The notes under the pieces are model-generated. The model worked only from the letters and a program-made list of their open reading frames with translations, searched no databases and was not told the origin of the DNA. From Jeotgalibacillus malaysiensis (GTDB lineage Bacteria; Bacillota; Bacilli; Bacillales; Jeotgalibacillaceae), in NCBI GenBank assembly GCA_000818095.1, contig CP009416.1:2836501-2900500 (forward strand): a stretch of DNA of 64,000 nucleotides, given 5' to 3'. The position numbers were made by a program, and so were the translations under genes. Shown here piece after piece: positions 1 to 64,000 of the stretch (position 1 is its first letter; every line of letters starts with the position of its first letter).

Positions 1-577
<577 letters not shown>

Positions 578-595
578 TCAAATACGGAAAGTTGT

Positions 596-601
596 ATTAT
601 A
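596..601 (-). promoter_or_regulatory. possible -10 box upstream of atpF
   Basis: The minus strand reads TATAAT here, about 45 nt before the atpF start and just after the repeat element. No good -35 hexamer lies 16-18 nt upstream, so an internal atpF promoter is only a possibility. Confidence 0.25.
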
Positions 602-615
602 TTTCATAAGGCACC

Positions 616-740
616 GGCTGATTTCCGCTCCGGACAGGCGCTTTCCGCGGCCGCGCGGTGAGCCTCCTCGGCTGTGCCTGCGGGGTCTCACCTGTCGCTT
701 CTATGCCGCAGGAGTCGCCCGTCCTCCGCTACAATCAGCC
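616..740 (+). repeat. 125-bp structured repeat element, copy 1 (inside atp operon)
   Basis: Ends pair as GGCTGAT / ATCAGCC. Inside lie GGTGAG / CTCACC arms and the apical CCTCGG...GCGGGG hairpin shared by all copies. It lies between atpE and atpF, with the head end 66 nt upstream of the atpF start codon. Orientation + is defined here as the strand reading GGTGAGCCTCCTCG. Confidence 0.9.
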
Positions 741-783
741 TATATAATAGATAAGAATACTTTTAAAATCAGATGTTCTGTAA

Positions 784-823
784 AAAATGGCGAAGCATGT
801 CACGATGTGATCTTCGCCATTTT
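784..823 (-). terminator. terminator-like hairpin directly after atpE, inside the operon
   Basis: On the minus strand AAAATGGCGAAG pairs with CTTCGCCATTTT (12 bp, 16-nt loop) and is followed by further T residues. It starts 10 nt after the atpE stop. It could stop a share of transcripts or protect the atpE 3' end, both of which would favour the high copy number of subunit c. Confidence 0.75.
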
Positions 824-833
824 ATGTTGAATA

Positions 834-1073
<240 letters not shown>

Positions 1074-1107
1074 TTAGTGTGGGTAAATAATTTTTGTTTA
1101 ACATGTT

Positions 1108-1124
1108 TGTTCAGTGACTGAACA
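1108..1124 (-). other. intercistronic hairpin atpB-atpE
   Basis: A perfect 17-nt palindrome (TGTTCAGTGACTGAACA) between atpB and atpE, without a following T-run. It may act as an mRNA stabilising or processing structure rather than a terminator. Confidence 0.5.
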
Positions 1125-1134
1125 GGTAAATATA

Positions 1135-1845
<711 letters not shown>

Positions 1846-1850
1846 TTATT

Positions 1851-2237
1851 TCACCTCTCTTCCCGCTTCTTGTGTAGGACTTGCTGCAATAAATAATCTA
1901 TCATAATGACGAAATAAACCATCATTAATCCAAATACAGTGGAAATCAAATGAATGAAATCCGGAAATTCCAGTGCAATGAGCACCGCTACTCCTGCTGA
2001 GGCCATACGTGATAGTGTTCCAAGCGAACGCACTTTTCTGCCTTCGTCCATCGCACGATCAAACTTTTCCATTCTGTTCTTCATCAGCCAAAGATTAAGC
2101 AGGCTGAAAGAAGTTCCCAGTATAAGACCGAGAAAAACATCCGGGAAAGGTGTGAACCCGAAGCCGAGGACAAAAATCGATAACAAGTAAAATATGTACT
2201 TGGTGTACCGCAAAAAATGCTTTCTGATGTCAGGCAT
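1851..2237 (-). CDS. atpI: ATP synthase assembly protein I
   Basis: 128 residues with four predicted membrane helices and the short basic N-terminus typical of Bacillus AtpI. The family helps subunit c ring assembly and has been linked to Mg2+ handling. Position between atpZ and atpB supports the name more than sequence, as this family is poorly conserved. GGAGAG lies ahead of the ATG. Confidence 0.85.
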   Translation of the reverse strand: MPDIRKHFLRYTKYIFYLLSIFVLGFGFTPFPDVFLGLILGTSFSLLNLWLMKNRMEKFDRAMDEGRKVRSLGTLSRMASAGVAVLIALEFPDFIHLISTVFGLMMVYFVIMIDYLLQQVLHKKREER

Positions 2238-2241
2238 TTAG

Positions 2242-2460
2242 CTACTCTCCTGAGTCGAATTGTTTCACTGTGCGAAGCATCGCATAGATTCCTGCTGATA
2301 AACCCAGAAGTAATCCGATGATCATAAACAGCGGTTCTGTTTCCAGATGACGATCAAGCCATCTCCCACCGAAAATTCCGATGAGTACGGAGCCAGTTAA
2401 TTGTGACAGAATGGCCGAATAAAGGACCATCGCATGGAACGGACGTCTTGACTGACGCAT
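2242..2460 (-). CDS. atpZ: AtpZ/AtpI-family small membrane protein
   Basis: 72 residues with two membrane helices (about 13-32 and 44-62) joined by GGRWLDRHL, the pattern of the ATPase_gene1 family found as the first gene of many bacterial atp operons. It is the first gene after the promoter at 2562-2590 and is followed after 4 nt by atpI. Confidence 0.85.
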   Translation of the reverse strand: MRQSRRPFHAMVLYSAILSQLTGSVLIGIFGGRWLDRHLETEPLFMIIGLLLGLSAGIYAMLRTVKQFDSGE

Positions 2461-2507
2461 GAGTGCATCCTCACAATCTGAGAATGAAATTGAGGGCGGA
2501 TATTACA

Positions 2508-2546
2508 AGGTTTTGAGCACTTTTTTGTGCGTATGAAAACCTTATC
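2508..2546 (-). other. hairpin in atp operon leader
   Basis: Minus strand AAGGTTTT pairs with AAAACCTT around an inner GCAC / GTGC. No T-run follows, so it is not an intrinsic terminator. It lies between the promoter and atpZ and would be in the 5' leader. Confidence 0.4.
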
Positions 2547-2561
2547 ATTATACCCTTTAAA

Positions 2562-2590
2562 AGCATACAATAGGCTCTAAATGATGTCAA
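2562..2590 (-). promoter_or_regulatory. sigma-A promoter of the atp operon
   Basis: Minus strand TTGACA (2590-2585), 17-nt spacer, TATGCT (2567-2562). It is the only strong match in the gap, about 100 nt before atpZ, and it lies between the 21-nt array and the operon. Confidence 0.75.
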
Positions 2591-2755
2591 CGCGATCTCG
2601 ACAAAAAGTTCAATTGATCACATATAGATGTTTTTGTGTTCACATTTTTGACAAACCGGGATTTGGGGCGGTGCTTGATAGTTGTTTTTTGGTGTGGGAT
2701 GTGTCCTTATGAGGGTGGGTTTGGATGAATGTGAGTGCTGATGCGAATGTGTGGG
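2591..2755. other. gap without a recognised gene
   Basis: Between the atp promoter and the 21-nt array. A longer open frame on the minus strand runs across here and into wecB, but it has no ribosome binding site, and its low-complexity DP/K pattern comes from the repeat array. I see no gene in it. Confidence 0.6.
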
Positions 2756-2924
2756 TTTCGGATCGGATTGACGAATTTTCGGGTCACCTTCTGAGATTTT
2801 CGGGTCACATTTCGGATTTTTCAGGTCACAATTTTTATGCAGACGGTTTTTCGGGTCACTCTCAGCTGATTTCGGGTCACCTTCACTAAATTTCAGGTCA
2901 CCTTTCAAGATTCTCGGGTCACAT
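2756..2924. repeat. 21-nt-pitch array, TTTCGGGTCAC type
   Basis: Eight units begin at 2756, 2777, 2798, 2819 and, after a 30-nt step, 2849, 2870, 2891 and 2912. Apart from that step the pitch is exactly 21 nt. The core is TTTCGGGTCAC with G/A variation in the GGG, and the sequence between cores is not conserved. It starts about 30 nt beyond the wecB terminator and ends before the atp promoter. Confidence 0.9.
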
Positions 2925-2953
2925 CGTTCTCTCTTCCCCCCTCTTTTTTCACT

Positions 2954-2987
2954 AAAAAATCCCGCCCCCTTCCCAGGAGCGGGATTT
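2954..2987 (-). terminator. wecB intrinsic terminator
   Basis: Minus strand AAATCCCGC pairs with GCGGGATTT across a 13-nt loop and runs into TTTTTT, starting 4 nt after the wecB stop. Confidence 0.92.
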
Positions 2988-2990
2988 CTC

Positions 2991-4136
2991 TTACACGCGG
3001 AATGTATCCGGGCGCTGGTCTGTTTCTTTAAAATAGTAGCGGATCGCTTCTGCAATGCGGGCAGATGCTTTTCCGTCACCGTATGGGTTGGACGCTTTAG
3101 ACATAGCCTGATAAGCCGCATCATCTGTCAGCAATTCCGTCGCCATATTGTAAATCTGCTCTTCTTCTATGCCTGCAAGCTTCAGTGTGCCGGCTTCGAT
3201 ACCTTCAGGGCGTTCTGTCGTATCACGCAGTACAAGAACAGGTACACCAAGTGATGGTGCTTCTTCCTGAACGCCACCTGAATCTGTCAGAATCAGATGT
3301 GCTTTTGATGCAAAGTTATGGAAATCGATCACGTCAAGCGGATCAATCAGGTGAATGCGGTCATCTCCACCAAGAATATCATCAGCAATTTCACGAACAG
3401 CTGGGTTCAGGTGGACAGGATACACAACCTGCACATCCTTTTGCTCGTCTACAACGCGCTTGATCGCACGGAACATATTCTTCATTGGCTCACCAAGATT
3501 TTCCCTGCGGTGTGCTGTCACAAGAATCAGGCGGTCTCCGTTTAGCTGATCAAGAATATCGCTCTGATAGTCTTCATTTACAGTAGTGGAGAGTGCGTCG
3601 ATTGCTGTGTTACCTGTGACGAAGATATTTTCTTCAGGCTTGTTTTCCTGAAGAAGGTTGTTTGCTGACTGGTCTGTTGGCGCGAAATGCAGATCTGCCA
3701 TTACACCAGTCAGCTGGCGGTTCATCTCTTCAGGGTACGGTGAATATTTGTTCCATGTACGAAGACCCGCTTCAACGTGTCCGACTGCGATCTGATTGTA
3801 AAATGCAGCAAGACCTGCGACAAATGTCGTTGTCGTATCACCGTGAACAAGTACGATGTCAGGCTTTGTTTCTTTCATAATGCGGTCAAGGCCTTCAAGC
3901 GCACGCGTCGTGATGCCAGTCAGCGTCTGGCGGTCCTTCATAATATTTAAGTCATGGTCAGGTGTGATACCGAAAATGTCCATTACCTGATCAAGCATTT
4001 GACGGTGCTGTGCTGTTACGGTCACGATTGGCTCGAAATACTGATTCTGTTTTTTGAGTTCAAGTACAAGTGGTGCCATTTTGATTGCTTCAGGTCTTGT
4101 ACCGAAGATCGTCATCACTTTTATACGTTTAGACAT
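2991..4136 (-). CDS. wecB: UDP-N-acetylglucosamine 2-epimerase, non-hydrolysing
   Basis: 381 residues, full length. It interconverts UDP-GlcNAc and UDP-ManNAc for wall teichoic acid linkage units and other ManNAc polymers (called mnaA in Bacillus). Visible family motifs are FGTRPEAIKMAPL near the N-terminus, VHGDTTTTF (about residues 97-105), GHVEAGLRTW, and the C-terminal LTDSGGVQEEAPSLGVPVL nucleotide-binding segment. AAAGGAG precedes the ATG. It follows upp after 24 nt and is probably co-transcribed with it. Confidence 0.95.
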   Translation of the reverse strand: MSKRIKVMTIFGTRPEAIKMAPLVLELKKQNQYFEPIVTVTAQHRQMLDQVMDIFGITPDHDLNIMKDRQTLTGITTRALEGLDRIMKETKPDIVLVHGDTTTTFVAGLAAFYNQIAVGHVEAGLRTWNKYSPYPEEMNRQLTGVMADLHFAPTDQSANNLLQENKPEENIFVTGNTAIDALSTTVNEDYQSDILDQLNGDRLILVTAHRRENLGEPMKNMFRAIKRVVDEQKDVQVVYPVHLNPAVREIADDILGGDDRIHLIDPLDVIDFHNFASKAHLILTDSGGVQEEAPSLGVPVLVLRDTTERPEGIEAGTLKLAGIEEEQIYNMATELLTDDAAYQAMSKASNPYGDGKASARIAEAIRYYFKETDQRPDTFRV

Positions 4137-4160
4137 GAGTTTCTCCTTTAATGATTACGC

Positions 4161-4790
4161 TTATTTTGTACCGAATAATCTGTCGCCTGCGTCTCCTAGA
4201 CCAGGGACAATGTAACCTTTTTCATTCAGTTTTTCATCAAGGGCTGCAATGTAAATGTCGACATCATCATGTTCTTTTTTAATTTCTTCAACGCCTTCTG
4301 GTGCTGCAACAAGGCATAGGAACTTAATGTTCTTTGCTCCGCGCTTTTTCAGAGAGTTGATCGCTTCAACTGCTGATCCGCCTGTTGCAAGCATTGGGTC
4401 AACAAGGATGAAGTCGCGCTCCTCTACGTCTGAAGGAAGCTTCACGTAGTATTCAACCGGCTTAAGTGTTTCCGGATCACGGTACAAACCAACGTGTCCA
4501 ACTTTTGCTGCCGGAATCATCTTCAGGATCCCGTCGACCATTCCGATTCCCGCACGCAGGATTGGAACGATTGCAAGTTTTTTACCTGAAAGGACTTTGC
4601 CTTTTGTCTGGCTTACTGGCGTTTTAAGGTCGATTTCTTCCATCGGAAGGTCGCGTGTGATTTCAAAAGCCATAAGTGTTGCCACTTCATCTACAAGTTC
4701 ACGAAAATCTTTTGTTCCTGTTTGTTCATCGCGGATGTGTGTCAGCTTGTGCTGAATCAGCGGATGATCGAATACGTATACTTTTCCCAC
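4161..4790 (-). CDS. upp: uracil phosphoribosyltransferase
   Basis: Converts uracil and PRPP to UMP. The 209-residue product matches the Bacillus enzyme in length and motifs: [11 protein letters not shown], the PRPP loop [11 protein letters not shown] (about 127-137) and GLGDAGDR near the C-terminus. I take the GTG at 4790 ([11 protein letters not shown]) as start, because AAGGAG lies 8 nt upstream of it. A GTG three codons earlier would leave no spacing to the binding site. Confidence 0.95.
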
Positions 4791-4828
4791 ACCTGTCACT
4801 CCTTTTTAAATAGGTTTTGCCAGACGCC

Positions 4829-4955
4829 GCAGATTCTTTCCGTGGGGGACTGCGCTTTCCTGCCCCCGGGCGGAGAGCCTCCTCAGCTTCGCTTGCGGGG
4901 TCTCACCTGTCCCTTCCTGGGGCGGGAGTCTCCGTCCCCCACTACAAGAATCTGC
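4829..4955 (+). repeat. 125-bp structured repeat element, copy 2
   Basis: Ends pair as GCAGATTCT / AGAATCTGC, and the next arm as GTGGGGGAC / GTCCCCCAC. Both differ in sequence from copy 1 yet still pair. The head faces upp, 39 nt upstream of its start. Confidence 0.9.
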
Positions 4956-5014
4956 TCAGTTTGGTTTAAAACTTGTCTGCAAAACACTTATGTAAATTCT
5001 ATTTCATCTTATTT

Positions 5015-5020
5015 ATTATA
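5015..5020 (-). promoter_or_regulatory. possible -10 box of upp-wecB
   Basis: Minus strand TATAAT preceded by TTTGCTT, in the AT-rich gap beyond the repeat. The -35 is not convincing. Confidence 0.35.
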
Positions 5021-5151
5021 AAGCAAATCCTTACGAAAGTTATCATACTTGCAGGTTTTTTACAAGAAAGGTTCGTATGATGTATGGGAAGTGTTATGGA
5101 ATGGTAATTGTACTAAATATTTTGACGGTTTTGGATCGGGGCACGGTTGGG

Positions 5152-5299
5152 TTGTCGATGTTTTTGTTGGATTTGTATGTATTGTGCTGCAGTTTGTCGT
5201 GATACGTCCGGGAGTTTGTCGCTTTCCACACGCAGTTTGTCCCTTTCCGCCGGCACATATGTTGCTTTCTCCAACCTACATGTTTCGCCACACCCTCTT
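5152..5299. repeat. 21-nt-pitch array, TTTGTCGC/CCCGGG type, block 1
   Basis: TTTGT-like cores start at 5172, 5193, 5215, 5236, 5258 and 5279 (pitch 21-22 nt), with GATACGTCCGGGAG between two of them. The block starts TTGTCGATGTTTTTG and ends CACACCCTCTT. The same start and end frame block 2, so the whole block is duplicated. Confidence 0.8.
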
Positions 5300-5359
5300 G
5301 ATGCTTTTTAGATTCTAAAAAAACTGTTTCTCAAGTGCATGGAGGGCTGATGAAGCTGA

Positions 5360-5498
5360 ATGTCGATGTTTTGGTTGGATTTGTAGCAATCAGGCTGCAG
5401 CTTGTCACGATACGCCCGGGAGTTTGTCTTAATCCACCGCCCAAATTTTGCTTTCGAGCTTCCCGAACGTCATCCCCCGGCCTCTCTCACACCCTCTT
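5360..5498. repeat. 21-nt-pitch array, TTTGTCGC/CCCGGG type, block 2
   Basis: Cores at 5380, 5401, 5423 and 5444 (pitch 21-22 nt), with GATACGCCCGGGAG, TGTCGATG at the left end and CACACCCTCTT at the right end, as in block 1. It lies just beyond the glyA terminator. Confidence 0.8.
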
Positions 5499-5512
5499 CA
5501 CGTCCTTAACAA

Positions 5513-5544
5513 ACCAAAAAGACTGCCCAATGAAGGACAGTCTC
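5513..5544 (-). terminator. glyA intrinsic terminator
   Basis: Minus strand GAGACTGTCC pairs with GGGCAGTCTT and runs into TTTTTGG, directly after the glyA stop. Confidence 0.88.
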
Positions 5545-5549
5545 AAATC

Positions 5550-6785
5550 TTACTCGTATAATGCGAAACGGCTTGTGATCTCTTCGACTTTTGCTGCAGC
5601 TTCTTTCAGCTTTGCTTCGTCTTCGTGATTTTTCAGCGCGTTTGCAATCAGTTCAGCGATTTCTTCCATTTCTTTTTCCTTGAAGCCGCGTGATGTGACA
5701 GCTGGCGTTCCGATACGGATACCGCTTGTGACGAACGGGCTTTCAGGGTCGAATGGAATCGTGTTTTTGTTAACAGTGATGCCGATATCATCAAGTACTT
5801 TTTCAGCCACTTTACCTGTCAGGTTCAGCGAGCGAAGGTTTACAAGGACAAGGTGGTTATCAGTACCGTCCGAGACGATATCAATTCCATTTTTCTTGAA
5901 TGCTTCTGCCATTGCTTTTGCGTTTTTCACAACCTGGTCGATATAGTCTTTGAATTCAGGCTTCAGTGCTTCACCGAAAGCGACTGCTTTTGCAGCGATG
6001 ACGTGCATTAACGGTCCACCCTGAACGCCAGGGAAGATTGACTTATCGATTTTTTTCGCGAATTCTTCTTTACAAAGAATCATGCCTCCGCGCGGTCCGC
6101 GAAGTGTTTTGTGCGTTGTTGTTGTAACGAAATGTGCGTGCGGCACTGGAGACGGGTGTGCACCAGTCGCCACAAGTCCTGCGATATGCGCCATATCGAC
6201 CATCAGATACGCGTCCACTTCATCAGCGATTTCACGGAATTTAGCGAAATCAATTGTGCGTGAGTAAGCACTTGCACCGGCTACGATCATCTTCGGCTTG
6301 TGCTCAAGCGCTTTTTGACGAACATCTTCATAATCGATCAGCTCGTCTTTTTCGCCTACACCGTACTCGATGAAATTATATAGTTCACCACTGAAGTTAA
6401 CTGGACTTCCGTGCGTTAAGTGACCTCCATGAGACAGGTTCATACCAAGAACCGTGTCGCCCGGCTTTAGTACTGAGAAATAGACAGCCATGTTAGCCTG
6501 TGCACCTGAGTGCGGCTGAACGTTTGCGTGCTCTGCACCGAAAATTTCTTTCGCGCGGTCGCGTGCTAAGTTTTCAGCGACATCTACGTGCTCACATCCG
6601 CCATAATAGCGGCGTCCAGGGTAACCTTCTGCGTATTTGTTCGTAAGTACTGATCCTTGCGCTTCCATGACTGCTTCACTTACAAAATTCTCTGATGCGA
6701 TCAGCTCGATTTTCGTACGCTGGCGCTTCAGTTCATCCTGCATTGCTTCGAATAATGCCTGATCCTGCTGTTGAATCTTATTCAT
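5550..6785 (-). CDS. glyA: serine hydroxymethyltransferase
   Basis: PLP enzyme that converts serine and tetrahydrofolate to glycine and 5,10-methylene-THF, the main one-carbon entry. 411 residues, full length. The PLP lysine lies in [15 protein letters not shown] (about residues 222-236), and [15 protein letters not shown] and QPHSGAQAN are diagnostic. GAGGGAGGA lies 7 nt ahead of the ATG. A single gene between its own promoter region and terminator. Confidence 0.98.
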
Positions 6786-6906
6786 TGTGAATCCTCCCTC
6801 ATGTTCCGGGTCTGTTCCCGTCTATGGTCAAAAATCTTCTTCATCTTAACATGTTTTTTACGAATGTGAAAATGGCATTTTGGACGAAAAGGAGGTTGTT
6901 ATGCGC

Positions 6907-7209
6907 TTACATCTTAATGTTTGTGAGCATTATAGAGCGGAATGTTCTTTTTTTGATTTCACTTTTTAGTTCTTCAGGTGCTGACTCCCAGCGAATCAGA
7001 TCGAATTTTAAAAGTGTAGGAACCTCTTCAATTCTTTCAGTCAAATCCAGCCATTGCCTCTGGTTTAAATGAGGTGCAATGACGGCAATGTCAATATCAG
7101 AACGTTCATCTGCATCACCATGCGCTCTCGACCCAAATAATAAAAGCTGGTCGATGTGGTATGACTCAGCGATTTTGACGAGCTCATTTGAAATATGTTT
7201 AGGAAGCAT
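6907..7209 (-). CDS. MntA-type minimal nucleotidyltransferase (antitoxin-like)
   Basis: 100 residues. The polymerase-beta fold signature GSRAHGDADERSDID (about residues 26-40) carries the GS and DxD residues needed for nucleotide transfer. In characterised HepT/MntA pairs this protein transfers AMP to the HEPN toxin and so silences it. The ATG lies 1 nt beyond what was once the stop of the HEPN gene, with GAGGAA as binding site, so the two form one unit. Functional status here is inferred; its partner is truncated. Confidence 0.8.
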   Translation of the reverse strand: MLPKHISNELVKIAESYHIDQLLLFGSRAHGDADERSDIDIAVIAPHLNQRQWLDLTERIEEVPTLLKFDLIRWESAPEELKSEIKKRTFRSIMLTNIKM

Positions 7210-7282
7210 ATCATTCCTCCTGAAATTTCTTTTTAAGAAACTTAAATACTGTTTTCATCTCCGGAAAATAAGCATGAATATG

Positions 7283-7606
7283 TTAAAGGATCTCTCTGGC
7301 AAGCTCTTCATTATAAGTGTGTGATGTTTCGTTCCGGTCTTTCAGCATTTGAAGCCATGCCTGTTCATCGTTTAACCATTCTGCTTTATATGCTTCTTTT
7401 AACGTTTCTCTTGGTGTTTTTGCTTCAATGCCTTCTGATTGCAGGCACCTTTTTAGCGTTTTCCAATATAATTCAATCGTGAACTCAAATCGTTGAATTG
7501 TTCCATCTACAATCAGAGAGTTACTCGAATCTTCAGCCAGTGCTTCTTCAAGCCTTGATAACGCAAGAGAAAGGTTATCAAAATTCTTTTTCAGTTTACG
7601 ATCCAT
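7283..7606 (-). CDS. HepT-type HEPN protein, truncated by an in-frame stop
   Basis: 107 residues of the HI0074/HepT family. The RNase motif RNETSHTY (R-x4-H-x-Y, about residues 90-97) is intact, including the Tyr that is AMPylated in studied pairs. A TAA at 7285-7283 ends the frame early. Reading on in the same frame gives HIHAYFPEMKTVFKFLKKKF... to a TGA at 7213-7211, exactly 1 nt before the nucleotidyltransferase ATG, restoring a family-like 131 residues. So the last 24 or so residues have been lost to a nonsense mutation, or there is a base error here. Confidence 0.8.
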   Translation of the reverse strand: MDRKLKKNFDNLSLALSRLEEALAEDSSNSLIVDGTIQRFEFTIELYWKTLKRCLQSEGIEAKTPRETLKEAYKAEWLNDEQAWLQMLKDRNETSHTYNEELAREIL

Positions 7607-7650
7607 CGGCCATCAACTCCTATTTGTTCTCCTCTATCTATTATAACCTA

Positions 7651-7680
7651 AAAACAACCGGTCTCTAAAAGACCGGTTGC
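7651..7680 (-). terminator. ywlG intrinsic terminator
   Basis: Minus strand CAACCGGTCT pairs with AGACCGGTTG (10 bp, TTTAG loop), then TTTTT. Confidence 0.92.
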
Positions 7681-7688
7681 CTATCTAT

Positions 7689-8222
7689 CTATTCAAGCTC
7701 GTATACTGCCCGCGCACCGCCAACCAGTTTCGGTCTTGTGCGTGCGAGCGTGATGTGTGCTTCTCCGAGCGATTTCGCTGCGACACGAACCGGTACAGCG
7801 ACAGGCTTCAGGTGCATGCCAATCAGCGTATCGCCAATGTCGATGCCGCCGTGCGCCTGGATGCGCTCGACTGCAACCGGATCCTTCATGTGGCGATATG
7901 CATATGACGCCATTGCACCGCCCGCTTTTCGCACAGGTACGACTGTAACTTCTTCAAGGCCGTAGCGCTCTGCTGTTTCACGTTCCACGATCAGCGCCCG
8001 GTTGATGTGTTCACACCCCTGAAATGCAAGGTGAAGTCCTGTATCTGCTGAAAATCTCTCAAATGCTTTATACAGTGATTCAGCAACTTCATCTGTACCT
8101 GACGTGCCGATTTTACGGCCGATGACTTCAGAGGTTGAGCAGCCGATGACAAACAGCTGTCCCTCTTTTAATGAAGCCTGCTCCTGGTATTCCATAAGGA
8201 TTGACAGCAATTCCTGGTTCAT
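7689..8222 (-). CDS. ywlG: UPF0340 / TIGR01440 family protein
   Basis: 177 residues, function unknown. Visible features are [11 protein letters not shown] near residue 30, [14 protein letters not shown] in the middle and [12 protein letters not shown]. The family always neighbours rpiB and ywlE in Bacillus. The open frame runs 63 codons further upstream, but only because it reads through the repeat element. The start at 8222 has AGAAGG ahead of it and matches the family N-terminus ([13 protein letters not shown]). Confidence 0.9.
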
Positions 8223-8259
8223 CACAAGCCCTTCTTTCTGTTTGGTTCTGTCAGAACGG

Positions 8260-8382
8260 GCTGATGGCTTCCGCTCCAGGGGGACGCTTTCCATGGCCGG
8301 GCGGTGAGCCAGCAGGCTTCGCCGCTGCCTCACACGCCCCTTCCTGCCACAGAAGTCGCCCCCTGCAGCGAGAGCCATCAGC
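8260..8382 (+). repeat. 125-bp structured repeat element, copy 3
   Basis: Ends pair as GCTGATGGCT / AGCCATCAGC. Inner TGGC pairs with GCCA where most copies have CGGC / GCCG, a compensatory change. The head faces ywlG, 38 nt upstream of its start. Confidence 0.9.
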
Positions 8383-8425
8383 TGTGCATCTATATGATTA
8401 GCCCTTAACAAAAAAGTTAATATGA

Positions 8426-8866
8426 TTACTTCGCTTCATACTCACTCATCTTATTAATACGATTCTCGTGTCGTCCGCCTTCAAACTCTCCCTGCAGCCA
8501 GATGGACGCGATGTCACGTGCAAGGCCCGGTCCAATGACTCGCTCACCCATTGCAAGCATATTGGAATCGTTGTGTCCGCGCGTTGCTTTTGCGCTGAAC
8601 GTGTCATGCACAAGTGCGCAGCGGATTCCTTTTACTTTGTTCGCTGCAATGCTCATGCCAATGCCTGTCCCGCAGATCAGAATGCCGCGGTCGAATTCAC
8701 CTGACGCCACTTTTTCAGCAACCGGCAGTGCGTAATCAGGGTAATCAACAGACCCCTCGCAGTCACAGCCGAAATCTTCAAATTCAATGTTCAATTCTGT
8801 TAAAAGATCTGCCATTTCCTTGCGCAGATTCGTACCACCATGATCAGATGCTAATGCGACTTTCAT
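8426..8866 (-). CDS. rpiB: ribose-5-phosphate isomerase B
   Basis: 146 residues, RpiB/LacAB family. It interconverts ribose-5-P and ribulose-5-P. SDHGG at the N-terminus, the active-site [20 protein letters not shown] (about residues 65-84) and [15 protein letters not shown] are all present. It starts 1 nt after the ywlE stop with GGGAGGA, so it is translationally linked to ywlE. Confidence 0.95.
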
Positions 8867-8867
8867 A

Positions 8868-9320
8868 TTAAAATCCTCCCTGTTCCTGTTTATTAAGGTT
8901 TTTCAGCATGCTATCCATTAACCTGTTTAACTCGTTAAATGTGGAGCGGTACACTTCCACTGGACCGCCATACGGATCTGATACATCAAGTCCGCGTTCT
9001 GAAGAAAATTCTTTCAGCGTGAAAATACGGTCAGCTGCAAACGGAAATTGTTCCATTAGCATGGCCTTATGAGAGCTTGTCATTGCAAACACATAATCCG
9101 CCCAGTGGACATCAGACTGCGTAACCGTATGCGAACGGTGATCATGCGTCAGACCATTCTCCTCAAGTACCTGTTGCGCATTGTGGGATGCCATCCCGCC
9201 TTCCATCGCAAAAAGCCCGGCAGAACGCACCTCAATATGCGGCTCATCTCTATGATTTAAAATTGCTTCAGCCATCGGACTGCGGCAAGTATTCCCTGTA
9301 CAAATAAATAAAATCCTCAT
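8868..9320 (-). CDS. ywlE: protein-arginine phosphatase
   Basis: 150-residue low-molecular-weight phosphatase fold. The loop CTGNTCRSPMAE (residues 7-18) carries the catalytic Cys and Arg. The Thr within CTGNTCR, instead of the usual Ile, is the residue known to select phospho-arginine in B. subtilis YwlE. The general acid is in DPYGG (about residue 118). It removes marks placed by the McsB kinase and so restrains ClpCP degradation. First gene of ywlE-rpiB. Confidence 0.92.
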   Translation of the reverse strand: MRILFICTGNTCRSPMAEAILNHRDEPHIEVRSAGLFAMEGGMASHNAQQVLEENGLTHDHRSHTVTQSDVHWADYVFAMTSSHKAMLMEQFPFAADRIFTLKEFSSERGLDVSDPYGGPVEVYRSTFNELNRLMDSMLKNLNKQEQGGF

Positions 9321-9395
9321 GAAAACGACCCCTTTTTAGGATTCTCACTTCCCTCTTAGCTTATCACATTTTGGACACTTTTTCTTTTGGGGAGT

Positions 9396-9485
9396 GTTGA
9401 GTGATGCAGGAGGCGGCACACCGGGGACGGAGTTGTGTGGTTCGTTTTTAGAATGATTACAAAAATGAATCACTCAACTCCGTCC
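9396..9485. repeat. two overlapping inverted repeats downstream of the LacI-type gene
   Basis: GTTGAGTGAT (9396-9405) pairs with ATCACTCAAC (9469-9478), and GGACGGAGTTG (9425-9435) pairs with CAACTCCGTCC (9475-9485). The two right arms share CAAC, so only one hairpin can form at a time. No coding role seen. Confidence 0.6.
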
Positions 9486-9502
9486 CGCCTGCGCCGCACC
9501 AA

Positions 9503-9530
9503 AAAACCCGGGTCATCCCAAACCCGGGTT
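9503..9530 (-). terminator. intrinsic terminator of the gal operon
   Basis: Minus strand AACCCGGGT, 8-nt loop, ACCCGGGTT then TTTT, 9 nt after the regulator's stop. Confidence 0.92.
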
Positions 9531-9538
9531 CATGGAAA

Positions 9539-10609
<1,071 letters not shown>

Positions 10610-12109
10610 TTAGTCATTTATAGAATTTAGAAATTTTTTAAATGCTTCTTGTCCCTGCGCATTTTGCTTAAAAACTCCCGCATGCGAAAGTACTTTTTCA
10701 AATACTTTCCCTGTTTCATCTTTAATAATCTCAGATAGGTTTTCGGATGATAGTGACCCGGCTGCAAATATCCCCTTAGCCCACTCTGAATGCTTAGCTG
10801 TTCGTTCATCCTGCTCTAAACCAGCAATATCCTTATTTGCAAGATAATCAACCATCAACTGCAGCTCTTCTTTCAGACGGCCTGGCAGTACGGCTAATCC
10901 CATTACTTCAATTAAGCCGATATTTTCTTTTTTAATATGATGAAGCTCTTCATGCGGATGGAAGATTCCCCCCGGATGTTCTTCAGTCGTCCGGTTATTG
11001 CGCAGGACGAGATCGATTTCGAATCTGCCGTCGCGCATTCTGGCGATTGGCGTAATTGTGTTGTGAGGTTCTCCATCTGAAAATGCCAGCACTTCTACCA
11101 GCGGATCCTCATAGTGTTTCCACCTGTCCAGCACTTTACCGGCTAGTTCTGAAAGTTCGTAACGGTCATGCCCTCTTAATCTCAGGACAGACATCGGCCA
11201 TTTTACAATCCCGGCTTCCACATTTTCATATCCTTTAAACGTAAAGGTCTCAGTGACAGGAGCGACTGCCATCGGAAATTCATAATGCCCCGCCTGAAAA
11301 TGGTCGTGGCTTAAGATAGATCCTCCGACAATCGGCAGGTCTGCGTTCGAGCCGACAAAGTAATGAGGGAACTGCTCTGTAAATGCAAGCAGGCGGTCAA
11401 AGCTTTCTTTGGATACCTTCATCGGCTTATGTTCTTCACTCAGGACGATCGCGTGCTCGTTGTAGTACACGTACGGTGAGTACTGGAAATACCATTGCTC
11501 CTGCTCAAGTGTAACCGGAATGATTCTGTGATTCTGTCTTGCCGGATGGTTCGCTCTGCCATCATAGCCAACGTTCTCTTTGCATAACAGGCAGGATGGA
11601 TACCCTACACTTTTCGCTTTCTTTTCAGCTGCAATGGCTGCCGGATCTTTTTCAGGCTTTGAAAGATTGATTGTAATTTCAAGGTCCCCAAAAGGTGTCC
11701 CTGCGATCCAGCTTTCATTTTTAGCGATGCGGTCTGTGCGGATATAATTCGCATTTTGTGATAACGCATAAAAGTGCTGCGTCGCTTTTTCAGGATTGTC
11801 CTGATAAAGCGCATTAAATGTCCGGTTCAACTCAGACGGTCTCGGCATCAGGCAATTCATGATCGCTGCATCGAGCTGATCTTTTTCAGTAATACTGGTT
11901 ACATTCAATTCTGTTTCAGCCCAGCTGAGGATTTCATTTAGCACCGGCACCGGTGTTTCAAGCTGTTCATCCGGCACAACTGTTTCTTCCGGCGCATTCA
12001 GCTTCAGCAGTGAAAGGATTCTGTTTCTCGCATAATCAATATCTGCCGGCTCAATCATTTGCTTTTGAACGGCAAACTGCAGCAGGCGTTCGATGTGTAA
12101 TGAAATCAT
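10610..12109 (-). CDS. galT: UDP-glucose-hexose-1-phosphate uridylyltransferase, Firmicutes type
   Basis: 499 residues, the long GalT class of Firmicutes. Exchanges UMP between UDP-glucose and galactose-1-P in the Leloir pathway. CxxC in SCLLCKENVGY (about residue 180), the HNHRIIPV-like segment near NHPARQNHRIIPV and GGSILSHDHFQ with the catalytic region H-x-H are visible. The start at 12109 has AAAGGAG 6 nt upstream and lies 1 nt after the galE stop, so the pair is coupled. Confidence 0.93.
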   Translation of the reverse strand: MISLHIERLLQFAVQKQMIEPADIDYARNRILSLLKLNAPEETVVPDEQLETPVPVLNEILSWAETELNVTSITEKDQLDAAIMNCLMPRPSELNRTFNALYQDNPEKATQHFYALSQNANYIRTDRIAKNESWIAGTPFGDLEITINLSKPEKDPAAIAAEKKAKSVGYPSCLLCKENVGYDGRANHPARQNHRIIPVTLEQEQWYFQYSPYVYYNEHAIVLSEEHKPMKVSKESFDRLLAFTEQFPHYFVGSNADLPIVGGSILSHDHFQAGHYEFPMAVAPVTETFTFKGYENVEAGIVKWPMSVLRLRGHDRYELSELAGKVLDRWKHYEDPLVEVLAFSDGEPHNTITPIARMRDGRFEIDLVLRNNRTTEEHPGGIFHPHEELHHIKKENIGLIEVMGLAVLPGRLKEELQLMVDYLANKDIAGLEQDERTAKHSEWAKGIFAAGSLSSENLSEIIKDETGKVFEKVLSHAGVFKQNAQGQEAFKKFLNSIND

Positions 12110-12110
12110 G

Positions 12111-13118
12111 TCAGTCTCCTTTCCGGGTCTCCTGGTCATACCCGTGAGGATGTGCTTCGTGCCATTTCCAGGCGCTTTCGATGATATCGTGAAGGTTCGT
12201 ATAAACCGGGTTCCATTTCAAGATAATTCTTGCTTTTTCAGCAGAAGCGACGAGCTTTGCAGGGTCTCCTGCTCTGCGTGCTTCTTCTTTTGCCGGAATG
12301 TCGTGACCCGTTACTTTACGTGCCGTGTCGATGACTTCCTTTACACTGAAGCCCTGCCCGTTTCCAAGGTTAAATACCGTCGTCTCAGGATCTGATTCCA
12401 GCTTTTCAAGCGCAAGCAGGTGCGCATCTACAAGGTCGCTGACATGAATGTAGTCGCGGATACACGTGCCATCTGGCGTTGCATAGTCTGTACCGAAAAT
12501 ACTGATATGATCGCGCTGCCCAAGTGCTACCTGCAGAATGATCGGAATCAGGTGTGTTTCAGGGTCATGGTCTTCCCCTCTCAAGCCTTCAGGATCCGCG
12601 CCTGCAACGTTAAAATATCTGAGTGCGATCGAATGAATGCCATATGCTTCACTCGACCATTTCAGCATTTTTTCAACGGCAAGTTTTGTTTCACCGTAAG
12701 GGTTTGTAGGTGACACTGTGTCTTCTTCTGTAAGCAGATCTGATTCCGGCTCACCGTACGTTGCGGCTGTTGAAGAGAAGACGAGCTTTTTGACCCCATG
12801 TCTCTCCATTGCCTGAAGCAGTGAGATGGCGCCGCCTACGTTATTTTCATAGTACTTCAGCGGATTCTGTACGCTTTCACCTACTAGAGAACTTGCAGCA
12901 AAATGAATGACTGCATCTATTTTATGGTTCGTAAATACCTGATCAAGAAATTCACCGTCATGAAGTGATCCTTTATAAAAGTGGTCATCACTGCTGACTG
13001 CACCGCCGTGACCAGTCTGAAGATTATCAACGATGACTGTATCGAATCCTTTTCTTTTTAATGCTAATACTGCATGGCTTCCTATGTAGCCCGCTCCACC
13101 TGTGACAAGTACTGCCAT
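12111..13118 (-). CDS. galE: UDP-glucose 4-epimerase
   Basis: 335 residues, short-chain dehydrogenase fold. The NAD-binding GGAGYIGSH (residues 7-15), active-site Ser in FSSTAATYG and YxxxK in NPYGETKLAVE (about 146-156) are in place. Interconverts UDP-galactose and UDP-glucose, completing the Leloir pathway encoded around it. AAGGAG 8 nt ahead of the ATG. Confidence 0.96.
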   Translation of the reverse strand: MAVLVTGGAGYIGSHAVLALKRKGFDTVIVDNLQTGHGGAVSSDDHFYKGSLHDGEFLDQVFTNHKIDAVIHFAASSLVGESVQNPLKYYENNVGGAISLLQAMERHGVKKLVFSSTAATYGEPESDLLTEEDTVSPTNPYGETKLAVEKMLKWSSEAYGIHSIALRYFNVAGADPEGLRGEDHDPETHLIPIILQVALGQRDHISIFGTDYATPDGTCIRDYIHVSDLVDAHLLALEKLESDPETTVFNLGNGQGFSVKEVIDTARKVTGHDIPAKEEARRAGDPAKLVASAEKARIILKWNPVYTNLHDIIESAWKWHEAHPHGYDQETRKGD

Positions 13119-13137
13119 TTAAAACACTCCTTATCGA

Positions 13138-14928
13138 CTATTTAGATTTGATCTCGTTATGCCACTGAAGATTGATGTCTCTGATCTCTTCAATGCTGCA
13201 TTTTGGCTCTCTATCATAGGTTAATATACCATTAATCTCCTGCTCAACATCTGTCAATTGAGTGTAGCAATAGCCGTGAAGTGCTTCAGAATGGTAGACC
13301 GCATCCATAATACGCTTATAATCTGCAACATACGCTTTTTCATCTTTAACAGATGTATAACCCCATCCATTATCTTCGCCAGTCATAAATCCAATTCCGC
13401 CAAACTCTGTTAATAGAATTGGTTCGCCCTGATGACTAAATCCGTTGGCATAGATTTTACGTTTAGCAGGCTGAGATGAAAGAAGACTTTCTTTAGTGCT
13501 GAGCTCTTCTTTAAAATGAGCGCTTTTTGCTTTTTCATCGTCACTTCCATGGTTATAGTTATGAATGGCACAGATATCTGTTACTGTCTGCTCCCACCCA
13601 TCATTACCAACTACAAGACGCGTATCGTCCAGTGAGTGAAGGTGGTGGTATAATGCCTGTGAATGATGCTGTTGTTTACTGTCAGATCTGATCATCTGCA
13701 CGCCCCAGCTCTCATTCAGTGGAACCCATGCAACAATCGACGGATGATTGTAGTCCCGCTCAATAATTTCAGACCATTCCTCCACAAGACGTGTTGCAGC
13801 TTTTTCGGAATAGAATGCAGATGCCGCACACTCTCCCCACACCAGGAAACCAAGCTGGTCTGCCCAGTATAAGAACCTTGGATCTTCAACCTTTTGATGC
13901 TTTCTGCAGCCATTAAAACCAAGCTCTTTTGCCAATTCGATATCACGTTTAAAATCCTGATCATCAGGCGCTGTTAATAATCCTTTTCTCCAGTATCCCT
14001 GATCAAGGACGAGCCGCTGATAGTAAGGTTTATTATTTAAGTAAACCATCCCGTCTTCCGTATGAACCTTCCTCATACCAAAGTAGGTTTCTACCTCATC
14101 GTAAACTGTTGATTCATCTATTATTTTTACAGTCATATCAAATAATTGAGGATTTTCAGGTGACCACGTCATACCTTCATGATGAAAGCCGGTATGAAAA
14201 ATGTGCTGACCCAGCACATTGAAAGTCCGCTTTTCATAACCTTCATTAATCAGAAATCTTTCCTGAATGATAGATTTACCTTTAAACGAGATGGAGATAT
14301 CAGCCCACTTACCAATCGCTGCATCTGAAAAGTTGAATTCAGCTTGTACATCTCCTTTATCCAGATCCGGTGTTAAACGCACATGATTCAATGAAGCTTC
14401 AGATACCGCTTCCAGCCACACTGGCTGCCAAATGCCTGTTGTATTTGTATACCAGATTGATTCAATTTCCTCTCTCCAAAACTGTTTGCCTCTTGGAATG
14501 GTTTCATCCTTGGAAGGATCATAGGCACGTACAGTAATGACTGCCTCTTCACCTGCTAAATGAGTAATATCAAAAGAAAAAGAAGTATGACCTCCTGTAT
14601 GCTCCCCTGCAAGTTCTTCATTTACATAAACTTTTGCCTGATAGTCGACAGCGCCAAAATGAAGAATCAGCCTCCTGTCACTCCAGTCAGATGGAACTTC
14701 CACTTTTCGCTGATACCAGACAACATCATGAAATGTCTTATCATGAATGCCACTTAATTCGGTTTGGAAAGCAAATGGCACCTGGATTTTCCGATTAAAT
14801 GCTTCGTTGTTCAGATACCACTTTTCTTTCAACCCTTTGTTTTGATCATCAAAAGCGAAATCCCATTCTCCATTTAAGTTAAGCCAGTCTTGTCGCACAA
14901 ATTGCGGACGAGGATATTCTGTTCTCAT
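13138..14928 (-). CDS. glycoside hydrolase family 2 (beta-galactosidase-like)
   Basis: 596 residues with the GH2 order: sugar-binding jelly roll (about 10-170), immunoglobulin-like domain, then TIM barrel. The acid/base Glu is in VAWVPLNESWG (about residue 404) and the nucleophile Glu probably in PILLTEFGG (about 507). There is no signal peptide, so it acts on imported oligosaccharide. Lying between galM and galE, it most likely releases galactose, but GH2 also covers glucuronidases, mannosidases and arabinopyranosidases; substrate is inferred from context only. Confidence 0.85.
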   Translation of the reverse strand: MRTEYPRPQFVRQDWLNLNGEWDFAFDDQNKGLKEKWYLNNEAFNRKIQVPFAFQTELSGIHDKTFHDVVWYQRKVEVPSDWSDRRLILHFGAVDYQAKVYVNEELAGEHTGGHTSFSFDITHLAGEEAVITVRAYDPSKDETIPRGKQFWREEIESIWYTNTTGIWQPVWLEAVSEASLNHVRLTPDLDKGDVQAEFNFSDAAIGKWADISISFKGKSIIQERFLINEGYEKRTFNVLGQHIFHTGFHHEGMTWSPENPQLFDMTVKIIDESTVYDEVETYFGMRKVHTEDGMVYLNNKPYYQRLVLDQGYWRKGLLTAPDDQDFKRDIELAKELGFNGCRKHQKVEDPRFLYWADQLGFLVWGECAASAFYSEKAATRLVEEWSEIIERDYNHPSIVAWVPLNESWGVQMIRSDSKQQHHSQALYHHLHSLDDTRLVVGNDGWEQTVTDICAIHNYNHGSDDEKAKSAHFKEELSTKESLLSSQPAKRKIYANGFSHQGEPILLTEFGGIGFMTGEDNGWGYTSVKDEKAYVADYKRIMDAVYHSEALHGYCYTQLTDVEQEINGILTYDREPKCSIEEIRDINLQWHNEIKSK

Positions 14929-14943
14929 TCTTTGCCACTCCTT

Positions 14944-15963
14944 TTAATATGTAGTTAGTCGATAAATCGTTTCAGAGCTGTATTTATCACCTGGTGACAA
15001 TTCACATGATGGGAAGGATGGTTCATTTACCGCATTCGGCAACCCTTGAGTTTCCAGACACATTCCTGAATGCGGCTGGATTTTCTGACCGCGCATTTCA
15101 CCTTCAGCTCCCAACTGATTTCCTGCATAAAATACAACAGCTGGCTGGTCTGTCTTAATCTCAAGGCGTCTTCTGCTTGAAGGTTCGCTTAGCTGAATGA
15201 TTCCCTCATTTAATACAAAGGGATGATCATAACCATTTCCGCCTGTATTGATTTGCTCATCCTGAAGGTCTAGTGCATCTGTCAGTTTTATCGGTTTACG
15301 GAAATCAAAAGCAGTACCCTCCACACTCCTGTTTTCTCCTGTTGGAATAAGATTTTCAGTTAATGGGAGGTAAGAATCTGCCGGAATCTGCAGTTCATGC
15401 TCTAAGACAGGTTCAAGTGTCCCGGATAAGTTAAAGTAAGTGTGGTTCGTTAGATTAACAATTGTTTTCCGATCAGTTGTTGCTTCATAACTGATTTTAA
15501 GTTCATTATCATTAGTTAACGTGTAACCTATCTGAATATTCAACTCTCCAGGAAACCCTTCTTCCAAATGAGGACTTGTCAGATTAAAAACTAAAGTATT
15601 TCCATTTTGAGTGACTGCCCATATTTTTTTATCAAACCCATGATCTCCTCCATGAAGTGAGTTTTCACCATCATTTTTAGCAAGGGAATACGTTTCATTA
15701 TCTAATGTAAATGTGGCATTATCTATTCTGCCTGCAAAGCGACCGACAATGGCACCAAAGTACGGGGAATCTGTCAGGTACCTTGAAAAATCGTCATATC
15801 CCAGGACAATATTTTCTTTCTTTCCGTCTTTATCCGGCGTAATCAATTCTGTAATAATACAGCCATAATTCAGTGCTGATAAACGTACACCATTATCATT
15901 TTCGATTGTGTATTTGATAATTGGCTGTCCATGATACTGAGCGATTTCTTTTTGTGAGATCAT
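14944..15963 (-). CDS. galM: aldose 1-epimerase (galactose mutarotase)
   Basis: 339 residues. Converts beta- to alpha-galactose ahead of galactokinase. GRFAGRI, LHGGDHGFDKKIW, LTNHTYFNLSG (with the catalytic His) and C-terminal PHSGMCLETQGLPNA are family motifs. Its ATG overlaps the galK stop (ATGA). Confidence 0.94.
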   Translation of the reverse strand: MISQKEIAQYHGQPIIKYTIENDNGVRLSALNYGCIITELITPDKDGKKENIVLGYDDFSRYLTDSPYFGAIVGRFAGRIDNATFTLDNETYSLAKNDGENSLHGGDHGFDKKIWAVTQNGNTLVFNLTSPHLEEGFPGELNIQIGYTLTNDNELKISYEATTDRKTIVNLTNHTYFNLSGTLEPVLEHELQIPADSYLPLTENLIPTGENRSVEGTAFDFRKPIKLTDALDLQDEQINTGGNGYDHPFVLNEGIIQLSEPSSRRRLEIKTDQPAVVFYAGNQLGAEGEMRGQKIQPHSGMCLETQGLPNAVNEPSFPSCELSPGDKYSSETIYRLTTY

Positions 15964-17150
15964 CTCGTTTGTTCAGCTCCTTCAATTGAAATTTCCTTTG
16001 CACCGTCTCCAACCGAGGCAACATAAAAGTCCGGTCCATAACCAATCCGGCTCTGATAATGTCTTCTCGTACTTTTAATTAAGGCATCAACCTCATCAGT
16101 TTTAACAATTGCGATTGCACAACCACCAAAGCCTGCCCCTGTCATCCTTGCGCCGATTACACCAGACTGAGTCTGAGCAAATTCCGCTAATGTATCAAGT
16201 TCTTCCCCAGTCACCTCATAATCTTCTTTCAAAGACTGGTGTGAATCATTCATTAACCTGCCTACATGCTCAAGATCTCCTGCTTTCAATGAAACATAAG
16301 CTTGTTTAGTACGCTCATTTTCTGTTACAACGTGTTTGACTCTTTTATATAGAAGCGAATCATTAAGCCAGCTCTCCACATCTGTGAGCTGCTCAATTGA
16401 AAGTTCGCCAAGAGTCTCAACATTTGTGTACTTCTGTATGATTTTCAAGGCCTGTTCACATTCCGCACGGCGTTCATTATATTTTGAAGAAGCAAGTTCT
16501 CTTCTTTTATTAGTATTCATGATCACAATTTTTTCATGTTTCAGTTCAATCGGAGCGTATTCAAACTCCAGTGTATCGCAGTCAAGCCAAAGCGCTTGTC
16601 CCTGCTTTCCCATCCCAATTGCAAATTGGTCCATAATTCCACTGTTAACACCGATAAACTCATTTTCAACGCGCTGACATAATTTAATCAACTCCACCTG
16701 TGAGATTGATAAACCAGCCAGCTCTCTTACCATAACGCCTGTCGCCATTTCTATAGAGGCAGAGGATGAAAGACCGGCACCATTTGGAATATTCCCTTCA
16801 AACAAAACATCAAAGCCTTTTTCGATATTGTAATCGCTTTCTTTAAGGAAGCGTATTACCCCGATCGGATAGTTCACCCATTCAGTTTCATTGTTTTTTT
16901 CAAGATGATCGAGCGAGGTTGTAATGATACCTGACTGAGAAAAGTTTTTAGACGCAAATCTGATTTTCTTATCTTTACGCTGCTTCACATAAGCATAAGT
17001 TCCATATGTTATGGCAAGCGGAAATACCTTCCCTCCATTGTAATCCGTATGCTCCCCGATCAGGTTGATTCTGCCTGGTGCGAAAAACAAACGTTCAGGT
17101 GATTCATTAAATATAGAGATAAAAGACTGCTTTAAGTCGTATACATTCAT
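15960..17150 (-). CDS. galK: galactokinase
   Basis: 396 residues of the GHMP family. Phosphorylates galactose at C1. GRINLIGEHTDYNGG (about 27-41) is the galactokinase signature, GAGLSSSASIE (about 123-133) the ATP loop, and MTGAGFGGCAIA the third motif. First gene of the minus-strand operon, with AGGAGG before the ATG and a promoter at 17206-17233. Confidence 0.97.
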   Translation of the reverse strand: MNVYDLKQSFISIFNESPERLFFAPGRINLIGEHTDYNGGKVFPLAITYGTYAYVKQRKDKKIRFASKNFSQSGIITTSLDHLEKNNETEWVNYPIGVIRFLKESDYNIEKGFDVLFEGNIPNGAGLSSSASIEMATGVMVRELAGLSISQVELIKLCQRVENEFIGVNSGIMDQFAIGMGKQGQALWLDCDTLEFEYAPIELKHEKIVIMNTNKRRELASSKYNERRAECEQALKIIQKYTNVETLGELSIEQLTDVESWLNDSLLYKRVKHVVTENERTKQAYVSLKAGDLEHVGRLMNDSHQSLKEDYEVTGEELDTLAEFAQTQSGVIGARMTGAGFGGCAIAIVKTDEVDALIKSTRRHYQSRIGYGPDFYVASVGDGAKEISIEGAEQTR

Positions 17151-17205
17151 CTTCCATCCTCCTTCTCATAAATTACTTTTAAATATTAAACTAAACATAC
17201 TCATA

Positions 17206-17233
17206 ATTATAATTTATTTTTAGTAAAAGTCAA
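17206..17233 (-). promoter_or_regulatory. promoter of the galK operon
   Basis: Minus strand TTGACT (17233-17228), 16-nt spacer, TATAAT (17211-17206). The spacer contains one arm (TTTACTAAA) of an inverted repeat, so a repressor there would block polymerase. Confidence 0.8.
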
Positions 17234-17260
17234 CGTAAAGAAAAATAAAGTTTTACTAAA
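17218..17260. promoter_or_regulatory. candidate operator, TTTAGTAAAA inverted repeat
   Basis: TTTAGTAAAA (17218-17227) and TTTTACTAAA (17251-17260), perfect 10-bp arms 23 nt apart, overlapping the galK promoter. A shorter TTAAACTAAAC lies at about 17186. Likely sites for the LacI-type regulator or a second sugar regulator. Confidence 0.5.
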
Positions 17261-17349
17261 TAAATATGTTCTATTATCGCAAAAATCCTTCACAACGGCT
17301 ATAGAATGTACTTTTCATTACAAGCATATTAAATTATCAAAAAATAAAG

Positions 17350-17379
17350 TTGACAATGTAAGCGCTTTTAGTTTACATT
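17350..17379 (+). promoter_or_regulatory. promoter of the sugar ABC transporter operon
   Basis: TTGACA (17350-17355), 18-nt spacer, TACATT (17374-17379), with a cre-like site in the spacer. Confidence 0.7.
17357..17370 (+). promoter_or_regulatory. cre-like site (catabolite repression)
   Basis: TGTAAGCGCTTTTA, one base short of the CcpA-site consensus at the 3' end. Between -35 and -10, so glucose repression of the transporter is expected. Confidence 0.6.
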
Positions 17380-17382
17380 TAT

Positions 17383-17411
17383 TTTAGTTAATAAAACGAT
17401 TGTTAACTAAA
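17383..17411. promoter_or_regulatory. candidate operator, TTTAGTTAA inverted repeat
   Basis: TTTAGTTAA (17383-17391) and TTAACTAAA (17403-17411), perfect 9-bp arms around an 11-nt centre that contains ACG. Just downstream of the -10. Resembles the TTTAGTAAAA repeat at the galK promoter. Confidence 0.55.
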
Positions 17412-17436
17412 CTTTTAACTTGAGGGGGATTTTCAA

Positions 17437-18702
17437 ATGAAGAAGTCTTTACTTACAGTTGCATCAGGTTTAGCAGTGGCATCCGTACTGGCAGCATGCT
17501 CAGGCGATGACACATCAAACGAAGGCAGCAGTGAAGGTAGCAGCGGCACTCAGGAAATTACATTCTGGGCACCATTCTCAGGCGCAGACGGCCCTAACAT
17601 GGAGCAGATTGTAAACGAGTTTAATGATTCACAGGATGAAGTTTCAGTAGATTTCCAAATCGTCCCACAATCAGAATATTACACTACACTGGACTTATCG
17701 CTTAGCGGTCAACAGGAAGGCGCAGATGTGATGATCATGCACGGGGATCAGATTATGACATATGCAAATCAGAACATCATTAAGAATCTTGATGACATTG
17801 TAGGAGATCAAATTGATAAAGAGAATTATCACCCAACCGCCTGGGAAGGTGCAGAAGTTGATGGTTCTATCTATGGTGTTCCATTAGACATTCACCCGCT
17901 TATGTTCTATTACAATAAAGATCTGTTTGAAGCAGCAGGACTTGATCCCGAAGCTCCACCAACAAATCGCGAAGAATTCCTCGAAGCAGCAATTGCAACA
18001 ACAAATGTTGATGAAGGACAATATGGATTTGCAGTACCAACACTTTGGCCACAGCAATTTATTTTCCCATCAATTGTTTATCAAAATGGCGGCGAGCTGA
18101 TCACTGATGACGGCGAAGTACAATATGATTCACCGGAAGCAGTTGAAGCACTTGAGTTTCTTCACTCTCTAATTTATGAGCATGAAGTATCACCAGCAGA
18201 TATCCAGCAGGATGGTGAGCTCACATTATTCCTTCAGGGGAATTCAGCAATGCATATGAACGGTCCATGGATGATGAATCAGTTTGAAGAGTCAGGCATG
18301 AATTATGGTGTAGCACCAGTGCCTCAACTTGGAACTGAGCAGCAGGCTGTTTTTGCAAACTCACATAACTTCGTAATTCCTGAAACTGTTCAGGATGACG
18401 CTAAGATTGAAGCAATCACAACTTTCCTTAACTATGTAGACGAAAATGGTATGGCCTGGGCTGAGTCCGGACAGGCTCCGGCATCTAAAGCTGTCTATGA
18501 AAGTGATGAATTCAATGAGATGAAGCAGCAGCCTGAAGTGGCAAAGCAATTCGAATATGTACAGTTCTCTCCAAACGTTGAAAACTGGGGACCAGTGTCT
18601 GATCCACTATTCAGCGCTGTAAACGAAGTACTTCTTAATCAGAGAGATGCACAGGAAGCACTTGAACAGGCAGCACAGGACGCACAGGCAAGTCTTCAAT
18701 AA
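17437..18702 (+). CDS. sugar ABC transporter substrate-binding lipoprotein
   Basis: 421 residues. Lipoprotein signal peptide with lipobox VLAACSG (Cys about residue 21), a Ser/Gly/Glu linker, then a family 1 extracellular binding protein (ITFWAPFSG, WMMNQFEESG, GQAPASK). It captures an oligosaccharide at the outer face. GAGGGGG precedes the ATG. First gene of an operon with two permeases and a GH43 protein. Substrate is probably a galactose-containing oligosaccharide, inferred from the divergent gal operon. Confidence 0.9.
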   Translation: MKKSLLTVASGLAVASVLAACSGDDTSNEGSSEGSSGTQEITFWAPFSGADGPNMEQIVNEFNDSQDEVSVDFQIVPQSEYYTTLDLSLSGQQEGADVMIMHGDQIMTYANQNIIKNLDDIVGDQIDKENYHPTAWEGAEVDGSIYGVPLDIHPLMFYYNKDLFEAAGLDPEAPPTNREEFLEAAIATTNVDEGQYGFAVPTLWPQQFIFPSIVYQNGGELITDDGEVQYDSPEAVEALEFLHSLIYEHEVSPADIQQDGELTLFLQGNSAMHMNGPWMMNQFEESGMNYGVAPVPQLGTEQQAVFANSHNFVIPETVQDDAKIEAITTFLNYVDENGMAWAESGQAPASKAVYESDEFNEMKQQPEVAKQFEYVQFSPNVENWGPVSDPLFSAVNEVLLNQRDAQEALEQAAQDAQASLQ

Positions 18703-18716
18703 CAAGCAGTAAAGTG

Positions 18717-18756
18717 AAAAGGTAAGAGCGGGCAATAGCCCTTCCTCTTACCTTTT
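18717..18756 (+). terminator. hairpin between binding protein and permeases
   Basis: AAAAGGTAAGAG pairs with CTCTTACCTTTT, with inner GGGC / GCCC. Only four T residues follow. Such hairpins after a binding-protein gene usually protect its mRNA and lower permease expression. Confidence 0.65.
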
Positions 18757-18791
18757 ACTTTAAACCAGCTTTAAAGAAAGAAGGTTTTGAT

Positions 18792-19697
18792 ATGAAGTCA
18801 AAAGCATCGGGTTTTACATCATTTCTATTTGTACTTCCATATCTGATCATGTTTACTTTATTTTTAGTCATCCCTTTGGTTTACGGGATCTATATTAGTT
18901 TTCATGATTGGAATTTAATTTCTCCTATACATCCATTTATTGGTCTGGAAAATTACTCAGCCATTTTTACATCTGGCTCACCTGAAAATCGAGTATTTTT
19001 AAATGGACTGAAAAATACTGCTCAATTTGTTATTTACAGTGTGCCGTTGTTAGTTATTATCGGACTGGGCCTTGCGATGCTGGTTAACAGTTTGCCTGAA
19101 AAGATCCGCGGCTTTTTTAGAACAGCTTATTTCCTCCCTTTTGCGATCTCAGTTTCAGTTATCGCTGTACTATGGCTCTGGATGCTTGATTCAAACTCAG
19201 GACTTGTTAATCAGTTCATAAATTCACTTGGTATGGATAGTATACCGTGGTTGACCCGATTGCCTTTTGCATGGATATCACTTGTTATTGCTACAGTGTG
19301 GTGGACCATTGGTTTTAATATGATTATCTTTATTAATGCACTGAATGAAGTTTCTGAAGAGCTTTATGAAGCAGCGGATATTGATGGTGCTTCAAGCTGG
19401 CACAAGTTTTTACATATTACGCTGCCATCAATCAGACCAATTATGATCTTTGTTGTCATCACTTCAACAATTGCATCATTCAATGTATACGGTCAGCCTT
19501 ACCTGATGACACGCGGTGGTCCTGGTGAATCCACTGAAGTGCTATTAATGGGTATTGTTCAACAGGCTTTCCAGTTAAGACAGATGGGCTCAGCCGCTGC
19601 GATGGCAATGCTGATGGCATTAATTATGATTGTTATTTCAGTTGGTCAATTCTTGGTAACAAGATCTGGTGAAAGAAAGGAGAAAAACCATGCGTAA
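18792..19697 (+). CDS. sugar ABC transporter permease (MalF/UgpA type)
   Basis: 301 residues with six membrane helices. The inner-membrane EAA loop reads EELYEAADIDGASSWHKF (about 197-214), where the ATPase docks. Works with the next permease and the lipoprotein upstream. No ATPase gene occurs in this operon, so a shared MsmX-type ATPase encoded elsewhere is expected. Confidence 0.92.
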   Translation: MKSKASGFTSFLFVLPYLIMFTLFLVIPLVYGIYISFHDWNLISPIHPFIGLENYSAIFTSGSPENRVFLNGLKNTAQFVIYSVPLLVIIGLGLAMLVNSLPEKIRGFFRTAYFLPFAISVSVIAVLWLWMLDSNSGLVNQFINSLGMDSIPWLTRLPFAWISLVIATVWWTIGFNMIIFINALNEVSEELYEAADIDGASSWHKFLHITLPSIRPIMIFVVITSTIASFNVYGQPYLMTRGGPGESTEVLLMGIVQQAFQLRQMGSAAAMAMLMALIMIVISVGQFLVTRSGERKEKNHA

Positions 19698-20508
19698 AAC
19701 TAAAATCCTTAATATCGTATTCGCTTCGATACTGGCGATTTTGTTTCTAATACCGCTTGTATGGATGGTTTCCACTTCTTTCAAATCAGATTTTGAAGCA
19801 ATTGGAGGAGGAACATTCTTCCCTCAGGAATTTACTATCGAAAATTATACAAGTACATTAACGAGCAGTAGCGTGCCAATTTTGAGATGGTTGTTTAATT
19901 CATTATTTGTTGGCTTTGCAGGTGTAACAATTGTAGTAGTGATTGATTCCATGGCTGCTTATGCACTTGCCCGTCTTGATGTACCGTTTAAGAAAGTACT
20001 ATTCCCGTTGTTTGTCAGTACATTAATGATTCCATGGGTTATTACTTTCCTGCCCCTTTATCAGCAGTTTAGTAATCTTGGACTTCTTAATACCTATGCA
20101 CCACTGATTCTGCCTTATTCAGCAAATGCATTTGGTGTCTTCCTGCTGTATCAATTTTTCCGCTCTTTTCCTAAAGAACTGGAGGAAGCAGCACGAATGG
20201 ATGGAGCAAACAAATGGCAGATCTTTATGAAAGTCGTTATTCCGTCCGCACGACCATTAATTGCAACACTGGCAATCTTTACTTTTATGGCAATCTATAA
20301 TGATTTCTTATGGCCACTTGTAACGACAAATACGCCTGAGATGAGAACCGTTACAACCGGTATTGCGATTATGCAGCAGGGAAGCTTTGTTTCTTCCTAT
20401 GGAAAACTGATGGCTCTGACTACACTAGCTACTATCCCAATTTTAATTGTCTTCCTGATCGGCCAGAAATGGTTTATCAGAGGGATTACACAATCAGGAA
20501 TTAAGTAA
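19690..20508 (+). CDS. sugar ABC transporter permease (MalG/UgpE type)
   Basis: 272 residues with six membrane helices. EAA loop ELEEAARMDGANKWQIF in the second half. The start at 19690 has AAAGGAG 7 nt upstream and overlaps the previous gene by 8 nt, so the two permeases are coupled. An ATG seven codons earlier lacks a binding site. Confidence 0.92.
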   Translation: MRKTKILNIVFASILAILFLIPLVWMVSTSFKSDFEAIGGGTFFPQEFTIENYTSTLTSSSVPILRWLFNSLFVGFAGVTIVVVIDSMAAYALARLDVPFKKVLFPLFVSTLMIPWVITFLPLYQQFSNLGLLNTYAPLILPYSANAFGVFLLYQFFRSFPKELEEAARMDGANKWQIFMKVVIPSARPLIATLAIFTFMAIYNDFLWPLVTTNTPEMRTVTTGIAIMQQGSFVSSYGKLMALTTLATIPILIVFLIGQKWFIRGITQSGIK

Positions 20509-20510
20509 TC

Positions 20511-20533
20511 AAAAGCCGCCCAGAGCGGCTTTT
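20511..20533 (+). terminator. hairpin after the permeases
   Basis: AAAAGCCGC pairs with GCGGCTTTT, 5-nt loop. It ends 17 nt before the GH43 start, so it may let only part of the transcripts reach the hydrolase. Confidence 0.7.
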
Positions 20534-20550
20534 GTTCTAGGAGTGATGTT

Positions 20551-21927
20551 GTGAAAAGAATCGCTTTATCAGGAATAGCACTATTAGCAGCGAGTATTGG
20601 CCTTGCAGCCTGCTCATCTGATGAATCCCAAGAATCAAATGAATATGCACAGGATTTTTATAACCCCGTATTACCTGACGGGGCTGATCCATGGATGACG
20701 AAGCATGAAGATACGTATGTCTATACGCACACGACCGGCAGTAATATAACCATCTGGCAATCTGACAGCCCTACCTCAATGATGAATGCAAAGTCAAAAG
20801 TCGTATGGGAACCTACCCCGGGAACAGAAAACAGTCAGAATATCTGGGCACCGGAAGTACATTTTATTGATGGAAAATGGTACGTATATTATGCGGCAAG
20901 TGGGGGCGGAAGTGAACATCGTATGTACGTGCTGGAATCTGAAAACGAAGACCCGTTCTCTGAATACACTGAAGTTGGGCAAATCACAGATCCTACTGAT
21001 AAATGGGGAATTGACGGAACAGTCATTGAGCAGAATGGAGAATTATTCTACGTCTGGTCTGGCTGGGAAGGTGATGAAAATGTTAGTCAGTACACATACA
21101 TTGCAGGGATGGAAAATCCGACAGAATTAAATACTGATCGAGTAGAACTCTCAAGGCCTGAATATGACTGGGAGAAAGAAGGCGGCTCACCTTCAATAAA
21201 TGAAGGGCAGCAAATTCTTTATACTGAGGATTATATTCACATTGTCTATTCAGCTAGCGGCAGCTGGAGTGATTTTTACAAACTCGGCATTTTAACAGCT
21301 GAAAAGGATGCTGACCTTCTTGACCCTGAGTCCTGGACAAAACAAGAGGAGCCTGTATTCGAAAGCAGCGATGATGTTTTTGGACCAGGTCACGCCTCAT
21401 TTATTGAATCTCCAGATGGATCAGAACACTGGATAGTCTATCATGCTGCCAAAGAACAGGGATCAGGCTGGACGCGAAATGTTCGTATGCAGCCATTTGA
21501 AATCACTGAAGATGGCTTCCCTGATTTCGGAGAGCCTTTGTCCATTACCAAACCACTACCACTGCCTGCAGGGGATCCGGTCAACATTACCAGGTATACA
21601 CCTGATATGATTGAAACTGAGGGAGACGTAACTGATGAAGGTATTTTAGCTGAGACAGACCAATCTCTTTCTCTTCAATTCGACGCGCCTGAAGCCGGAG
21701 AATACTACCTTTACCTTTACTGGAGAAATAGTGGTGCTGTCACAGTTAATGGTTCAACTGATACAGGTGACACATTCACGTTCTTTAATAACAATCAGGG
21801 ATTACAAAATGAACCACTGTCTGTAAGTTCTTATAAGCTAAACCTTGAACAGGGTGAAAATACAGTTGAATTAAATGTAGCAAATGGTACGTTTGATTTA
21901 GATCATATTGAAATAAAGGATCATTAA
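20551..21927 (+). CDS. GH43-type glycoside hydrolase, lipoprotein
   Basis: 458 residues. Signal peptide with lipobox GLAACSS (Cys about 21), so it is anchored outside the membrane. Residues about 30-330 look like a five-bladed propeller of the GH43 clan: YNPVLPDGADPWM holds the catalytic-base Asp, WAPEVHFIDGKWYVYY the next conserved patch. The last 110 residues form a separate beta-rich module (YYLYLYWRNSG, LDHIEI) like a carbohydrate-binding domain. GH43 enzymes cut arabinan, xylan or galactan side chains. With the gal genes I favour an arabinogalactan-type substrate. GTG start, AGGAG upstream. Confidence 0.82.
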   Translation: MKRIALSGIALLAASIGLAACSSDESQESNEYAQDFYNPVLPDGADPWMTKHEDTYVYTHTTGSNITIWQSDSPTSMMNAKSKVVWEPTPGTENSQNIWAPEVHFIDGKWYVYYAASGGGSEHRMYVLESENEDPFSEYTEVGQITDPTDKWGIDGTVIEQNGELFYVWSGWEGDENVSQYTYIAGMENPTELNTDRVELSRPEYDWEKEGGSPSINEGQQILYTEDYIHIVYSASGSWSDFYKLGILTAEKDADLLDPESWTKQEEPVFESSDDVFGPGHASFIESPDGSEHWIVYHAAKEQGSGWTRNVRMQPFEITEDGFPDFGEPLSITKPLPLPAGDPVNITRYTPDMIETEGDVTDEGILAETDQSLSLQFDAPEAGEYYLYLYWRNSGAVTVNGSTDTGDTFTFFNNNQGLQNEPLSVSSYKLNLEQGENTVELNVANGTFDLDHIEIKDH

Positions 21928-21945
21928 ACCTAGCCTCTTGAAAAT

Positions 21946-21981
21946 AGAAGGTGTCCAATTGCATGCAATTGGACACCTTCT
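21946..21981. terminator. bidirectional terminator, perfect 36-nt palindrome
   Basis: AGAAGGTGTCCAATTGCA and its exact complement, followed by TTTT on the plus strand. Lies between the convergent GH43 and mutarotase-like genes, only 1 nt from the latter's stop. Confidence 0.92.
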
Positions 21982-21982
21982 T

Positions 21983-22921
21983 TTAATTCAACTCTTCCAC
22001 CGTTATCCTGAATATCCACAAATCCTCACTCTCAGGCGCAATCTTCGCAACCCGGTCAATTTTATTCGCTACATACACATCATCATACATACCGGTCGAT
22101 GGCTGAAGTGAAAAGTTATAGTCCCCAAGCCAGCCGCCGTGGTTTTTGAAGACGGCTAAAAACGGGATTTTATCCGGGTCAAATGAGTAGTAAAGTGCTT
22201 TGTTGATATCCTTTTGTACCGCTCTGCACCAGCCGCTGCTCAGCCTTGTCGCGAAGTAAAACTTTTCAACGTTCCGCGCTTCTTTTGGAGCCATTTTTGA
22301 AAGATCTATTTCTTCTTTTGTATCCTTTGACTGTGTGATCGGAAAAGGGTGGCGGGATCCCCATGCACCAAGATGTTCGTTATCGGGTTCGATACTGATA
22401 ATTTCATTACAATCTTCAGGCACTTCGATCTGGGTATGTTCATTCATATTCAGCAGAATACTTGGCGCCCAAATATAAGCAAACGGGGCTTCACCGGTGT
22501 TAGTTGCACGGTATCTTACTTCGAGCCCGTCATCAAGCAGTGTAATTGTTTTTTTAAGGATGTACGGAAAAACCGGACTCTTTACCTCCAGTGTTACACC
22601 ATTATCAAGCTTTTCATCTACTTCCCACACCATAGACCAGACTTCTCCATGATCCGGGACTTTTCTATTATTAATCGGATGGGGACCTTCATCTACTCCG
22701 GGAAACAGGTCATTAAAACCGGACGGCGTGTATTCCCCGAAAGTTGAACCATAATGCGGCATTGGCAGCTGTTCCACTTTTGCCTGATAAAACCACTCAT
22801 AATCTGCTTTCTTATCGTAAAAGCTTGCTACTTTTCCACCGAAATCCGGCAGAACGACTGCTTTTAAGTGCTCATTTTCTAAAATAATCGCTTCAAGTCC
22901 TTTGAATGTACCTTTTTTCAT
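21983..22921 (-). CDS. galactose-mutarotase-like superfamily protein
   Basis: 312 residues of mutarotase-like beta-sandwich character (VVLPDFGGKVASFY, GFNDLFPGVDEG, HGEVWSMVWEV, LSLQPSTGMYDD-like C-terminal NFSLQPSTGM). It is related to aldose 1-epimerases but lacks the full GalM motif set, so a sugar epimerase role is only likely. It lies at the right edge of the gal block. ATG at 22921 with AGGTG upstream. Confidence 0.65.
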   Translation of the reverse strand: MKKGTFKGLEAIILENEHLKAVVLPDFGGKVASFYDKKADYEWFYQAKVEQLPMPHYGSTFGEYTPSGFNDLFPGVDEGPHPINNRKVPDHGEVWSMVWEVDEKLDNGVTLEVKSPVFPYILKKTITLLDDGLEVRYRATNTGEAPFAYIWAPSILLNMNEHTQIEVPEDCNEIISIEPDNEHLGAWGSRHPFPITQSKDTKEEIDLSKMAPKEARNVEKFYFATRLSSGWCRAVQKDINKALYYSFDPDKIPFLAVFKNHGGWLGDYNFSLQPSTGMYDDVYVANKIDRVAKIAPESEDLWIFRITVEELN

Positions 22922-22991
22922 CACACTTCACCTCGGCGCTGACTTCTTTAATAGTAATGTAGCCTCCGTGCAGGTTTTCAAACCAGGTTCG

Positions 22992-23504
22992 CTACTCAAT
23001 CATACGCAGCGCGAGTCCGATCAAAATGCTGCCGCCGATCACTTCACTGAACCTACCCGCAGTCAATGTGACAATACTGCCAATCGCAAAACCGATTCGT
23101 GTCATCAAAAAGGCTGCAACTCCAAAAAAGATCAGCGACTGTGAATCAGAAAGGTCTGTAATTCCAAGTGTGATGCCAATCGACAGACTATCCAGACTGA
23201 CAGCAATCGAAAAGGCTAGCCACTTGAGTGGAGTCAGCACCATTTGCTGATCTTTTTTCGTCTTAAATCCAGCAAAGATCATCTGAAAGCCGATAAAGAT
23301 CAGCAGAAGCATGCCAAACCAGTTCATTGCATCAAGTAATGATAAGCCGATCAGCATACCAGCTGCCGGTAAAACTGTATGTAAAAGACCAACCATGATG
23401 CTGATGATCCATTTCCCTCTCGTGCTGATCGGCTGCGCGCCTGCTGCGATGCTGGCTGACAATGCATCCATTCCAAGCGCCAATGCTAAAAAGATTGTCC
23501 ACAT
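22992..23504 (-). CDS. mntP: manganese efflux pump MntP
   Basis: 170 residues with six membrane helices in two similar halves. LGMDALSASIAAG (about 10-22) and VSLDSLSIGITLG (about 101-113) carry the paired Asp residues of the family. Exports Mn2+. Equivalent to B. subtilis ywlD, whose neighbours ywlE and ywlC are here split by the gal block. GGGGGAG lies ahead of the ATG. I found no Mn2+ riboswitch core in the 130 nt upstream. Confidence 0.88.
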   Translation of the reverse strand: MWTIFLALALGMDALSASIAAGAQPISTRGKWIISIMVGLLHTVLPAAGMLIGLSLLDAMNWFGMLLLIFIGFQMIFAGFKTKKDQQMVLTPLKWLAFSIAVSLDSLSIGITLGITDLSDSQSLIFFGVAAFLMTRIGFAIGSIVTLTAGRFSEVIGGSILIGLALRMIE

Positions 23505-23719
23505 ACTGCTCCCCCTTAGGTTGATGAGGGATTATATGATGTGACAGGAGTTGGTATGAGTGGTTATGGAAATGCGAAGGTTGCGGCGAGGGCTGCATCA
23601 TCCCTTCTTGATCTCCCTTGAGAAATTAAAGGCCTGTTTCTTAAAGGTATCAAGCACTGGGGCGGAGTTGTCGGTGTCCGGGCTCAGCCTGCAGCCTTCC
23701 GCCTCAAATCCAGGCCATC
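23505..23719. other. gap without a recognised gene
   Basis: Between mntP and the ywlC terminator. It contains GGGGCGGAGTTG, which resembles an arm of the inverted repeats at 9396-9485, but no pairing partner close by. Nothing else seen. Confidence 0.5.
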
Positions 23720-23748
23720 AAAAAAGCCCTCCCCTCAGGAAGAGCTTT
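23720..23748 (-). terminator. ywlC intrinsic terminator
   Basis: Minus strand AGCTCTTCC, TGAG loop, GGGGAGGGCT then TTTTT. It overlaps the last codons of ywlC. Confidence 0.8.
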
Positions 23749-24787
23749 CTTTAATCCACTTATGTCCGGCTGCTTTTTCAAGTCGATTCATGATGGCTGC
23801 ACCGATCCCTTTTTCATCGAAGGCTTCAGCTAAAATCAGATCTGCATCTGTGTCGTTAAATGAGCGGATTCCATTGTATAAACCGCGCGCGATCGTTGCC
23901 GGATCTTCACGCGTACCGCAAACCTTCACAACATCAGCCTGCAGCTGAGCACCCAGTTCTTCAGAAGCAAGGAGCCCAACTTTCTTCCCTTCCTGCTGAA
24001 AACGATGAATGGTCTGCTGAATCCATGCAGCTTCTCCTTTAATGAGATAAAGTGGTGCGACTGGTGCATAATGCGTGTATTTCATACCGGGCGATCTTGG
24101 GGCACTCTGTTCTTTTTTCAAAGAAGGATCCACACGCACCGGACCAATACAGGCTGCAATTTCTTCTGCTGAAACGCCACCGGGTCTTAAAATCATTGGT
24201 GGCGTTACGGTACAGTCGATGACGGTGGATTCGAGACCAACGCCAGTTTCACCCCCGTCGACGATCCCTTTAATGCGTCCTGTCAGATCGAGCGCTACAT
24301 GCTCTGCTGAGGTCGGGCTTGGCTTCCCGCTCGTATTTGCACTTGGGGCAGCAAGCGGCTTGCCTGAGCGGCTGATCAGTTCGAGCGCAACAGGATGAGA
24401 CGGCATACGGATGCCGATCGTATCAAGTCCAGCTGTAACCAGATCTGAGAATACACCCTGCTTTTTGTTGAAAATAATGGTTAACGGTCCTGGCCAGAAA
24501 GACTGTATAAGCTTTTCTGCTTCACTGCTGATTGACGAGACCAGATCGTGCAGTGAATCTGTATTTGAGATGTGGACAATTAGCGGATTGTCAGACGGAC
24601 GGCCTTTTGCATCAAAAATTCCCTGCACTGCAGCATCACTTGTAGCATCAGCTCCGAGCCCGTAAACGGTTTCAGTCGGAAAGGCGATAACATGTCCAGT
24701 ACGCAAATATTCTGCTGCTTCTGCGATCTGTGGATAACTATTTTGTTTTTCCACATTACTATCCACAGTCCAGCGGATCGTTTCCAT
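23735..24787 (-). CDS. ywlC: threonylcarbamoyl-AMP synthase (Sua5 type)
   Basis: 350 residues: YrdC domain (about 1-205) plus the C-terminal Sua5 domain. Makes threonylcarbamoyl-AMP from Thr, bicarbonate and ATP for the t6A37 modification of ANN-decoding tRNAs. FPTETVYGLGADA, KGRPSDNPLIVHI, PSANTSGKPSPT and SPGMKYTHYAP are clear. The ATG at 24787 has AGGTG 6 nt upstream. Its first 20 codons lie inside the DnaA-box cluster. Confidence 0.94.
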   Translation of the reverse strand: METIRWTVDSNVEKQNSYPQIAEAAEYLRTGHVIAFPTETVYGLGADATSDAAVQGIFDAKGRPSDNPLIVHISNTDSLHDLVSSISSEAEKLIQSFWPGPLTIIFNKKQGVFSDLVTAGLDTIGIRMPSHPVALELISRSGKPLAAPSANTSGKPSPTSAEHVALDLTGRIKGIVDGGETGVGLESTVIDCTVTPPMILRPGGVSAEEIAACIGPVRVDPSLKKEQSAPRSPGMKYTHYAPVAPLYLIKGEAAWIQQTIHRFQQEGKKVGLLASEELGAQLQADVVKVCGTREDPATIARGLYNGIRSFNDTDADLILAEAFDEKGIGAAIMNRLEKAAGHKWIKESSS

Positions 24788-24963
24788 GTGAATCACCTCT
24801 CAAATTACTTTTTAGATACATTTTGATTTTTTTCGACATCCTGTTTTATCAACATTTAGCCTTAAATAATAGTATACTATTTTCGATTCCCTGTGCACAA
24901 AGTCTAATTTCATCCACAGTTTGTGTATAACTTCATCTAAAATGTGCACAACTTTGTGTATAA
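24729..24963. promoter_or_regulatory. DnaA-box cluster upstream of and into ywlC
   Basis: Three perfect TTATNCACA boxes on the minus strand (24729-24737, 24922-24930, 24955-24963) and five with one mismatch (24747-24755, 24759-24767, 24892-24900, 24910-24918, 24943-24951). In B. subtilis the ywlC upstream region is one of the few strong chromosomal DnaA-binding clusters outside oriC, so position and content both agree. The likely role is titrating DnaA or regulating ywlC; that is inference. Confidence 0.85.
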
Positions 24964-24970
24964 ATAAGAG

Positions 24971-25531
24971 TTATCCCCGTTTTTCACTAAAGCAGTTCCA
25001 TTTATCAGAGATCCAGTTCACAATAAATGATTCTACTTTCATATCAGTTTTCGACACTTTTTTTTCTGGGGATAAGTCATTATCACAATCATCATTTTCC
25101 TCTTCATCCAGGGTGACCGTTCCGCACATCTCCGGAAAGAATGCACACCACCAGTTCTCACCCGCTCCCTCACCTATTGTGATCACGAGTGTCTGATGCG
25201 TACTGCCGTCAGGAAATGTGTGGGGTTCGAACGCTGTGGATATTGTCTGTCCGGGCAAAATATTTTCAGCCTGCTCTGTTACAAGCTGATGAATCTGCCT
25301 GAGATTCAGATGTAATTGATCAGCCAGTTCTTCTCTGGTGAAAGGCTGACTGCCTAACAGCTGAATGATTTCCGGCTGAATCGCCTGATAGAGCGCTTCT
25401 TTTGCTGATTGGTCTTCTTCTGTATCGCTATTTGCAATGATACGCATGCGGATATCGCTTTCTGCACCGGATGCTGTCAATGGTGTTAGGATTGTGAGTA
25501 AGATCATCAGAATCATTGTTTTTTGAATCAT
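24971..25531 (-). CDS. spoIIR: stage II sporulation protein R
   Basis: 186 residues. Secreted from the forespore, it activates the SpoIIGA protease in the mother cell, which matures pro-sigma-E. N-terminal signal peptide (about 1-22, MILMILLTILTPLTASGA), then RMRIIANSDTEEDQSAKEAL and the family block NWWCAFFPEMC. The ATG at 25531 has GGGAGGA 8 nt upstream; 20 further upstream codons are open but are not family-like. The last codons touch the DnaA-box cluster. Confidence 0.92.
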   Translation of the reverse strand: MIQKTMILMILLTILTPLTASGAESDIRMRIIANSDTEEDQSAKEALYQAIQPEIIQLLGSQPFTREELADQLHLNLRQIHQLVTEQAENILPGQTISTAFEPHTFPDGSTHQTLVITIGEGAGENWWCAFFPEMCGTVTLDEEENDDCDNDLSPEKKVSKTDMKVESFIVNWISDKWNCFSEKRG

Positions 25532-25616
25532 CGTCCATTCCTCCCTGCTGTTACTAGGGCATTGTGGACGAGTTTTGTGAGTTTTAAACATTGATTGATT
25601 TAACTTTTATAGATTG

Positions 25617-25743
25617 GCTGATCATTTCCGCTCCAGGGGGACGCTTTCCGTGGCCGGGCGGTGAGCCAGCAGGCTTCGTCATGCTTTGTCTCACCTGTCC
25701 CTTCCTGCCACAGGAGCCGCCCCCTTACGCTCCAATCATCAGC
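25617..25743 (+). repeat. 125-bp structured repeat element, copy 4
   Basis: Ends GCTGATC / ATCAGC. The arm GTGGC pairs with GCCAC where most copies have GCGGC / GCCGC. The head faces spoIIR, 86 nt from its start. Confidence 0.88.
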
Positions 25744-25810
25744 TGTGCATATACAAAATTTTACTATAATCAACTTTTTCGATGGTCATAGAGAAATCGT
25801 CATTACTCTC

Positions 25811-26655
25811 TTACTTTAGTAACTCACAAAATACCATTCTATCTTTACCGTTGATGTCATAAATCACTTCAGTACGATCTTCAGGAAACGCTTTTTTCAG
25901 TAATGCTGCAATGGTTTCTCCCTGGCCTGCACCGACTTCAAAACCGATTAGGCCAGGTCTGTTCATGTGTGAAGGGAGCTGTTCACTCATTTTTCTATAG
26001 AGAATTAAGCCTTCTTCGTCTGCGAAAAGGGCTGAGTGTGGTTCGTGTTCTGTGACGATTTCTGACATTGTGCTGATATCGCTATGCGGAATGTAGGGTG
26101 GGTTTGACAGGAATACGTCAAACTTTTTCCTGACAGCGGCTGAAGAAGATCGCCTTGTATAAATTCGACGTCAGCTTTCAGTAATTTTGCATTCTTTTTT
26201 GCTGTGGCGAGTGCTGCTTTGGATAAATCGGTCGCAGAAACCTGCCAGTCCGGTCGCTCAAGCTTCATCGTCACTGCGATCACACCGCTGCCTGTTCCGA
26301 TATCAACGGCAGATATGTCCTTCTTTTTTGCAAAAATGCGATCTGCTCTTTCAAGCATGTAAAAGATTAATTCTTCCGTCTCAGGCCTCGGAATCAGTAC
26401 GTCTCCATTTACAAGAAAGCGTCTGCCGTAGAATTCCTCGTGCCCGATAATATGCTGTACGGGTACCCCGCTGACATGCTGATCAAGTGCTTTGCCAAAG
26501 GTTCTTAGGTGTTCTTCAGACAATTCTTCTCTTAACTCCATAAAAAACTTTGTCCGGTCAAGCCCGGTAATGTGTCTGAGTAATAGTTCGGCTGCAAAGG
26601 CTTCGCGGTCGTGATCCTCTAAATAAGAAGAAGCCCAATTAAGGGCCTCGTACAT
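25811..26655 (-). pseudogene. prmC: peptide chain release factor methyltransferase, frameshifted
   Basis: PrmC methylates the Gln of the GGQ motif in RF1/RF2. The first part (from the ATG 1 nt after the prfA stop) runs through the SAM motif VDIGTGSGVIAV to GDLLQPLSGK, then goes out of frame. The second part, in the -1 frame, gives the catalytic SNPPYIPHSDI and GFEVGAGQGE to the stop at 25811. One A is missing in a five-A run (T5 on the plus strand, 26124-26128); a sixth A would restore GKKFDVFLSNPPY. Either a base error or a real lesion. If real, a -1 slip on AAA would still give the full protein at low rate. Confidence 0.85.
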
Positions 26656-26656
26656 T

Positions 26657-27736
26657 TTAAGCTTCTCCATTATTCATCGCTTCCATTTTAGCAGACTGTT
26701 CTTCTAAAATGAGCGCTTCAATAATTTCATCCATTTTACCCTGAAGGATCTGATCAAGCTTCTGAATCGTTAAGCCGATGCGGTGATCCGTTACACGGTT
26801 TTGCGGGAAATTGTACGTACGGATACGCTCTGAGCGGTCACCGGTACCGACTGCTGACTTACGGACAGCGTCATACTCAGCACGCGCTTCCTGTTCGAAC
26901 TTATCATAAATACGCGCACGAAGAATCTTCATCGCTTTTTCTTTATTTTTAATCTGTGATTTCTCATCCTGCATCGATACGACAACACCCGTTGGAACGT
27001 GTGTCAGACGTACTGCTGACATCGTCGTATTAACAGACTGCCCACCAGGACCGCTTGATGCGAATGTATCTACGCGGATATCTTTTTCGTGAATATCCAC
27101 TTCTACATCCTCTACTTCTGGCAGACATGCAACCGTTGCAGTAGATGTATGGATACGGCCGCCTGATTCCGTTTCAGGAACACGCTGCACGCGGTGTGCG
27201 CCGTTTTCATATTTCATTTTAGAATAAGCACCGGTTCCGTTAATCATGAAAGTGATTTCCTTGTATCCGCCAACACCTGTTGTGCTCGCATCCATCACTT
27301 CGATTTTCCAGCCCTGTGATTCAGCATAACGGCTGTACATACGGTAAAGGTCACCGGCAAATAAAGCAGCTTCATCTCCACCAGCTGCCCCCCGGACTTC
27401 CATAATTACGTTCTTATCATCATTTGGATTTTTCGGTAAAAGGAGTACGTGCAGCTTTTCTTCGAGCGCTTCAATTTCATCAGAAAGCTCACTCACTTCT
27501 TCTTTTACCATTTCGCGCATATCAGCATCGAGCTTTTCATTCAGCATTTCTTTAGCATCTTTATGCTGCTCGAATACTTCTTTATAACGGCGGTATGTCT
27601 CAACAGTCTCAGACAGGTCTGACTGTTCTTTTGAGTATTCACGCAGTTTGGTTGTATCATTGACAATTTCAGGATCACTGAGTAATTCATTTAATTTATC
27701 ATAGCGGTCTTCTACCGCTTGTAAACGATCAAACAT
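26657..27736 (-). CDS. prfA: peptide chain release factor 1
   Basis: 359 residues. Ends translation at UAA and UAG. The GGQ in [13 protein letters not shown] (about 230) and the anticodon-like PxT region are present. AGAGGTG lies ahead of the ATG. prmC follows directly. The start lies 74 nt downstream of repeat copy 5. Confidence 0.97.
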
Positions 27737-27809
27737 GATATCTTCACCTCTTTAGTTAGTATAGCCGATGGCGGGTTGTCTCACAACTGAAATCAGCGGT
27801 TAAGTAACC

Positions 27810-27932
27810 GGTTTGTGGCAGCTCCAGGCAGAAGCTTTCCGCGGCCGGGCGGTGAGCCTCCTCGGCTTCGCCTGCGGGGTCTCACCTGACCCTTTCCGCC
27901 GCTGGAGTCCCTGCCTTCCGCTGCCACAAACC
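27810..27932 (+). repeat. 125-bp structured repeat element, copy 5
   Basis: Ends pair over 12 bp as GGTTTGTGGCAG / CTGCCACAAACC, quite different from other copies yet fully paired. The head faces prfA. Confidence 0.92.
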
Positions 27933-27958
27933 TGAATATTCTTTAGTAGCGTCTCTCT

Positions 27959-28005
27959 TAAAAAAGAATCACTTTCTTCAATAAAATGTTGAAGAAAATG
28001 ATTCT
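27959..28005 (-). terminator. tdk intrinsic terminator
   Basis: Minus strand AGAATCATTTTCTTCA pairs with TGAAGAAAGTGATTCT (one mismatch) and runs into TTTTT. Confidence 0.92.
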
Positions 28006-28025
28006 CTGTCTAAAAACGTTATAGG

Positions 28026-28628
28026 TTAAACTTTTTCAGATGAGACGGTTACGCCTTTTGGTACTTCGTGATGATGGCGGCAGCGTGGTTCGTAAGCTTC
28101 TGATGCGCCGACTAAAATGACCGGGTCATCATAGCCTGCCGGGCGTCCTTCGATCAGGCGCTGCGTGCGGCTTGCAGGGGATCCGCATACTGCGCATACT
28201 GCCTGAAGCTTTGTAACCTGTTCTGCAAGTGACATGAGGTGCGGAACCGGACCAAACGGCTCTCCGCGGAAGTCCTGATCCAGACCTGCTGTGATGACTC
28301 TGAAGCCCTGGTCTGCAAGCTTTGTGATGACTTCCACGATTTCTTCATCAAAGAACTGAACTTCATCAATGGCGATCAGATCGGCTTTTTCAGTTACTTG
28401 ATCAAGAATTTCCGAGGAATGCTCTACTGGAACAGCGATGACTGATGCACCGTTGTGCGATACGATGGCTTCTTCGCTGTAGCGATCGTCGAGTTTTGGT
28501 TTAAATACTAGAATGTGCTGTCTCGCAAATTGCGCGCGTCTTACGCGTCTGATGAGTTCTTCTGATTTACCGGAAAACATACTTCCGCAAATCACTTCCA
28601 CCCAGCCCGTCTGTTTCATTACATACAC
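28026..28628 (-). CDS. tdk: thymidine kinase
   Basis: 200 residues, type II thymidine kinase. P-loop [14 protein letters not shown] (about 15-28), DEVQFFDEE (about 93-101) and a four-Cys zinc site (CAVCG and the C-terminal RCRHHH region). Phosphorylates thymidine in salvage. Start uncertain: GTG at 28628 with AAAGGAG 11 nt upstream, or ATG three codons later. Confidence 0.94.
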
Positions 28629-28694
28629 GTTTTCTTCAGCTCCTTTGGTCGTTTGCAGTACGCTTATGTATAAGCTTGATTTACTTTTAAAACC

Positions 28695-28820
28695 GCCGGC
28701 TCCTTCCGTGGAGACTCCGCTTTCCTGCCCCCGGGTAGTGAGCCCTCCTCAGCTTCGCTTCCGGGGTCTCACTGACCCTTTCCCGGGGCGGGAGTCTGCG
28801 TCTCCACTCCAGGAGCCGGC
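28695..28820 (+). repeat. 125-bp structured repeat element, copy 6
   Basis: Ends pair as GCCGGCTCCT / AGGAGCCGGC, then GTGGAGAC / GTCTCCAC. The head faces tdk, 66 nt from its start. Confidence 0.92.
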
Positions 28821-28985
28821 TGAATTTTCATTTGTTCATCGTATATCTCTCTAAGATGTATGGTAGTTAAAAATAAATACATTCAATTGCAATATGGTTT
28901 AAGTCTATTGAAAAACACCTCTTCATTCAAGAGGCGATTTGACTGAATCTGTTGTTTTATTCCCTTAATTGGCGAATTTAACCGT
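28821..28985. other. gap without a recognised gene
   Basis: AT-rich DNA between repeat copy 6 and the rpmE terminator. Probably holds the tdk promoter, but I see no convincing -35/-10 pair. Confidence 0.4.
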
Positions 28986-29021
28986 AAAAAAACAGGCAAG
29001 AATTTGATTCTCGCCTGTTTT
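28986..29021 (-). terminator. rpmE intrinsic terminator
   Basis: Minus strand AAAACAGGCGAGAAT pairs with ATTCTTGCCTGTTTT and is followed by TTT. Confidence 0.93.
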
Positions 29022-29033
29022 GATTTACGAAAA

Positions 29034-29234
29034 TTACTTAAGACCGTATTTCTTGTTGAAGCGATCAACACGGCCGTCCGCTGCTGCGAACTTCTGACGT
29101 CCTGTGTAGAATGGATGGCATTCTGAGCATACCTCAATACGAATGTCTTCCTTAACAGAACCTGTTTCAAATTCATTACCGCAAGTACAAGTTACCTTTG
29201 CAGCTTTGTAATTTGGATGAATATCAGTTTTCAT
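29034..29234 (-). CDS. rpmE: 50S ribosomal protein L31, zinc-binding type
   Basis: 66 residues. The CxC and CSEC pairs (TCTCGNEF and [14 protein letters not shown]) mark the zinc form of L31, the one released and replaced by the zinc-free paralogue under zinc starvation. The ATG at 29234 gives the standard length and has AAGGAG at 9 nt; an ATG three codons earlier has no spacing. Confidence 0.96.
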
Positions 29235-29286
29235 CTCAGTCATCTCCTTCCGCCCTGAACCATCTGGAACAGAGTAAGTATCTTAC

Positions 29287-29315
29287 ATACTAGCATGGTG
29301 CCAGTTATATTTCAA
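29287..29315 (-). promoter_or_regulatory. promoter of rpmE
   Basis: Minus strand TTGAAA (29315-29310), 17-nt spacer, TAGTAT (29292-29287). Confidence 0.65.
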
Positions 29316-29388
29316 GCACACTGCTTACATTATAGCAGGGTGAATGTTGAGTAGCAACATTGTTTTTGAAATTTGTTATCTTTCAAAC

Positions 29389-29522
29389 CGCTGCTGGTTT
29401 CCGTGGAGGGCTGCGCTTTCCTGCCCCCGGGCGGTGAGCCTCCTCAGGCTTCGCCTTGCGGGGTCTCACCTGTCCCTTCCTGGGGCGGGAGTCTACGCCC
29501 TCCACTCCAACTATCCGCTCAG
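29389..29522 (+). repeat. 125-bp structured repeat element, copy 7
   Basis: Arms GTGGAGGGC / GCCCTCCAC and AGGC-TTCG-GCCT apex. The outermost ends are less well paired. The head faces rpmE, 155 nt away. Its tail faces copy 8. Confidence 0.85.
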
Positions 29523-29577
29523 ATGATATGAAAAATCATGATCAGAAGCAGCATAAAGTATCAATTAATCATCTAGT

Positions 29578-29697
29578 GAAACGGAGCGTAAGGCGGTGAC
29601 TCCAGCGGGATATGACCGACAGCTGAGACCCCGCAGGCAAAGCCGAGGAGGCTCAGCGCGGTCCCGCGGAAAGCATCCGCCTGAAGCGCAGTGCAAC
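29578..29697 (-). repeat. 125-bp structured repeat element, copy 8 (inverted)
   Basis: Reverse orientation. It carries GCTGAG / CTCAGC in place of GGTGAG / CTCACC. The head is 40 nt from the rho stop; the tail is 55 nt from the tail of copy 7. Together they form a long inverted pair between rho and rpmE. Confidence 0.85.
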
Positions 29698-29736
29698 AGT
29701 TATATAGTCAAATACTTCAATGTAAGTCTATATAGT

Positions 29737-31011
29737 TTATGACTTACGCCCGTTCGTCTTCATTTCTTCTGTCAGGTTTTCAAAGAACTCCTGATTGGTC
29801 TTTGTCTGACGGATCTTCCGTACTAGGCGCTCGCCGAAGTCATGTGAATCAGATAGTGCACGGCGGATTGCCCATAGCTTATCCAGATGATCTTTTGTCA
29901 CAAGCAGCTCTTCTTTACGTGTACCGCTGCGGCGCACGTCAATTGCCGGGAAGATACGGCGCTCGGCCATGCTGCGGTCAAGGTGAAGTTCCATGTTACC
30001 TGTTCCTTTGAACTCTTCATAGATCACTTCATCCATACGTGAACCTGTGTCTACAAGTGCTGTTGCAAGGATTGTTAAGCTGCCGCCTTCTTCAATGTTA
30101 CGCGCAGCACCGAAGAAACGCTTCGGACGGTGGAATGCAGCCGGGTCAATACCACCTGAAAGCGTACGGCCGCTTGGCGGGATGACAAGATTGTAGGCAC
30201 GCGCAAGACGGGTAATGCTATCCATCAGGATGACTACGTCACGCTTGTGCTCAACTAAACGCATCGCACGCTCCAGTACAAGCTCTGCCACTTTAATATG
30301 ATTTTCAGGAACCTCATCAAAAGTTGAGCTGACAACGTCTGCATTTACAGAACGTTCGATATCAGTTACTTCCTCAGGACGCTCATCGATCAGCAGGACA
30401 ATCAGTTCCGCTTCAGGATGGTTTGTCGTAATTGAGTTAGCGATTTCTTTCATTAGCATGGTCTTACCTGCTTTTGGCGGGGCAACGATTAATCCACGCT
30501 GACCAAAACCAACAGGTGACACCAGGTCCATGATGCGCGTTGAAAGCTGGCGCGGCTGGTTTTCAAGCTTGATTTGGCGATCCGGGTAAAGCGGCGTCAG
30601 TGCAGGGAAATGCACGCGCTCTTTTGACGTTTCAGGATCGTCACCGTTAACTGCTTCTACATGCAGCAGTCCGAAATAACGCTCGTTTTCCTTTGGCGGT
30701 CTTACTTTACCGGAAACCTTATCACCATTTCTCAGATCAAAACGACGGATCTGTGAGGCTGAGATGTAAATATCCTCAGAGCTTGGCGAATAGTTAATCG
30801 GACGCAGGAAGCCGAAGCCTTCTGACTGAATGACTTCAAGTACGCCTTCCATGAAGAAATAGCCTTCCTGCTCAGCACGTGATTTCAGGATCGCGAAAAT
30901 TAATTCCTTTTTTGTCAGCTTGCTGTAGTAAGAAACCCGGTATTCTTTTGCGAGTTCATATAATTCTTTTAATTTCATATTGTCGAGTGACGACATTTTT
31001 AATTCTTCCAT
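29737..31011 (-). CDS. rho: transcription termination factor Rho
   Basis: 424 residues. RNA helicase hexamer. N-terminal helix bundle ([18 protein letters not shown]), cold-shock RNA-binding domain ([19 protein letters not shown]), P-loop [14 protein letters not shown] (about 181-194), [11 protein letters not shown] and Q-loop region all close to B. subtilis Rho. I take the ATG at 31011 because it gives the same N-terminal length as B. subtilis; the ribosome binding site is weak for all candidates, which may reflect autoregulation. Confidence 0.97.
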
Positions 31012-31196
31012 AAAGGACACCCACTTCTGTTATTTTAAATGCTTCTTCAGCGAATCTATTGTGCTTGAAAAATGTTTGTGAGGATAACTGGTTGAAATAG
31101 AGGTTGTGTAGCTGAAGTCATTCATTATTCTACTCTTATTTAACTGCACAATCAACGGTGAAAATTGTCGCTTGGTGAGTAGTTGTGTAACCGCTT

Positions 31197-31320
31197 TTGA
31201 TTTCCGCTTCAGGGGGGACGCTTTCCGCAGGGCCGGCGGTGAGCCTCCTCGTGCTTCGCACTGCGGGATCTCACCTGTCCGACTTCTCCTGCTGGAGTCG
31301 CCGCCTTACGCTCCAATCAA
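31197..31320 (+). repeat. 125-bp structured repeat element, copy 9
   Basis: Ends pair as TTGATT / AATCAA. The apex is GTGC-TTC-GCAC, a compensatory variant of GGC-TTC-GCC. The head faces rho, 186 nt from its start. Confidence 0.9.
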
Positions 31321-31421
31321 CGCTCAGAAATTTAATGAGCATCATCATGAAATATACGTTTAACCATGTCAGATACTTCTAAAGAAATAATACAAAAGCT
31401 AATTTAAACAATTTTCCGCTC

Positions 31422-31459
31422 TTCAGGACCAAAGTTCCTGCGAAAAGCGAAGTCCTGAA
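31422..31459. other. inverted repeat in rho upstream region
   Basis: TTCAGGAC (31422-31429) pairs with GTCCTGAA (31452-31459) with further partial pairing inside; no T-run. It may be part of the rho leader. The rest of 31321-31495 is AT-rich with nothing recognised. Confidence 0.45.
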
Positions 31460-31495
31460 CATATAGAAATTGCGTTTACTAATTTGACCAAACGA

Positions 31496-31525
31496 AAAAA
31501 CTCCAGGTTTATCATCCCGGAGCTT
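31496..31525 (-). terminator. glpX intrinsic terminator
   Basis: Minus strand AGCTCCGGG, 8-nt loop, CCTGGAGTT then TTTT, 9 nt after the glpX stop. Confidence 0.88.
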
Positions 31526-31533
31526 TTCGACGG

Positions 31534-32496
31534 TTACTTCATGACAAGGTTCGGCTTTTTCTTCAGGCTGTGTGTGCCTTTGATGAAGCGGACTGTGCCG
31601 GATTTTGCGCGCATAACGAGAGAATCGGTTTCTCCGTATGTACCTTTGAACTGAACGCCTTTTAGAAGTTCTCCATCGGTTACGCCTGTTGCTGCGAAAA
31701 TGGCATCGTCTCCGCGGACGAGGTCTTCCATACGCAGGACCTGGCTGACGTCGATATTCATTGCTTTACAGCGTTCTGCTTCTTCTTCATTTTGTGGCAG
31801 CAGGCGCCCCTGGATTTCTCCGCCAAGACATTTCAGACCAACTGCAGCAATAACACCTTCTGGCGCGCCGCCTGATCCGAAAAGAATGTCTACACCTGTC
31901 GTATCAAATGCTGTATTAATTGCGCCTGCAACGTCTCCATCACCAATCAGCTTGATGCGGGCACCTGCTGCACGCAGTTCTTCGATAATTTTCGCATGAC
32001 GATCACGATTTAAAATCGTAGCTACGACATCTTCAATATCTTTATTTTTTGCTTTTGCTACTGCTCTCAGGTTATCAATAACCGGTGCGTTAATATCAAT
32101 GCAGCCTACTGCTTCCGGTCCGACTGCGATTTTGTCCATGTACATATCAGGTGCATTCAGCAGATTGCCGTGATCCGCTACCGCAAGAACCGCAAGTGCA
32201 TTCCAGCCGCCTGACGCGACAATGTTTGTGCCTTCTAAAGGATCGACTGCTACGTCGAGACGTGGACCGTAACCTGTACCAAGTTTTTCCCCAATATAAA
32301 GCATTGGTGCTTCATCCATTTCACCTTCACCGATGACAACTGTACCCTTCATCGGAATTGTGTCGAATACATCGCGCATGGCAGTGGTTGCTGCATCGTC
32401 TGCTTCATTTTTCAAACCGCGACCCATCCATCTTGCTGATGATAATGCTGCTGCTTCTGTAACCCGTACAAGCTCCATTGATAAACTGCGTTCCAT
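31534..32496 (-). CDS. glpX: fructose-1,6-bisphosphatase class II
   Basis: 320 residues, GlpX family. Metal ligands in [11 protein letters not shown] (about 53-63) and DPLEGTN (about 88-94). Removes the 1-phosphate in gluconeogenesis. The ATG at 32496 ([11 protein letters not shown]) has GGGG at 9 nt and matches family N-termini. It follows murA after about 70 nt, with no terminator between. Confidence 0.94.
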
Positions 32497-32569
32497 GTCA
32501 TTCATCCCCTCATGATTTGTCATGAATCAGTATAACACATTATTTTTCATTATGACATACTATTTAAAT

Positions 32570-33856
32570 TTATGCGTTGTTAACTTGTTCGAGTTCTTCC
32601 ATAGACATCTCTTCACGCCAGATCACTGCACCAAGGCCTGACAGCTTTTCGATGAGATCACTGTATCCGCGGTCAATATGCTCAAGTCCTGTTACTTCAG
32701 TGATCCCTTCAGCCATTAAGCCGGCAATCACTAGCGCCGCTCCTGCACGCAGGTCAGATGCCTTTACGCGAGCCCCCTGTAGCACAGATGGTCCATAGAC
32801 AATTGCTGCACGACCTTCCGTCTTAATGTTGGCGTTCATTCTCTTTAATTCATCAATATGCTTAAAGCGCGCTGAATAAATGGTGTCAGTGACCATTGAT
32901 GTTCCGTGAATTTTCGTCATTAGTGACGTCATTGGCTGCTGCAGATCGGTTGGGAATCCCGGATAGACCAGCGTCTGAATATCAATTGACTTCAGATTCT
33001 CAGACTTTCCGATATAGACATCCTCATCACCGATTTCTACAGGAACACCCATTTCACGCAGCTTTGCAATTAATGATTCGACATGAAGCGGAATCACATT
33101 ATTGATCGTTACGCCTTCGCCTGCTGCCGCTGCTAAAATCATAAAGGTACCTGCTTCAATGCGGTCAGGAATAATGGTGTGACGCGTGCCGTGAAGCTCA
33201 TCAACACCTTCGATTCTAATCACATTCGTTCCTGCACCTTTAATTTTTGCACCCATATTGCTTAGCAGTGTCGCAACATCGATAATTTCAGGCTCTTTTG
33301 CCGCATTTTCAATGATTGTCTGACCCTTCGCTCTGACGGCTGCTAGCATGATGTTGATCGTTGCACCTACGCTGACGACGTCTAAATAAATGCGTGCACC
33401 TTTTAGTTCATCTGCACGCAGATACAGTGCACCCTGCTCATTTGTCACAGTGGCACCGAGCGCTTCAAAGCCTTTAATGTGCTGATCGATCGGACGTGGT
33501 CCAAGGTAGCATCCGCCTGGCAGACCGATTGCTGCTTTTTTGAATTTCCCAAGCATTGCGCCCATCAGATAATAAGAAGCACGCAGCTTTTTCACGCGTC
33601 CGTTTGGTAATGGCATTGCAACCATACCTTCAGGATTCACATGCATTTCGCCATCTTCAAATTCAACAGTGCCGCCAATTTCCTCTAGCAGCGCTTTTAG
33701 CGTATGAACATCAGATATATCAGGTAAACCTTCAATAATCGTTGGTGTATCTGCAAGGATTGTTGCAGGAATCAGCGCAACCGCACTATTTTTCGCACCG
33801 CTGACTTTAATTTTACCTTTAAGGGGATTGCCCCCTTCAATTTTCAATTTCTCCAT
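32570..33856 (-). CDS. murA: UDP-N-acetylglucosamine 1-carboxyvinyltransferase (second copy type, MurZ/MurAB)
   Basis: 428 residues. First committed step of peptidoglycan synthesis. [10 protein letters not shown] near the N-terminus, and the loop [13 protein letters not shown] (about 112-124) with the Cys attacked by fosfomycin. The neighbours glpX, transaldolase and fba mark it as the paralogue that Bacillus calls murAB/murZ rather than the one near the atp operon. AAGGAG ahead of the ATG. Confidence 0.95.
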
Positions 33857-33943
33857 TGATTGAAGCTCCTTCCGAACCAGCTCTTTTATGTCTTTTTATG
33901 ATGTGTATTTCCAGCTGAATCATGTGTGAAGGAAGCAGGATTT

Positions 33944-34588
33944 TTATGCTTTACGATTATTCCAGTCATTAAGAAATGCTTCAATTCCCGCTTCCGTAAG
34001 TGGATGTTTAAATAATTGGTGTAACACTTTTGATGGACAAGTTGCGATATGCGCACCATTTAGTGCAGCCTGTGTCACGTGCATTGGGTGACGGATTGAT
34101 GCTGCAATGATTTCTGACTTAATGTCATGCATAATGAACATTTCAGAAATTGTGCTGATCAGATCCATTCCATCGTGACCAATATCATCAAGGCGGCCAA
34201 GGAACGGCGATACATATGATGCACCTGCGCGCGCTGCCATCAGTGCCTGATTCGCACTGAAAATCAGCGTCACATTTGTTTTGATGCCTTCTTTAGCAAA
34301 TGCCGCAGTTGCTTTCAGTCCATCAGGTGTCATGGGGACTTTAACGGTGATATTCGGTGCGATTGCAGCCAGTTCCTTACCTTCTCTGATCATACCTTCT
34401 GCATCAAGAGAAATGACTTCTGCGCTGACTGAACCGTCTACAAGTGAGGTGATTTCCTTCAGGCGGTCGTGAAACGAAATGCCTTCTTTCGCTACGAGTG
34501 ACGGATTTGTTGTAACACCGTCGATAATCCCCCAGCTGTGTGCTTCTTTGATCTCATCCATATTTGCAGTGTCAATGAAAAATTTCAA
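33944..34588 (-). CDS. transaldolase / fructose-6-phosphate aldolase family (MipB/TalC type)
   Basis: 214 residues, the small transaldolase subfamily. [24 protein letters not shown] and the Schiff-base Lys in NITVKVPMT (about 83) are clear. In B. subtilis the equivalent gene (ywjH) is transaldolase of the pentose phosphate pathway. The start is TTG, with AAAGGATGG upstream; no ATG is available nearby. First gene of a tal-murA-glpX unit. Confidence 0.92.
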
Positions 34589-34632
34589 TGTGATCCCATC
34601 CTTTGTATGTAGTTTGGTGGTGCAGCTGAATC

Positions 34633-34757
34633 GTTGATCTGCGTGGATGGCACTCGCTTTCCGCGGCCGCGCGGTGAGCCTCCTCGAGCTCCGCTCTGCG
34701 GGGTCTCACCTGTCGCTTCTCCGCCGCAGGAGTCTCGCACCATCCACTCCGATCAAC
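34633..34757 (+). repeat. 125-bp structured repeat element, copy 10
   Basis: Ends GTTGATC / GATCAAC, next arm GTGGATGG / CCATCCAC, apex GAGC-TCC-GCTC, each a compensatory variant. The head faces the transaldolase start, 44 nt away. Confidence 0.92.
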
Positions 34758-34937
34758 TCAGTGTGACCTAGATAAATTTTAATTACTAACTAATGTAACA
34801 ATTTTCTTTCATTTAAAAAAGATAATTTTCCAATGTGTAACCAAATAGTCAATACAGCATTTATGTTTGGAAACAACAATGCTGGTCATATCCATAAAAA
34901 TTTTTCCTTTGTAAAAGTCCATCGAAATACTTTCACA
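34758..34937. other. AT-rich spacer between two inverted repeat copies
   Basis: No gene recognised. Minus strand TTGACT (about 34856-34851) could be a -35 for the transaldolase operon, but the -10 (AAAATT) is poor. Confidence 0.4.
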
Positions 34938-35064
34938 GCTGATCATTCTCGCTGCAGGGGGCGACTCCTGCGGCAGGAAGGGACAGGTGAGACAAAGCAT
35001 GGCGAAGCCTGCTGGCTCACCGCCCGGCCGCGGAAAGCGTCCCCCTGAAGCGGAAATGATCAGC
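34938..35064 (-). repeat. 125-bp structured repeat element, copy 11 (inverted)
   Basis: Ends GCTGATCATT / AATGATCAGC (10 bp). Reverse orientation. The head lies 26 nt from the fba terminator; the tail faces the tail of copy 10 across 180 nt. Confidence 0.92.
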
Positions 35065-35089
35065 CCGCTTTAGCAGGGAAAAATATTTA

Positions 35090-35165
35090 AAAAAGGCCGG
35101 CTCAAAAAACGGTTGGGCTGCTTATTGTTGGATAAGCAGCCTGCCTGTTTGTGAGCCAGCCTCTT
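35090..35165 (-). terminator. two-level intrinsic terminator of fba
   Basis: Outer stem AGGCTGGCTCA / TGAGCCGGCCT with T-run, enclosing GGCTGCTTAT / ATAAGCAGCC. The nested form is unusual but strong. Confidence 0.88.
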
Positions 35166-35207
35166 TTGATATGACTCAATTTCTACCCCATGAAACCGAG
35201 TGACGAG

Positions 35208-36065
35208 TTACGCTTTGTTTGATGAACCGAATTCACGCATTTTGCCGATTACTGTTTCTTTAATCACTTCACGCGCTGGTCCAAGATATTTACGTGGATC
35301 ATATACTTCTGAGTCAGCAGCAAGTACTTCACGTACTTTCTTCGCTGATGCAATTTGGTTTTCTGTGTTCACGTTGATTTTAGCTGTTCCGTAAGAGATC
35401 GCTTTTTGGATGTCTTTTGTCGGAATGCCTGTACCGCCGTGAAGAACGATTGGTACGCCTGCTTCGTTACCGATCTGCTCCATTTCCTTGAATCCAAGGT
35501 TCGGTTCGCCTTTGTAAGGGCCGTGAACTGATCCAAGTGCTGGTGCAAGTGTATCGATACCTGTGCGTTCTACTAGTTCTTTACATTCTTTAGGATCTGC
35601 GTAGATCACGCCATCAGCAACCACGTCATCTTCCTGGCCGCCTACAACGCCAAGCTCAGCTTCTACTGAAACACCTTTAGCGTGTGCGTATTCAACAACT
35701 TTAGAAGTTACTTCCACGTTATCTTCGAAAGGACCGTGAGAAGCATCAATCATTACAGATGTGAAACCTGCATCGATTGCTTCTTTACACTTGTCAAAGC
35801 TTGATCCGTGGTCAAGGTGAATTGCTACTGGTACAGTAATGTTTAAGTCTTCAAGAAGACCTTCAACCATTTTCACCACAGTTTTAAATCCGCTCATGTA
35901 GCGGGCAGCACCTTCAGAAACACCAAGAATAACAGGTGATTTTTCTTCTTCAGCAGCCTGAAGAATCGCCTGTGTAAATTCAAGGTTATTCAGGTTGAAC
36001 TGACCTACTGCATAGCCCCCATCCTTCGCTTTGTTCAGCATATCTGTCATTGATACTAATGGCAT
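35208..36065 (-). CDS. fba: fructose-bisphosphate aldolase class II
   Basis: 285 residues. Zinc-dependent aldolase of glycolysis. [11 protein letters not shown] (about 80-90), [10 protein letters not shown] and LHGGTGIP (zinc and substrate residues) are present. The ATG at 36065 ([10 protein letters not shown]) has AAAGGAGG 8 nt upstream; the open frame runs 14 codons further without support. Confidence 0.96.
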
Positions 36066-36182
36066 AATTAGTTCCTCCTTTAAATAAACGGCATAGCTTC
36101 TGCACAACCATTTTCTCTAGTATCATACCAAACGTTTTCGTATTTTACCATGCCAGCCGCTCATCTTTTAAAATTAGACGTG

Positions 36183-36542
36183 CTAATTTGCCTTTATATG
36201 CTCTTTTACGAGGTTTCTAATATCCTGAATGTCAAAAGGCTTCGTGATGTGTGTAAGCGCTCCCAAAGATTCTGCCTCCTGAATCATGCCGAGTTCACCA
36301 TAGGCTGTCATAATGATCACCTTTATTTCGGTTTCCTCTTCTTTCATTCTCCGTAAGATTTCAATGCCATCCATTCCCGGAATTTTCATATCAAGCAGGA
36401 CAAGATCCGGTTCTTCTTTTAAAAGCGCCAGTGCCTCAAGACCATTCGCCGCCTGAAATGTCTGGTACCCCTCTTTTTCAAGAATTTCATTCAGCAAAAT
36501 CCTTATGCCAAATTGATCATCTACAATCAGTACTTTTTCCAC
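36183..36542 (-). CDS. spo0F: sporulation phosphorelay response regulator Spo0F
   Basis: 119-residue single receiver domain. Accepts phosphate from KinA-type kinases and passes it to Spo0B. The acidic pair is in LIVDDQ (residues 8-9), the phosphorylated Asp in [11 protein letters not shown] (about 51), Thr in IIMTAYGE (about 79), Lys in ITKPFD (about 101). The start is GTG at 36542 with AGAGG 8 nt upstream; a GTG three codons earlier has no spacing. Preceded by a sigma-H promoter and a Spo0A box. Confidence 0.96.
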
Positions 36543-36653
36543 ATTCCACACCTCTTTTTTGTGATACCCAACCCACCCAGGTTCGCTTTATATGTATACT
36601 TTCTAATCATAGAGCAATGCGCTCCGTTTCTCAATGAGCCCTTATTATGGTAC

Positions 36654-36680
36654 ATTCAACACAAACAGATGAGTTCCTTC
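36654..36680 (-). promoter_or_regulatory. sigma-H type promoter of spo0F
   Basis: Minus strand GAAGGAACT (36680-36672), 11-nt spacer, GTTGAAT (36660-36654), against the sigma-H pattern RnAGGAWWW and RnnGAAT. It lies 112 nt ahead of the start codon. Confidence 0.7.
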
Positions 36681-36708
36681 ATATTAAAGAAGAAACCGTT
36701 TGCGCTTT

Positions 36709-36715
36709 TTCGACA
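36709..36715 (-). promoter_or_regulatory. Spo0A box upstream of spo0F
   Basis: Minus strand TTTGTCGAA contains a perfect TGTCGAA 0A box, 28 nt upstream of the sigma-H -35. B. subtilis spo0F is likewise controlled by Spo0A~P and sigma-H. Confidence 0.7.
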
Positions 36716-36748
36716 AAAATGTGTAAATCGATTGAAAGGATGACAAAG

Positions 36749-37270
36749 ATGCTTAAAATGTTTACGACGCAGCTGACCGGATTATTTGGCAGACTGCAGT
36801 CTAAAGAAGAGATGGAAATTGAAAATGCTGCCCGTCTGTTAGCGCAGGCTACAGTTGGGGACGGCTCGATTTATATAAAAGGATTCGGTGAAATGGCCGG
36901 TGTCGCTGCTGAAGCGCTGCAGGGTGAGGAGCCGCTTGAGGGTGTGCGTGAACTGCAGAATAATATAGCTGGATTGACAGTTGCTGACCGCGTATTGCTC
37001 GTGACAAGAAGAACAACTGATCCGCAGGCACTCAGTTTTGCAGAAAAGCTGATGGAAGCCGAGATTCCTTTTGCAGTGATTGCAGGAAAGGTAAAGGATG
37101 CTGAAGGCGATCTTGAGGAAAAAGCGGATTCTTTTCTGAATACGCAAACTGTACGCGGCATGCTGCCTGATGAAACGGGCGGGCGATTCGGCTTCCCTTC
37201 ACTGATGGCCGCACTGTATCTGTATCACGGTGTAAAGTTTGTGCTGGATGAGATTCTAGAGGATTATTGA
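36749..37270 (+). CDS. ywjG: DUF2529 family protein
   Basis: 173 residues, function unknown. MLKMFTTQLTGLFGRLQ start, GDGSIYIKGFGEM and LLVTRRTTDPQALSFAEKL suggest a sugar-isomerase-like (SIS) fold. Divergent from spo0F as in B. subtilis. The ATG at 36749 has AAAGGA 8 nt upstream; the open frame continues 34 codons upstream across the spo0F promoter, which I take as chance. Confidence 0.88.
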   Translation: MLKMFTTQLTGLFGRLQSKEEMEIENAARLLAQATVGDGSIYIKGFGEMAGVAAEALQGEEPLEGVRELQNNIAGLTVADRVLLVTRRTTDPQALSFAEKLMEAEIPFAVIAGKVKDAEGDLEEKADSFLNTQTVRGMLPDETGGRFGFPSLMAALYLYHGVKFVLDEILEDY

Positions 37271-37282
37271 TTTACCTTAAAG

Positions 37283-37317
37283 CCCCGGCTGCTGGATTGA
37301 TAGCGGCCGGGGTTTTT
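37283..37317 (+). terminator. ywjG intrinsic terminator
   Basis: CCCCGGC pairs with GCCGGGG across a 16-nt loop, then TTTTT. Confidence 0.88.
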
Positions 37318-37370
37318 ATATTTGCGTGGAATGTCCGGGCATGAATGGCGGACGGGTGTGGGCGTGAGGA

Positions 37371-37576
37371 ATTCCTTCATTTGAAGAGTTTTTCACTCAA
37401 TTTGATTTTTATTCGTTCATTCTGGCTAGTGGATTCCTTCAATTTTGCTATTGATTACTTCATTTCAGTTCAGATCATTGTAATTACATCATCATTAAGA
37501 TTAATTCCATCAACTCAGAACAGATTCCCTTCAACACCAACTCCGATTCCATCAGCCTACATCACTCCCTTTCAGG
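37371..37576. repeat. 21-nt-pitch array, ATTCCTTCAA type, copy C1
   Basis: TCA of the core ATTCCWTCA lies at 37377, 37397, 37417, 37439, 37460 and, after a 29-nt step, 37489, 37510, 37531, 37552 and 37572 (pitch 20-22). It lies between the ywjG terminator and the convergent NERD gene, whose last codons it overlaps. Confidence 0.85.
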
Positions 37577-38530
37577 CTGTTGCCTGTAATATTTAGTTCC
37601 TTTTGTTTTACCAGTGACCGATACGCTCATACCATTTACCATTCTTCTGACCTGCTGGTTATGTTCAATCAGAAAAAACTGCCTGATATCTTTATTGGTG
37701 AGACCTTCTCCTTTTAAGATAAACAGTTCTTCGAGTGCACTGTGATGAGCTTGATCTGATATTGCCCGGCAGGATTGGCACTCCCACTTACTTTTATACT
37801 TCATCTTCATGCCAAATGTCTGACACGCTGGACATTCAACACCCATGTTGAAGTCATGAAATTGCAGGCCATAACGGTTTAGCCAGTGAGATTCCAATTC
37901 TTCATTTGCTGCGATCAGTGATGTAGCAATTTTTTTGACTTGACTCTGGTTAATCTTTTTTGTCGGGATTGCAGCTATTCTTTTTTGGATATGGGATTGA
38001 AGTGCTTCAGCGGGTATCACGTTTTGCAGTATATGAGGGGTTTTAGATTGGATGATGGTGCGGCTGTTTGACATGACAATTAATGGAATGACAGGCAGGG
38101 CGGGAAGTTTGTTCTTTTTAAGGAAAGCTGTGAGCTGATGTTTTTGCCTATCTGTTTGTAAATGAAAGTCTTTGAATGCTTCTGTTACGCCGTTATGAGT
38201 GCGGATCACCTGTTGAAAGTCGGTTTTAAATTCAAGAGACCCGGCTATATTTTTTACTTCAATGATAATAATTGCGTTAGAAAAAATCAAGGTTGAATCG
38301 ATTTGAAAATAGTGAAGTTCCCCTTTTAAACGAAGGTTGTGAAGAATGAGGTGCGGTGGATCAATAAAGCTCAGATGGTAGTCAAGACCTGTCTCACCCT
38401 TATGCCCGGCGGCAAGTGTAGCTAATTGGCGCTGGATGTCCGGATATTTCGGGTGAAATGGCTTTAGTCTTTTTGCGATGACCTCTAATGATTTTATATG
38501 TTGGGGGACAGCCTGGGGTTTAATGATCAA
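37562..38530 (-). CDS. NERD-domain protein with C-terminal zinc ribbon
   Basis: 322 residues. The nuclease-related domain (about 30-150) has the PD-(D/E)xK-like pattern: Glu in GHKGETGL, Asp in FQIDSTLIF and IIIIEVKNIAG. A CxxC...CxxC zinc ribbon (ECPACQTFG, ECQSCRA) lies at about 230-265. NERD proteins are thought to act on DNA or nucleic acid, but no pathway is established. TTG start with GGAGG 7 nt upstream. Not part of the B. subtilis order here. Confidence 0.85.
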   Translation of the reverse strand: MIIKPQAVPQHIKSLEVIAKRLKPFHPKYPDIQRQLATLAAGHKGETGLDYHLSFIDPPHLILHNLRLKGELHYFQIDSTLIFSNAIIIIEVKNIAGSLEFKTDFQQVIRTHNGVTEAFKDFHLQTDRQKHQLTAFLKKNKLPALPVIPLIVMSNSRTIIQSKTPHILQNVIPAEALQSHIQKRIAAIPTKKINQSQVKKIATSLIAANEELESHWLNRYGLQFHDFNMGVECPACQTFGMKMKYKSKWECQSCRAISDQAHHSALEELFILKGEGLTNKDIRQFFLIEHNQQVRRMVNGMSVSVTGKTKGTKYYRQQPERE

Positions 38531-38545
38531 ATTATTTCCTCCGTT

Positions 38546-39061
38546 TCAGTATGCGAAGAATGAGCCAATTGGGATCAGAAGAAAACTCGTATAGATTGAT
38601 ATCCATTTGATTGCTGTAAAAAATGGCGCAATTGTTGCGAATAAATCGAGTGTGTCAGGATAAGCATTCATTACTAGTGATGTGCTGAGATTCTCCAGGT
38701 AATCAAAGATCAAACCAAATAACGGCAGCAGAATCACCCACCTCCATTTTGGCTTGCGAAGCGGTTTGAAAAGCAGACCGACTGTAGTGGTTAAAAACAG
38801 AAAATAGGCAATTGGCCAAACGACATCGAACGTATAGCGAGCCCGAATATAGTACGACCGCCCCTCTTCTCCGTATGTCTCAGCAATTGAGTAAAGTGTA
38901 GCTGGTGAATAGAAAAAAGAACTGTCCGGAGACTCCGAAGTTCCGGTTATACGCGAAGACTCTGCAGCTTCATTCGGCAAAATGAACCCTAAAAAAGCAC
39001 CGAAGATAATTAGAGAAACGAGCCATGTTTTCCAGTTAGACCATTCGTACAGCTTCTGCAT
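38546..39061 (-). CDS. membrane protein of unknown function
   Basis: 171 residues with about four membrane helices (about 12-28, 78-98, 108-126, 144-168). A short extracytoplasmic stretch rich in Ser and Glu follows helix 1. DYLENLSTSLVM in the middle is the most distinctive segment. I do not recognise the family. It precedes the NERD gene by 15 nt and probably shares its transcript. The ATG at 39061 has GGAGG 8 nt upstream. Confidence 0.75.
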   Translation of the reverse strand: MQKLYEWSNWKTWLVSLIIFGAFLGFILPNEAAESSRITGTSESPDSSFFYSPATLYSIAETYGEEGRSYYIRARYTFDVVWPIAYFLFLTTTVGLLFKPLRKPKWRWVILLPLFGLIFDYLENLSTSLVMNAYPDTLDLFATIAPFFTAIKWISIYTSFLLIPIGSFFAY

Positions 39062-39136
39062 GTTTTTCACCTCCTTTTGTTGATTATACCCAGTTTCGCA
39101 GGTACACGCTAACTTTTAGAAAAGGGGGAAAGCGAA

Positions 39137-39318
39137 TGAAGGAAACATCAATTGGGCTGAAGGAAATAGTAGTTTGTGTGAGGGAATCTGACTTGAATTT
39201 GAAGGAAAAATGCCCTCTTCAGCTTCATTGAAGCAATAATTGTGCAGATTGATCGAATCATTTCTGAATTGAAGGAATCTCCATCCAAATTGATGTAAAA
39301 AAACACAGATTGAAGGAA
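39137..39318. repeat. 21-nt-pitch array, ATTCCTTCAA type, copy C2
   Basis: Plus strand TGAAGGAA-like cores at 39137, 39158, 39179, 39200 and, after a 29-nt step, 39229, 39250, 39270, 39291 and 39311. Same core as the array at 37371 but on the other strand. It lies just beyond the pyrG terminator. Confidence 0.88.
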
Positions 39319-39352
39319 ATCCGCCAACTAACCCCGACAATCGTTCCACCAC

Positions 39353-39390
39353 TAAAAAATCCCCCACCCAACCCCGGGCGGAGGACCTAA
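39353..39390 (-). terminator. pyrG intrinsic terminator
   Basis: Minus strand CCTCCGCCC pairs with GGGTGGGGG (one mismatch) and runs into ATTTTTT. Confidence 0.85.
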
Positions 39391-39397
39391 ACATTGA

Positions 39398-41032
<1,635 letters not shown>

Positions 41033-41038
41033 TTAACC

Positions 41039-41164
41039 GTTGATCTGCGCTTCAGGGGGACGCTTTCCGGACGGAGTGAAGCTTGAGCCTCCTCACGCTT
41101 TGCGCTGCGGGGTCTCAGCTTCCCACTAATCGTCCCGGAGTCGCCCCCTTCCACTTCGGTCAAC
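41039..41164 (+). repeat. 125-bp structured repeat element, copy 12
   Basis: Strongly diverged arms that still pair: GGACG / CGTCC in place of GCGGC / GCCGC, and GAAGCTTGAG / CTCAGCTTC in place of GGTGAG / CTCACC. The head faces pyrG, 42 nt from its start. It is in the pyrG leader. Confidence 0.9.
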
Positions 41165-41244
41165 TCTGTGTGCAAAAATAAAAACTAATCTTTGTATGCA
41201 GCAACAGATCATTCCATCTTGCTAAAAAGAGTTTTATAAAAAAT

Positions 41245-41317
41245 AAAAAGCGCCCCTCCTGCGTGTAAAACGCAAGGGAGCGCGGATATTTGCGATTGAT
41301 CCCTTTAAAGGGAGCCC
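41245..41317 (-). promoter_or_regulatory. pyrG CTP-sensing attenuator (GGG-start leader and terminator)
   Basis: The predicted transcript starts GGGCTCCC (minus strand from 41317). About 35 nt later GCGCTCCCTTGCGT pairs with ACGCAGGAGGGGCGC and runs into TTTTT. This matches the B. subtilis pyrG mechanism: when CTP is low, polymerase stutters at the initial GGG, and the added G residues pair with the CUCCCUU of the terminator's 5' arm and prevent termination. Confidence 0.85.
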
Positions 41318-41324
41318 AAATAAA

Positions 41325-41352
41325 ATACTACCATCAAATTTTAAAAAATCAA
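41325..41352 (-). promoter_or_regulatory. promoter of pyrG
   Basis: Minus strand TTGATT (41352-41347), 16-nt spacer, TAGTAT (41330-41325), then 7 nt to the GGG start. The spacing fits a GGG-initiating promoter. It lies just after the rpoE stop. Confidence 0.8.
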
Positions 41353-41384
41353 GAAAGAATTAAATGGCGGAAAAGACTGACGAT

Positions 41385-41915
41385 TTACAGGTTGTCCTCA
41401 TCTTCGTCTTCATCTAGGTCTTCATCATCTTCGTCGTCTTCATCGATATCATCGAAATCAACGTCGTCTTCGAATTCTTCACCGTCGATGTCTTCTACGT
41501 CTTCAACCTCATCGTCGATTTCATCATAGACAAGGTCGTCCTCTTCGTCATCGAGGTTATCGTAATCAAGATCTTCTTCTGCTTTTTTCTTCTTCTTAGA
41601 CTTTGTCTTCTTCTTCGTTGTCTGAATTTCACTTGTGATCTGCTCGTCTTCTACCTGATCAAGCGGATACCATGAGCGAAGGCCCCAGCCTTTGTCCTGG
41701 TCAAGGAAAATGAAGCGACCGTCCATGTTCAGATCCGTATAGAACTGAACGATTCTTTCGCGCGCTTCTTTATCTGTTACACCTAATAGGCGTTTCCATT
41801 CTTCTACCATATCGTTGAAAGTCATTGAATTGTGCTTATCAACGAGTAATTGGTGTGCGATTTCTATAAATGAATATTCACGCAGGTCTTCTACTGAGCG
41901 ATTTTTAAGTTCCAT
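41385..41915 (-). CDS. rpoE: RNA polymerase delta subunit
   Basis: 176 residues. N-terminal winged-helix domain (SFIEIAHQLLVDKHNSMTF, RERIVQFYTDLNMDGRF, WGLRSWYPLDQ) and an acidic tail of Asp/Glu from about residue 110, after a KKKTKSKKKKK basic patch. Displaces RNA from polymerase and aids recycling in Firmicutes. The open frame extends 57 codons upstream through repeat copy 13, but the ATG at 41915 has AAAGGAG and matches the family. Confidence 0.95.
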   Translation of the reverse strand: MELKNRSVEDLREYSFIEIAHQLLVDKHNSMTFNDMVEEWKRLLGVTDKEARERIVQFYTDLNMDGRFIFLDQDKGWGLRSWYPLDQVEDEQITSEIQTTKKKTKSKKKKKAEEDLDYDNLDDEEDDLVYDEIDDEVEDVEDIDGEEFEDDVDFDDIDEDDEDDEDLDEDEDEDNL

Positions 41916-41972
41916 GGTTTGCACTCCTTTGGTTTGGGTGGTGTTGCTTAAGAAGATGTTTTTTCGTACACC

Positions 41973-42099
41973 GCTGTCTCTTTCCGTGCAGGGCTGCGCT
42001 TTCCGCGTCCGCGCGGTGAGCCTCCTCGGCTTCGCCTGCGGGGTCTCACCTGTCGCTTCTATGACGCAGGAGTCTCCGCCCTGCACTACAAGAGCCAGC
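41973..42099 (+). repeat. 125-bp structured repeat element, copy 13
   Basis: Arms GTGCAGGGC / GCCCTGCAC and GCGTC / GACGC (normally GCGGC / GCCGC). The head faces rpoE, 58 nt from its start. The tail faces copy 14. Confidence 0.92.
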
Positions 42100-42210
42100 T
42101 GGAATCACTTAAACATTTATTTGCCTGTTTAACAATAAACAACTGCAGCAACTTTGTATAGAATTTCATTTAAATACTTTAAAAAAGACCATCAGTTTGT
42201 CTTGCACTAA

Positions 42211-42334
42211 GTTGATTGCAGCGGAAGGCGGCGACTCCGGGACGATTAGTGGGAAGCTGAGACCCCGCAAGGCGAAGCCTGAGGAGGCTCAGCAACCACC
42301 GTCCGGAAAGCGTCCGCCTGCAGCGGAAATCAAC
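42211..42334 (-). repeat. 125-bp structured repeat element, copy 14 (inverted)
   Basis: Ends GTTGATT / AATCAAC. It shares the GGACG / CGTCC and GCTGAG / CTCAGC variants with copies 12 and 8. The head faces the end of the 54-residue membrane gene; the tail is 111 nt from copy 13. Confidence 0.92.
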
Positions 42335-42429
42335 GGTTTTGTTATAAAGTATATAAATGAATTTAGCTCAAGGCATATGTTCCATTATAACCAAAGTTTT
42401 AATCAGAATGCCATAGTTACCATTGTTTT

Positions 42430-42594
42430 TTAGGAATTCTTTATTCGTCCTTTTTTCGTTTCGCGCCATGCGAGCCAGTAGAATACGGCTGACAGCAGGA
42501 GAAATGGGACTGCTCCAACCATCCGGCTGTATAAGTAGAGGGTCAGCCCGGCGATCAGCAATATGGAGGCGCTGAGGATCAGCAGTTTTTTCAC
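42430..42594 (-). CDS. 54-residue membrane protein of unknown function
   Basis: GTG start, VKKLLILSASILL..., two hydrophobic helices (about 3-21 and 27-43) and a basic tail (WRETKKGRIKNS). The binding site is weak (GGGACGTGA). Situated after the icmF terminator and before inverted repeat copy 14. It is short, but the hydrophobic pattern and basic ends look protein-like rather than random. Confidence 0.55.
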   Translation of the reverse strand: MKKLLILSASILLIAGLTLYLYSRMVGAVPFLLLSAVFYWLAWRETKKGRIKNS

Positions 42595-42642
42595 TAAATC
42601 ACGTCCCAATCAGAATGATTAGTCTCATTATAGTACAAAAAG

Positions 42643-42672
42643 AAAACTGCCGGGTAATAATCCGGCAGTTTT
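42643..42672 (-). terminator. icmF intrinsic terminator
   Basis: Minus strand AAAACTGCCGG pairs with CCGGCAGTTTT, 8-nt loop. Confidence 0.9.
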
Positions 42673-42687
42673 TACAGTAAATTAATC

Positions 42688-45600
42688 CTACATATTACGA
42701 CGGTATTGGCCGCCGACTTCATATAAGGCGTGTGTGATTTGACCGAGTGATGCGACTTTGACTGTTTCCATCAGTTCAGCAAACAGGTTACCGCCTGATA
42801 CTGCTGTTTCCTTCAGCCTTGAGAGTGCTTCTTCAGCTTTATCAGCATGCGACTGCTGGAAGTTTTGAAGGTTTGTAATCTGTGTTTCCTTCTCTTCCTT
42901 TGTCGCACGCGCAAGTTCCATGCTATCCATCTGCTCTTCAGATGGCGGATTCGGATTCAGGTACGTATTCACACCGATAATCGGAAGCTCGCCTGTATGC
43001 TTCTTCATTTCGTAGTGCATGGATTCTTCCTGAATTTTGCCTCGCTGATACTGCGTTTCCATTGCGCCAAGTACGCCGCCGCGGTCATTGATGCGCTCGA
43101 ATTCCTGAAGGACCATTTCTTCCACAAGGTCAGTCAGTTCTTCAACGATAAATGCACCCTGGAGCGGATTTTCATTTTTACTTAGCCCGTGCTCTTTTGT
43201 AATGATCATCTGGATCGCCATTGCGCGGCGGACAGATTCTTCAGTCGGTGTTGTGATTGCTTCATCATATGCGTTTGTATGAAGCGAGTTACAGTTATCC
43301 TGAAGTGCCATCAGCGCCTGCAGCGTTGTGCGGATATCGTTAAAGTCGATTTCCTGTGCGTGCAGGGAGCGGCCTGATGTCTGGATGTGATACTTCAGCT
43401 TCTGGCTTCGTTCGTTGGCACCATATTTGTCTCTCATGACAGTTGCCCAGATTCTTCTTGCTACGCGGCCGATCACTGTATATTCAGGATCAAGTCCGTT
43501 TGAGAAGAAGAATGACAGGTTCGGTGCAAAATCGTTAATATTCATGCCGCGGCTCAGGTAGTACTCTACGTACGTAAAGCCATTTGCAAGTGTAAATGCG
43601 AGCTGTGAAATCGGGTTCGCACCCGCTTCAGCGATATGGTAGCCTGAAATCGAGACTGAGTAATAATTGCGCACTTTGTGATCGATAAAGTACTGCTGAA
43701 TATCACCCATCATGCGCAGTGCGAATTCTGTTGAGAAGATACATGTGTTTTGTCCCTGATCCTCTTTTAGAATATCCGCCTGTACGGTTCCGCGCACGAC
43801 TTGTAAAGTCTGTTCACGCACTTCCGTGAATTCTTCCATTGAAAGCGTGCGGCCAAGCTCTTCCTCGCGCGCTTTTACCTGCTGATCAACCGCTGTATTC
43901 ATAAACATTGCAAGGATAATCGGTGCCGGACCGTTGATTGTCATCGATACTGATGTTGACGGTGCACACAGATCAAATCCTGCATACAGCTTTTTCATAT
44001 CTTCAAGCGTACAAATGCTGACGCCACTCTCCCCGACTTTCCCGTAAATGTCAGGACGGTGGTCAGGATCCTCGCCGTATAACGTTACTGAGTCAAATGC
44101 TGTACTCAGACGCTTTGCATCATCATCCTTTGAAAGGTAGTGAAAGCGGCGGTTCGTCCGTTCAGGCGTCCCTTCACCGGCGAACTGACGCTTCGGATCT
44201 TCACCCTTACGCTTAAACGGAAACACCCCTGCAGTATAAGGGAATGAGCCCGGTACATTTTCTTTGTAGACCCACTTTAAAATTTCCCCGTAGTCTTCAA
44301 ACTTCGGCAGCGCTACTTTTGGAATCGACAGACCTGAAAGGCTTGTTGTCTTCAGTTCTGTAACGATTTCCTTGTCACGGATTTTTGTTGTGAACTGATC
44401 CTGTGCGTACAATTCTTTCAGCTGTGGCCAGTTTTCAAGAACCTTTTTAGACTCTGCTGAAAGCTGCTCCCACGCTGTTTTCTTCATTGTGTCCAGCACA
44501 TCAACTGTTGCATCTTCGCCTGCTTCTTTCGCTGCTTCAATACTGCCTTCGAGCTGGAAGAAACGGCGTGCAAGCTTCACCTGGTCCTCAGCGCTCTTAT
44601 GGTAGCGGCGGACGGTTTCTGAAATCTCGCGCAGATAGTAGCGGCGGTCGTTTGGAATAATGACGTTCTGCTTTTCAACTTCCGCTTTTTTAGAAAAAGC
44701 AGTTGACCAGTCAGTCTGGACTTTGTCATTTACCTTTTCAATCAGCGCTGCGAAAAGGGCATTTGTTCCGGCATCGTTAAACTGGGATGCGATTGTACCG
44801 AATACCGGCATGTCATCAAGATCCTGATCAAACAGCATACGGCTGCGCTGATACTGCTTCTGTACCTGGCGCTTCGCATCTTCTGAACCTTTACGCTCGT
44901 ATTTATTAATCACGATCAGGTCTGCGTAATCAATCATATCGATTTTTTCAAGTTGTGAAGGAGCACCAAACTCACTTGTCATCACATACATTGAAATGTC
45001 TGAGATCTCAGCGATTTCAGCATCCCCCTGTCCGATTCCACTCGTTTCAACGATCACCATGTCATAGCCTGCCGCTTTGACAACAGAAATCGCATCACGG
45101 ATTGCAAGTGACAGCTCACTTTTAGAGCCGCGGGTTGCAAGACTTCTCATAAATACGCGGTCAGAGAAAATCGCATTCATACGGATTCTGTCTCCTAAAA
45201 GCGCACCGCCTGTCTTTTGCTTGGTCGGGTCAATCGAGAGAATCGCTACTTTTTTATCAGGGATTTCATTGATGAAACGGCGGATCAGCTCATCTGTCAA
45301 AGAGCTTTTTCCTGCGCCCCCTGTACCAGTAATCCCGATAACCGGCGCATGCTTTTCTTCCGCCTTCACCTGGTCCATAATGTTCTGCCAGACGTCACTG
45401 TCGTCCTTCATGCGGTATTCAGCAAGTGAGATGAACTTTGATACGACAGGGATCTGACCTGACGTCAGCTCGCTGATTTCATGCTTCATTTCTTTTTCAA
45501 CCGTTGCATAATCACATTCTTCAAGCATGCGGTTAATCATGCCCTGTAGTCCGTTTGTACGCCCGTCTTCAGGTGAAAAGATGCGTGCGATCCCATACGC

Positions 45601-45948
45601 ATGAAGCTCTTTAATTTCACGCGGAATGATCACGCCGCCACCGCCGCCATAAATTTTAATATGCGGAGCGCCGCGCTCATTTAAAAGGTCGTACATATAT
45701 TTAAAATATTCAACGTGCCCGCCCTGGTAGGATGAAATCGCAATGCCCTGCACGTCTTCCTGAATGGCTGCGTTCACGACTTCTTCAACTGAGCGGTTAT
45801 GTCCTAAGTGAATGACCTCTGCACCGCTTGCCTGCAGAATTCTTCTCATGATATTGATTGATGCATCGTGCCCGTCAAACAGGCTCGATGCTGTTACAAA
45901 CCGAACCGGATTTTTCGGTTTGTAAATTACAGGTTCATTAACTGCCAT
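42688..45948 (-). CDS. icmF: fused isobutyryl-CoA mutase
   Basis: 1086 residues. Order: B12-binding domain ([14 protein letters not shown] with the cobalt-ligand His at about 27), MeaI-type GTPase chaperone domain (P-loop [11 protein letters not shown] about 206-216, [10 protein letters not shown]), linker, then the CoA mutase substrate domain (from about 560). Interconverts isobutyryl-CoA and butyryl-CoA (some members pivalyl- or isovaleryl-CoA) using adenosylcobalamin. It is 3 nt from the TetR gene and belongs to the acyl-CoA degradation block. The B12 salvage operon at 56466-64000 would feed it. Confidence 0.95.
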
Positions 45949-45951
45949 CTT

Positions 45952-46602
45952 TTATTCCCCCTTGTTCACCGCTGCCTGGTATCCCCTTACACCTTTGAGC
46001 AGCAGCTCGGTCTGTCTGTCCGTATACTGATCGATATTGTATTTACGCAGCGCCCATCTTCTGAACGCCCACATCTGACCCTGTACGAAAATGTTCTGTG
46101 CGAGCAGATGAATCTCGTCCTGCTCCATCACAAGCTCACCCTCATCCACACATTTCTGAATCAGCGTCTCAAACATTTTTGTCATTTCAAGCTCTTTTTT
46201 CAGCACGTACGGCAGTGCATCTTTTGAAAGTGACTTGGCTTCCTGATACATGACAAGCACTTCATCCTGCATACTGTCGACGACTTTAAAATAGTGTGCG
46301 ATTCCTCTTGATAAAGACTGCAGCGTCCCGCCATCAAGCTCCATATCATGCAGGCGGACGCGTACTTCGTCATAGATTCTGTCACAGACGAGATAGAGTA
46401 CGTCTTCTTTTGTGCGTATATATTCGTAAAGTGTGCCGATACTGAATCCTGAAGCTTTGGCGATTTCCCGCGTTGTCGTGCGGTGAAATCCTTTTTGCTT
46501 AAAAAGCGATACGGCTCCTTTAATCATCTGGTCACGGCGCATTTCAATAAGCCGCTCGTCTTTTACTGAGGATTGTACTTCCCGTTTATTCTCCAATCGC
46601 AT
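45952..46602 (-). CDS. TetR-family regulator of acyl-CoA metabolism (FadR-like)
   Basis: 216 residues. N-terminal helix-turn-helix (AVSLFKQKGFHRTTTREIAKASGFS..., about 30-65) and a ligand-binding C-terminal domain. Position inside an acyl-CoA degradation operon and two matching palindromes (51591-51610 and 54426-54445) suggest a FadR-type repressor relieved by long-chain acyl-CoA. The ATG at 46602 has AAAGGTGG upstream. Confidence 0.85.
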   Translation of the reverse strand: MRLENKREVQSSVKDERLIEMRRDQMIKGAVSLFKQKGFHRTTTREIAKASGFSIGTLYEYIRTKEDVLYLVCDRIYDEVRVRLHDMELDGGTLQSLSRGIAHYFKVVDSMQDEVLVMYQEAKSLSKDALPYVLKKELEMTKMFETLIQKCVDEGELVMEQDEIHLLAQNIFVQGQMWAFRRWALRKYNIDQYTDRQTELLLKGVRGYQAAVNKGE

Positions 46603-46669
46603 CCGCCACCTTTCACATTGTTGATGGGCCGTTGGCTGAAGGGACATGTTGGTCTATTACAATCGCTTA

Positions 46670-46707
46670 TGATCTCCGTTTCAGGCGGACGCTTTCCGCG
46701 GAAATCA
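46670..46707 (+). repeat. collapsed copy of the 125-bp repeat element (copy 15)
   Basis: Only the head survives (TGATCTCCGTTTCAGGCGGA and the following CGCTTTCCGCGG), joined directly to GGAAATCA, the mirror image of the head. The centre and tail are missing. 68 nt upstream of the TetR gene. Confidence 0.7.
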
Positions 46708-46733
46708 AAAGCGGTTTCTATGCAACCACAAAT

Positions 46734-47873
46734 TTACTTCGTCACCATACGTCCGATTACGAGGCGTTGGATTTCCTGTGTGCCTTCGTAGATCTGTGTG
46801 ATTTTTGCGTCGCGCATGTAGCGTTCAACAGGGTAATCTTTTGTATAGCCGTAACCGCCAAATACCTGTACAGCCTCTACTGTCACCTTCATCGCTGTAT
46901 CCCCAGCCATCAGCTTGGACATCGCAGATTCCTTACCATAAGGAAGCCCTTCAGACTCAAGCCATGCAGCCTGATAAGTCAGCAGGCGTGATGCTTCGAT
47001 GCTTGTTGCCATGTCTGCGATTTTGAAAGATACGCCCTGGTTTGCAAGAATTGATTTTCCGAACTGTTCGCGTCCTTTTGCATATTCGACTGATGCATCA
47101 AGTGCGCCCTGTGCGATGCCGACTGCCTGTGCTGCGATTCCGTTACGGCCGCCGTCAAGTGTCATCATCGCAATCTTAAAGCCTTCTCCCTCTTTACCTA
47201 AAAGGTTTTCAGCCGGTACTTTTACATTGTCAAAAATCAGTTCAGTTGTAGGTGATGAACGAATGCCGAGTTTCTTCTCTTTTTTACCGATCGAGAAGCC
47301 TTCCCAGCCTTTTTCAACGATAAATGCACTCATCCCGCGAGTTCCTGCTTCAGGGTCCGTTACTGCGAAAATGATATACAGTTCCGCTGCGCCACCGTTT
47401 GTAATCCACACTTTTGAACCGTTCAGTACGTAATGATCGCCGTTTTTAACAGCTTTTGTTTTCATTGATGACACGTCAGATCCTGCACCCGGCTCAGAAA
47501 GTCCGTATGCACCAAGCATTTCACCCTGTGCAAGCTTTGTCAGGTAATGCTTTTTCTGTTCTTCTGTACCGAACTTGAAGATCGGCCAGCTTGCAAGTGA
47601 AAGGTGAGCGGATAGTGTTACGCCTGTTGATGCACATACGCGTGACAGCTCTTCTACTGCGATCACGTATGCAAGGTAGTCACTGCCGATTCCGCCGTAT
47701 TCTTCAGGCCATGGAATTCCAGTCAGGCCAAGCTCAGCCATTTTATCGAAAATTTCACGGTCAAAGCGTTCTTCTTCATCACGCTCTGCAGCTGTTGGTG
47801 CAACATCCTTTTCTGCAAAGTCGCGTACCATTTTACGAATCATTTCGTGTTCTTCAGTTAACTTAAAATTCAT
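46734..47873 (-). CDS. acyl-CoA dehydrogenase (first of two)
   Basis: 379 residues, full length FAD enzyme. [15 protein letters not shown] (FAD contact, about 123-137), SKVWITNGG, and [28 protein letters not shown] with the catalytic Glu in YEGT (about 364). Oxidises acyl-CoA to enoyl-CoA. 13 nt from the second dehydrogenase. Chain preference cannot be read from sequence; short or branched chain fits the IcmF context. Confidence 0.93.
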
Positions 47874-47886
47874 GTTGGATTTCCCC

Positions 47887-49023
47887 CTATTTGGTCACGT
47901 GCTTACTGATCACGATTCTCTGAATTTCACTTGTACCTTCATAAATCTCACTGATTTTCGCATCACGGAACAGGCGCTCTGCCGGATAATCTTCCGTATA
48001 ACCGTTTCCGCCAAATACCTGAACGCATTCGATCGCGTTATTCATAGCAGTTGATGAAGCGAACAGTTTTGCCATTGACGCTTCTTTTCCGCACGGCTTG
48101 CCTTCCTGACGGAGAAACGCTGCCTGATAGACTAATAGTTTTGCAGCTTCAGCGGCTGTTGCCATATCTGCGAGCTTGAATCCGATTCCCTGCTGCTGTG
48201 CAATCGGCTTACCGAACTGCTCACGCTCTTTTGCATAAGCGACTGCATGATCAACCGCTGCTTCAGCAATACCAAGAGATTTCGCAGCAATACCGATCCG
48301 GCCGACATCCAGGTTGCCAAGTGCGATCTTAAAGCCTTCCCCTTCTTCACCTAAAAGGTTTTCAACAGGCACTTTCATATCTTCAAACGTCAGCTGGACT
48401 GTACGTGAACCGTGAAGTCCCATCTTCTCTTCATCTTTTCCAACCACAAATCCAGGGAAGTTTTTCTCTACGATAAATGCGCTGATTCCTTTTGTCCCTT
48501 TTTCAGGATCCGTTACGGCAAATACGATATAAGTATCCGCTTCCCCGCCGTTTGTAATAAAGATTTTAGAACCGTTTAACACGTAATGATCATCTTTTTT
48601 CACAGCGCGTGTTTTCAGGCTCGCAGCATCCGATCCTGCACTCGGCTCTGTCAGACAGAAGGCACCGAGATGTTCACCTGTTGCAAGCTTCGTCACGTAC
48701 TTCTGCTTCTGCTCTTCATTTCCGTAATATAAAATCGGGTTCGTTCCGACTGATGTATGAACGGATAGAATCACGCTGACAACCGGGCTCACCTTCGCAA
48801 GCTCATTGATTGCGATAATGTAAGATGTGAAATCCATCCCCGCGCCGCCGTACTCTTCAGGTACCGTAATTCCCATCAGACCCAGCTCAGACATTTTATT
48901 TAAAATGTCACGCGGAAACTCTCCCGCTTCCATTCTTTCGATAAATGGTTCGATTTCTTCGCGTGCAAAGTCTCTCACCATTTTTTGCATCATGATTTGT
49001 TCTTCTGTAAATCGCAGGTCCAT
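47887..49023 (-). CDS. acdA: acyl-CoA dehydrogenase (second; AcdA/Bcd-like)
   Basis: 378 residues with the same motif set ([34 protein letters not shown]). Close to Bacillus AcdA, the gene between rpoE and fadF in B. subtilis, so this is the probable orthologue; the neighbouring copy is its paralogue. GGGAGGA ahead of the ATG. It passes electrons to ETF and likely onward to FadF. Confidence 0.9.
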
Positions 49024-49044
49024 CTTTCTGATCCTCCCTGGTGT

Positions 49045-49896
49045 TTATTCGTAGCTGTAGAAACCGCGGCCAGTCTTCTTACCGAGCCAGCCAGCTTTTA
49101 CGTATTTGCGAAGCAGCGGACATGGACGGTACTTGCTGTCGCCAAATCCTTCATGCAGAATTTCCATAATGTAAAGGCACGTATCAAGACCGATAAAATC
49201 AGCAAGCTGCAGCGGTCCCATCGGATGATTCATACCCATTTTCATGACATCATCAATGGCTTCCTTCGTTGCTACACCTTCATAAAGCGTATAGATCGCT
49301 TCATTGATCATCGGCATCAAAATGCGGTTAGAAACGAATCCCGGGAAGTCTTCTACTTCAACCGGTGCTTTGCTGAGAGACTTCGTCATTTCTTCAATCG
49401 CCTGATACACTTCATCAGTTGTGGCAAGTCCACGGATGATTTCTACAAGCTTCATGACCGGTACAGGGTTCATAAAGTGCATGCCAATTACCTGTTCAGG
49501 ACGCTTTGTTGCTGCTGCGATTTCTGTAATAGGCAGTGAGGACGTGTTTGAAGCTAAAATCGCGTGCGCCGGCGCTGCCTGATCGAGCGTTTCGAAAATT
49601 TTTGTTTTGATGCTCATGTTTTCTACTGCCGCTTCGATGATAAGGTCAGCGTTTTTTGCATCGTTCAGGTCGGTTGAACGTGTGATGCGGCCGAGTGTGG
49701 CGTTTTTATCTTCTTCTGTCATTCTTTCTTTACTGACTGCGCGGTTCAGGTTTTTTTTGATGACGCCGAGTCCGCGTGTGAGGAATTCGTCTTTCAGATC
49801 GTTGAGGATGACGTTGTAGCCTGACTGGGCACATACCTGTGCGATGCCGCCGCCCATTTGTCCGGCGCCGATGACCATGACTGTTTTGATGTTCAT
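49045..49896 (-). CDS. 3-hydroxybutyryl-CoA dehydrogenase
   Basis: 283 residues. NAD-binding [15 protein letters not shown] (about 9-23), [24 protein letters not shown] with the catalytic His, and [12 protein letters not shown]. Oxidises 3-hydroxyacyl-CoA (paaH/hbd/mmgB class). The start at 49896 has AAAGGAG; 50 further upstream codons are only read-through of repeat copy 16. Confidence 0.95.
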
Positions 49897-49927
49897 TGGG
49901 ATTCTCCTTTGTTTAGCTTTAGTAAAC

Positions 49928-50051
49928 GTTGATTTCCGCTGAGGGCACTCGCTTTCCGCGGGGCGTGCGCTGAGCCTCCTCGGCTGCGCCTGCGGGGTCT
50001 CACCTGTCACGCTTCTCCCGCAGGAGTCTCGCACCCTCAGCTCCAATCAAC
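49928..50051 (+). repeat. 125-bp structured repeat element, copy 16
   Basis: Ends GTTGATT / AATCAAC, next arm GCTGAGGG / CCCTCAGC. The head faces the hydroxyacyl-CoA dehydrogenase, 32 nt from its start, inside the operon. Confidence 0.92.
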
Positions 50052-50137
50052 TTAGATCGTGCATTTAAAGTTGAATGCTAATTCAATCGTTTATGAGACT
50101 TTTAAAAATCAGTAACGTTTGGGTACACAATTCAGAA

Positions 50138-51316
50138 TCAAACCTGAATCAGTACTGCGTCGCCCTGGCCTCCGCCTGAGCAGATGGCTGCGATGCCGAG
50201 GCCGCCGCCGCGGCGTTTGAGTTCGTAAGCAAGTGTCAGGATGACACGCGCGCCGCTTGCGCCGATTGGGTGTCCAAGTGCGACTGCGCCTCCGTTGACG
50301 TTTACTTTTTCAGGGTCAAGCTTGGCAATTTTATTACTTGCCAGTGCAACTGCTGAGAATGCTTCATTGATTTCAAACAGGTCGATATCTTCGAGTTTGT
50401 AGCCTGTTTTTTCAAGCAGTGCGTTGATCACAAGTCCAGGTGTCTGCGGGAAGTTTTTCGCTTCAACTGCTACTTCTGCGTGTCCAAGAATGGTTGCAAG
50501 CGGCGTCTTGCCTTCTTTTTCGGCGCGCTCATCGCTCATTAATACCATTGCGCATGCACCGTCGTTGATGCCAGGTGCGTTACCCGCTGTGATTGTGCCG
50601 TCTTTTCCGAATGCCGGACGAAGACCTGCAAGTGTTTCAGGTGTCGTTCCTCTTCTGACTGATTCATCGTTTTCAACAGTGATTGGGTCACCTTTACGCT
50701 GCGGCACCTGAAGCGGCACGATTTCTTCAGCAAAAACACCGTTATCAATCGCATCGCCTGCAAGCTTGTGGCTTCTTGCTGCCCATGCATCCTGTTCTTC
50801 ACGTGTCAGGCTGAATTCTTCAGCTGTTGAGTTTCCGTAAGTACCCATGTGAACGTTATTAAATGTACAAGTCAGTCCATCGTGAACCATCATGTCTTTT
50901 ACCATCTGGTCTCCCATGCGGAAGCCTGATCTTGCTTTATCCATAAAATAGGGTGCATTTGTCATTGACTCCATGCCGCCTGCAACAATCAGAGACTCGT
51001 CTCCAAGTCTGATCAGCTGGTCTCCAAGTGTGACTGAACGCATGCCTGACGCACATACTTTGTTGATTGTTTCTGTTTTCACTTCCCATGGAATGCCTGC
51101 TTTTTGTGCTGCCTGGCGTGATGGGATTTGTCCCTGTCCACCCTGCAGGACTGTTCCAAGGATGACTTCATCTATAGTTTCCGGTGCAATGTCTGCACGC
51201 TTAAGTGCTTCTTTGATTGCTGCTGCTCCAAGGTCTGAGGCTGTGAATGATGCGAGTGATCCGCCCATTTTTCCGAAAGGTGTTCTTGCTCCGTCAATAA
51301 TTACTGTTTTTGGCAT
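50138..51316 (-). CDS. acetyl-CoA acetyltransferase (thiolase)
   Basis: 392 residues. Nucleophile Cys in [12 protein letters not shown] (about 89), [17 protein letters not shown] with the His (about 350) and [10 protein letters not shown] with the second Cys (about 381). Cleaves acetoacetyl- or 3-ketoacyl-CoA. First gene of the minus-strand acyl-CoA operon. AAAGGGGAG ahead of the ATG. Confidence 0.96.
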
Positions 51317-51350
51317 TGTGATTCTCCCCTTTGTTTAACTTTGATAGCCG

Positions 51351-51476
51351 CTGATCTCCGCTGCGGGCGGGCGCTTTCCGCGGCCGCGCGGTGAGCCTCC
51401 TCAACGCTGCGCGTCTCCGGGGTCTCACCTGTCGCTTCTATGCCGCAGGAGTCGCCCGCCCTCCGCTACGATCAGC
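51351..51476 (+). repeat. 125-bp structured repeat element, copy 17
   Basis: Ends GCTGATC / GATCAGC, next arm GGGCGGGCG / CGCCCGCCC. The head faces the thiolase, 35 nt from its start. Confidence 0.92.
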
Positions 51477-51590
51477 TGTGACTGTGAAATTTAATACAGT
51501 CCGTCAATCTAAAAGTAAATTTTGAATCCGCTTACAAAAATGCATCCTTGACTTGAACATGTTGACTTTTTGTCTGGGATTGCGTGTTGT

Positions 51591-51610
51591 TGACTGAACG
51601 CTCGCTCAGT
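51591..51610. promoter_or_regulatory. FadR-like operator in the thiolase leader
   Basis: TGACTGAACGCTCGCTCAGT, an imperfect palindrome of the form ACTGAnCGnnCGnTCAGT. It matches the operator inside the fadF promoter at 17 of 20 positions. Confidence 0.75.
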
Positions 51611-51623
51611 AAATCCCCTTTAA

Positions 51624-51645
51624 AAAAGCCGATTTAACGGCATTT
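51624..51645 (-). terminator. weak leader terminator ahead of thiolase
   Basis: Minus strand GCCG, TTAAAT loop, CGGC, then TTTTTT. It lies between promoter and operator. The stem is short, so activity is uncertain. Confidence 0.4.
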
Positions 51646-51664
51646 AAATGATTCTTCCTCTTCT

Positions 51665-51693
51665 ATTGTAAGCGATTTCAAGCGTTGATACAA
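51665..51693 (-). promoter_or_regulatory. promoter of the acyl-CoA operon
   Basis: Minus strand TTGTAT (51693-51688), 17-nt spacer, TACAAT (51670-51665). The cre site overlaps the -10. Confidence 0.65.
51667..51680 (+). promoter_or_regulatory. cre site (CcpA) at the acyl-CoA operon promoter
   Basis: TGTAAGCGATTTCA fits the cre consensus at every position and covers the -10 region, so carbon catabolite repression of fatty-acid breakdown is expected. Confidence 0.75.
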
Positions 51694-51748
51694 GTGGGAT
51701 TTTAAATAGGAAGAGTGATTTTGAGTCTGGTGTTTTGTCTTGGTGTGG

Positions 51749-51861
51749 GTTCGACGGAAAATGGTTCATGTTCGGCGTTTAAGCTGTGATGTTCGACGTT
51801 CGTGAAGCTGTGTTCGACGCTCGTGGTGTGGTGTTCGACTTTTAATCGCGAAGGTTCGCCA
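51749..51861. repeat. 21-nt-pitch array, TTCGAC type
   Basis: TTCGAC-like cores at 51750, 51771, 51792, 51813, 51834 and 51855: five consecutive steps of exactly 21 nt. Between the fadF terminator and the acyl-CoA operon promoter. Confidence 0.9.
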
Positions 51862-51912
51862 CTTAGTATCAAAAGACCTATGACCGCTGTGACCACCTCA
51901 GCTCTCATACCG

Positions 51913-51953
51913 AAAAAACGACCTGGCCGTCATCAGAAGCAGCCAGGTCGTTT
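51913..51953 (-). terminator. fadF intrinsic terminator
   Basis: Minus strand AACGACCTGGCTGC... pairs as AACGACCTGGC / GCCAGGTCGTT, then TTTT. It lies 300 nt beyond the fadF stop, after the tandem 123-bp repeats. Confidence 0.88.
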
Positions 51954-52003
51954 GGTTTTATTAGTGTATGTGGGTGCGAATAAAGCGTCTCCGCTTTTTC
52001 ACT

Positions 52004-52252
52004 TTGTCCAGCTCCAGGCGCTAGCTCTTCGGGTCATAAGCCGCGCATCGGTAAACGGGAAACTACACCCCTTTTCCGCTGTGCGTCTTATGCCTGTCAG
52101 AGCTGAACGAGCGCCTTCCGCTTTTCTTTATTGTCCAGCTTCAGCGCCTAGCCCCTCGAGTCATAAGTCAACCTGAGAAAACGGGAAAGTTCACCCGTTT
52201 CTCTCAGTTCGCCTTATGCTTGTCGGGTCTGTCCAGGCGCTTCCGCTTTTCT
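52004..52252. repeat. tandem pair of a 123-bp Bacillus-type intergenic repeat
   Basis: Two similar copies (52004-52126 and 52131-52252), each running TTGTCCAGCTYCAGGCGCTAG ... GGTCATAAG ... ACGGGAAA ... CTTATGCYTGTC ... GCGCYTTCCGCTTTTC. Each folds as a long hairpin (GGCGC / GCGCC, GTCATAAG / CTTATG, AACGGG / CCCGTT). Different from the 125-bp element. I recognise this type as widespread between genes in Bacillus and Geobacillus. Confidence 0.85.
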
Positions 52253-52255
52253 TAC

Positions 52256-54373
52256 TTATGCACTTTCCGCTGTTTGAGGCTTCCCAATCACACTCAGCTC
52301 AAGCAGTTCAGCTACATCCATTGTACCTACTTCTTCTTCAACTTCCTTCGCCTTCGTACCGTCTGACAGCATTGTCAGGCAGTATGGGCAGCCGGAGCTG
52401 ATCATGGATGGTTCTACGACGAGTGCCTGTTCTGTACGGGCGACGTTGACGCGGTGGCCTTTGTCTTCTTCCATCCACATGAGTCCTCCGCCGGCGCCAC
52501 AGCACATACCTTTTTCGCGGTTACGTTCCATTTCCACGAGTTGAACGCCTGGGATTGATTTCAGGATTTCACGCGGTGGATCGTATACTTCGTTGTAGCG
52601 GCCGAGGTAGCATGAGTCGTGGAAGGTGATCTTCTCATTGACTGCATGTACCGGCTTCAGTTTGCCTCGCTCCACCAGTTCTGCAAGTACTTCTGTGTGG
52701 TGGTAGACTTCAGCTTTCAGACCGAATTCAGGATACTCATTTTTAAAGACATTGTATGCGTGAGGATCGATCGTTACGATCTTTTTCACGTCATTTTTTT
52801 CAAACTCAGCGATGTTCGCATTCGCAAGCTCCTGGAATAAGAATTCATTTCCTAGGCGGCGTGGCGTATCGCCTGAGTTTTTCTCTTTGTTTCCGAGAAT
52901 CGCGAATTTCACGCCTGCTTCATTTAGCATTTTCGCAAATGACAGCGCAATTTTCTGGCTTCGGTTGTCAAATGAACCCATTGAGCCAACCCAGAAAAGG
53001 TATTCAAATTCTTCATCTGCTTTTTTCATTTCTTTTACTGTTGGTACCACAACGTCTTCGCGTGCTTCTCTCCAGTTTTCTTTTTCTTTACGATTCAGAC
53101 CCCAAGGATTACCCTGACGCTCAATGTTTTGCATTGCGCGCTGTGCATCCGGCTCCATTTTACCTTCAGTCAGTACAAGGTAACGGCGCAGGTCGATAAT
53201 TTTATCAACGTGTTCGTTCATGACAGGACACTGGTCCTCACAGTTACGGCACGTTGTACAAGCCCAGATCTCCTCTTCAGTGATGACGTCACCGATCAGG
53301 CTCGGGTGGTACATATCGATTGCTGCTTCAGTGCCGCCGTTTGCTGCAGCTGCTGCGATCTGGTTCCCTTTTGTCTGAGCAAAAGCAGGTGCCGGTACCC
53401 ATGGAGACTGTGACGTGACTGCTGCTCCTGTAAACGTCAGGTGGTCACGGATTTTAGTAATCAGATCCATCGGTGACAGCATTTTACCAGTACCGGTTGC
53501 AGGACACATATTCGTACAGCGTCCGCATTCAACGCATGCGTACAGGTCAATCATCTGAAGCTGCGTGAAATCTTCCACTTTTCCAACACCAAACGTTTCC
53601 TGTGACTCATCTTCAAAGTTAATGCTGCGAAGCTTACCAGGATTATCAAGACGGTTGAAATATACGTTGATTGGTCCTGCAATTAAGTGCGCGTGCTTTG
53701 ACTGTGGCACGTATACTAAGAAGCCGAGCAGGAATAATAAGTGTACCCACCACGCAAAATAGAAGATGACCGCGTTTGCTGTAGCACCCATCCAGCCGGT
53801 AGCAAGTGCGATAACTGATGCGACAGGCTCTGTCCAAGTCGGCTCATGGTCGAAGAAGACAATTCCCGCACCATTTCCGAGTAATACAGAAACCATTAGT
53901 CCGCCGATAAAAATCAGTACAAGTCCTGATTTAAAACCTCTTTTTAGACGGACAAGCTTTTCCATGTAGCGGCGGTAGAATGCCCATGCCACTGCCACAA
54001 GGATTATGAGAGTGACGAGTTCCTGGAAGAATGTGAATCCAGGATAGAAAATACCAAGCGGCAAATGTTCACCAGGTACAAGCCCTTTGTAGATGAAATC
54101 AATTGCGCCTGCCTGCACAAGCAGGAATCCGTAGAAGAACATGACGTGAATCATCCCGCTCTTCTTATCCTTCAATAATTTTTTCTGGCCAAATACCTGA
54201 ACCATGATTTTCTTCATGCGTTCTTTCACGTTGTTATCAAACTCTTCTTTTTTACCGAGTTTGATAAAGTCATAGCGTGATTTAACCAGATAGCCAAATA
54301 AATAGACTGCGTAAGCGGTTACAAGAATGAACGCAATCCAGTTAACAATCAGCAAAATATCCCCAATGCTCAT
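52256..54373 (-). CDS. fadF: FadF-type iron-sulfur oxidoreductase
   Basis: 705 residues. About six N-terminal membrane helices (nitrate-reductase-gamma-like), two 4Fe-4S ferredoxin clusters (CVECGRCTNMCPATG and CTTCRNCEDQCPVM, about 280-390) and two C-terminal CCG domains (KGMCCGAGGG, SSGCPYCLTM). Thought to carry electrons from acyl-CoA dehydrogenases via ETF to the quinone pool. Orthologue of B. subtilis ywjF, in the same place. Promoter with embedded FadR-like operator. Confidence 0.93.
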   Translation of the reverse strand: MSIGDILLIVNWIAFILVTAYAVYLFGYLVKSRYDFIKLGKKEEFDNNVKERMKKIMVQVFGQKKLLKDKKSGMIHVMFFYGFLLVQAGAIDFIYKGLVPGEHLPLGIFYPGFTFFQELVTLIILVAVAWAFYRRYMEKLVRLKRGFKSGLVLIFIGGLMVSVLLGNGAGIVFFDHEPTWTEPVASVIALATGWMGATANAVIFYFAWWVHLLFLLGFLVYVPQSKHAHLIAGPINVYFNRLDNPGKLRSINFEDESQETFGVGKVEDFTQLQMIDLYACVECGRCTNMCPATGTGKMLSPMDLITKIRDHLTFTGAAVTSQSPWVPAPAFAQTKGNQIAAAAANGGTEAAIDMYHPSLIGDVITEEEIWACTTCRNCEDQCPVMNEHVDKIIDLRRYLVLTEGKMEPDAQRAMQNIERQGNPWGLNRKEKENWREAREDVVVPTVKEMKKADEEFEYLFWVGSMGSFDNRSQKIALSFAKMLNEAGVKFAILGNKEKNSGDTPRRLGNEFLFQELANANIAEFEKNDVKKIVTIDPHAYNVFKNEYPEFGLKAEVYHHTEVLAELVERGKLKPVHAVNEKITFHDSCYLGRYNEVYDPPREILKSIPGVQLVEMERNREKGMCCGAGGGLMWMEEDKGHRVNVARTEQALVVEPSMISSGCPYCLTMLSDGTKAKEVEEEVGTMDVAELLELSVIGKPQTAESA

Positions 54374-54418
54374 GTTCGCTGCACTCCTCCCAAAGTTGTC
54401 TGACTCTTTCTTATACCC

Positions 54419-54446
54419 ATTATATAATGAATGAGCATTCAGTCAA
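54419..54446 (-). promoter_or_regulatory. promoter of fadF
   Basis: Minus strand TTGACT (54446-54441), 16-nt spacer, TATAAT (54424-54419). The spacer is filled by the operator. Confidence 0.8.
54426..54445. promoter_or_regulatory. FadR-like operator in fadF promoter
   Basis: Minus strand TGACTGAATGCTCATTCATT, the same pattern as 51591-51610 (shared consensus TGACTGAAYGCTCRYTCAKT). Between -35 and -10, so binding should repress. Confidence 0.8.
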
Positions 54447-54524
54447 TGGATTTTCAGAACTTTTCTCTTTCATTTTACAGGTTCTGCTGTTATTTGGACA
54501 TACTATTTTCGAGAAAGGAGTCGG

Positions 54525-55669
54525 ATGATGAAAATATTTGTCTGGATTGCACTGCTTGTTATCTGGCTCAGACTGGACTGGCTGGCCGGATTGAAAAAGA
54601 ATAAACAACCACTTGCTTCTCCCTATAAAAAGAAAAATGCTGAAGCCACTTTTTTTGACGATGGCGTTGAATGGATGAAGCAGCTCGAGGATGACTGTGT
54701 AAATGCAGTCTGCACAATTGATATCATGTTTTTCATTTTACAGTCCGATGATGCTGGGAAACGCATGATGAAGCTCCTTGTAAAAAAAGCGCGTGAAGGC
54801 GTAAGCGTGCGGCTGATGCTGGATGCGATTGGCAGCCGTCCCTTTAAAAAGTCACTGAAACATATTCCGCATGAAGGCGTGATCATTCAATTCAGCCGCC
54901 CATTCAGGTTTAAAGGGAGTTGGTTTTCGATGCAGAAGCGCAATCATAAAAACTTTCAGTAATTGATAAAAAAATTGCACATGTGGGCGGATTTAATATC
55001 GGACTTGAATATCTCCACCTGGATCCTGTGCTGACGCCATGGCGGGATTATCATCTGCGTTTGACCGGCGAGATCACGCAGGACTGTCAGACTGAATTTG
55101 AGCGTGACTGGCGTGAGGAATCCATTGAGCCTGAAAAGAATGGCAATGGACAATATCAGCTTGTATCTTCCGAAACGGTTGATCAGGAAGATTTTATTTG
55201 CAGCCTTCTTAAGAAAGCGTCGGCTTCGATTTTTATCGGCTCGCCGTATTTTATTCCGACTCAGAAGGTTGAATCTTGTTTATTTGAAGCGATTGAAAAA
55301 GGAGTCCGGCTTACCATCCTTGTTCCCGGAACGCCTGATCACCCCCTCGTACAGCCGGCCTCATACCGCTACCTTCGTCGACTGATTGAAAAAGGTGCGG
55401 ATGTGTATCAATTTCAAAACGGCTTTTATCATGCAAAAGCGATTTTAATTGATGACAGGCTGTGTGATATTGGCACAATGAATTTTGATCGTCGGAGTCT
55501 GTTAATTAATGAAGAGTTAAATGTAATTACAGAGGATGCTAACGTGATCCGCTCTTTGACGGAGAGTTTTAAGAAAGATCTGGCAAATTCAATCAAGCTT
55601 CAGGTTGGGGATCTGAAAGTCCAGCCAATTAAAGAAACGGCTGCATGGTGTGTGGGGCATTTGCTGTAG
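54525..55669 (+). pseudogene. clsB: minor cardiolipin synthase, frameshifted
   Basis: Phospholipase-D family with a single N-terminal membrane helix (about 3-20). The first part runs to QKRNHKNF and hits TAA at 54960. The -1 frame continues ...VIDKKIAHVGGFNIGLEYLHLDP... through the second PLD motif FYHAKAILIDDRLCDIGTMNFD to 55669. One A is missing in the run at CATAAAAAC (about 54945-54951); a sixth A would give NHKKLSVIDKK, restoring the first HxK motif. Equivalent to B. subtilis ywjE, next to fadF. Base error or real inactivation cannot be told apart here. Confidence 0.85.
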
Positions 55670-55671
55670 AG

Positions 55672-55707
55672 AAAAAGGCAAAGAGTATTGTGACTCTCTG
55701 CCTTTTT
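55672..55707. terminator. bidirectional terminator between clsB and zinc-ribbon gene
   Basis: AAAAAGGCAAAGAG pairs with CTCTCTGCCTTTTT (one mismatch) with T-runs on both strands. Confidence 0.88.
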
Positions 55708-56008
55708 ACCAAAGTGGTTTGTCTTCGTTTGAAAGTCTGACTGCTGAAGGTAGAGCGAGTATTGAAACAACAAACACGCTAACCGCTAATATAGCCATTC
55801 CGGGTAAAGATAAATCGAGGATCAGCGCGCCAAATATGATGATCGCACTTACCAAACCGGTAAGCGAAGCAGAGCGTTTTCTCGAATTGGGTGTGACGTA
55901 CTGTTTCTTTCCACAATGCGGACATTCCATCCCGCCATTAAACCACATGATTCGTTTAAAAGCTTTTGAATAAGGCCATTTTTGATTACAGGTTTGACAG
56001 ACCGGCAT
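55706..56008 (-). CDS. zinc-ribbon membrane protein (cxxc_20_cxxc type)
   Basis: 100 residues. Two CxxC pairs 20 or so residues apart (VCQTCNQKW and ECPHCGKKQY), then two hydrophobic helices. Matches the TIGR04104-like cxxc_20_cxxc family of Bacilli, function unknown. The ATG at 56008 has AAAGGAGG; the open frame runs 49 codons upstream into the 21-nt array, which I reject. Confidence 0.82.
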   Translation of the reverse strand: MPVCQTCNQKWPYSKAFKRIMWFNGGMECPHCGKKQYVTPNSRKRSASLTGLVSAIIIFGALILDLSLPGMAILAVSVFVVSILALPSAVRLSNEDKPLW

Positions 56009-56080
56009 GATATGTTCCTCCTTTAGTTTGCTTATAGTATTAATACGGATGAGTGCTGGGAAAGTTCCCTTTTTGGTGGG

Positions 56081-56198
56081 ATTGCGACAATCTGTGCGCG
56101 GATTGCGACAAATTCCCGGGTGTGTCGCTACAAATCCCCGGGTGTATTGGGACAAACCGAGAGAGGATTGCTACATATCCCCGGGCATATCAGGACAT
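56081..56198. repeat. 21-nt-pitch array, TTTGTCGC/CCCGGG type, copy D3
   Basis: Plus strand GACAA-like cores at 56086, 56107, 56129, 56151, 56172 and 56194 (pitch 21-22), with CCCGGG between several. Same family as 5152-5498 but in the opposite orientation. Confidence 0.85.
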
Positions 56199-56228
56199 TT
56201 CACAACGCTCCAGCAAATGCACACTGCA

Positions 56229-56279
56229 CTCTTCATGCTTTTAAGCATCAATCTTTTAGTTTCCTAAGAGCATGAAGAG
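56229..56279. repeat. inverted repeat between two 21-nt arrays
   Basis: CTCTTCATGCT (56229-56239) and AGCATGAAGAG (56269-56279), perfect 11 bp with 29-nt loop. It could act as a weak hairpin; no T-run. Confidence 0.6.
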
Positions 56280-56327
56280 GGGCTGGGCAGAAAATGAAAG
56301 GTGGTGTTCTGGACCGGATCACGCCGG

Positions 56328-56422
56328 ATCGCTACAACACTGACCGGGATTGCAACAAACTCCCGGGCGTATCGGGACAAACTGAGAGAGGATTGCTACA
56401 AATCCCGGGCGTATCACGACAA
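56328..56422. repeat. 21-nt-pitch array, TTTGTCGC/CCCGGG type, copy D4
   Basis: Cores TACAA, AACAA, GACAA, TACAA and GACAA at 56333, 56354, 56376, 56397 and 56418 (pitch 21-22), with CCCGGGCGTATC between. It starts about 30 nt beyond the terminator of the B12 operon. Confidence 0.85.
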
Positions 56423-56450
56423 CTCCAGCCACTCCCCTGCAATTCCACAA

Positions 56451-56482
56451 AAAAAGCCTGCAGCATCAATCCGCTGCAGACC
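56451..56482 (-). terminator. terminator of the B12 salvage operon
   Basis: Minus strand CTGCAGC pairs with GCTGCAG, then GCTTTTTTT. The last codons and the stop of the final gene lie within stem and loop. Confidence 0.85.
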
Positions 56483-57131
56483 TTCCAACAATCCAGCACG
56501 TTGCCGGACCCGCCGATTTATTTACATCCACACCAAAGTCGGGCATAGCATCTTCAATACCAAACTGCTCACACATTCTCATCCATTCCGCTGCAACACC
56601 TTTAGATCCAACTGGCCAAAGCACTGCAACAGACGGATTATCAAGATAGGAGCGGGCAAGACTTAAAGGCGCAATATCTGCAGCCTGTTCCACCACTTCC
56701 ATCCCAACGAGCGGCTTTCCTGCAAGCGTCCACTCAATCGATCCGCTCAATTCTGAAAAATCCCGCACCCTCTCACCAAGAACAGTTACTGCAACAGCGG
56801 ACTGCTTCAACGTCATATTTGATTCAGTGCTGCCATTTACAGGAGCATCCACACCAATTTCAGCCAGGCCCTGCCGCACACCTCCATGAAGCTTTTCCCA
56901 CGCAGCTTCCCCGCAAAAATTATGCAGCACAACTGTTACCGGCACCGCCCCTGCTGAAAAACAGTCCATTACCGCTGTGCGGAAAGCATAGTAGGCGACC
57001 ATCTCATAAGGAACACTGACCTCATCCTGCGGCTTTTCACCGATCGCTCCGCTGTTATCTGAAGTCATGACAAGCACCCTGTCACCTATCTGCCACTCCA
57101 TCGCATTGCGCCCAAAAGCTGATTTATTCAT
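56466..57131 (-). CDS. ThiL/AIR-synthase-like protein, candidate alpha-ribazole kinase
   Basis: 221 residues. VLVMTSDNSGAIGEKPQDEV near the N-terminus, FRTAVMDCFSAGAVPVTVVL and STESNM recall the ATP-binding half of the ThiL/PurM fold. It is the last gene of the cobinamide salvage operon and overlaps the adenosyltransferase gene by 8 nt. Some Firmicutes salvage alpha-ribazole with the kinase CblS, and position fits that role, but I am not certain of the family match. An alternative is a diverged ThiL paralogue. Confidence 0.55.
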   Translation of the reverse strand: MNKSAFGRNAMEWQIGDRVLVMTSDNSGAIGEKPQDEVSVPYEMVAYYAFRTAVMDCFSAGAVPVTVVLHNFCGEAAWEKLHGGVRQGLAEIGVDAPVNGSTESNMTLKQSAVAVTVLGERVRDFSELSGSIEWTLAGKPLVGMEVVEQAADIAPLSLARSYLDNPSVAVLWPVGSKGVAAEWMRMCEQFGIEDAMPDFGVDVNKSAGPATCWIVGRSAAD

Positions 57132-57708
57132 CTTTAGATTTTTTATTTGTATGGAACACTTTTGCGCTTCGGATATATTCCACGTCTGAAATGTTCTGAC
57201 GCGCATTTACGACACGTGCACATGCAAACAGGTAATCTGATAGACGGTTCAGGTACTGTTGAGGTGTGCCTGGCAGCTCTGCATCAAGCTTGGCAAGTGA
57301 GACTGTCTGGCGCTCTGCGCGGCGTGTAACCGTTCGTGCGATATGAAGCGTCGCTGCTGCAGGTGATCCGCCTGGCAGGATAAAGCGTTCAAGCTCAGGT
57401 GCTTCCTCCATCAGTTCATCGATTCTTTTTTCCAGCTGCTCAACTGCTTTTGGATCAAGCTTCCACTCACGGCGGCTTGATACGTTTGCAAGGTCACCGC
57501 CTGCATCAAACAGTTCGTGCTGAATCGCTTCAAGGTCTGCTAAAATGTCTGCAAACTTTTCAGCATCAAGTTCTGTGACTGCCTTCCCTACAAAACTGTT
57601 TGCTTCATCAATTGTGCCATATGCTTCTACGCGCACGTCATCTTTAAAGACGCGTCCTCCGATTAAACTCGTTTGTCCTTTATCCCCTGTTTTCGTGTAA
57701 ATTTTCAT
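57124..57708 (-). CDS. pduO: corrinoid adenosyltransferase, PduO type
   Basis: 194 residues. KIYTKTGDKGQTSLIGG at the N-terminus, the ATP site RxxxR-type in AERQTVSL and NRLSDYLFACAR (about 155-166). Adenosylates cob(I)alamin or cobinamide to the coenzyme form needed by IcmF. The ATG at 57708 overlaps the previous stop (ATGA) and has AAAGGAGG. Confidence 0.93.
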   Translation of the reverse strand: MKIYTKTGDKGQTSLIGGRVFKDDVRVEAYGTIDEANSFVGKAVTELDAEKFADILADLEAIQHELFDAGGDLANVSSRREWKLDPKAVEQLEKRIDELMEEAPELERFILPGGSPAAATLHIARTVTRRAERQTVSLAKLDAELPGTPQQYLNRLSDYLFACARVVNARQNISDVEYIRSAKVFHTNKKSKDE

Positions 57709-58133
57709 CTTAATTCCTCCTTTGTTTTCAACTCTTCTGCAATACCATACCAGACTCGCGTCACGCGTTCTGCTTTTAATGCGGAATATTGGTGACACCA
57801 GCCGAGTACGTCTCTTGTAAATCGCTGTTCTTTTTCCAGTGGCACAATTCCTTTAGACTGATCGGTTCCAATGATGATCACGCGTCTGTCAGGATGTCCG
57901 TTTTCCCATTTTGTCAAACGGTCCACTTCCTGCTTCCATGCCAGAACAACTTCATCACTGTCACGTCCAAACTGTTTTAAAATCCAGTGTTCAAGCCCTG
58001 TAAATAAAATCGTATTCATACCGCTGTCTATCTTTTCACCAGGCTCACTTAATTCCCGAAAAGAAGCCTGATTAAGCTGCGATTCTACCCATTTTCGTTT
58101 GCCGTTGTAGGCACCGCCGATAACAAAGTGCAC
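57705..58133 (-). CDS. CobU-like protein, short form
   Basis: 142 residues. FVIGGAYNGKRKWV replaces the usual GGxRSGK P-loop, and QSKGIVPLEKEQRFTRDVLGWC resembles the conserved ExGxGIVP...R.fRD..G block of CobU. So it looks like a reduced CobU paralogue, next to a full cobU in the same operon. Its role in addition to CobU is unknown. GTG start with GGGAGGGGAG; 49-nt overlap with cobC. Confidence 0.7.
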   Translation of the reverse strand: MHFVIGGAYNGKRKWVESQLNQASFRELSEPGEKIDSGMNTILFTGLEHWILKQFGRDSDEVVLAWKQEVDRLTKWENGHPDRRVIIIGTDQSKGIVPLEKEQRFTRDVLGWCHQYSALKAERVTRVWYGIAEELKTKEELR

Positions 58134-58720
58134 CGGTCTCCCCTCCCGAACGACTCTGCGTCTTTCCAGACAAGTGTCAGCCCTTCTCCGTGAAGCGGCT
58201 TCCAGTCCCAGAAATCCTTTTCTTCAGGTGCAAGTTCTGTCAGCAGTTTTCTGATTGGACCGCCGTGCGCAAGGATCGCGATATCCCTGATTTCATCATG
58301 TACACACCACTCGCGGATTGTGTTCCATGCTTCCATGACGCGCGCTGAGAAATCTTTGAATGACTCACCGTTTTCCGGCTGCATCAGTTCAGGATTATTC
58401 AGCCATTCAGCGAAATCCTCACGTTTTTGCAGTTCATCTGCTTTGCGGCCTTCCCATTCTCCAAAGTTGATTTCACGCAGTCCGCGATGCTGAATTTTCG
58501 GCTGATCAGGGAACAGAATATCCGCTGATTCCACACACCTTTTCAGATCACTGATCACAACGCGCTCTGCGTCCGGCCGGTGTTGTTTCGTTTCATGCAG
58601 ACGGTCGATTCCATCCTGTGAGATCGATACGTCTGACCAGCCGATATAGACTTTATCCTGATTTTCCTTCGTTACCCCATGACGATAGAGAGATAACACC
58701 ACACGAGTATCAGACTCCAT
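58085..58720 (-). CDS. cobC: histidine phosphatase, probable alpha-ribazole phosphatase
   Basis: 211 residues, phosphoglycerate-mutase-like. Catalytic His in LYRHGVTKENQ (about 14) and the second His in ILAHGGPIRKLL. Removes phosphate from alpha-ribazole-5-P. The ATG has AAGGAGGAG, so the 49-nt overlap with cobS appears real. Confidence 0.85.
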   Translation of the reverse strand: MESDTRVVLSLYRHGVTKENQDKVYIGWSDVSISQDGIDRLHETKQHRPDAERVVISDLKRCVESADILFPDQPKIQHRGLREINFGEWEGRKADELQKREDFAEWLNNPELMQPENGESFKDFSARVMEAWNTIREWCVHDEIRDIAILAHGGPIRKLLTELAPEEKDFWDWKPLHGEGLTLVWKDAESFGRGDRCTLLSAVPTTANENG

Positions 58721-59448
58721 AATTCTCCTCCTTCAACTGAAGCACCAAGCGAATCCCCAGAGATGCCACCGAATGCTTTTTTAAAAAAGATCACGCTGAC
58801 CATTGTAAAAATGATCGTTCCCGCTAAAAGGATCACGAGCAGCGGCCACAGTTCCGGTGACATGATCAACGGGATCGCTGCAATCATACTGACTGCACCT
58901 GCTTTTAAAAGAACATGGTCAGTCAGATAACTTTTCAAGAAATATGCCATGCCATCCTGTCTTGCAAGCGGTGCTTTTACAAGTAAATAAGCGATCATCA
59001 GCCGTGACAGTACCGGGATCCAGATCAACCAGATCCAGCCTGCCGCTCCCTGCATAGCAAGGTCCAGCAGCAAAATAAATTTCGACGCCAGCAGGACAAT
59101 AAGTGACAGCACACCAAATGCACCGACTCTTGGATCCTTAAGAATCTCATGTCTCTTTTCAGTATTTTTGTACGAAAAGTACGCATCACTGACATCCGTC
59201 CAGCCATCCAGATGCAGACCGCCTGTCAGTATAATAAACGTTAGCCAGAATAGAAACGCAATGATCAATGGGCTTGCAGAAAAACCTTCTGCAAAATAGA
59301 TGATCCCGAGCGTTGCACCTCCGATGATTGCGCCAACCAGCGGCAAAAGCCCGATCATCCAGCTGACTGACCGATGATTCATTTCAATTTCACGCCGGAT
59401 TGGCAAGACGGTAAAAAATTGAATCGCAAGTAAAAATCCCTTTATCAT
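58672..59448 (-). CDS. cobS: adenosylcobinamide-GDP ribazoletransferase
   Basis: 258 residues with about six membrane helices. FFTVLPIRRE near the N-terminus and GGLHLDGWTDVSDAYFSYKN (about 75-94, the DGxxD metal site) are diagnostic. Joins adenosylcobinamide-GDP and alpha-ribazole, the last step of cobalamin assembly. Confidence 0.93.
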   Translation of the reverse strand: MIKGFLLAIQFFTVLPIRREIEMNHRSVSWMIGLLPLVGAIIGGATLGIIYFAEGFSASPLIIAFLFWLTFIILTGGLHLDGWTDVSDAYFSYKNTEKRHEILKDPRVGAFGVLSLIVLLASKFILLLDLAMQGAAGWIWLIWIPVLSRLMIAYLLVKAPLARQDGMAYFLKSYLTDHVLLKAGAVSMIAAIPLIMSPELWPLLVILLAGTIIFTMVSVIFFKKAFGGISGDSLGASVEGGELWSLILVWCYLSIVMG

Positions 59449-59491
59449 GATGATACCTTATTTACTGCAAGCTTATCACATTGAGGGGTGT

Positions 59492-60034
59492 TCATCGCAG
59501 CATCTCACCTTTCCGGATCAGTGCAAGGCCCGCTTCCATTTCAAAGGCACGGTTACTTTCTTTTACAAGCATCTGATGAATTTCACCGATCAGCCGCTGG
59601 TACACAGATGTAAAACCTTCTATAAAGACAGGTTCAGAAAGTACTTCATTTGAAACAATGTAGAGGTCAGCCTGCATTCTGACTGACTTAATAAAATAGG
59701 AAAGCTCATGAAAAATCTGTGCTCTTTCTGACCCTCTCATCAGCTCATTGGTCAGCCAGGTTGTCACGCAGTCCCAGACGACAATCCCACGCTCAGGAAT
59801 CTGATCGAGTGCTTCCGGAAGATTGACCGGCTGTTCAATCGTCAGCCAGCGTCCATCCGCCCGGTCTCTCTGATGCCTTTCAATCCGCTCCTTCATTTCC
59901 CGGTCAAAGGATACACCTGAAGCAAGATAGACAAGGTTGCCCCCGATTGCCTTCTGTCTGTTCAGTGCTTCACGCTCCGCCCATCCGGTTTTCCCGCTTC
60001 TGACCCCGCCAATCACGACAGTTACTGTGCCCAT
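59492..60034 (-). CDS. cobU: adenosylcobinamide kinase / guanylyltransferase
   Basis: 180 residues. P-loop IGGVRSGKTGWAE (about 8-20), the GTP-linked His in IERHQRDRADGR and VVWDCVTTWLTNEL. Activates adenosylcobinamide for CobS. Overlaps cobD by 13 nt. Confidence 0.92.
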   Translation of the reverse strand: MGTVTVVIGGVRSGKTGWAEREALNRQKAIGGNLVYLASGVSFDREMKERIERHQRDRADGRWLTIEQPVNLPEALDQIPERGIVVWDCVTTWLTNELMRGSERAQIFHELSYFIKSVRMQADLYIVSNEVLSEPVFIEGFTSVYQRLIGEIHQMLVKESNRAFEMEAGLALIRKGEMLR

Positions 60035-61095
60035 AACGTGATTGCCTCAATCAGCTTTTGATTTTGTTCCGGACATTTGAGACCGACTCTGAGCCAGGTA
60101 CCGTCAAGACCTCGGTAATTGTAGGTGTGACGGAGAACCAGTCCTTCCCTGAGTAAAAAATGCCATAGCGTTTCTGTCTGTTGCGGGTCCGGCGGCTGGA
60201 TGCAGACGTAATTGGCTGCAGAGTCTGATACTTTGAAGCCTAAATCATTTAAAGCGTCAGTTAAACGGGATCTTTCTTCTCTGATAAACGAGCGGACTTC
60301 ATCTGTGTATAGCTGATCCTGCAATACCGTTTCTCCTGCTAAAAGCGCAAGCTGATTCACATTCCAGTGAGGCAGCCACTGACTGATCTCTTTTACCGTT
60401 TCCTCATCACCGAGCAGGTAGCCCAGACGCAGTCCTGCAATGCTGTACATTTTTGTCATGGATCTGAAAATGATGAGTGAAGGATTGCCAACGTAATCTG
60501 CAAGTGAATGTTCTTCTCCTGCCATATCAATAAATGCTTCATCAAGTAACAGTGTACTGCCTGATTGCTCAGCTGTCTCAAGCCAGGCTATAAGCGTTTC
60601 CCGCTCAAGTCTGATACCTGTAGGATTATTCGGATTACAAATAAAAAGTGCACGTTCAGGTGTTGATAAAAATGGTTGAATGTCCTGATCATCCGGATGA
60701 AAGTCCATTGCTTCATTTGTATAAATATGATGTGTCAGTGCGCCATTCGCTTTAATGACTCTTTCGTATTCACTGAATGCAGGATGAATAACGCCGACTG
60801 TCTTCCCCTGAAATTTTCTGAGGACTGTCATCATGAGTTCCGATGCCCCGTTTCCCAAAAGCACCTGTGATTCGCTGACCTGATGCTTGCCCGCAATCAG
60901 CTTTTTCAGGTCCCTTCCTTCAGGATCAGGGTAGGTGGAAATCGCATTGTACCAGTGATCCCACTGTTCTTTTAAACGGGTAGGCGGACCGGTCGGGATA
61001 CTATTTTCACTAAAATCAATGATTTCCTCAGGTACTTTAAGATTTAACGTTTCGTATAAATAAAGCGGATTAGCGCCATGTGAAGGTAAAGTCAT
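60022..61095 (-). CDS. cobD: threonine-phosphate decarboxylase
   Basis: 357 residues, class I/II aminotransferase fold. NPNNPTG (about 159-165), LLLDEAFIDMA and the PLP Lys in SMTKMYSIAGLRLGY. Makes aminopropanol-phosphate for the nucleotide loop. HisC-type aminotransferase is the alternative by fold, but the operon decides. The ATG at 61095 has GGAGG 8 nt upstream; the frame extends 25 codons into cbiB. Confidence 0.88.
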   Translation of the reverse strand: MTLPSHGANPLYLYETLNLKVPEEIIDFSENSIPTGPPTRLKEQWDHWYNAISTYPDPEGRDLKKLIAGKHQVSESQVLLGNGASELMMTVLRKFQGKTVGVIHPAFSEYERVIKANGALTHHIYTNEAMDFHPDDQDIQPFLSTPERALFICNPNNPTGIRLERETLIAWLETAEQSGSTLLLDEAFIDMAGEEHSLADYVGNPSLIIFRSMTKMYSIAGLRLGYLLGDEETVKEISQWLPHWNVNQLALLAGETVLQDQLYTDEVRSFIREERSRLTDALNDLGFKVSDSAANYVCIQPPDPQQTETLWHFLLREGLVLRHTYNYRGLDGTWLRVGLKCPEQNQKLIEAITLWAQ

Positions 61096-62032
61096 AGAGC
61101 ATGCCTCCGATCCAGCAGCATGCCAGAAACAGCCAGGCTGTCCTGTGCATGATGGTGATGGTTTGATCAATATGTTTTACTGTGAGCGGATCATCAGATA
61201 GACCGATGACCGGCCTGTTTGAGATTACACCCTGATATGTATTGGTTCCGCCCAGTTTAATATGTAAGAGCAGTGCGACAGCTGCTTCGCCCCAGCCGCT
61301 GTTTGGACTCGGATGCTTTTTGGCCTGCGCTGGCAGTGATTTTAACAGAGTGGACCTCTTACCTGATGACGGCTTAATTGCGAGTAGCATAAGAAGCGCT
61401 GTGATCCTTGCCGGAATCCAGTTAGCTATATCATCAAGCTTCGCGCTTGCCCATCCATACTGTTGATAACGTTCATTCTTGTAACCAACAATTGAGTCAC
61501 CTGTGTTGATGGCTTTGTAACCCCAGATACCGGGTGCGCCGAATAAAAGTGCAAAGAACATTGGTGCAGTGACTCCGTCGCTTGTATTTTCAGCCACAGT
61601 TTCAATTGTTCCGCGTGCAATGGCTGATTCATTGAGGTTCTCCGTATCGCGTCCGACGATCCATGAGAGCTTAGTTCTGGCTTCTTCCATCTCTCCATTT
61701 TGAAGCGGCACGGAGACTTCTTTTGCTGCGTCAGCCAGACTTTTTGACGCGAGTGCTGACGTGATCAGAACCGTTTCTAATAAAAAGCCTGCGATCCAGT
61801 GAATCTGATAGCTTCCATAAACGACTAAAGCTGTGATCAAAGTCGTCACTGTTAAGACTGAAAATACCCCAATAACACCTTTAAGCTTACGTGATCTTCC
61901 TTTATTTAACCTGCGCTCAAGCCATATAATGAAAGATCCGATCCACCTGACAGGGTGCGGCCAGGCGGGCGGATCTCCAATAATACGATCAAGGCAGAGC
62001 GCAATCGTAATTGCCGCTGCATGTATAATCAT
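61070..62032 (-). CDS. cbiB: adenosylcobinamide-phosphate synthase
   Basis: 320 residues, membrane protein. LDRIIGDPPAWPHPVRWIG at the N-terminus, ETVAENTSDGVTAPMFFALLFG (about 144-165) and the GWGEAAVALLLHI segment are family marks. Attaches aminopropanol (phosphate) to adenosylcobyric acid. Its ATG overlaps the upstream stop (ATGA). Confidence 0.94.
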   Translation of the reverse strand: MIIHAAAITIALCLDRIIGDPPAWPHPVRWIGSFIIWLERRLNKGRSRKLKGVIGVFSVLTVTTLITALVVYGSYQIHWIAGFLLETVLITSALASKSLADAAKEVSVPLQNGEMEEARTKLSWIVGRDTENLNESAIARGTIETVAENTSDGVTAPMFFALLFGAPGIWGYKAINTGDSIVGYKNERYQQYGWASAKLDDIANWIPARITALLMLLAIKPSSGKRSTLLKSLPAQAKKHPSPNSGWGEAAVALLLHIKLGGTNTYQGVISNRPVIGLSDDPLTVKHIDQTITIMHRTAWLFLACCWIGGMLYDFTFTWR

Positions 62033-63495
62033 GATATTCCCTTTCTTTTACGGTAAATCTGTATGGCTTCTGTCGTGCACTCGACAATTCCTTTACCGAT
62101 CAGCTTTCCAAGCGGAGTAATAGAGCCCGCATACTGCACGAATGGTCCATGCTGCGTTGCTGCTACCATGGCGCTGTCAGTTGAGGTGCCGGTTGCAAGT
62201 GTCCCTGTCAGCGGATCTTTCACATCAGCGTTTTGCAGCGCTTTTACTTTTGCTTCAGTGGCCGTCATCATTGCCTGAATAAATGCTTCATCAGACAGTT
62301 TTCCGTTGATAAAGATCCAGCTGTTGATCGTACCGATTGTCGCCTGGCGATCCCGTTCATGGGAAAGCGAGACGTCAACTGCGTTTCCAACTCCTGCAGT
62401 GACAGCAATGACAACTGATAAACCATTGTCTTCGTATTCACGAATGACAACATCCTCAACCATCACGGCTGTCATCATGCCGACTGTATCCGCTGCATTC
62501 CATCCATTTTTCGCAGCGTACATCTTCATATCCTCATAACTGTCATCACATTCATAATCCATCGGCACGTGCCGGTTCACAAAATGATGATACCAGCCAA
62601 GTCCCGCTCCGATCACGGCAGATGATAATGTCTTTAGAGACTGCGGTGCTTCAACATGAATATGGTCAGCAGTAATTGTGAAATGATCTTTTGTAATTTC
62701 TGACGGCATGCTCTGCCCATGGTTTGGCAGCAGCGTAACCTGCGGCTTTGGCAGCTCAGGGTGCGACTGCGTATGGACGCGTGCCTGATACACCCGCTCA
62801 ACCGTTTCTTTGTTCATGACATGCCCCGGTTCAGCCAGCTGCACGGTTTCCCCGTTGTGTAAAAGCAGCAGGCGGTCGCAGTATAATGAGGCAATATTTA
62901 AGTCATGAAAAATTGATATGACTGTCAGTTCATGTGTTTCCGTCCATTCCCTTAAGAGATCAAGCAGCTGCTTCTGATATGACAGATCCAGGTGATTCGT
63001 CGGCTCATCCAGTAAAAGCAGCTTCGGCTCTTGCGCCAGTGCCTGTGCTAAAAATACGCGCTGACGCTCTCCTCCTGAAAGGTCCTGAATCGATTTTCCT
63101 TCAAACTCAAGAACCCCAGTTTGCTTCATGGCTTCTTTAACTGCTTTTTCATCACGGGCAGTCCATGGTGCAAACATACCTTTCTGGTGAGGATAGCGGC
63201 CCATCGACACCGTTTCACGCACCGTATAGTCAAATGCATGACTGTGCAGCTGCGGCAGTACGGCGATTTCACGGGCGAGCTGTTTGGCTGAATAATCTTT
63301 TAGCGGCTGTTCCTTAAATGAAACATCCCCTGAGCGACATGGCAAAAGTCCGCTAATCATTTTCATAAGCGTTGTTTTCCCGCTGCCATTCGGTCCAAGA
63401 ATGCCGAGAATCTCCTGCTTCTGAAGCTCAAAAGAAATATTTTTCACGACGTCCTTTTCACCATATCCGCCACTGATCTTTGAAGCCTTCAGCAT
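62029..63495 (-). CDS. cobalamin ABC transporter ATPase fused to adenosylcobinamide amidohydrolase
   Basis: 488 residues. N-terminal BtuD/FecE-type ATPase (Walker A GPNGSGKTT about 34-42, LSGGERQRVFLAQAL, LLLDEPTNHLD) to about residue 255, then CbiZ (AVIGAGLGWYHHFVNRHVP, VEDVVIREYEDNG, GTSTDSAMVAATQ). CbiZ trims cobinamide to cobyric acid, so the imported precursor can be rebuilt by CbiB, CobU and CobS. This fusion joins uptake to remodelling. Confidence 0.92.
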   Translation of the reverse strand: MLKASKISGGYGEKDVVKNISFELQKQEILGILGPNGSGKTTLMKMISGLLPCRSGDVSFKEQPLKDYSAKQLAREIAVLPQLHSHAFDYTVRETVSMGRYPHQKGMFAPWTARDEKAVKEAMKQTGVLEFEGKSIQDLSGGERQRVFLAQALAQEPKLLLLDEPTNHLDLSYQKQLLDLLREWTETHELTVISIFHDLNIASLYCDRLLLLHNGETVQLAEPGHVMNKETVERVYQARVHTQSHPELPKPQVTLLPNHGQSMPSEITKDHFTITADHIHVEAPQSLKTLSSAVIGAGLGWYHHFVNRHVPMDYECDDSYEDMKMYAAKNGWNAADTVGMMTAVMVEDVVIREYEDNGLSVVIAVTAGVGNAVDVSLSHERDRQATIGTINSWIFINGKLSDEAFIQAMMTATEAKVKALQNADVKDPLTGTLATGTSTDSAMVAATQHGPFVQYAGSITPLGKLIGKGIVECTTEAIQIYRKRKGIS

Positions 63496-63497
63496 CG

Positions 63498-64000
63498 CTA
63501 TCCTCTCCTTTCCTTACGTTTTTGTATGAGTATTAATCCAAAGACAGGTGCTCCGATTAAAGCCGTGATCACACCGATCGGAAGCTCAGTTGGTGCGACA
63601 ATCGTTCTTGCAACAAGGTCGCATAAAATCAGCAGGCTCGCTCCATTTAGAATAGAAAGCGGCAGTACATGGCGATGATCTGAACCTGTAAGCATTCTGA
63701 CCATGTGCGGCACGACAAGCCCGACAAAGCCGATCGTCCCGGACACTGCCACTGCTGCCCCGGTTAATAATGAACCTGAAGCTAACACAACGAATTTCCT
63801 CCGCTGAACGTTCACCCCTAAATGCTGGGCCCGCTCCTCGCCAAATGCCATGGCATTCAGCTCGCGTGCGTTCCAGATCAACAGGAGTACACCAATCACA
63901 AAGAACGGTGCGATCAGGCGGATATATTCCCATCCTCTCATCGATACACTGCCAAGCAGCCAGTTGATGATCTGTCTGAGCTCATCTCCTGTTAACGCAA
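63498..64000 (-). CDS. btuC: cobalamin/cobinamide ABC transporter permease, partial at window edge
   Basis: FecCD/BtuC family. The frame is open to the edge, so the N-terminal half lies outside. Visible: LTGDELRQIINWLLGSVS at the edge, NARELNAMAFGEERAQHLGVNVQR (coupling region), GTIGFVGLVVPHMVR and GVITALIGAPVFGLIL at the C-terminus. 2 nt ahead of the ATPase-CbiZ gene. The binding protein and any B12 riboswitch would be to the right of the window. Confidence 0.92.
   Translation of the reverse strand, partial: ALTGDELRQIINWLLGSVSMRGWEYIRLIAPFFVIGVLLLIWNARELNAMAFGEERAQHLGVNVQRRKFVVLASGSLLTGAAVAVSGTIGFVGLVVPHMVRMLTGSDHRHVLPLSILNGASLLILCDLVARTIVAPTELPIGVITALIGAPVFGLILIQKRKERRG

What the first reader, a model, noticed from the sequence alone, without database searches (positions are those of the whole stretch)
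2756..56422. Eight intergenic arrays share a 21-nt pitch but use different core sequences
At 2756, 5152, 5360, 37371, 39137, 51749, 56081 and 56328, short degenerate direct repeats recur every 21 nt (20-22). Four cores occur: TTTCGGGTCAC, TTTGTCGC with CCCGGG, ATTCCTTCAA and TTCGAC. DNA between cores is not conserved, so what is kept is core plus pitch, that is, two helical turns. All cores of an array would face one side of the duplex, as for cooperatively bound protein sites or iterons. The other shared property is location: all eight lie just beyond an intrinsic terminator (wecB, glyA, ywjG, pyrG, fadF, B12 operon), and several directly precede the next promoter. I know of no described system of this form. 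A role as insulator, fail-safe terminator or binding site for a chromosome-organising protein is inference.
Basis: partly seen in the sequence, partly recalled or inferred. Interest (0 to 1): 0.88.

Follow-up and report, generated by a model that had tools for sequence, protein, structure and literature searches.

The report
Fixed-layout repeat elements after bacterial genes
Dozens of short DNA elements, each a set number of copies of a species-specific word placed about every 20-22 letters, sit just past gene ends, mostly on the origin side of the chromosome, in this bacterium and in related genera; they look like docking platforms for unidentified DNA-binding proteins.

Summary
In a sampled 39% of this Jeotgalibacillus genome, 7-base words in noncoding DNA recur at lag 21 about nine times above background, with peaks at 42 and 63; coding DNA shows only its triplet rhythm. 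There are at least five main core families, each with its own layout, not just a pitch: A has 8 sites (21,21,21,30,21,21,21; exact in 12 of 15 runs), C typically 9 with a 29-30 step, D/F 6, E 6 with a central 22, B about 5. Spacers are largely unrelated. The elements follow an intrinsic terminator, favour convergent gaps, are rare in divergent gaps, and are nearly absent from the terminus region and second replicon; that empty zone matches the one of nucleoid-occlusion sites. G/T-rich arms point inward on both sides. Mesobacillus and Sporosarcina carry such arrays with other cores; at one Mesobacillus gap two core types occur in different species. At that gap cores are 91% conserved and spacers 56%. 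Best reading: binding platforms for fixed-size protein assemblies acting as transcription-unit boundaries and/or chromosome landmarks. The protein is unknown, and an inert REP-like repeat is not excluded. No description was found in the open-access papers searched.

The parts
2754..2925 (+). Family A element: 8 sites AnTTTCnGGTCACnTT, steps 21,21,21,30,21,21,21
2958..2986 (-).
   Evidence: home-made hairpin plus T-run scan
2709..2753 (+). G/T-rich inward arm left of the family A element
   Evidence: arm statistics over 71 spans; sequence
5169..5270 (+). Family B element, 5 sites TTTGTCGC-type
5377..5440 (+). Second, shorter family B array: 3 recognisable sites, steps 21 and 22; ends approximate
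5519..5544 (-). Intrinsic terminator after glyA, before the two B arrays
37283..37312 (+).
37368..37558 (+). Family C element, 9 sites ATTCCTTCAAT-type, steps 20,20,22,21,29,21,21,21
39133..39322 (-). Family C element, reversed, 9 sites, steps 20,21,20,21,29,21,21,21
39359..39386 (-).
51745..51865 (+). Family D element, 6 sites TGTTCGACG-type, all steps 21
51920..51949 (-). Intrinsic terminator beside the D element
55677..55702 (+). Intrinsic terminator of the plus-strand gene left of the two B elements
56079..56202 (-). Family B element, reversed, 5-6 sites, with CCCGGG in its spacers
56326..56426 (-). Family B element, reversed, 5 sites
56454..56483 (-). Intrinsic terminator of the minus-strand gene right of the B elements

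Best explanation
Each element is a docking platform on double-stranded DNA for a sequence-specific protein that assembles with a set number of protomers or domains, one per core, held at a rigid 20-22 bp step; A and C carry two such blocks (4+4 and 5+4) joined by a 29-30 bp step. Different core families imply different proteins, or one protein family with changing specificity. The filled platform sits between the terminator of one transcription unit and the next gene. There it most likely works as a two-way boundary that stops read-through transcription, and, since it is largely kept out of the terminus region and the second replicon, as a landmark for origin-side chromosome organisation, in the manner of Noc or SlmA sites. 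SHOWN: the layouts, the post-terminator placement, the terminus depletion, the inward arms, mixed orientation of cores against genes, stronger conservation of core than spacer at one orthologous gap. INFERRED: that a protein binds, that it is an assembly, and both functions.
For: Rigid steps: 26 of 27 A pairs at 21, 144 of 148 and 49 of 49 pairs at 21 in Mesobacillus, 69 of 72 at 20 in S. thermotolerans. Layouts recur at unlinked loci: A exact in 12 of 15 runs, F in 6 of 8. Between 12 A elements cores are 80% identical, spacers 39%, chance 25% (sites were picked by PWM, which raises the core figure). Core constraint free of that bias: in five Mesobacillus species at one orthologous array, core 364/400 pairwise identities, spacer 178/316. 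Core orientation mixed against transcription (14 same, 8 opposite) and little RNA fold signal (mean z about -0.5 on both strands, 71 spans). Terminator before array in 26 of 31. Convergent 25/71, codirectional 31/297, divergent 1/104. Terminus region 0/83 against 56/285 with the motif-free caller, 2/83 against 74/285 with PWM calls added. Second replicon 1/53 against 56/285 non-divergent gaps, 0/68 by PWM. Empty zone shared with canonical Noc sites.
Against: No binding protein was found: 1572 predicted proteins from the 39% sample held no evident tandem-repeat DNA-binding protein (ten of the candidates were annotated). At the D gap the alimentarius copy looks about as diverged in cores as in spacers by eye, so some arrays may be decaying. 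Elements come and go between species (own 15, alimentarius 8, both 5 of 82 orthologous gaps), odd for an important boundary. Orientation is mixed only in the pool: A is 5 to 1 and F 3 to 0 with transcription, B and D 0 to 2 against it, too few to exclude a family-specific direction. Terminus depletion is not absolute (a C array at 1.909 Mb, a D-like one at 1.318 Mb), and PWMs find 1 C and 2 B chains in 104 divergent gaps. The 1.25-Mb boundary was set after seeing the first data. The 29-30 step breaks helical phase.
Confidence: 0.45

Rival explanations
1. Inert or selfish extragenic repeats of the REP kind: a dispersal mechanism spreads them and they survive only where harmless, past terminators and away from promoters.
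For: The A core pair is found in this species and J. alimentarius only, 2 of 12 Jeotgalibacillus genomes, and F is patchy; presence or absence at orthologous gaps; preference for convergent gaps, as stated for REPs (PMC1525189, passages); whole-unit gain and loss; the D gap shows no core advantage by eye.
Against: Same-family elements share little spacer sequence, unlike fresh copies (39% identity). Core is constrained over spacer at an orthologous array. No Y1 (RAYT-type) transposase found in the genome. Harmlessness alone does not predict terminus depletion.
Confidence: 0.25
2. An RNA-level element: a 3' untranslated region, small RNA or Rho-type fail-safe terminator that works as transcript.
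For: Placement after intrinsic terminators; RNA leaving the array on either strand is C-rich and G-poor, as in rut regions (recalled); within some families core direction may follow transcription (A 5 to 1, F 3 to 0); 14% and 10% of spans fold with z below -2.
Against: Pooled core orientation is mixed (14 same, 8 opposite); mean folding is near that of shuffles; rigid steps suit duplex DNA better than RNA.
Confidence: 0.12
3. Iteron-like decoys that titrate replication initiators of plasmids or phages.
For: Direct repeats of 20-22 bp in set number look like iterons (recalled anatomy).
Against: Plasmid searches with two arrays and a phage search with one array gave no match; a viral-contig scan for one core pair gave 7 stretches in a collection of 2.9 million contigs.
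Confidence: 0.06
4. Old slippage-made tandem repeats in decay.
For: Copy number changes by whole units.
Against: Decay would erode core and spacer alike; at the orthologous Mesobacillus array cores hold and spacers do not, and layouts with an exact irregular step recur at unlinked loci.
Confidence: 0.03

Closest known systems
REP sequences / BIMEs of enterobacteria and pseudomonads
   Same: Extragenic, many copies, frequent between convergent genes (PMC1525189, passages); arranged in composite structures (PMC2817692, start of abstract in the listing).
   Different: REPs are palindromes, alternating in BIMEs; these are direct repeats of a mostly non-palindromic core with fixed steps and G/T-rich arms. 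No Y1 transposase was found here.
Noc-binding sites (NBS) of Bacillus, and SlmA sites of E. coli
   Same: Sequence-specific chromosomal sites absent from the terminus region (PMC4331003, passages). The empty zones here nearly coincide: NBS 1.151-2.408 Mb (18 of 20 sites listed), F pairs 1.057-2.354 Mb.
   Different: NBS are single palindromes; 1 of 12 sampled NBS (up to 1 mismatch) lies inside an array. Noc and canonical NBS exist alongside the arrays.
Plasmid iterons and partition sites such as parC and tubC (recalled)
   Same: Set numbers of direct repeats at a regular step, sometimes as two blocks with a longer gap.
   Different: Those sit beside their protein gene on one replicon; here there are dozens per chromosome, after terminators. 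Neighbouring genes were not annotated systematically.
TAACTGA direct repeats of Beggiatoaceae
   Same: Intergenic direct repeats in many sets per genome (PMC4679880, abstract and outline).
   Different: Most of those lie just upstream of start codons and are attributed to translation; these lie after terminators.

Membership tests
REP/BIME | palindromic unit able to form a hairpin | tested here: not met
   mean fold z about -0.5 on both strands over 71 spans; 14% and 10% of spans are below -2
REP/BIME | extragenic, enriched between convergent genes | tested here: met
   convergent 25/71, codirectional 31/297, divergent 1/104
REP/BIME | Y1 (REP-associated tyrosine) transposase in the genome | tested here: not met
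   0 matches to PF01797 in own genome; 5 of 14 control genomes ring
Noc-binding site | 14-bp palindrome ATTTCCCGGGAAAT | tested here: not met
   1 of 12 sampled NBS with at most 1 mismatch lies in an array span
Noc-binding site | absence from the terminus region | tested here: met
   strong depletion, 2/83 against 74/285 gaps; NBS show nearly the same void
Noc-binding site | bound by Noc | not testable with these tools
   Noc gene is present in all 8 genomes tested; binding needs an experiment
Plasmid iteron | direct repeats of about 19-22 bp | tested here: met
Plasmid iteron | shared with plasmid origins | tested here: not met
   no plasmid match for two arrays, no phage match for one array; many chromosomal loci
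Plasmid iteron | beside an initiator gene | not tested
   neighbours were not annotated systematically
Ordinary tandem repeat | whole unit repeated, spacer included | tested here: not met
   within A elements core 79%, spacer 33%
Rfam structured RNA | match to a known family | tested here: not met
   the only gathering-level Rfam hit in the window is an L31 leader elsewhere

The most novel reading that the evidence does not exclude
An undescribed class of bacterial chromosome element: origin-side, post-terminator nucleoprotein platforms with a set number of sites per core family, read by a fast-evolving set of DNA-binding proteins whose specificity, and with it the cores across the genome, changes between species while place and step are kept; widespread in Bacillaceae and Planococcaceae.
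Probability: 0.35. Interest if true: 0.92.

Novelty: categorically new. Interest (0 to 1): 0.86.

Why it matters
If the elements are protein platforms, a sizeable part of 3' intergenic DNA in a major bacterial group is an organised, site-counted landmark system that annotation misses, with a chromosome-scale layout like that of nucleoid occlusion. Species change the core word while keeping place and step, which would make it a bacterial case of fast co-evolution between a chromosomal site and its protein, like centromeres. It also offers a ready biochemical handle: one element of about 172 bp with eight sites for a pull-down.

Tried and rejected
Open reading frame explanation: steps of 20, 22 and 29 break any reading frame, so the arrays are not heptad-coding.

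RAYT-driven REP: no Y1 transposase found.

Noc-site clusters: rejected. CCCGGG is enriched in B and E spans (4.8 and 3.6 per kb against 0.22 in gaps without arrays), a shared module, not an NBS.

Tandem-repeat DNA-binding protein as reader of the array: looked for in 1572 predicted proteins of the sample, none evident (ten candidates annotated). A TPR protein with a weak C-terminal HTH hit at L036:2533-3981, next to a B array, looked promising but I take it for an ordinary YvcD-like gene beside the his operon (names recalled, not tested).

Hairpin between the two arms: not supported (own pairs -23.6, mismatched pairs -24.9 kcal/mol).

Phage or plasmid origin: no support.

Literature: six searches looked for such elements and four for known systems (RacA, 78 Noc, 81 REP, 89 bcr). 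Open-access papers only; subscription papers could not be searched. RefZ passages were read and not used.

Rows dropped before counts: gaps under 150 nt, gaps with N, gaps at locus ends, and the part of L043 that duplicates the window. One search's 77 chains count the wecB array twice. One search's coding control was spoilt by masked N runs and is replaced. The last line (0 in array) was a script error, replaced. The chain at window 41223 overlaps a terminator hairpin and is an artefact, but stays in the counts. In one search five of the nine species were used; the other four have a different unit number or an indel.
Full report
WHERE IT IS. The window is bases 2,836,501-2,900,500 of contig C1 (3.516 Mb) of a 4.12-Mb genome with a second contig C2 of 0.60 Mb. 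The closest named genome found is Jeotgalibacillus alimentarius (GlyA 97% identical). GC skew and gene strand place the origin of C1 near position 0 and the terminus near 1.72 Mb.

IS IT REAL. Yes. In 78 stretches of 20 kb plus the window (1.62 Mb), the chance that a 7-base word in noncoding DNA recurs 21 bases on is 9.3 times background, with further peaks at 42 (6.4x) and 63 (3.4x). Coding DNA has a triplet rhythm; its lag 21 is 1.28 times its other multiples of three (a first coding control was spoilt by N runs). Chains of three or more near-identical 8-mers in noncoding DNA number 76 at lag 21, 0-6 at ten control lags and 21 at the harmonic 42; coding DNA has 10 at lag 21 and 6-14 at four control lags. 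Of 540 gaps of 150 nt or more, 58 hold such chains at lag 21 and 0-7 at six control lags. Genome-wide, the A core pair occurs 27 times and its reversed control 0 times; the F pair 104 times and 0. The A core TTTCRGGTCAC is found 36 times in arrays, 2 times alone in noncoding DNA and 2 times in coding DNA of the sample.

ANATOMY. PWM scans show a layout for each family; column-permuted PWMs give no chain in any of 540 gaps. A (AnTTTCnGGTCACnTT): eight sites, steps 21,21,21,30,21,21,21, exact in 12 of 15 runs and one base off in a thirteenth. C (ATTCCTTCAAT): typically nine sites, four steps of 20-22, then 29-30, then three of about 21; a 29-30 step is seen in 9 of 16 C runs, and of 15 C spans six have nine sites and three have eight. 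F (TTTTTCTACGAAC): six sites at 21, exact in 6 of 8 runs. D, which shares the half GTTCG, has six sites in 3 of 7 spans. E (CACTACCGTCA): six sites with a 22 in the exact middle in 3 of 6 runs. B (TTTGTCGCnAT): most often five sites with one 22; the two commonest forms make 8 of 21 runs. Same-family elements at different loci share cores but few spacer letters: 80% against 39% over 12 A elements, chance 25%, the core figure being raised by PWM selection. The transcripts fold little better than shuffles (mean z about -0.5; 14% and 10% of 71 spans below -2). Outside the array, the strand running toward it is G/T-rich on both sides: left 45 nt G 0.339, C 0.145; right 45 nt C 0.353, G 0.138, over 71 spans, for both core orientations and both gene directions. 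Gaps without arrays have no such skew. The two arms are not complementary beyond composition.

WHERE THE ELEMENTS SIT. In the sampled chromosome C1, motif-free calls fall in 25 of 71 convergent, 31 of 297 codirectional and 1 of 104 divergent gaps; the divergent one is a T-rich chain. PWMs add 1 C and 2 B chains in divergent gaps. In codirectional array gaps the intrinsic terminator lies between gene and array in 26 of 31, overlaps in 1, is not recognised in 4 and lies only beyond the array in 0; 27 of 31 have a terminator against 125 of 266 gaps without array. In convergent array gaps 21 of 25 have a terminator beside the array. Beyond 1.25 Mb from the origin (29% of C1; boundary set after the first look), 0 of 83 non-divergent gaps hold an array against 56 of 285 nearer (Fisher 2.9e-7); with PWM calls added 2 of 83 against 74 of 285 (1.6e-7). 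Of these 83, 42 come from stretches fetched after the boundary was seen: 0 motif-free, 2 by PWM. The two exceptions are a D-like array at 1.318 Mb and a C array at 1.909 Mb. In the second replicon 1 of 53 non-divergent gaps has a chain, T-rich again (Fisher 5e-4 against the origin side), and PWMs find 0 of 68 gaps. The whole-genome listing of F pairs, which stops at 3.02 Mb, has none between 1.057 and 2.354 Mb.

NEARLY THE SAME ZONE AS NUCLEOID-OCCLUSION SITES. Noc is present above cut-off in all 8 genomes tested. Canonical Noc sites (up to one mismatch; 20 in the genome, 18 listed) are absent between 1.151 and 2.408 Mb. A paper on Noc states that its sites are absent from the terminus and that SlmA sites are distributed similarly (PMC4331003, passages). 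The arrays are not Noc sites: of 12 sampled sites one lies inside an A element.

OTHER GENERA. In 80 glyA loci of named organisms, 53 chains occur at lag 21 (7 of them from one amplified array in L097) against 2-11 at six control lags; chains of four or more copies occur in 17 loci, which I assign to Bacillaceae and Planococcaceae in the broad sense (families recalled). The cores differ. In Mesobacillus the pair TCGCGGAAT occurs in 12 of 21 genomes (148 pairs, 144 at exactly 21) and ATAATTGCA in 10 of 21 (49 of 49 at 21); reversed controls are 0. In Sporosarcina the pair CGCATAAA occurs in 10 of 41 genomes, up to 147 pairs, reversed controls 0-2, at a step of 20 in G018 (69 of 72). Terminus depletion repeats: in Mesobacillus G023 no pair of either kind lies between 1.095 and 3.306 Mb of 4.70 Mb, and in Sporosarcina G018 none between 2.05 and 3.08 Mb; both gaps contain the GC-skew terminus. 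Inward arms of the same sign, weaker, appear over 28 arrays of the glyA loci. In seven other Jeotgalibacillus genomes, sampled with 12 stretches, 8 chains were found at lag 21, in three of the seven.

HOW THEY EVOLVE. At one gap, seen in 15 of 21 Mesobacillus genomes, 9 carry the TCGCGGAATT core and 6 the AATAATTGCAC core, both at 21; the preceding terminator is visible in the first group and in two of the second, the others being cut by the stretch shown. Within the first group units come and go whole: 2, 4 and 6 units beside the usual 5. In five of those nine species (those with five units and no large indel), core columns are 91% identical (32 of 40 invariant) and spacers 56% (8 of 32 invariant). 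Between this genome and J. alimentarius (82 orthologous gaps, flanks about 83% identical), 15 own gaps and 8 alimentarius gaps hold chains, 5 both. At one, cores mostly read TTTC here and TTAC there; at the wecB gap and one other the cores differ; the glyA-upp arrays are missing there; at the D gap the alimentarius cores look no better kept than the spacers. The A pair is found in 2 of 12 Jeotgalibacillus genomes, the F pair in 7 of 12.

MECHANISM. The rigid step, the recurring number of sites, the constraint on cores and the pooled indifference to orientation fit a protein assembly on duplex DNA better than an RNA or a mutational relic; within families orientation counts are small and not all balanced. 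The placement fits a boundary between transcription units; the terminus depletion fits a chromosome-scale role. Which of the two matters, and which protein binds, is not shown. No evident tandem-repeat DNA-binding protein was found among 1572 predicted proteins of the sample. Gene calls and terminator calls are home-made and approximate.

NOVELTY. Six searches of open-access full text aimed at such elements found none; four more concerned known systems. It works in part like REP/BIME (place, species-specificity), like iterons (set numbers of direct repeats) and like Noc sites (terminus-poor), but fails a tested defining feature of each.

Noticed in passing
L009:8023-8036 (C1:88023): A perfect canonical Noc site lies inside a family A element.
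   Followed up: partly
G018:C1:327078-327179, 716179-716320; G044:C23:75916-76017: Several Sporosarcina arrays occur as two blocks facing each other (plus-strand sites, then minus-strand sites) with a short gap between.
   Followed up: no
L015:2439-2531, L045:12326-12572, window 56100-56190: A module CCCGGGTGTATC-like is shared by elements with different cores (B, E and a TGCACTCA core) and is kept at the L045 gap in J. alimentarius although the core there differs.
   Followed up: partly
window 5270-5360, 56200-56325; L036:4260-4310: Paired B elements are joined by a segment with a recurring GCATGAAGAGGGTGTG-like motif.
   Followed up: no
L097:7713-8400: In Bacillus sp. CECT 9360 a five-site array is itself repeated about seven times with a period near 100 nt.
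   Followed up: no
G000 C2 (603 kb): The second replicon, sampled in 10 stretches, has no convincing array.
   Followed up: partly
window 29244-29274: L31-Firmicutes ribosomal protein leader on the minus strand (Rfam RF03156).
   Followed up: no
G004, G006, G011 (Jeotgalibacillus): The F pair is abundant in these genomes (67, 66 and 14) but rare (5) in J. alimentarius, the most similar genome found, a patchy spread that suggests gain, loss or transfer.
   Followed up: no
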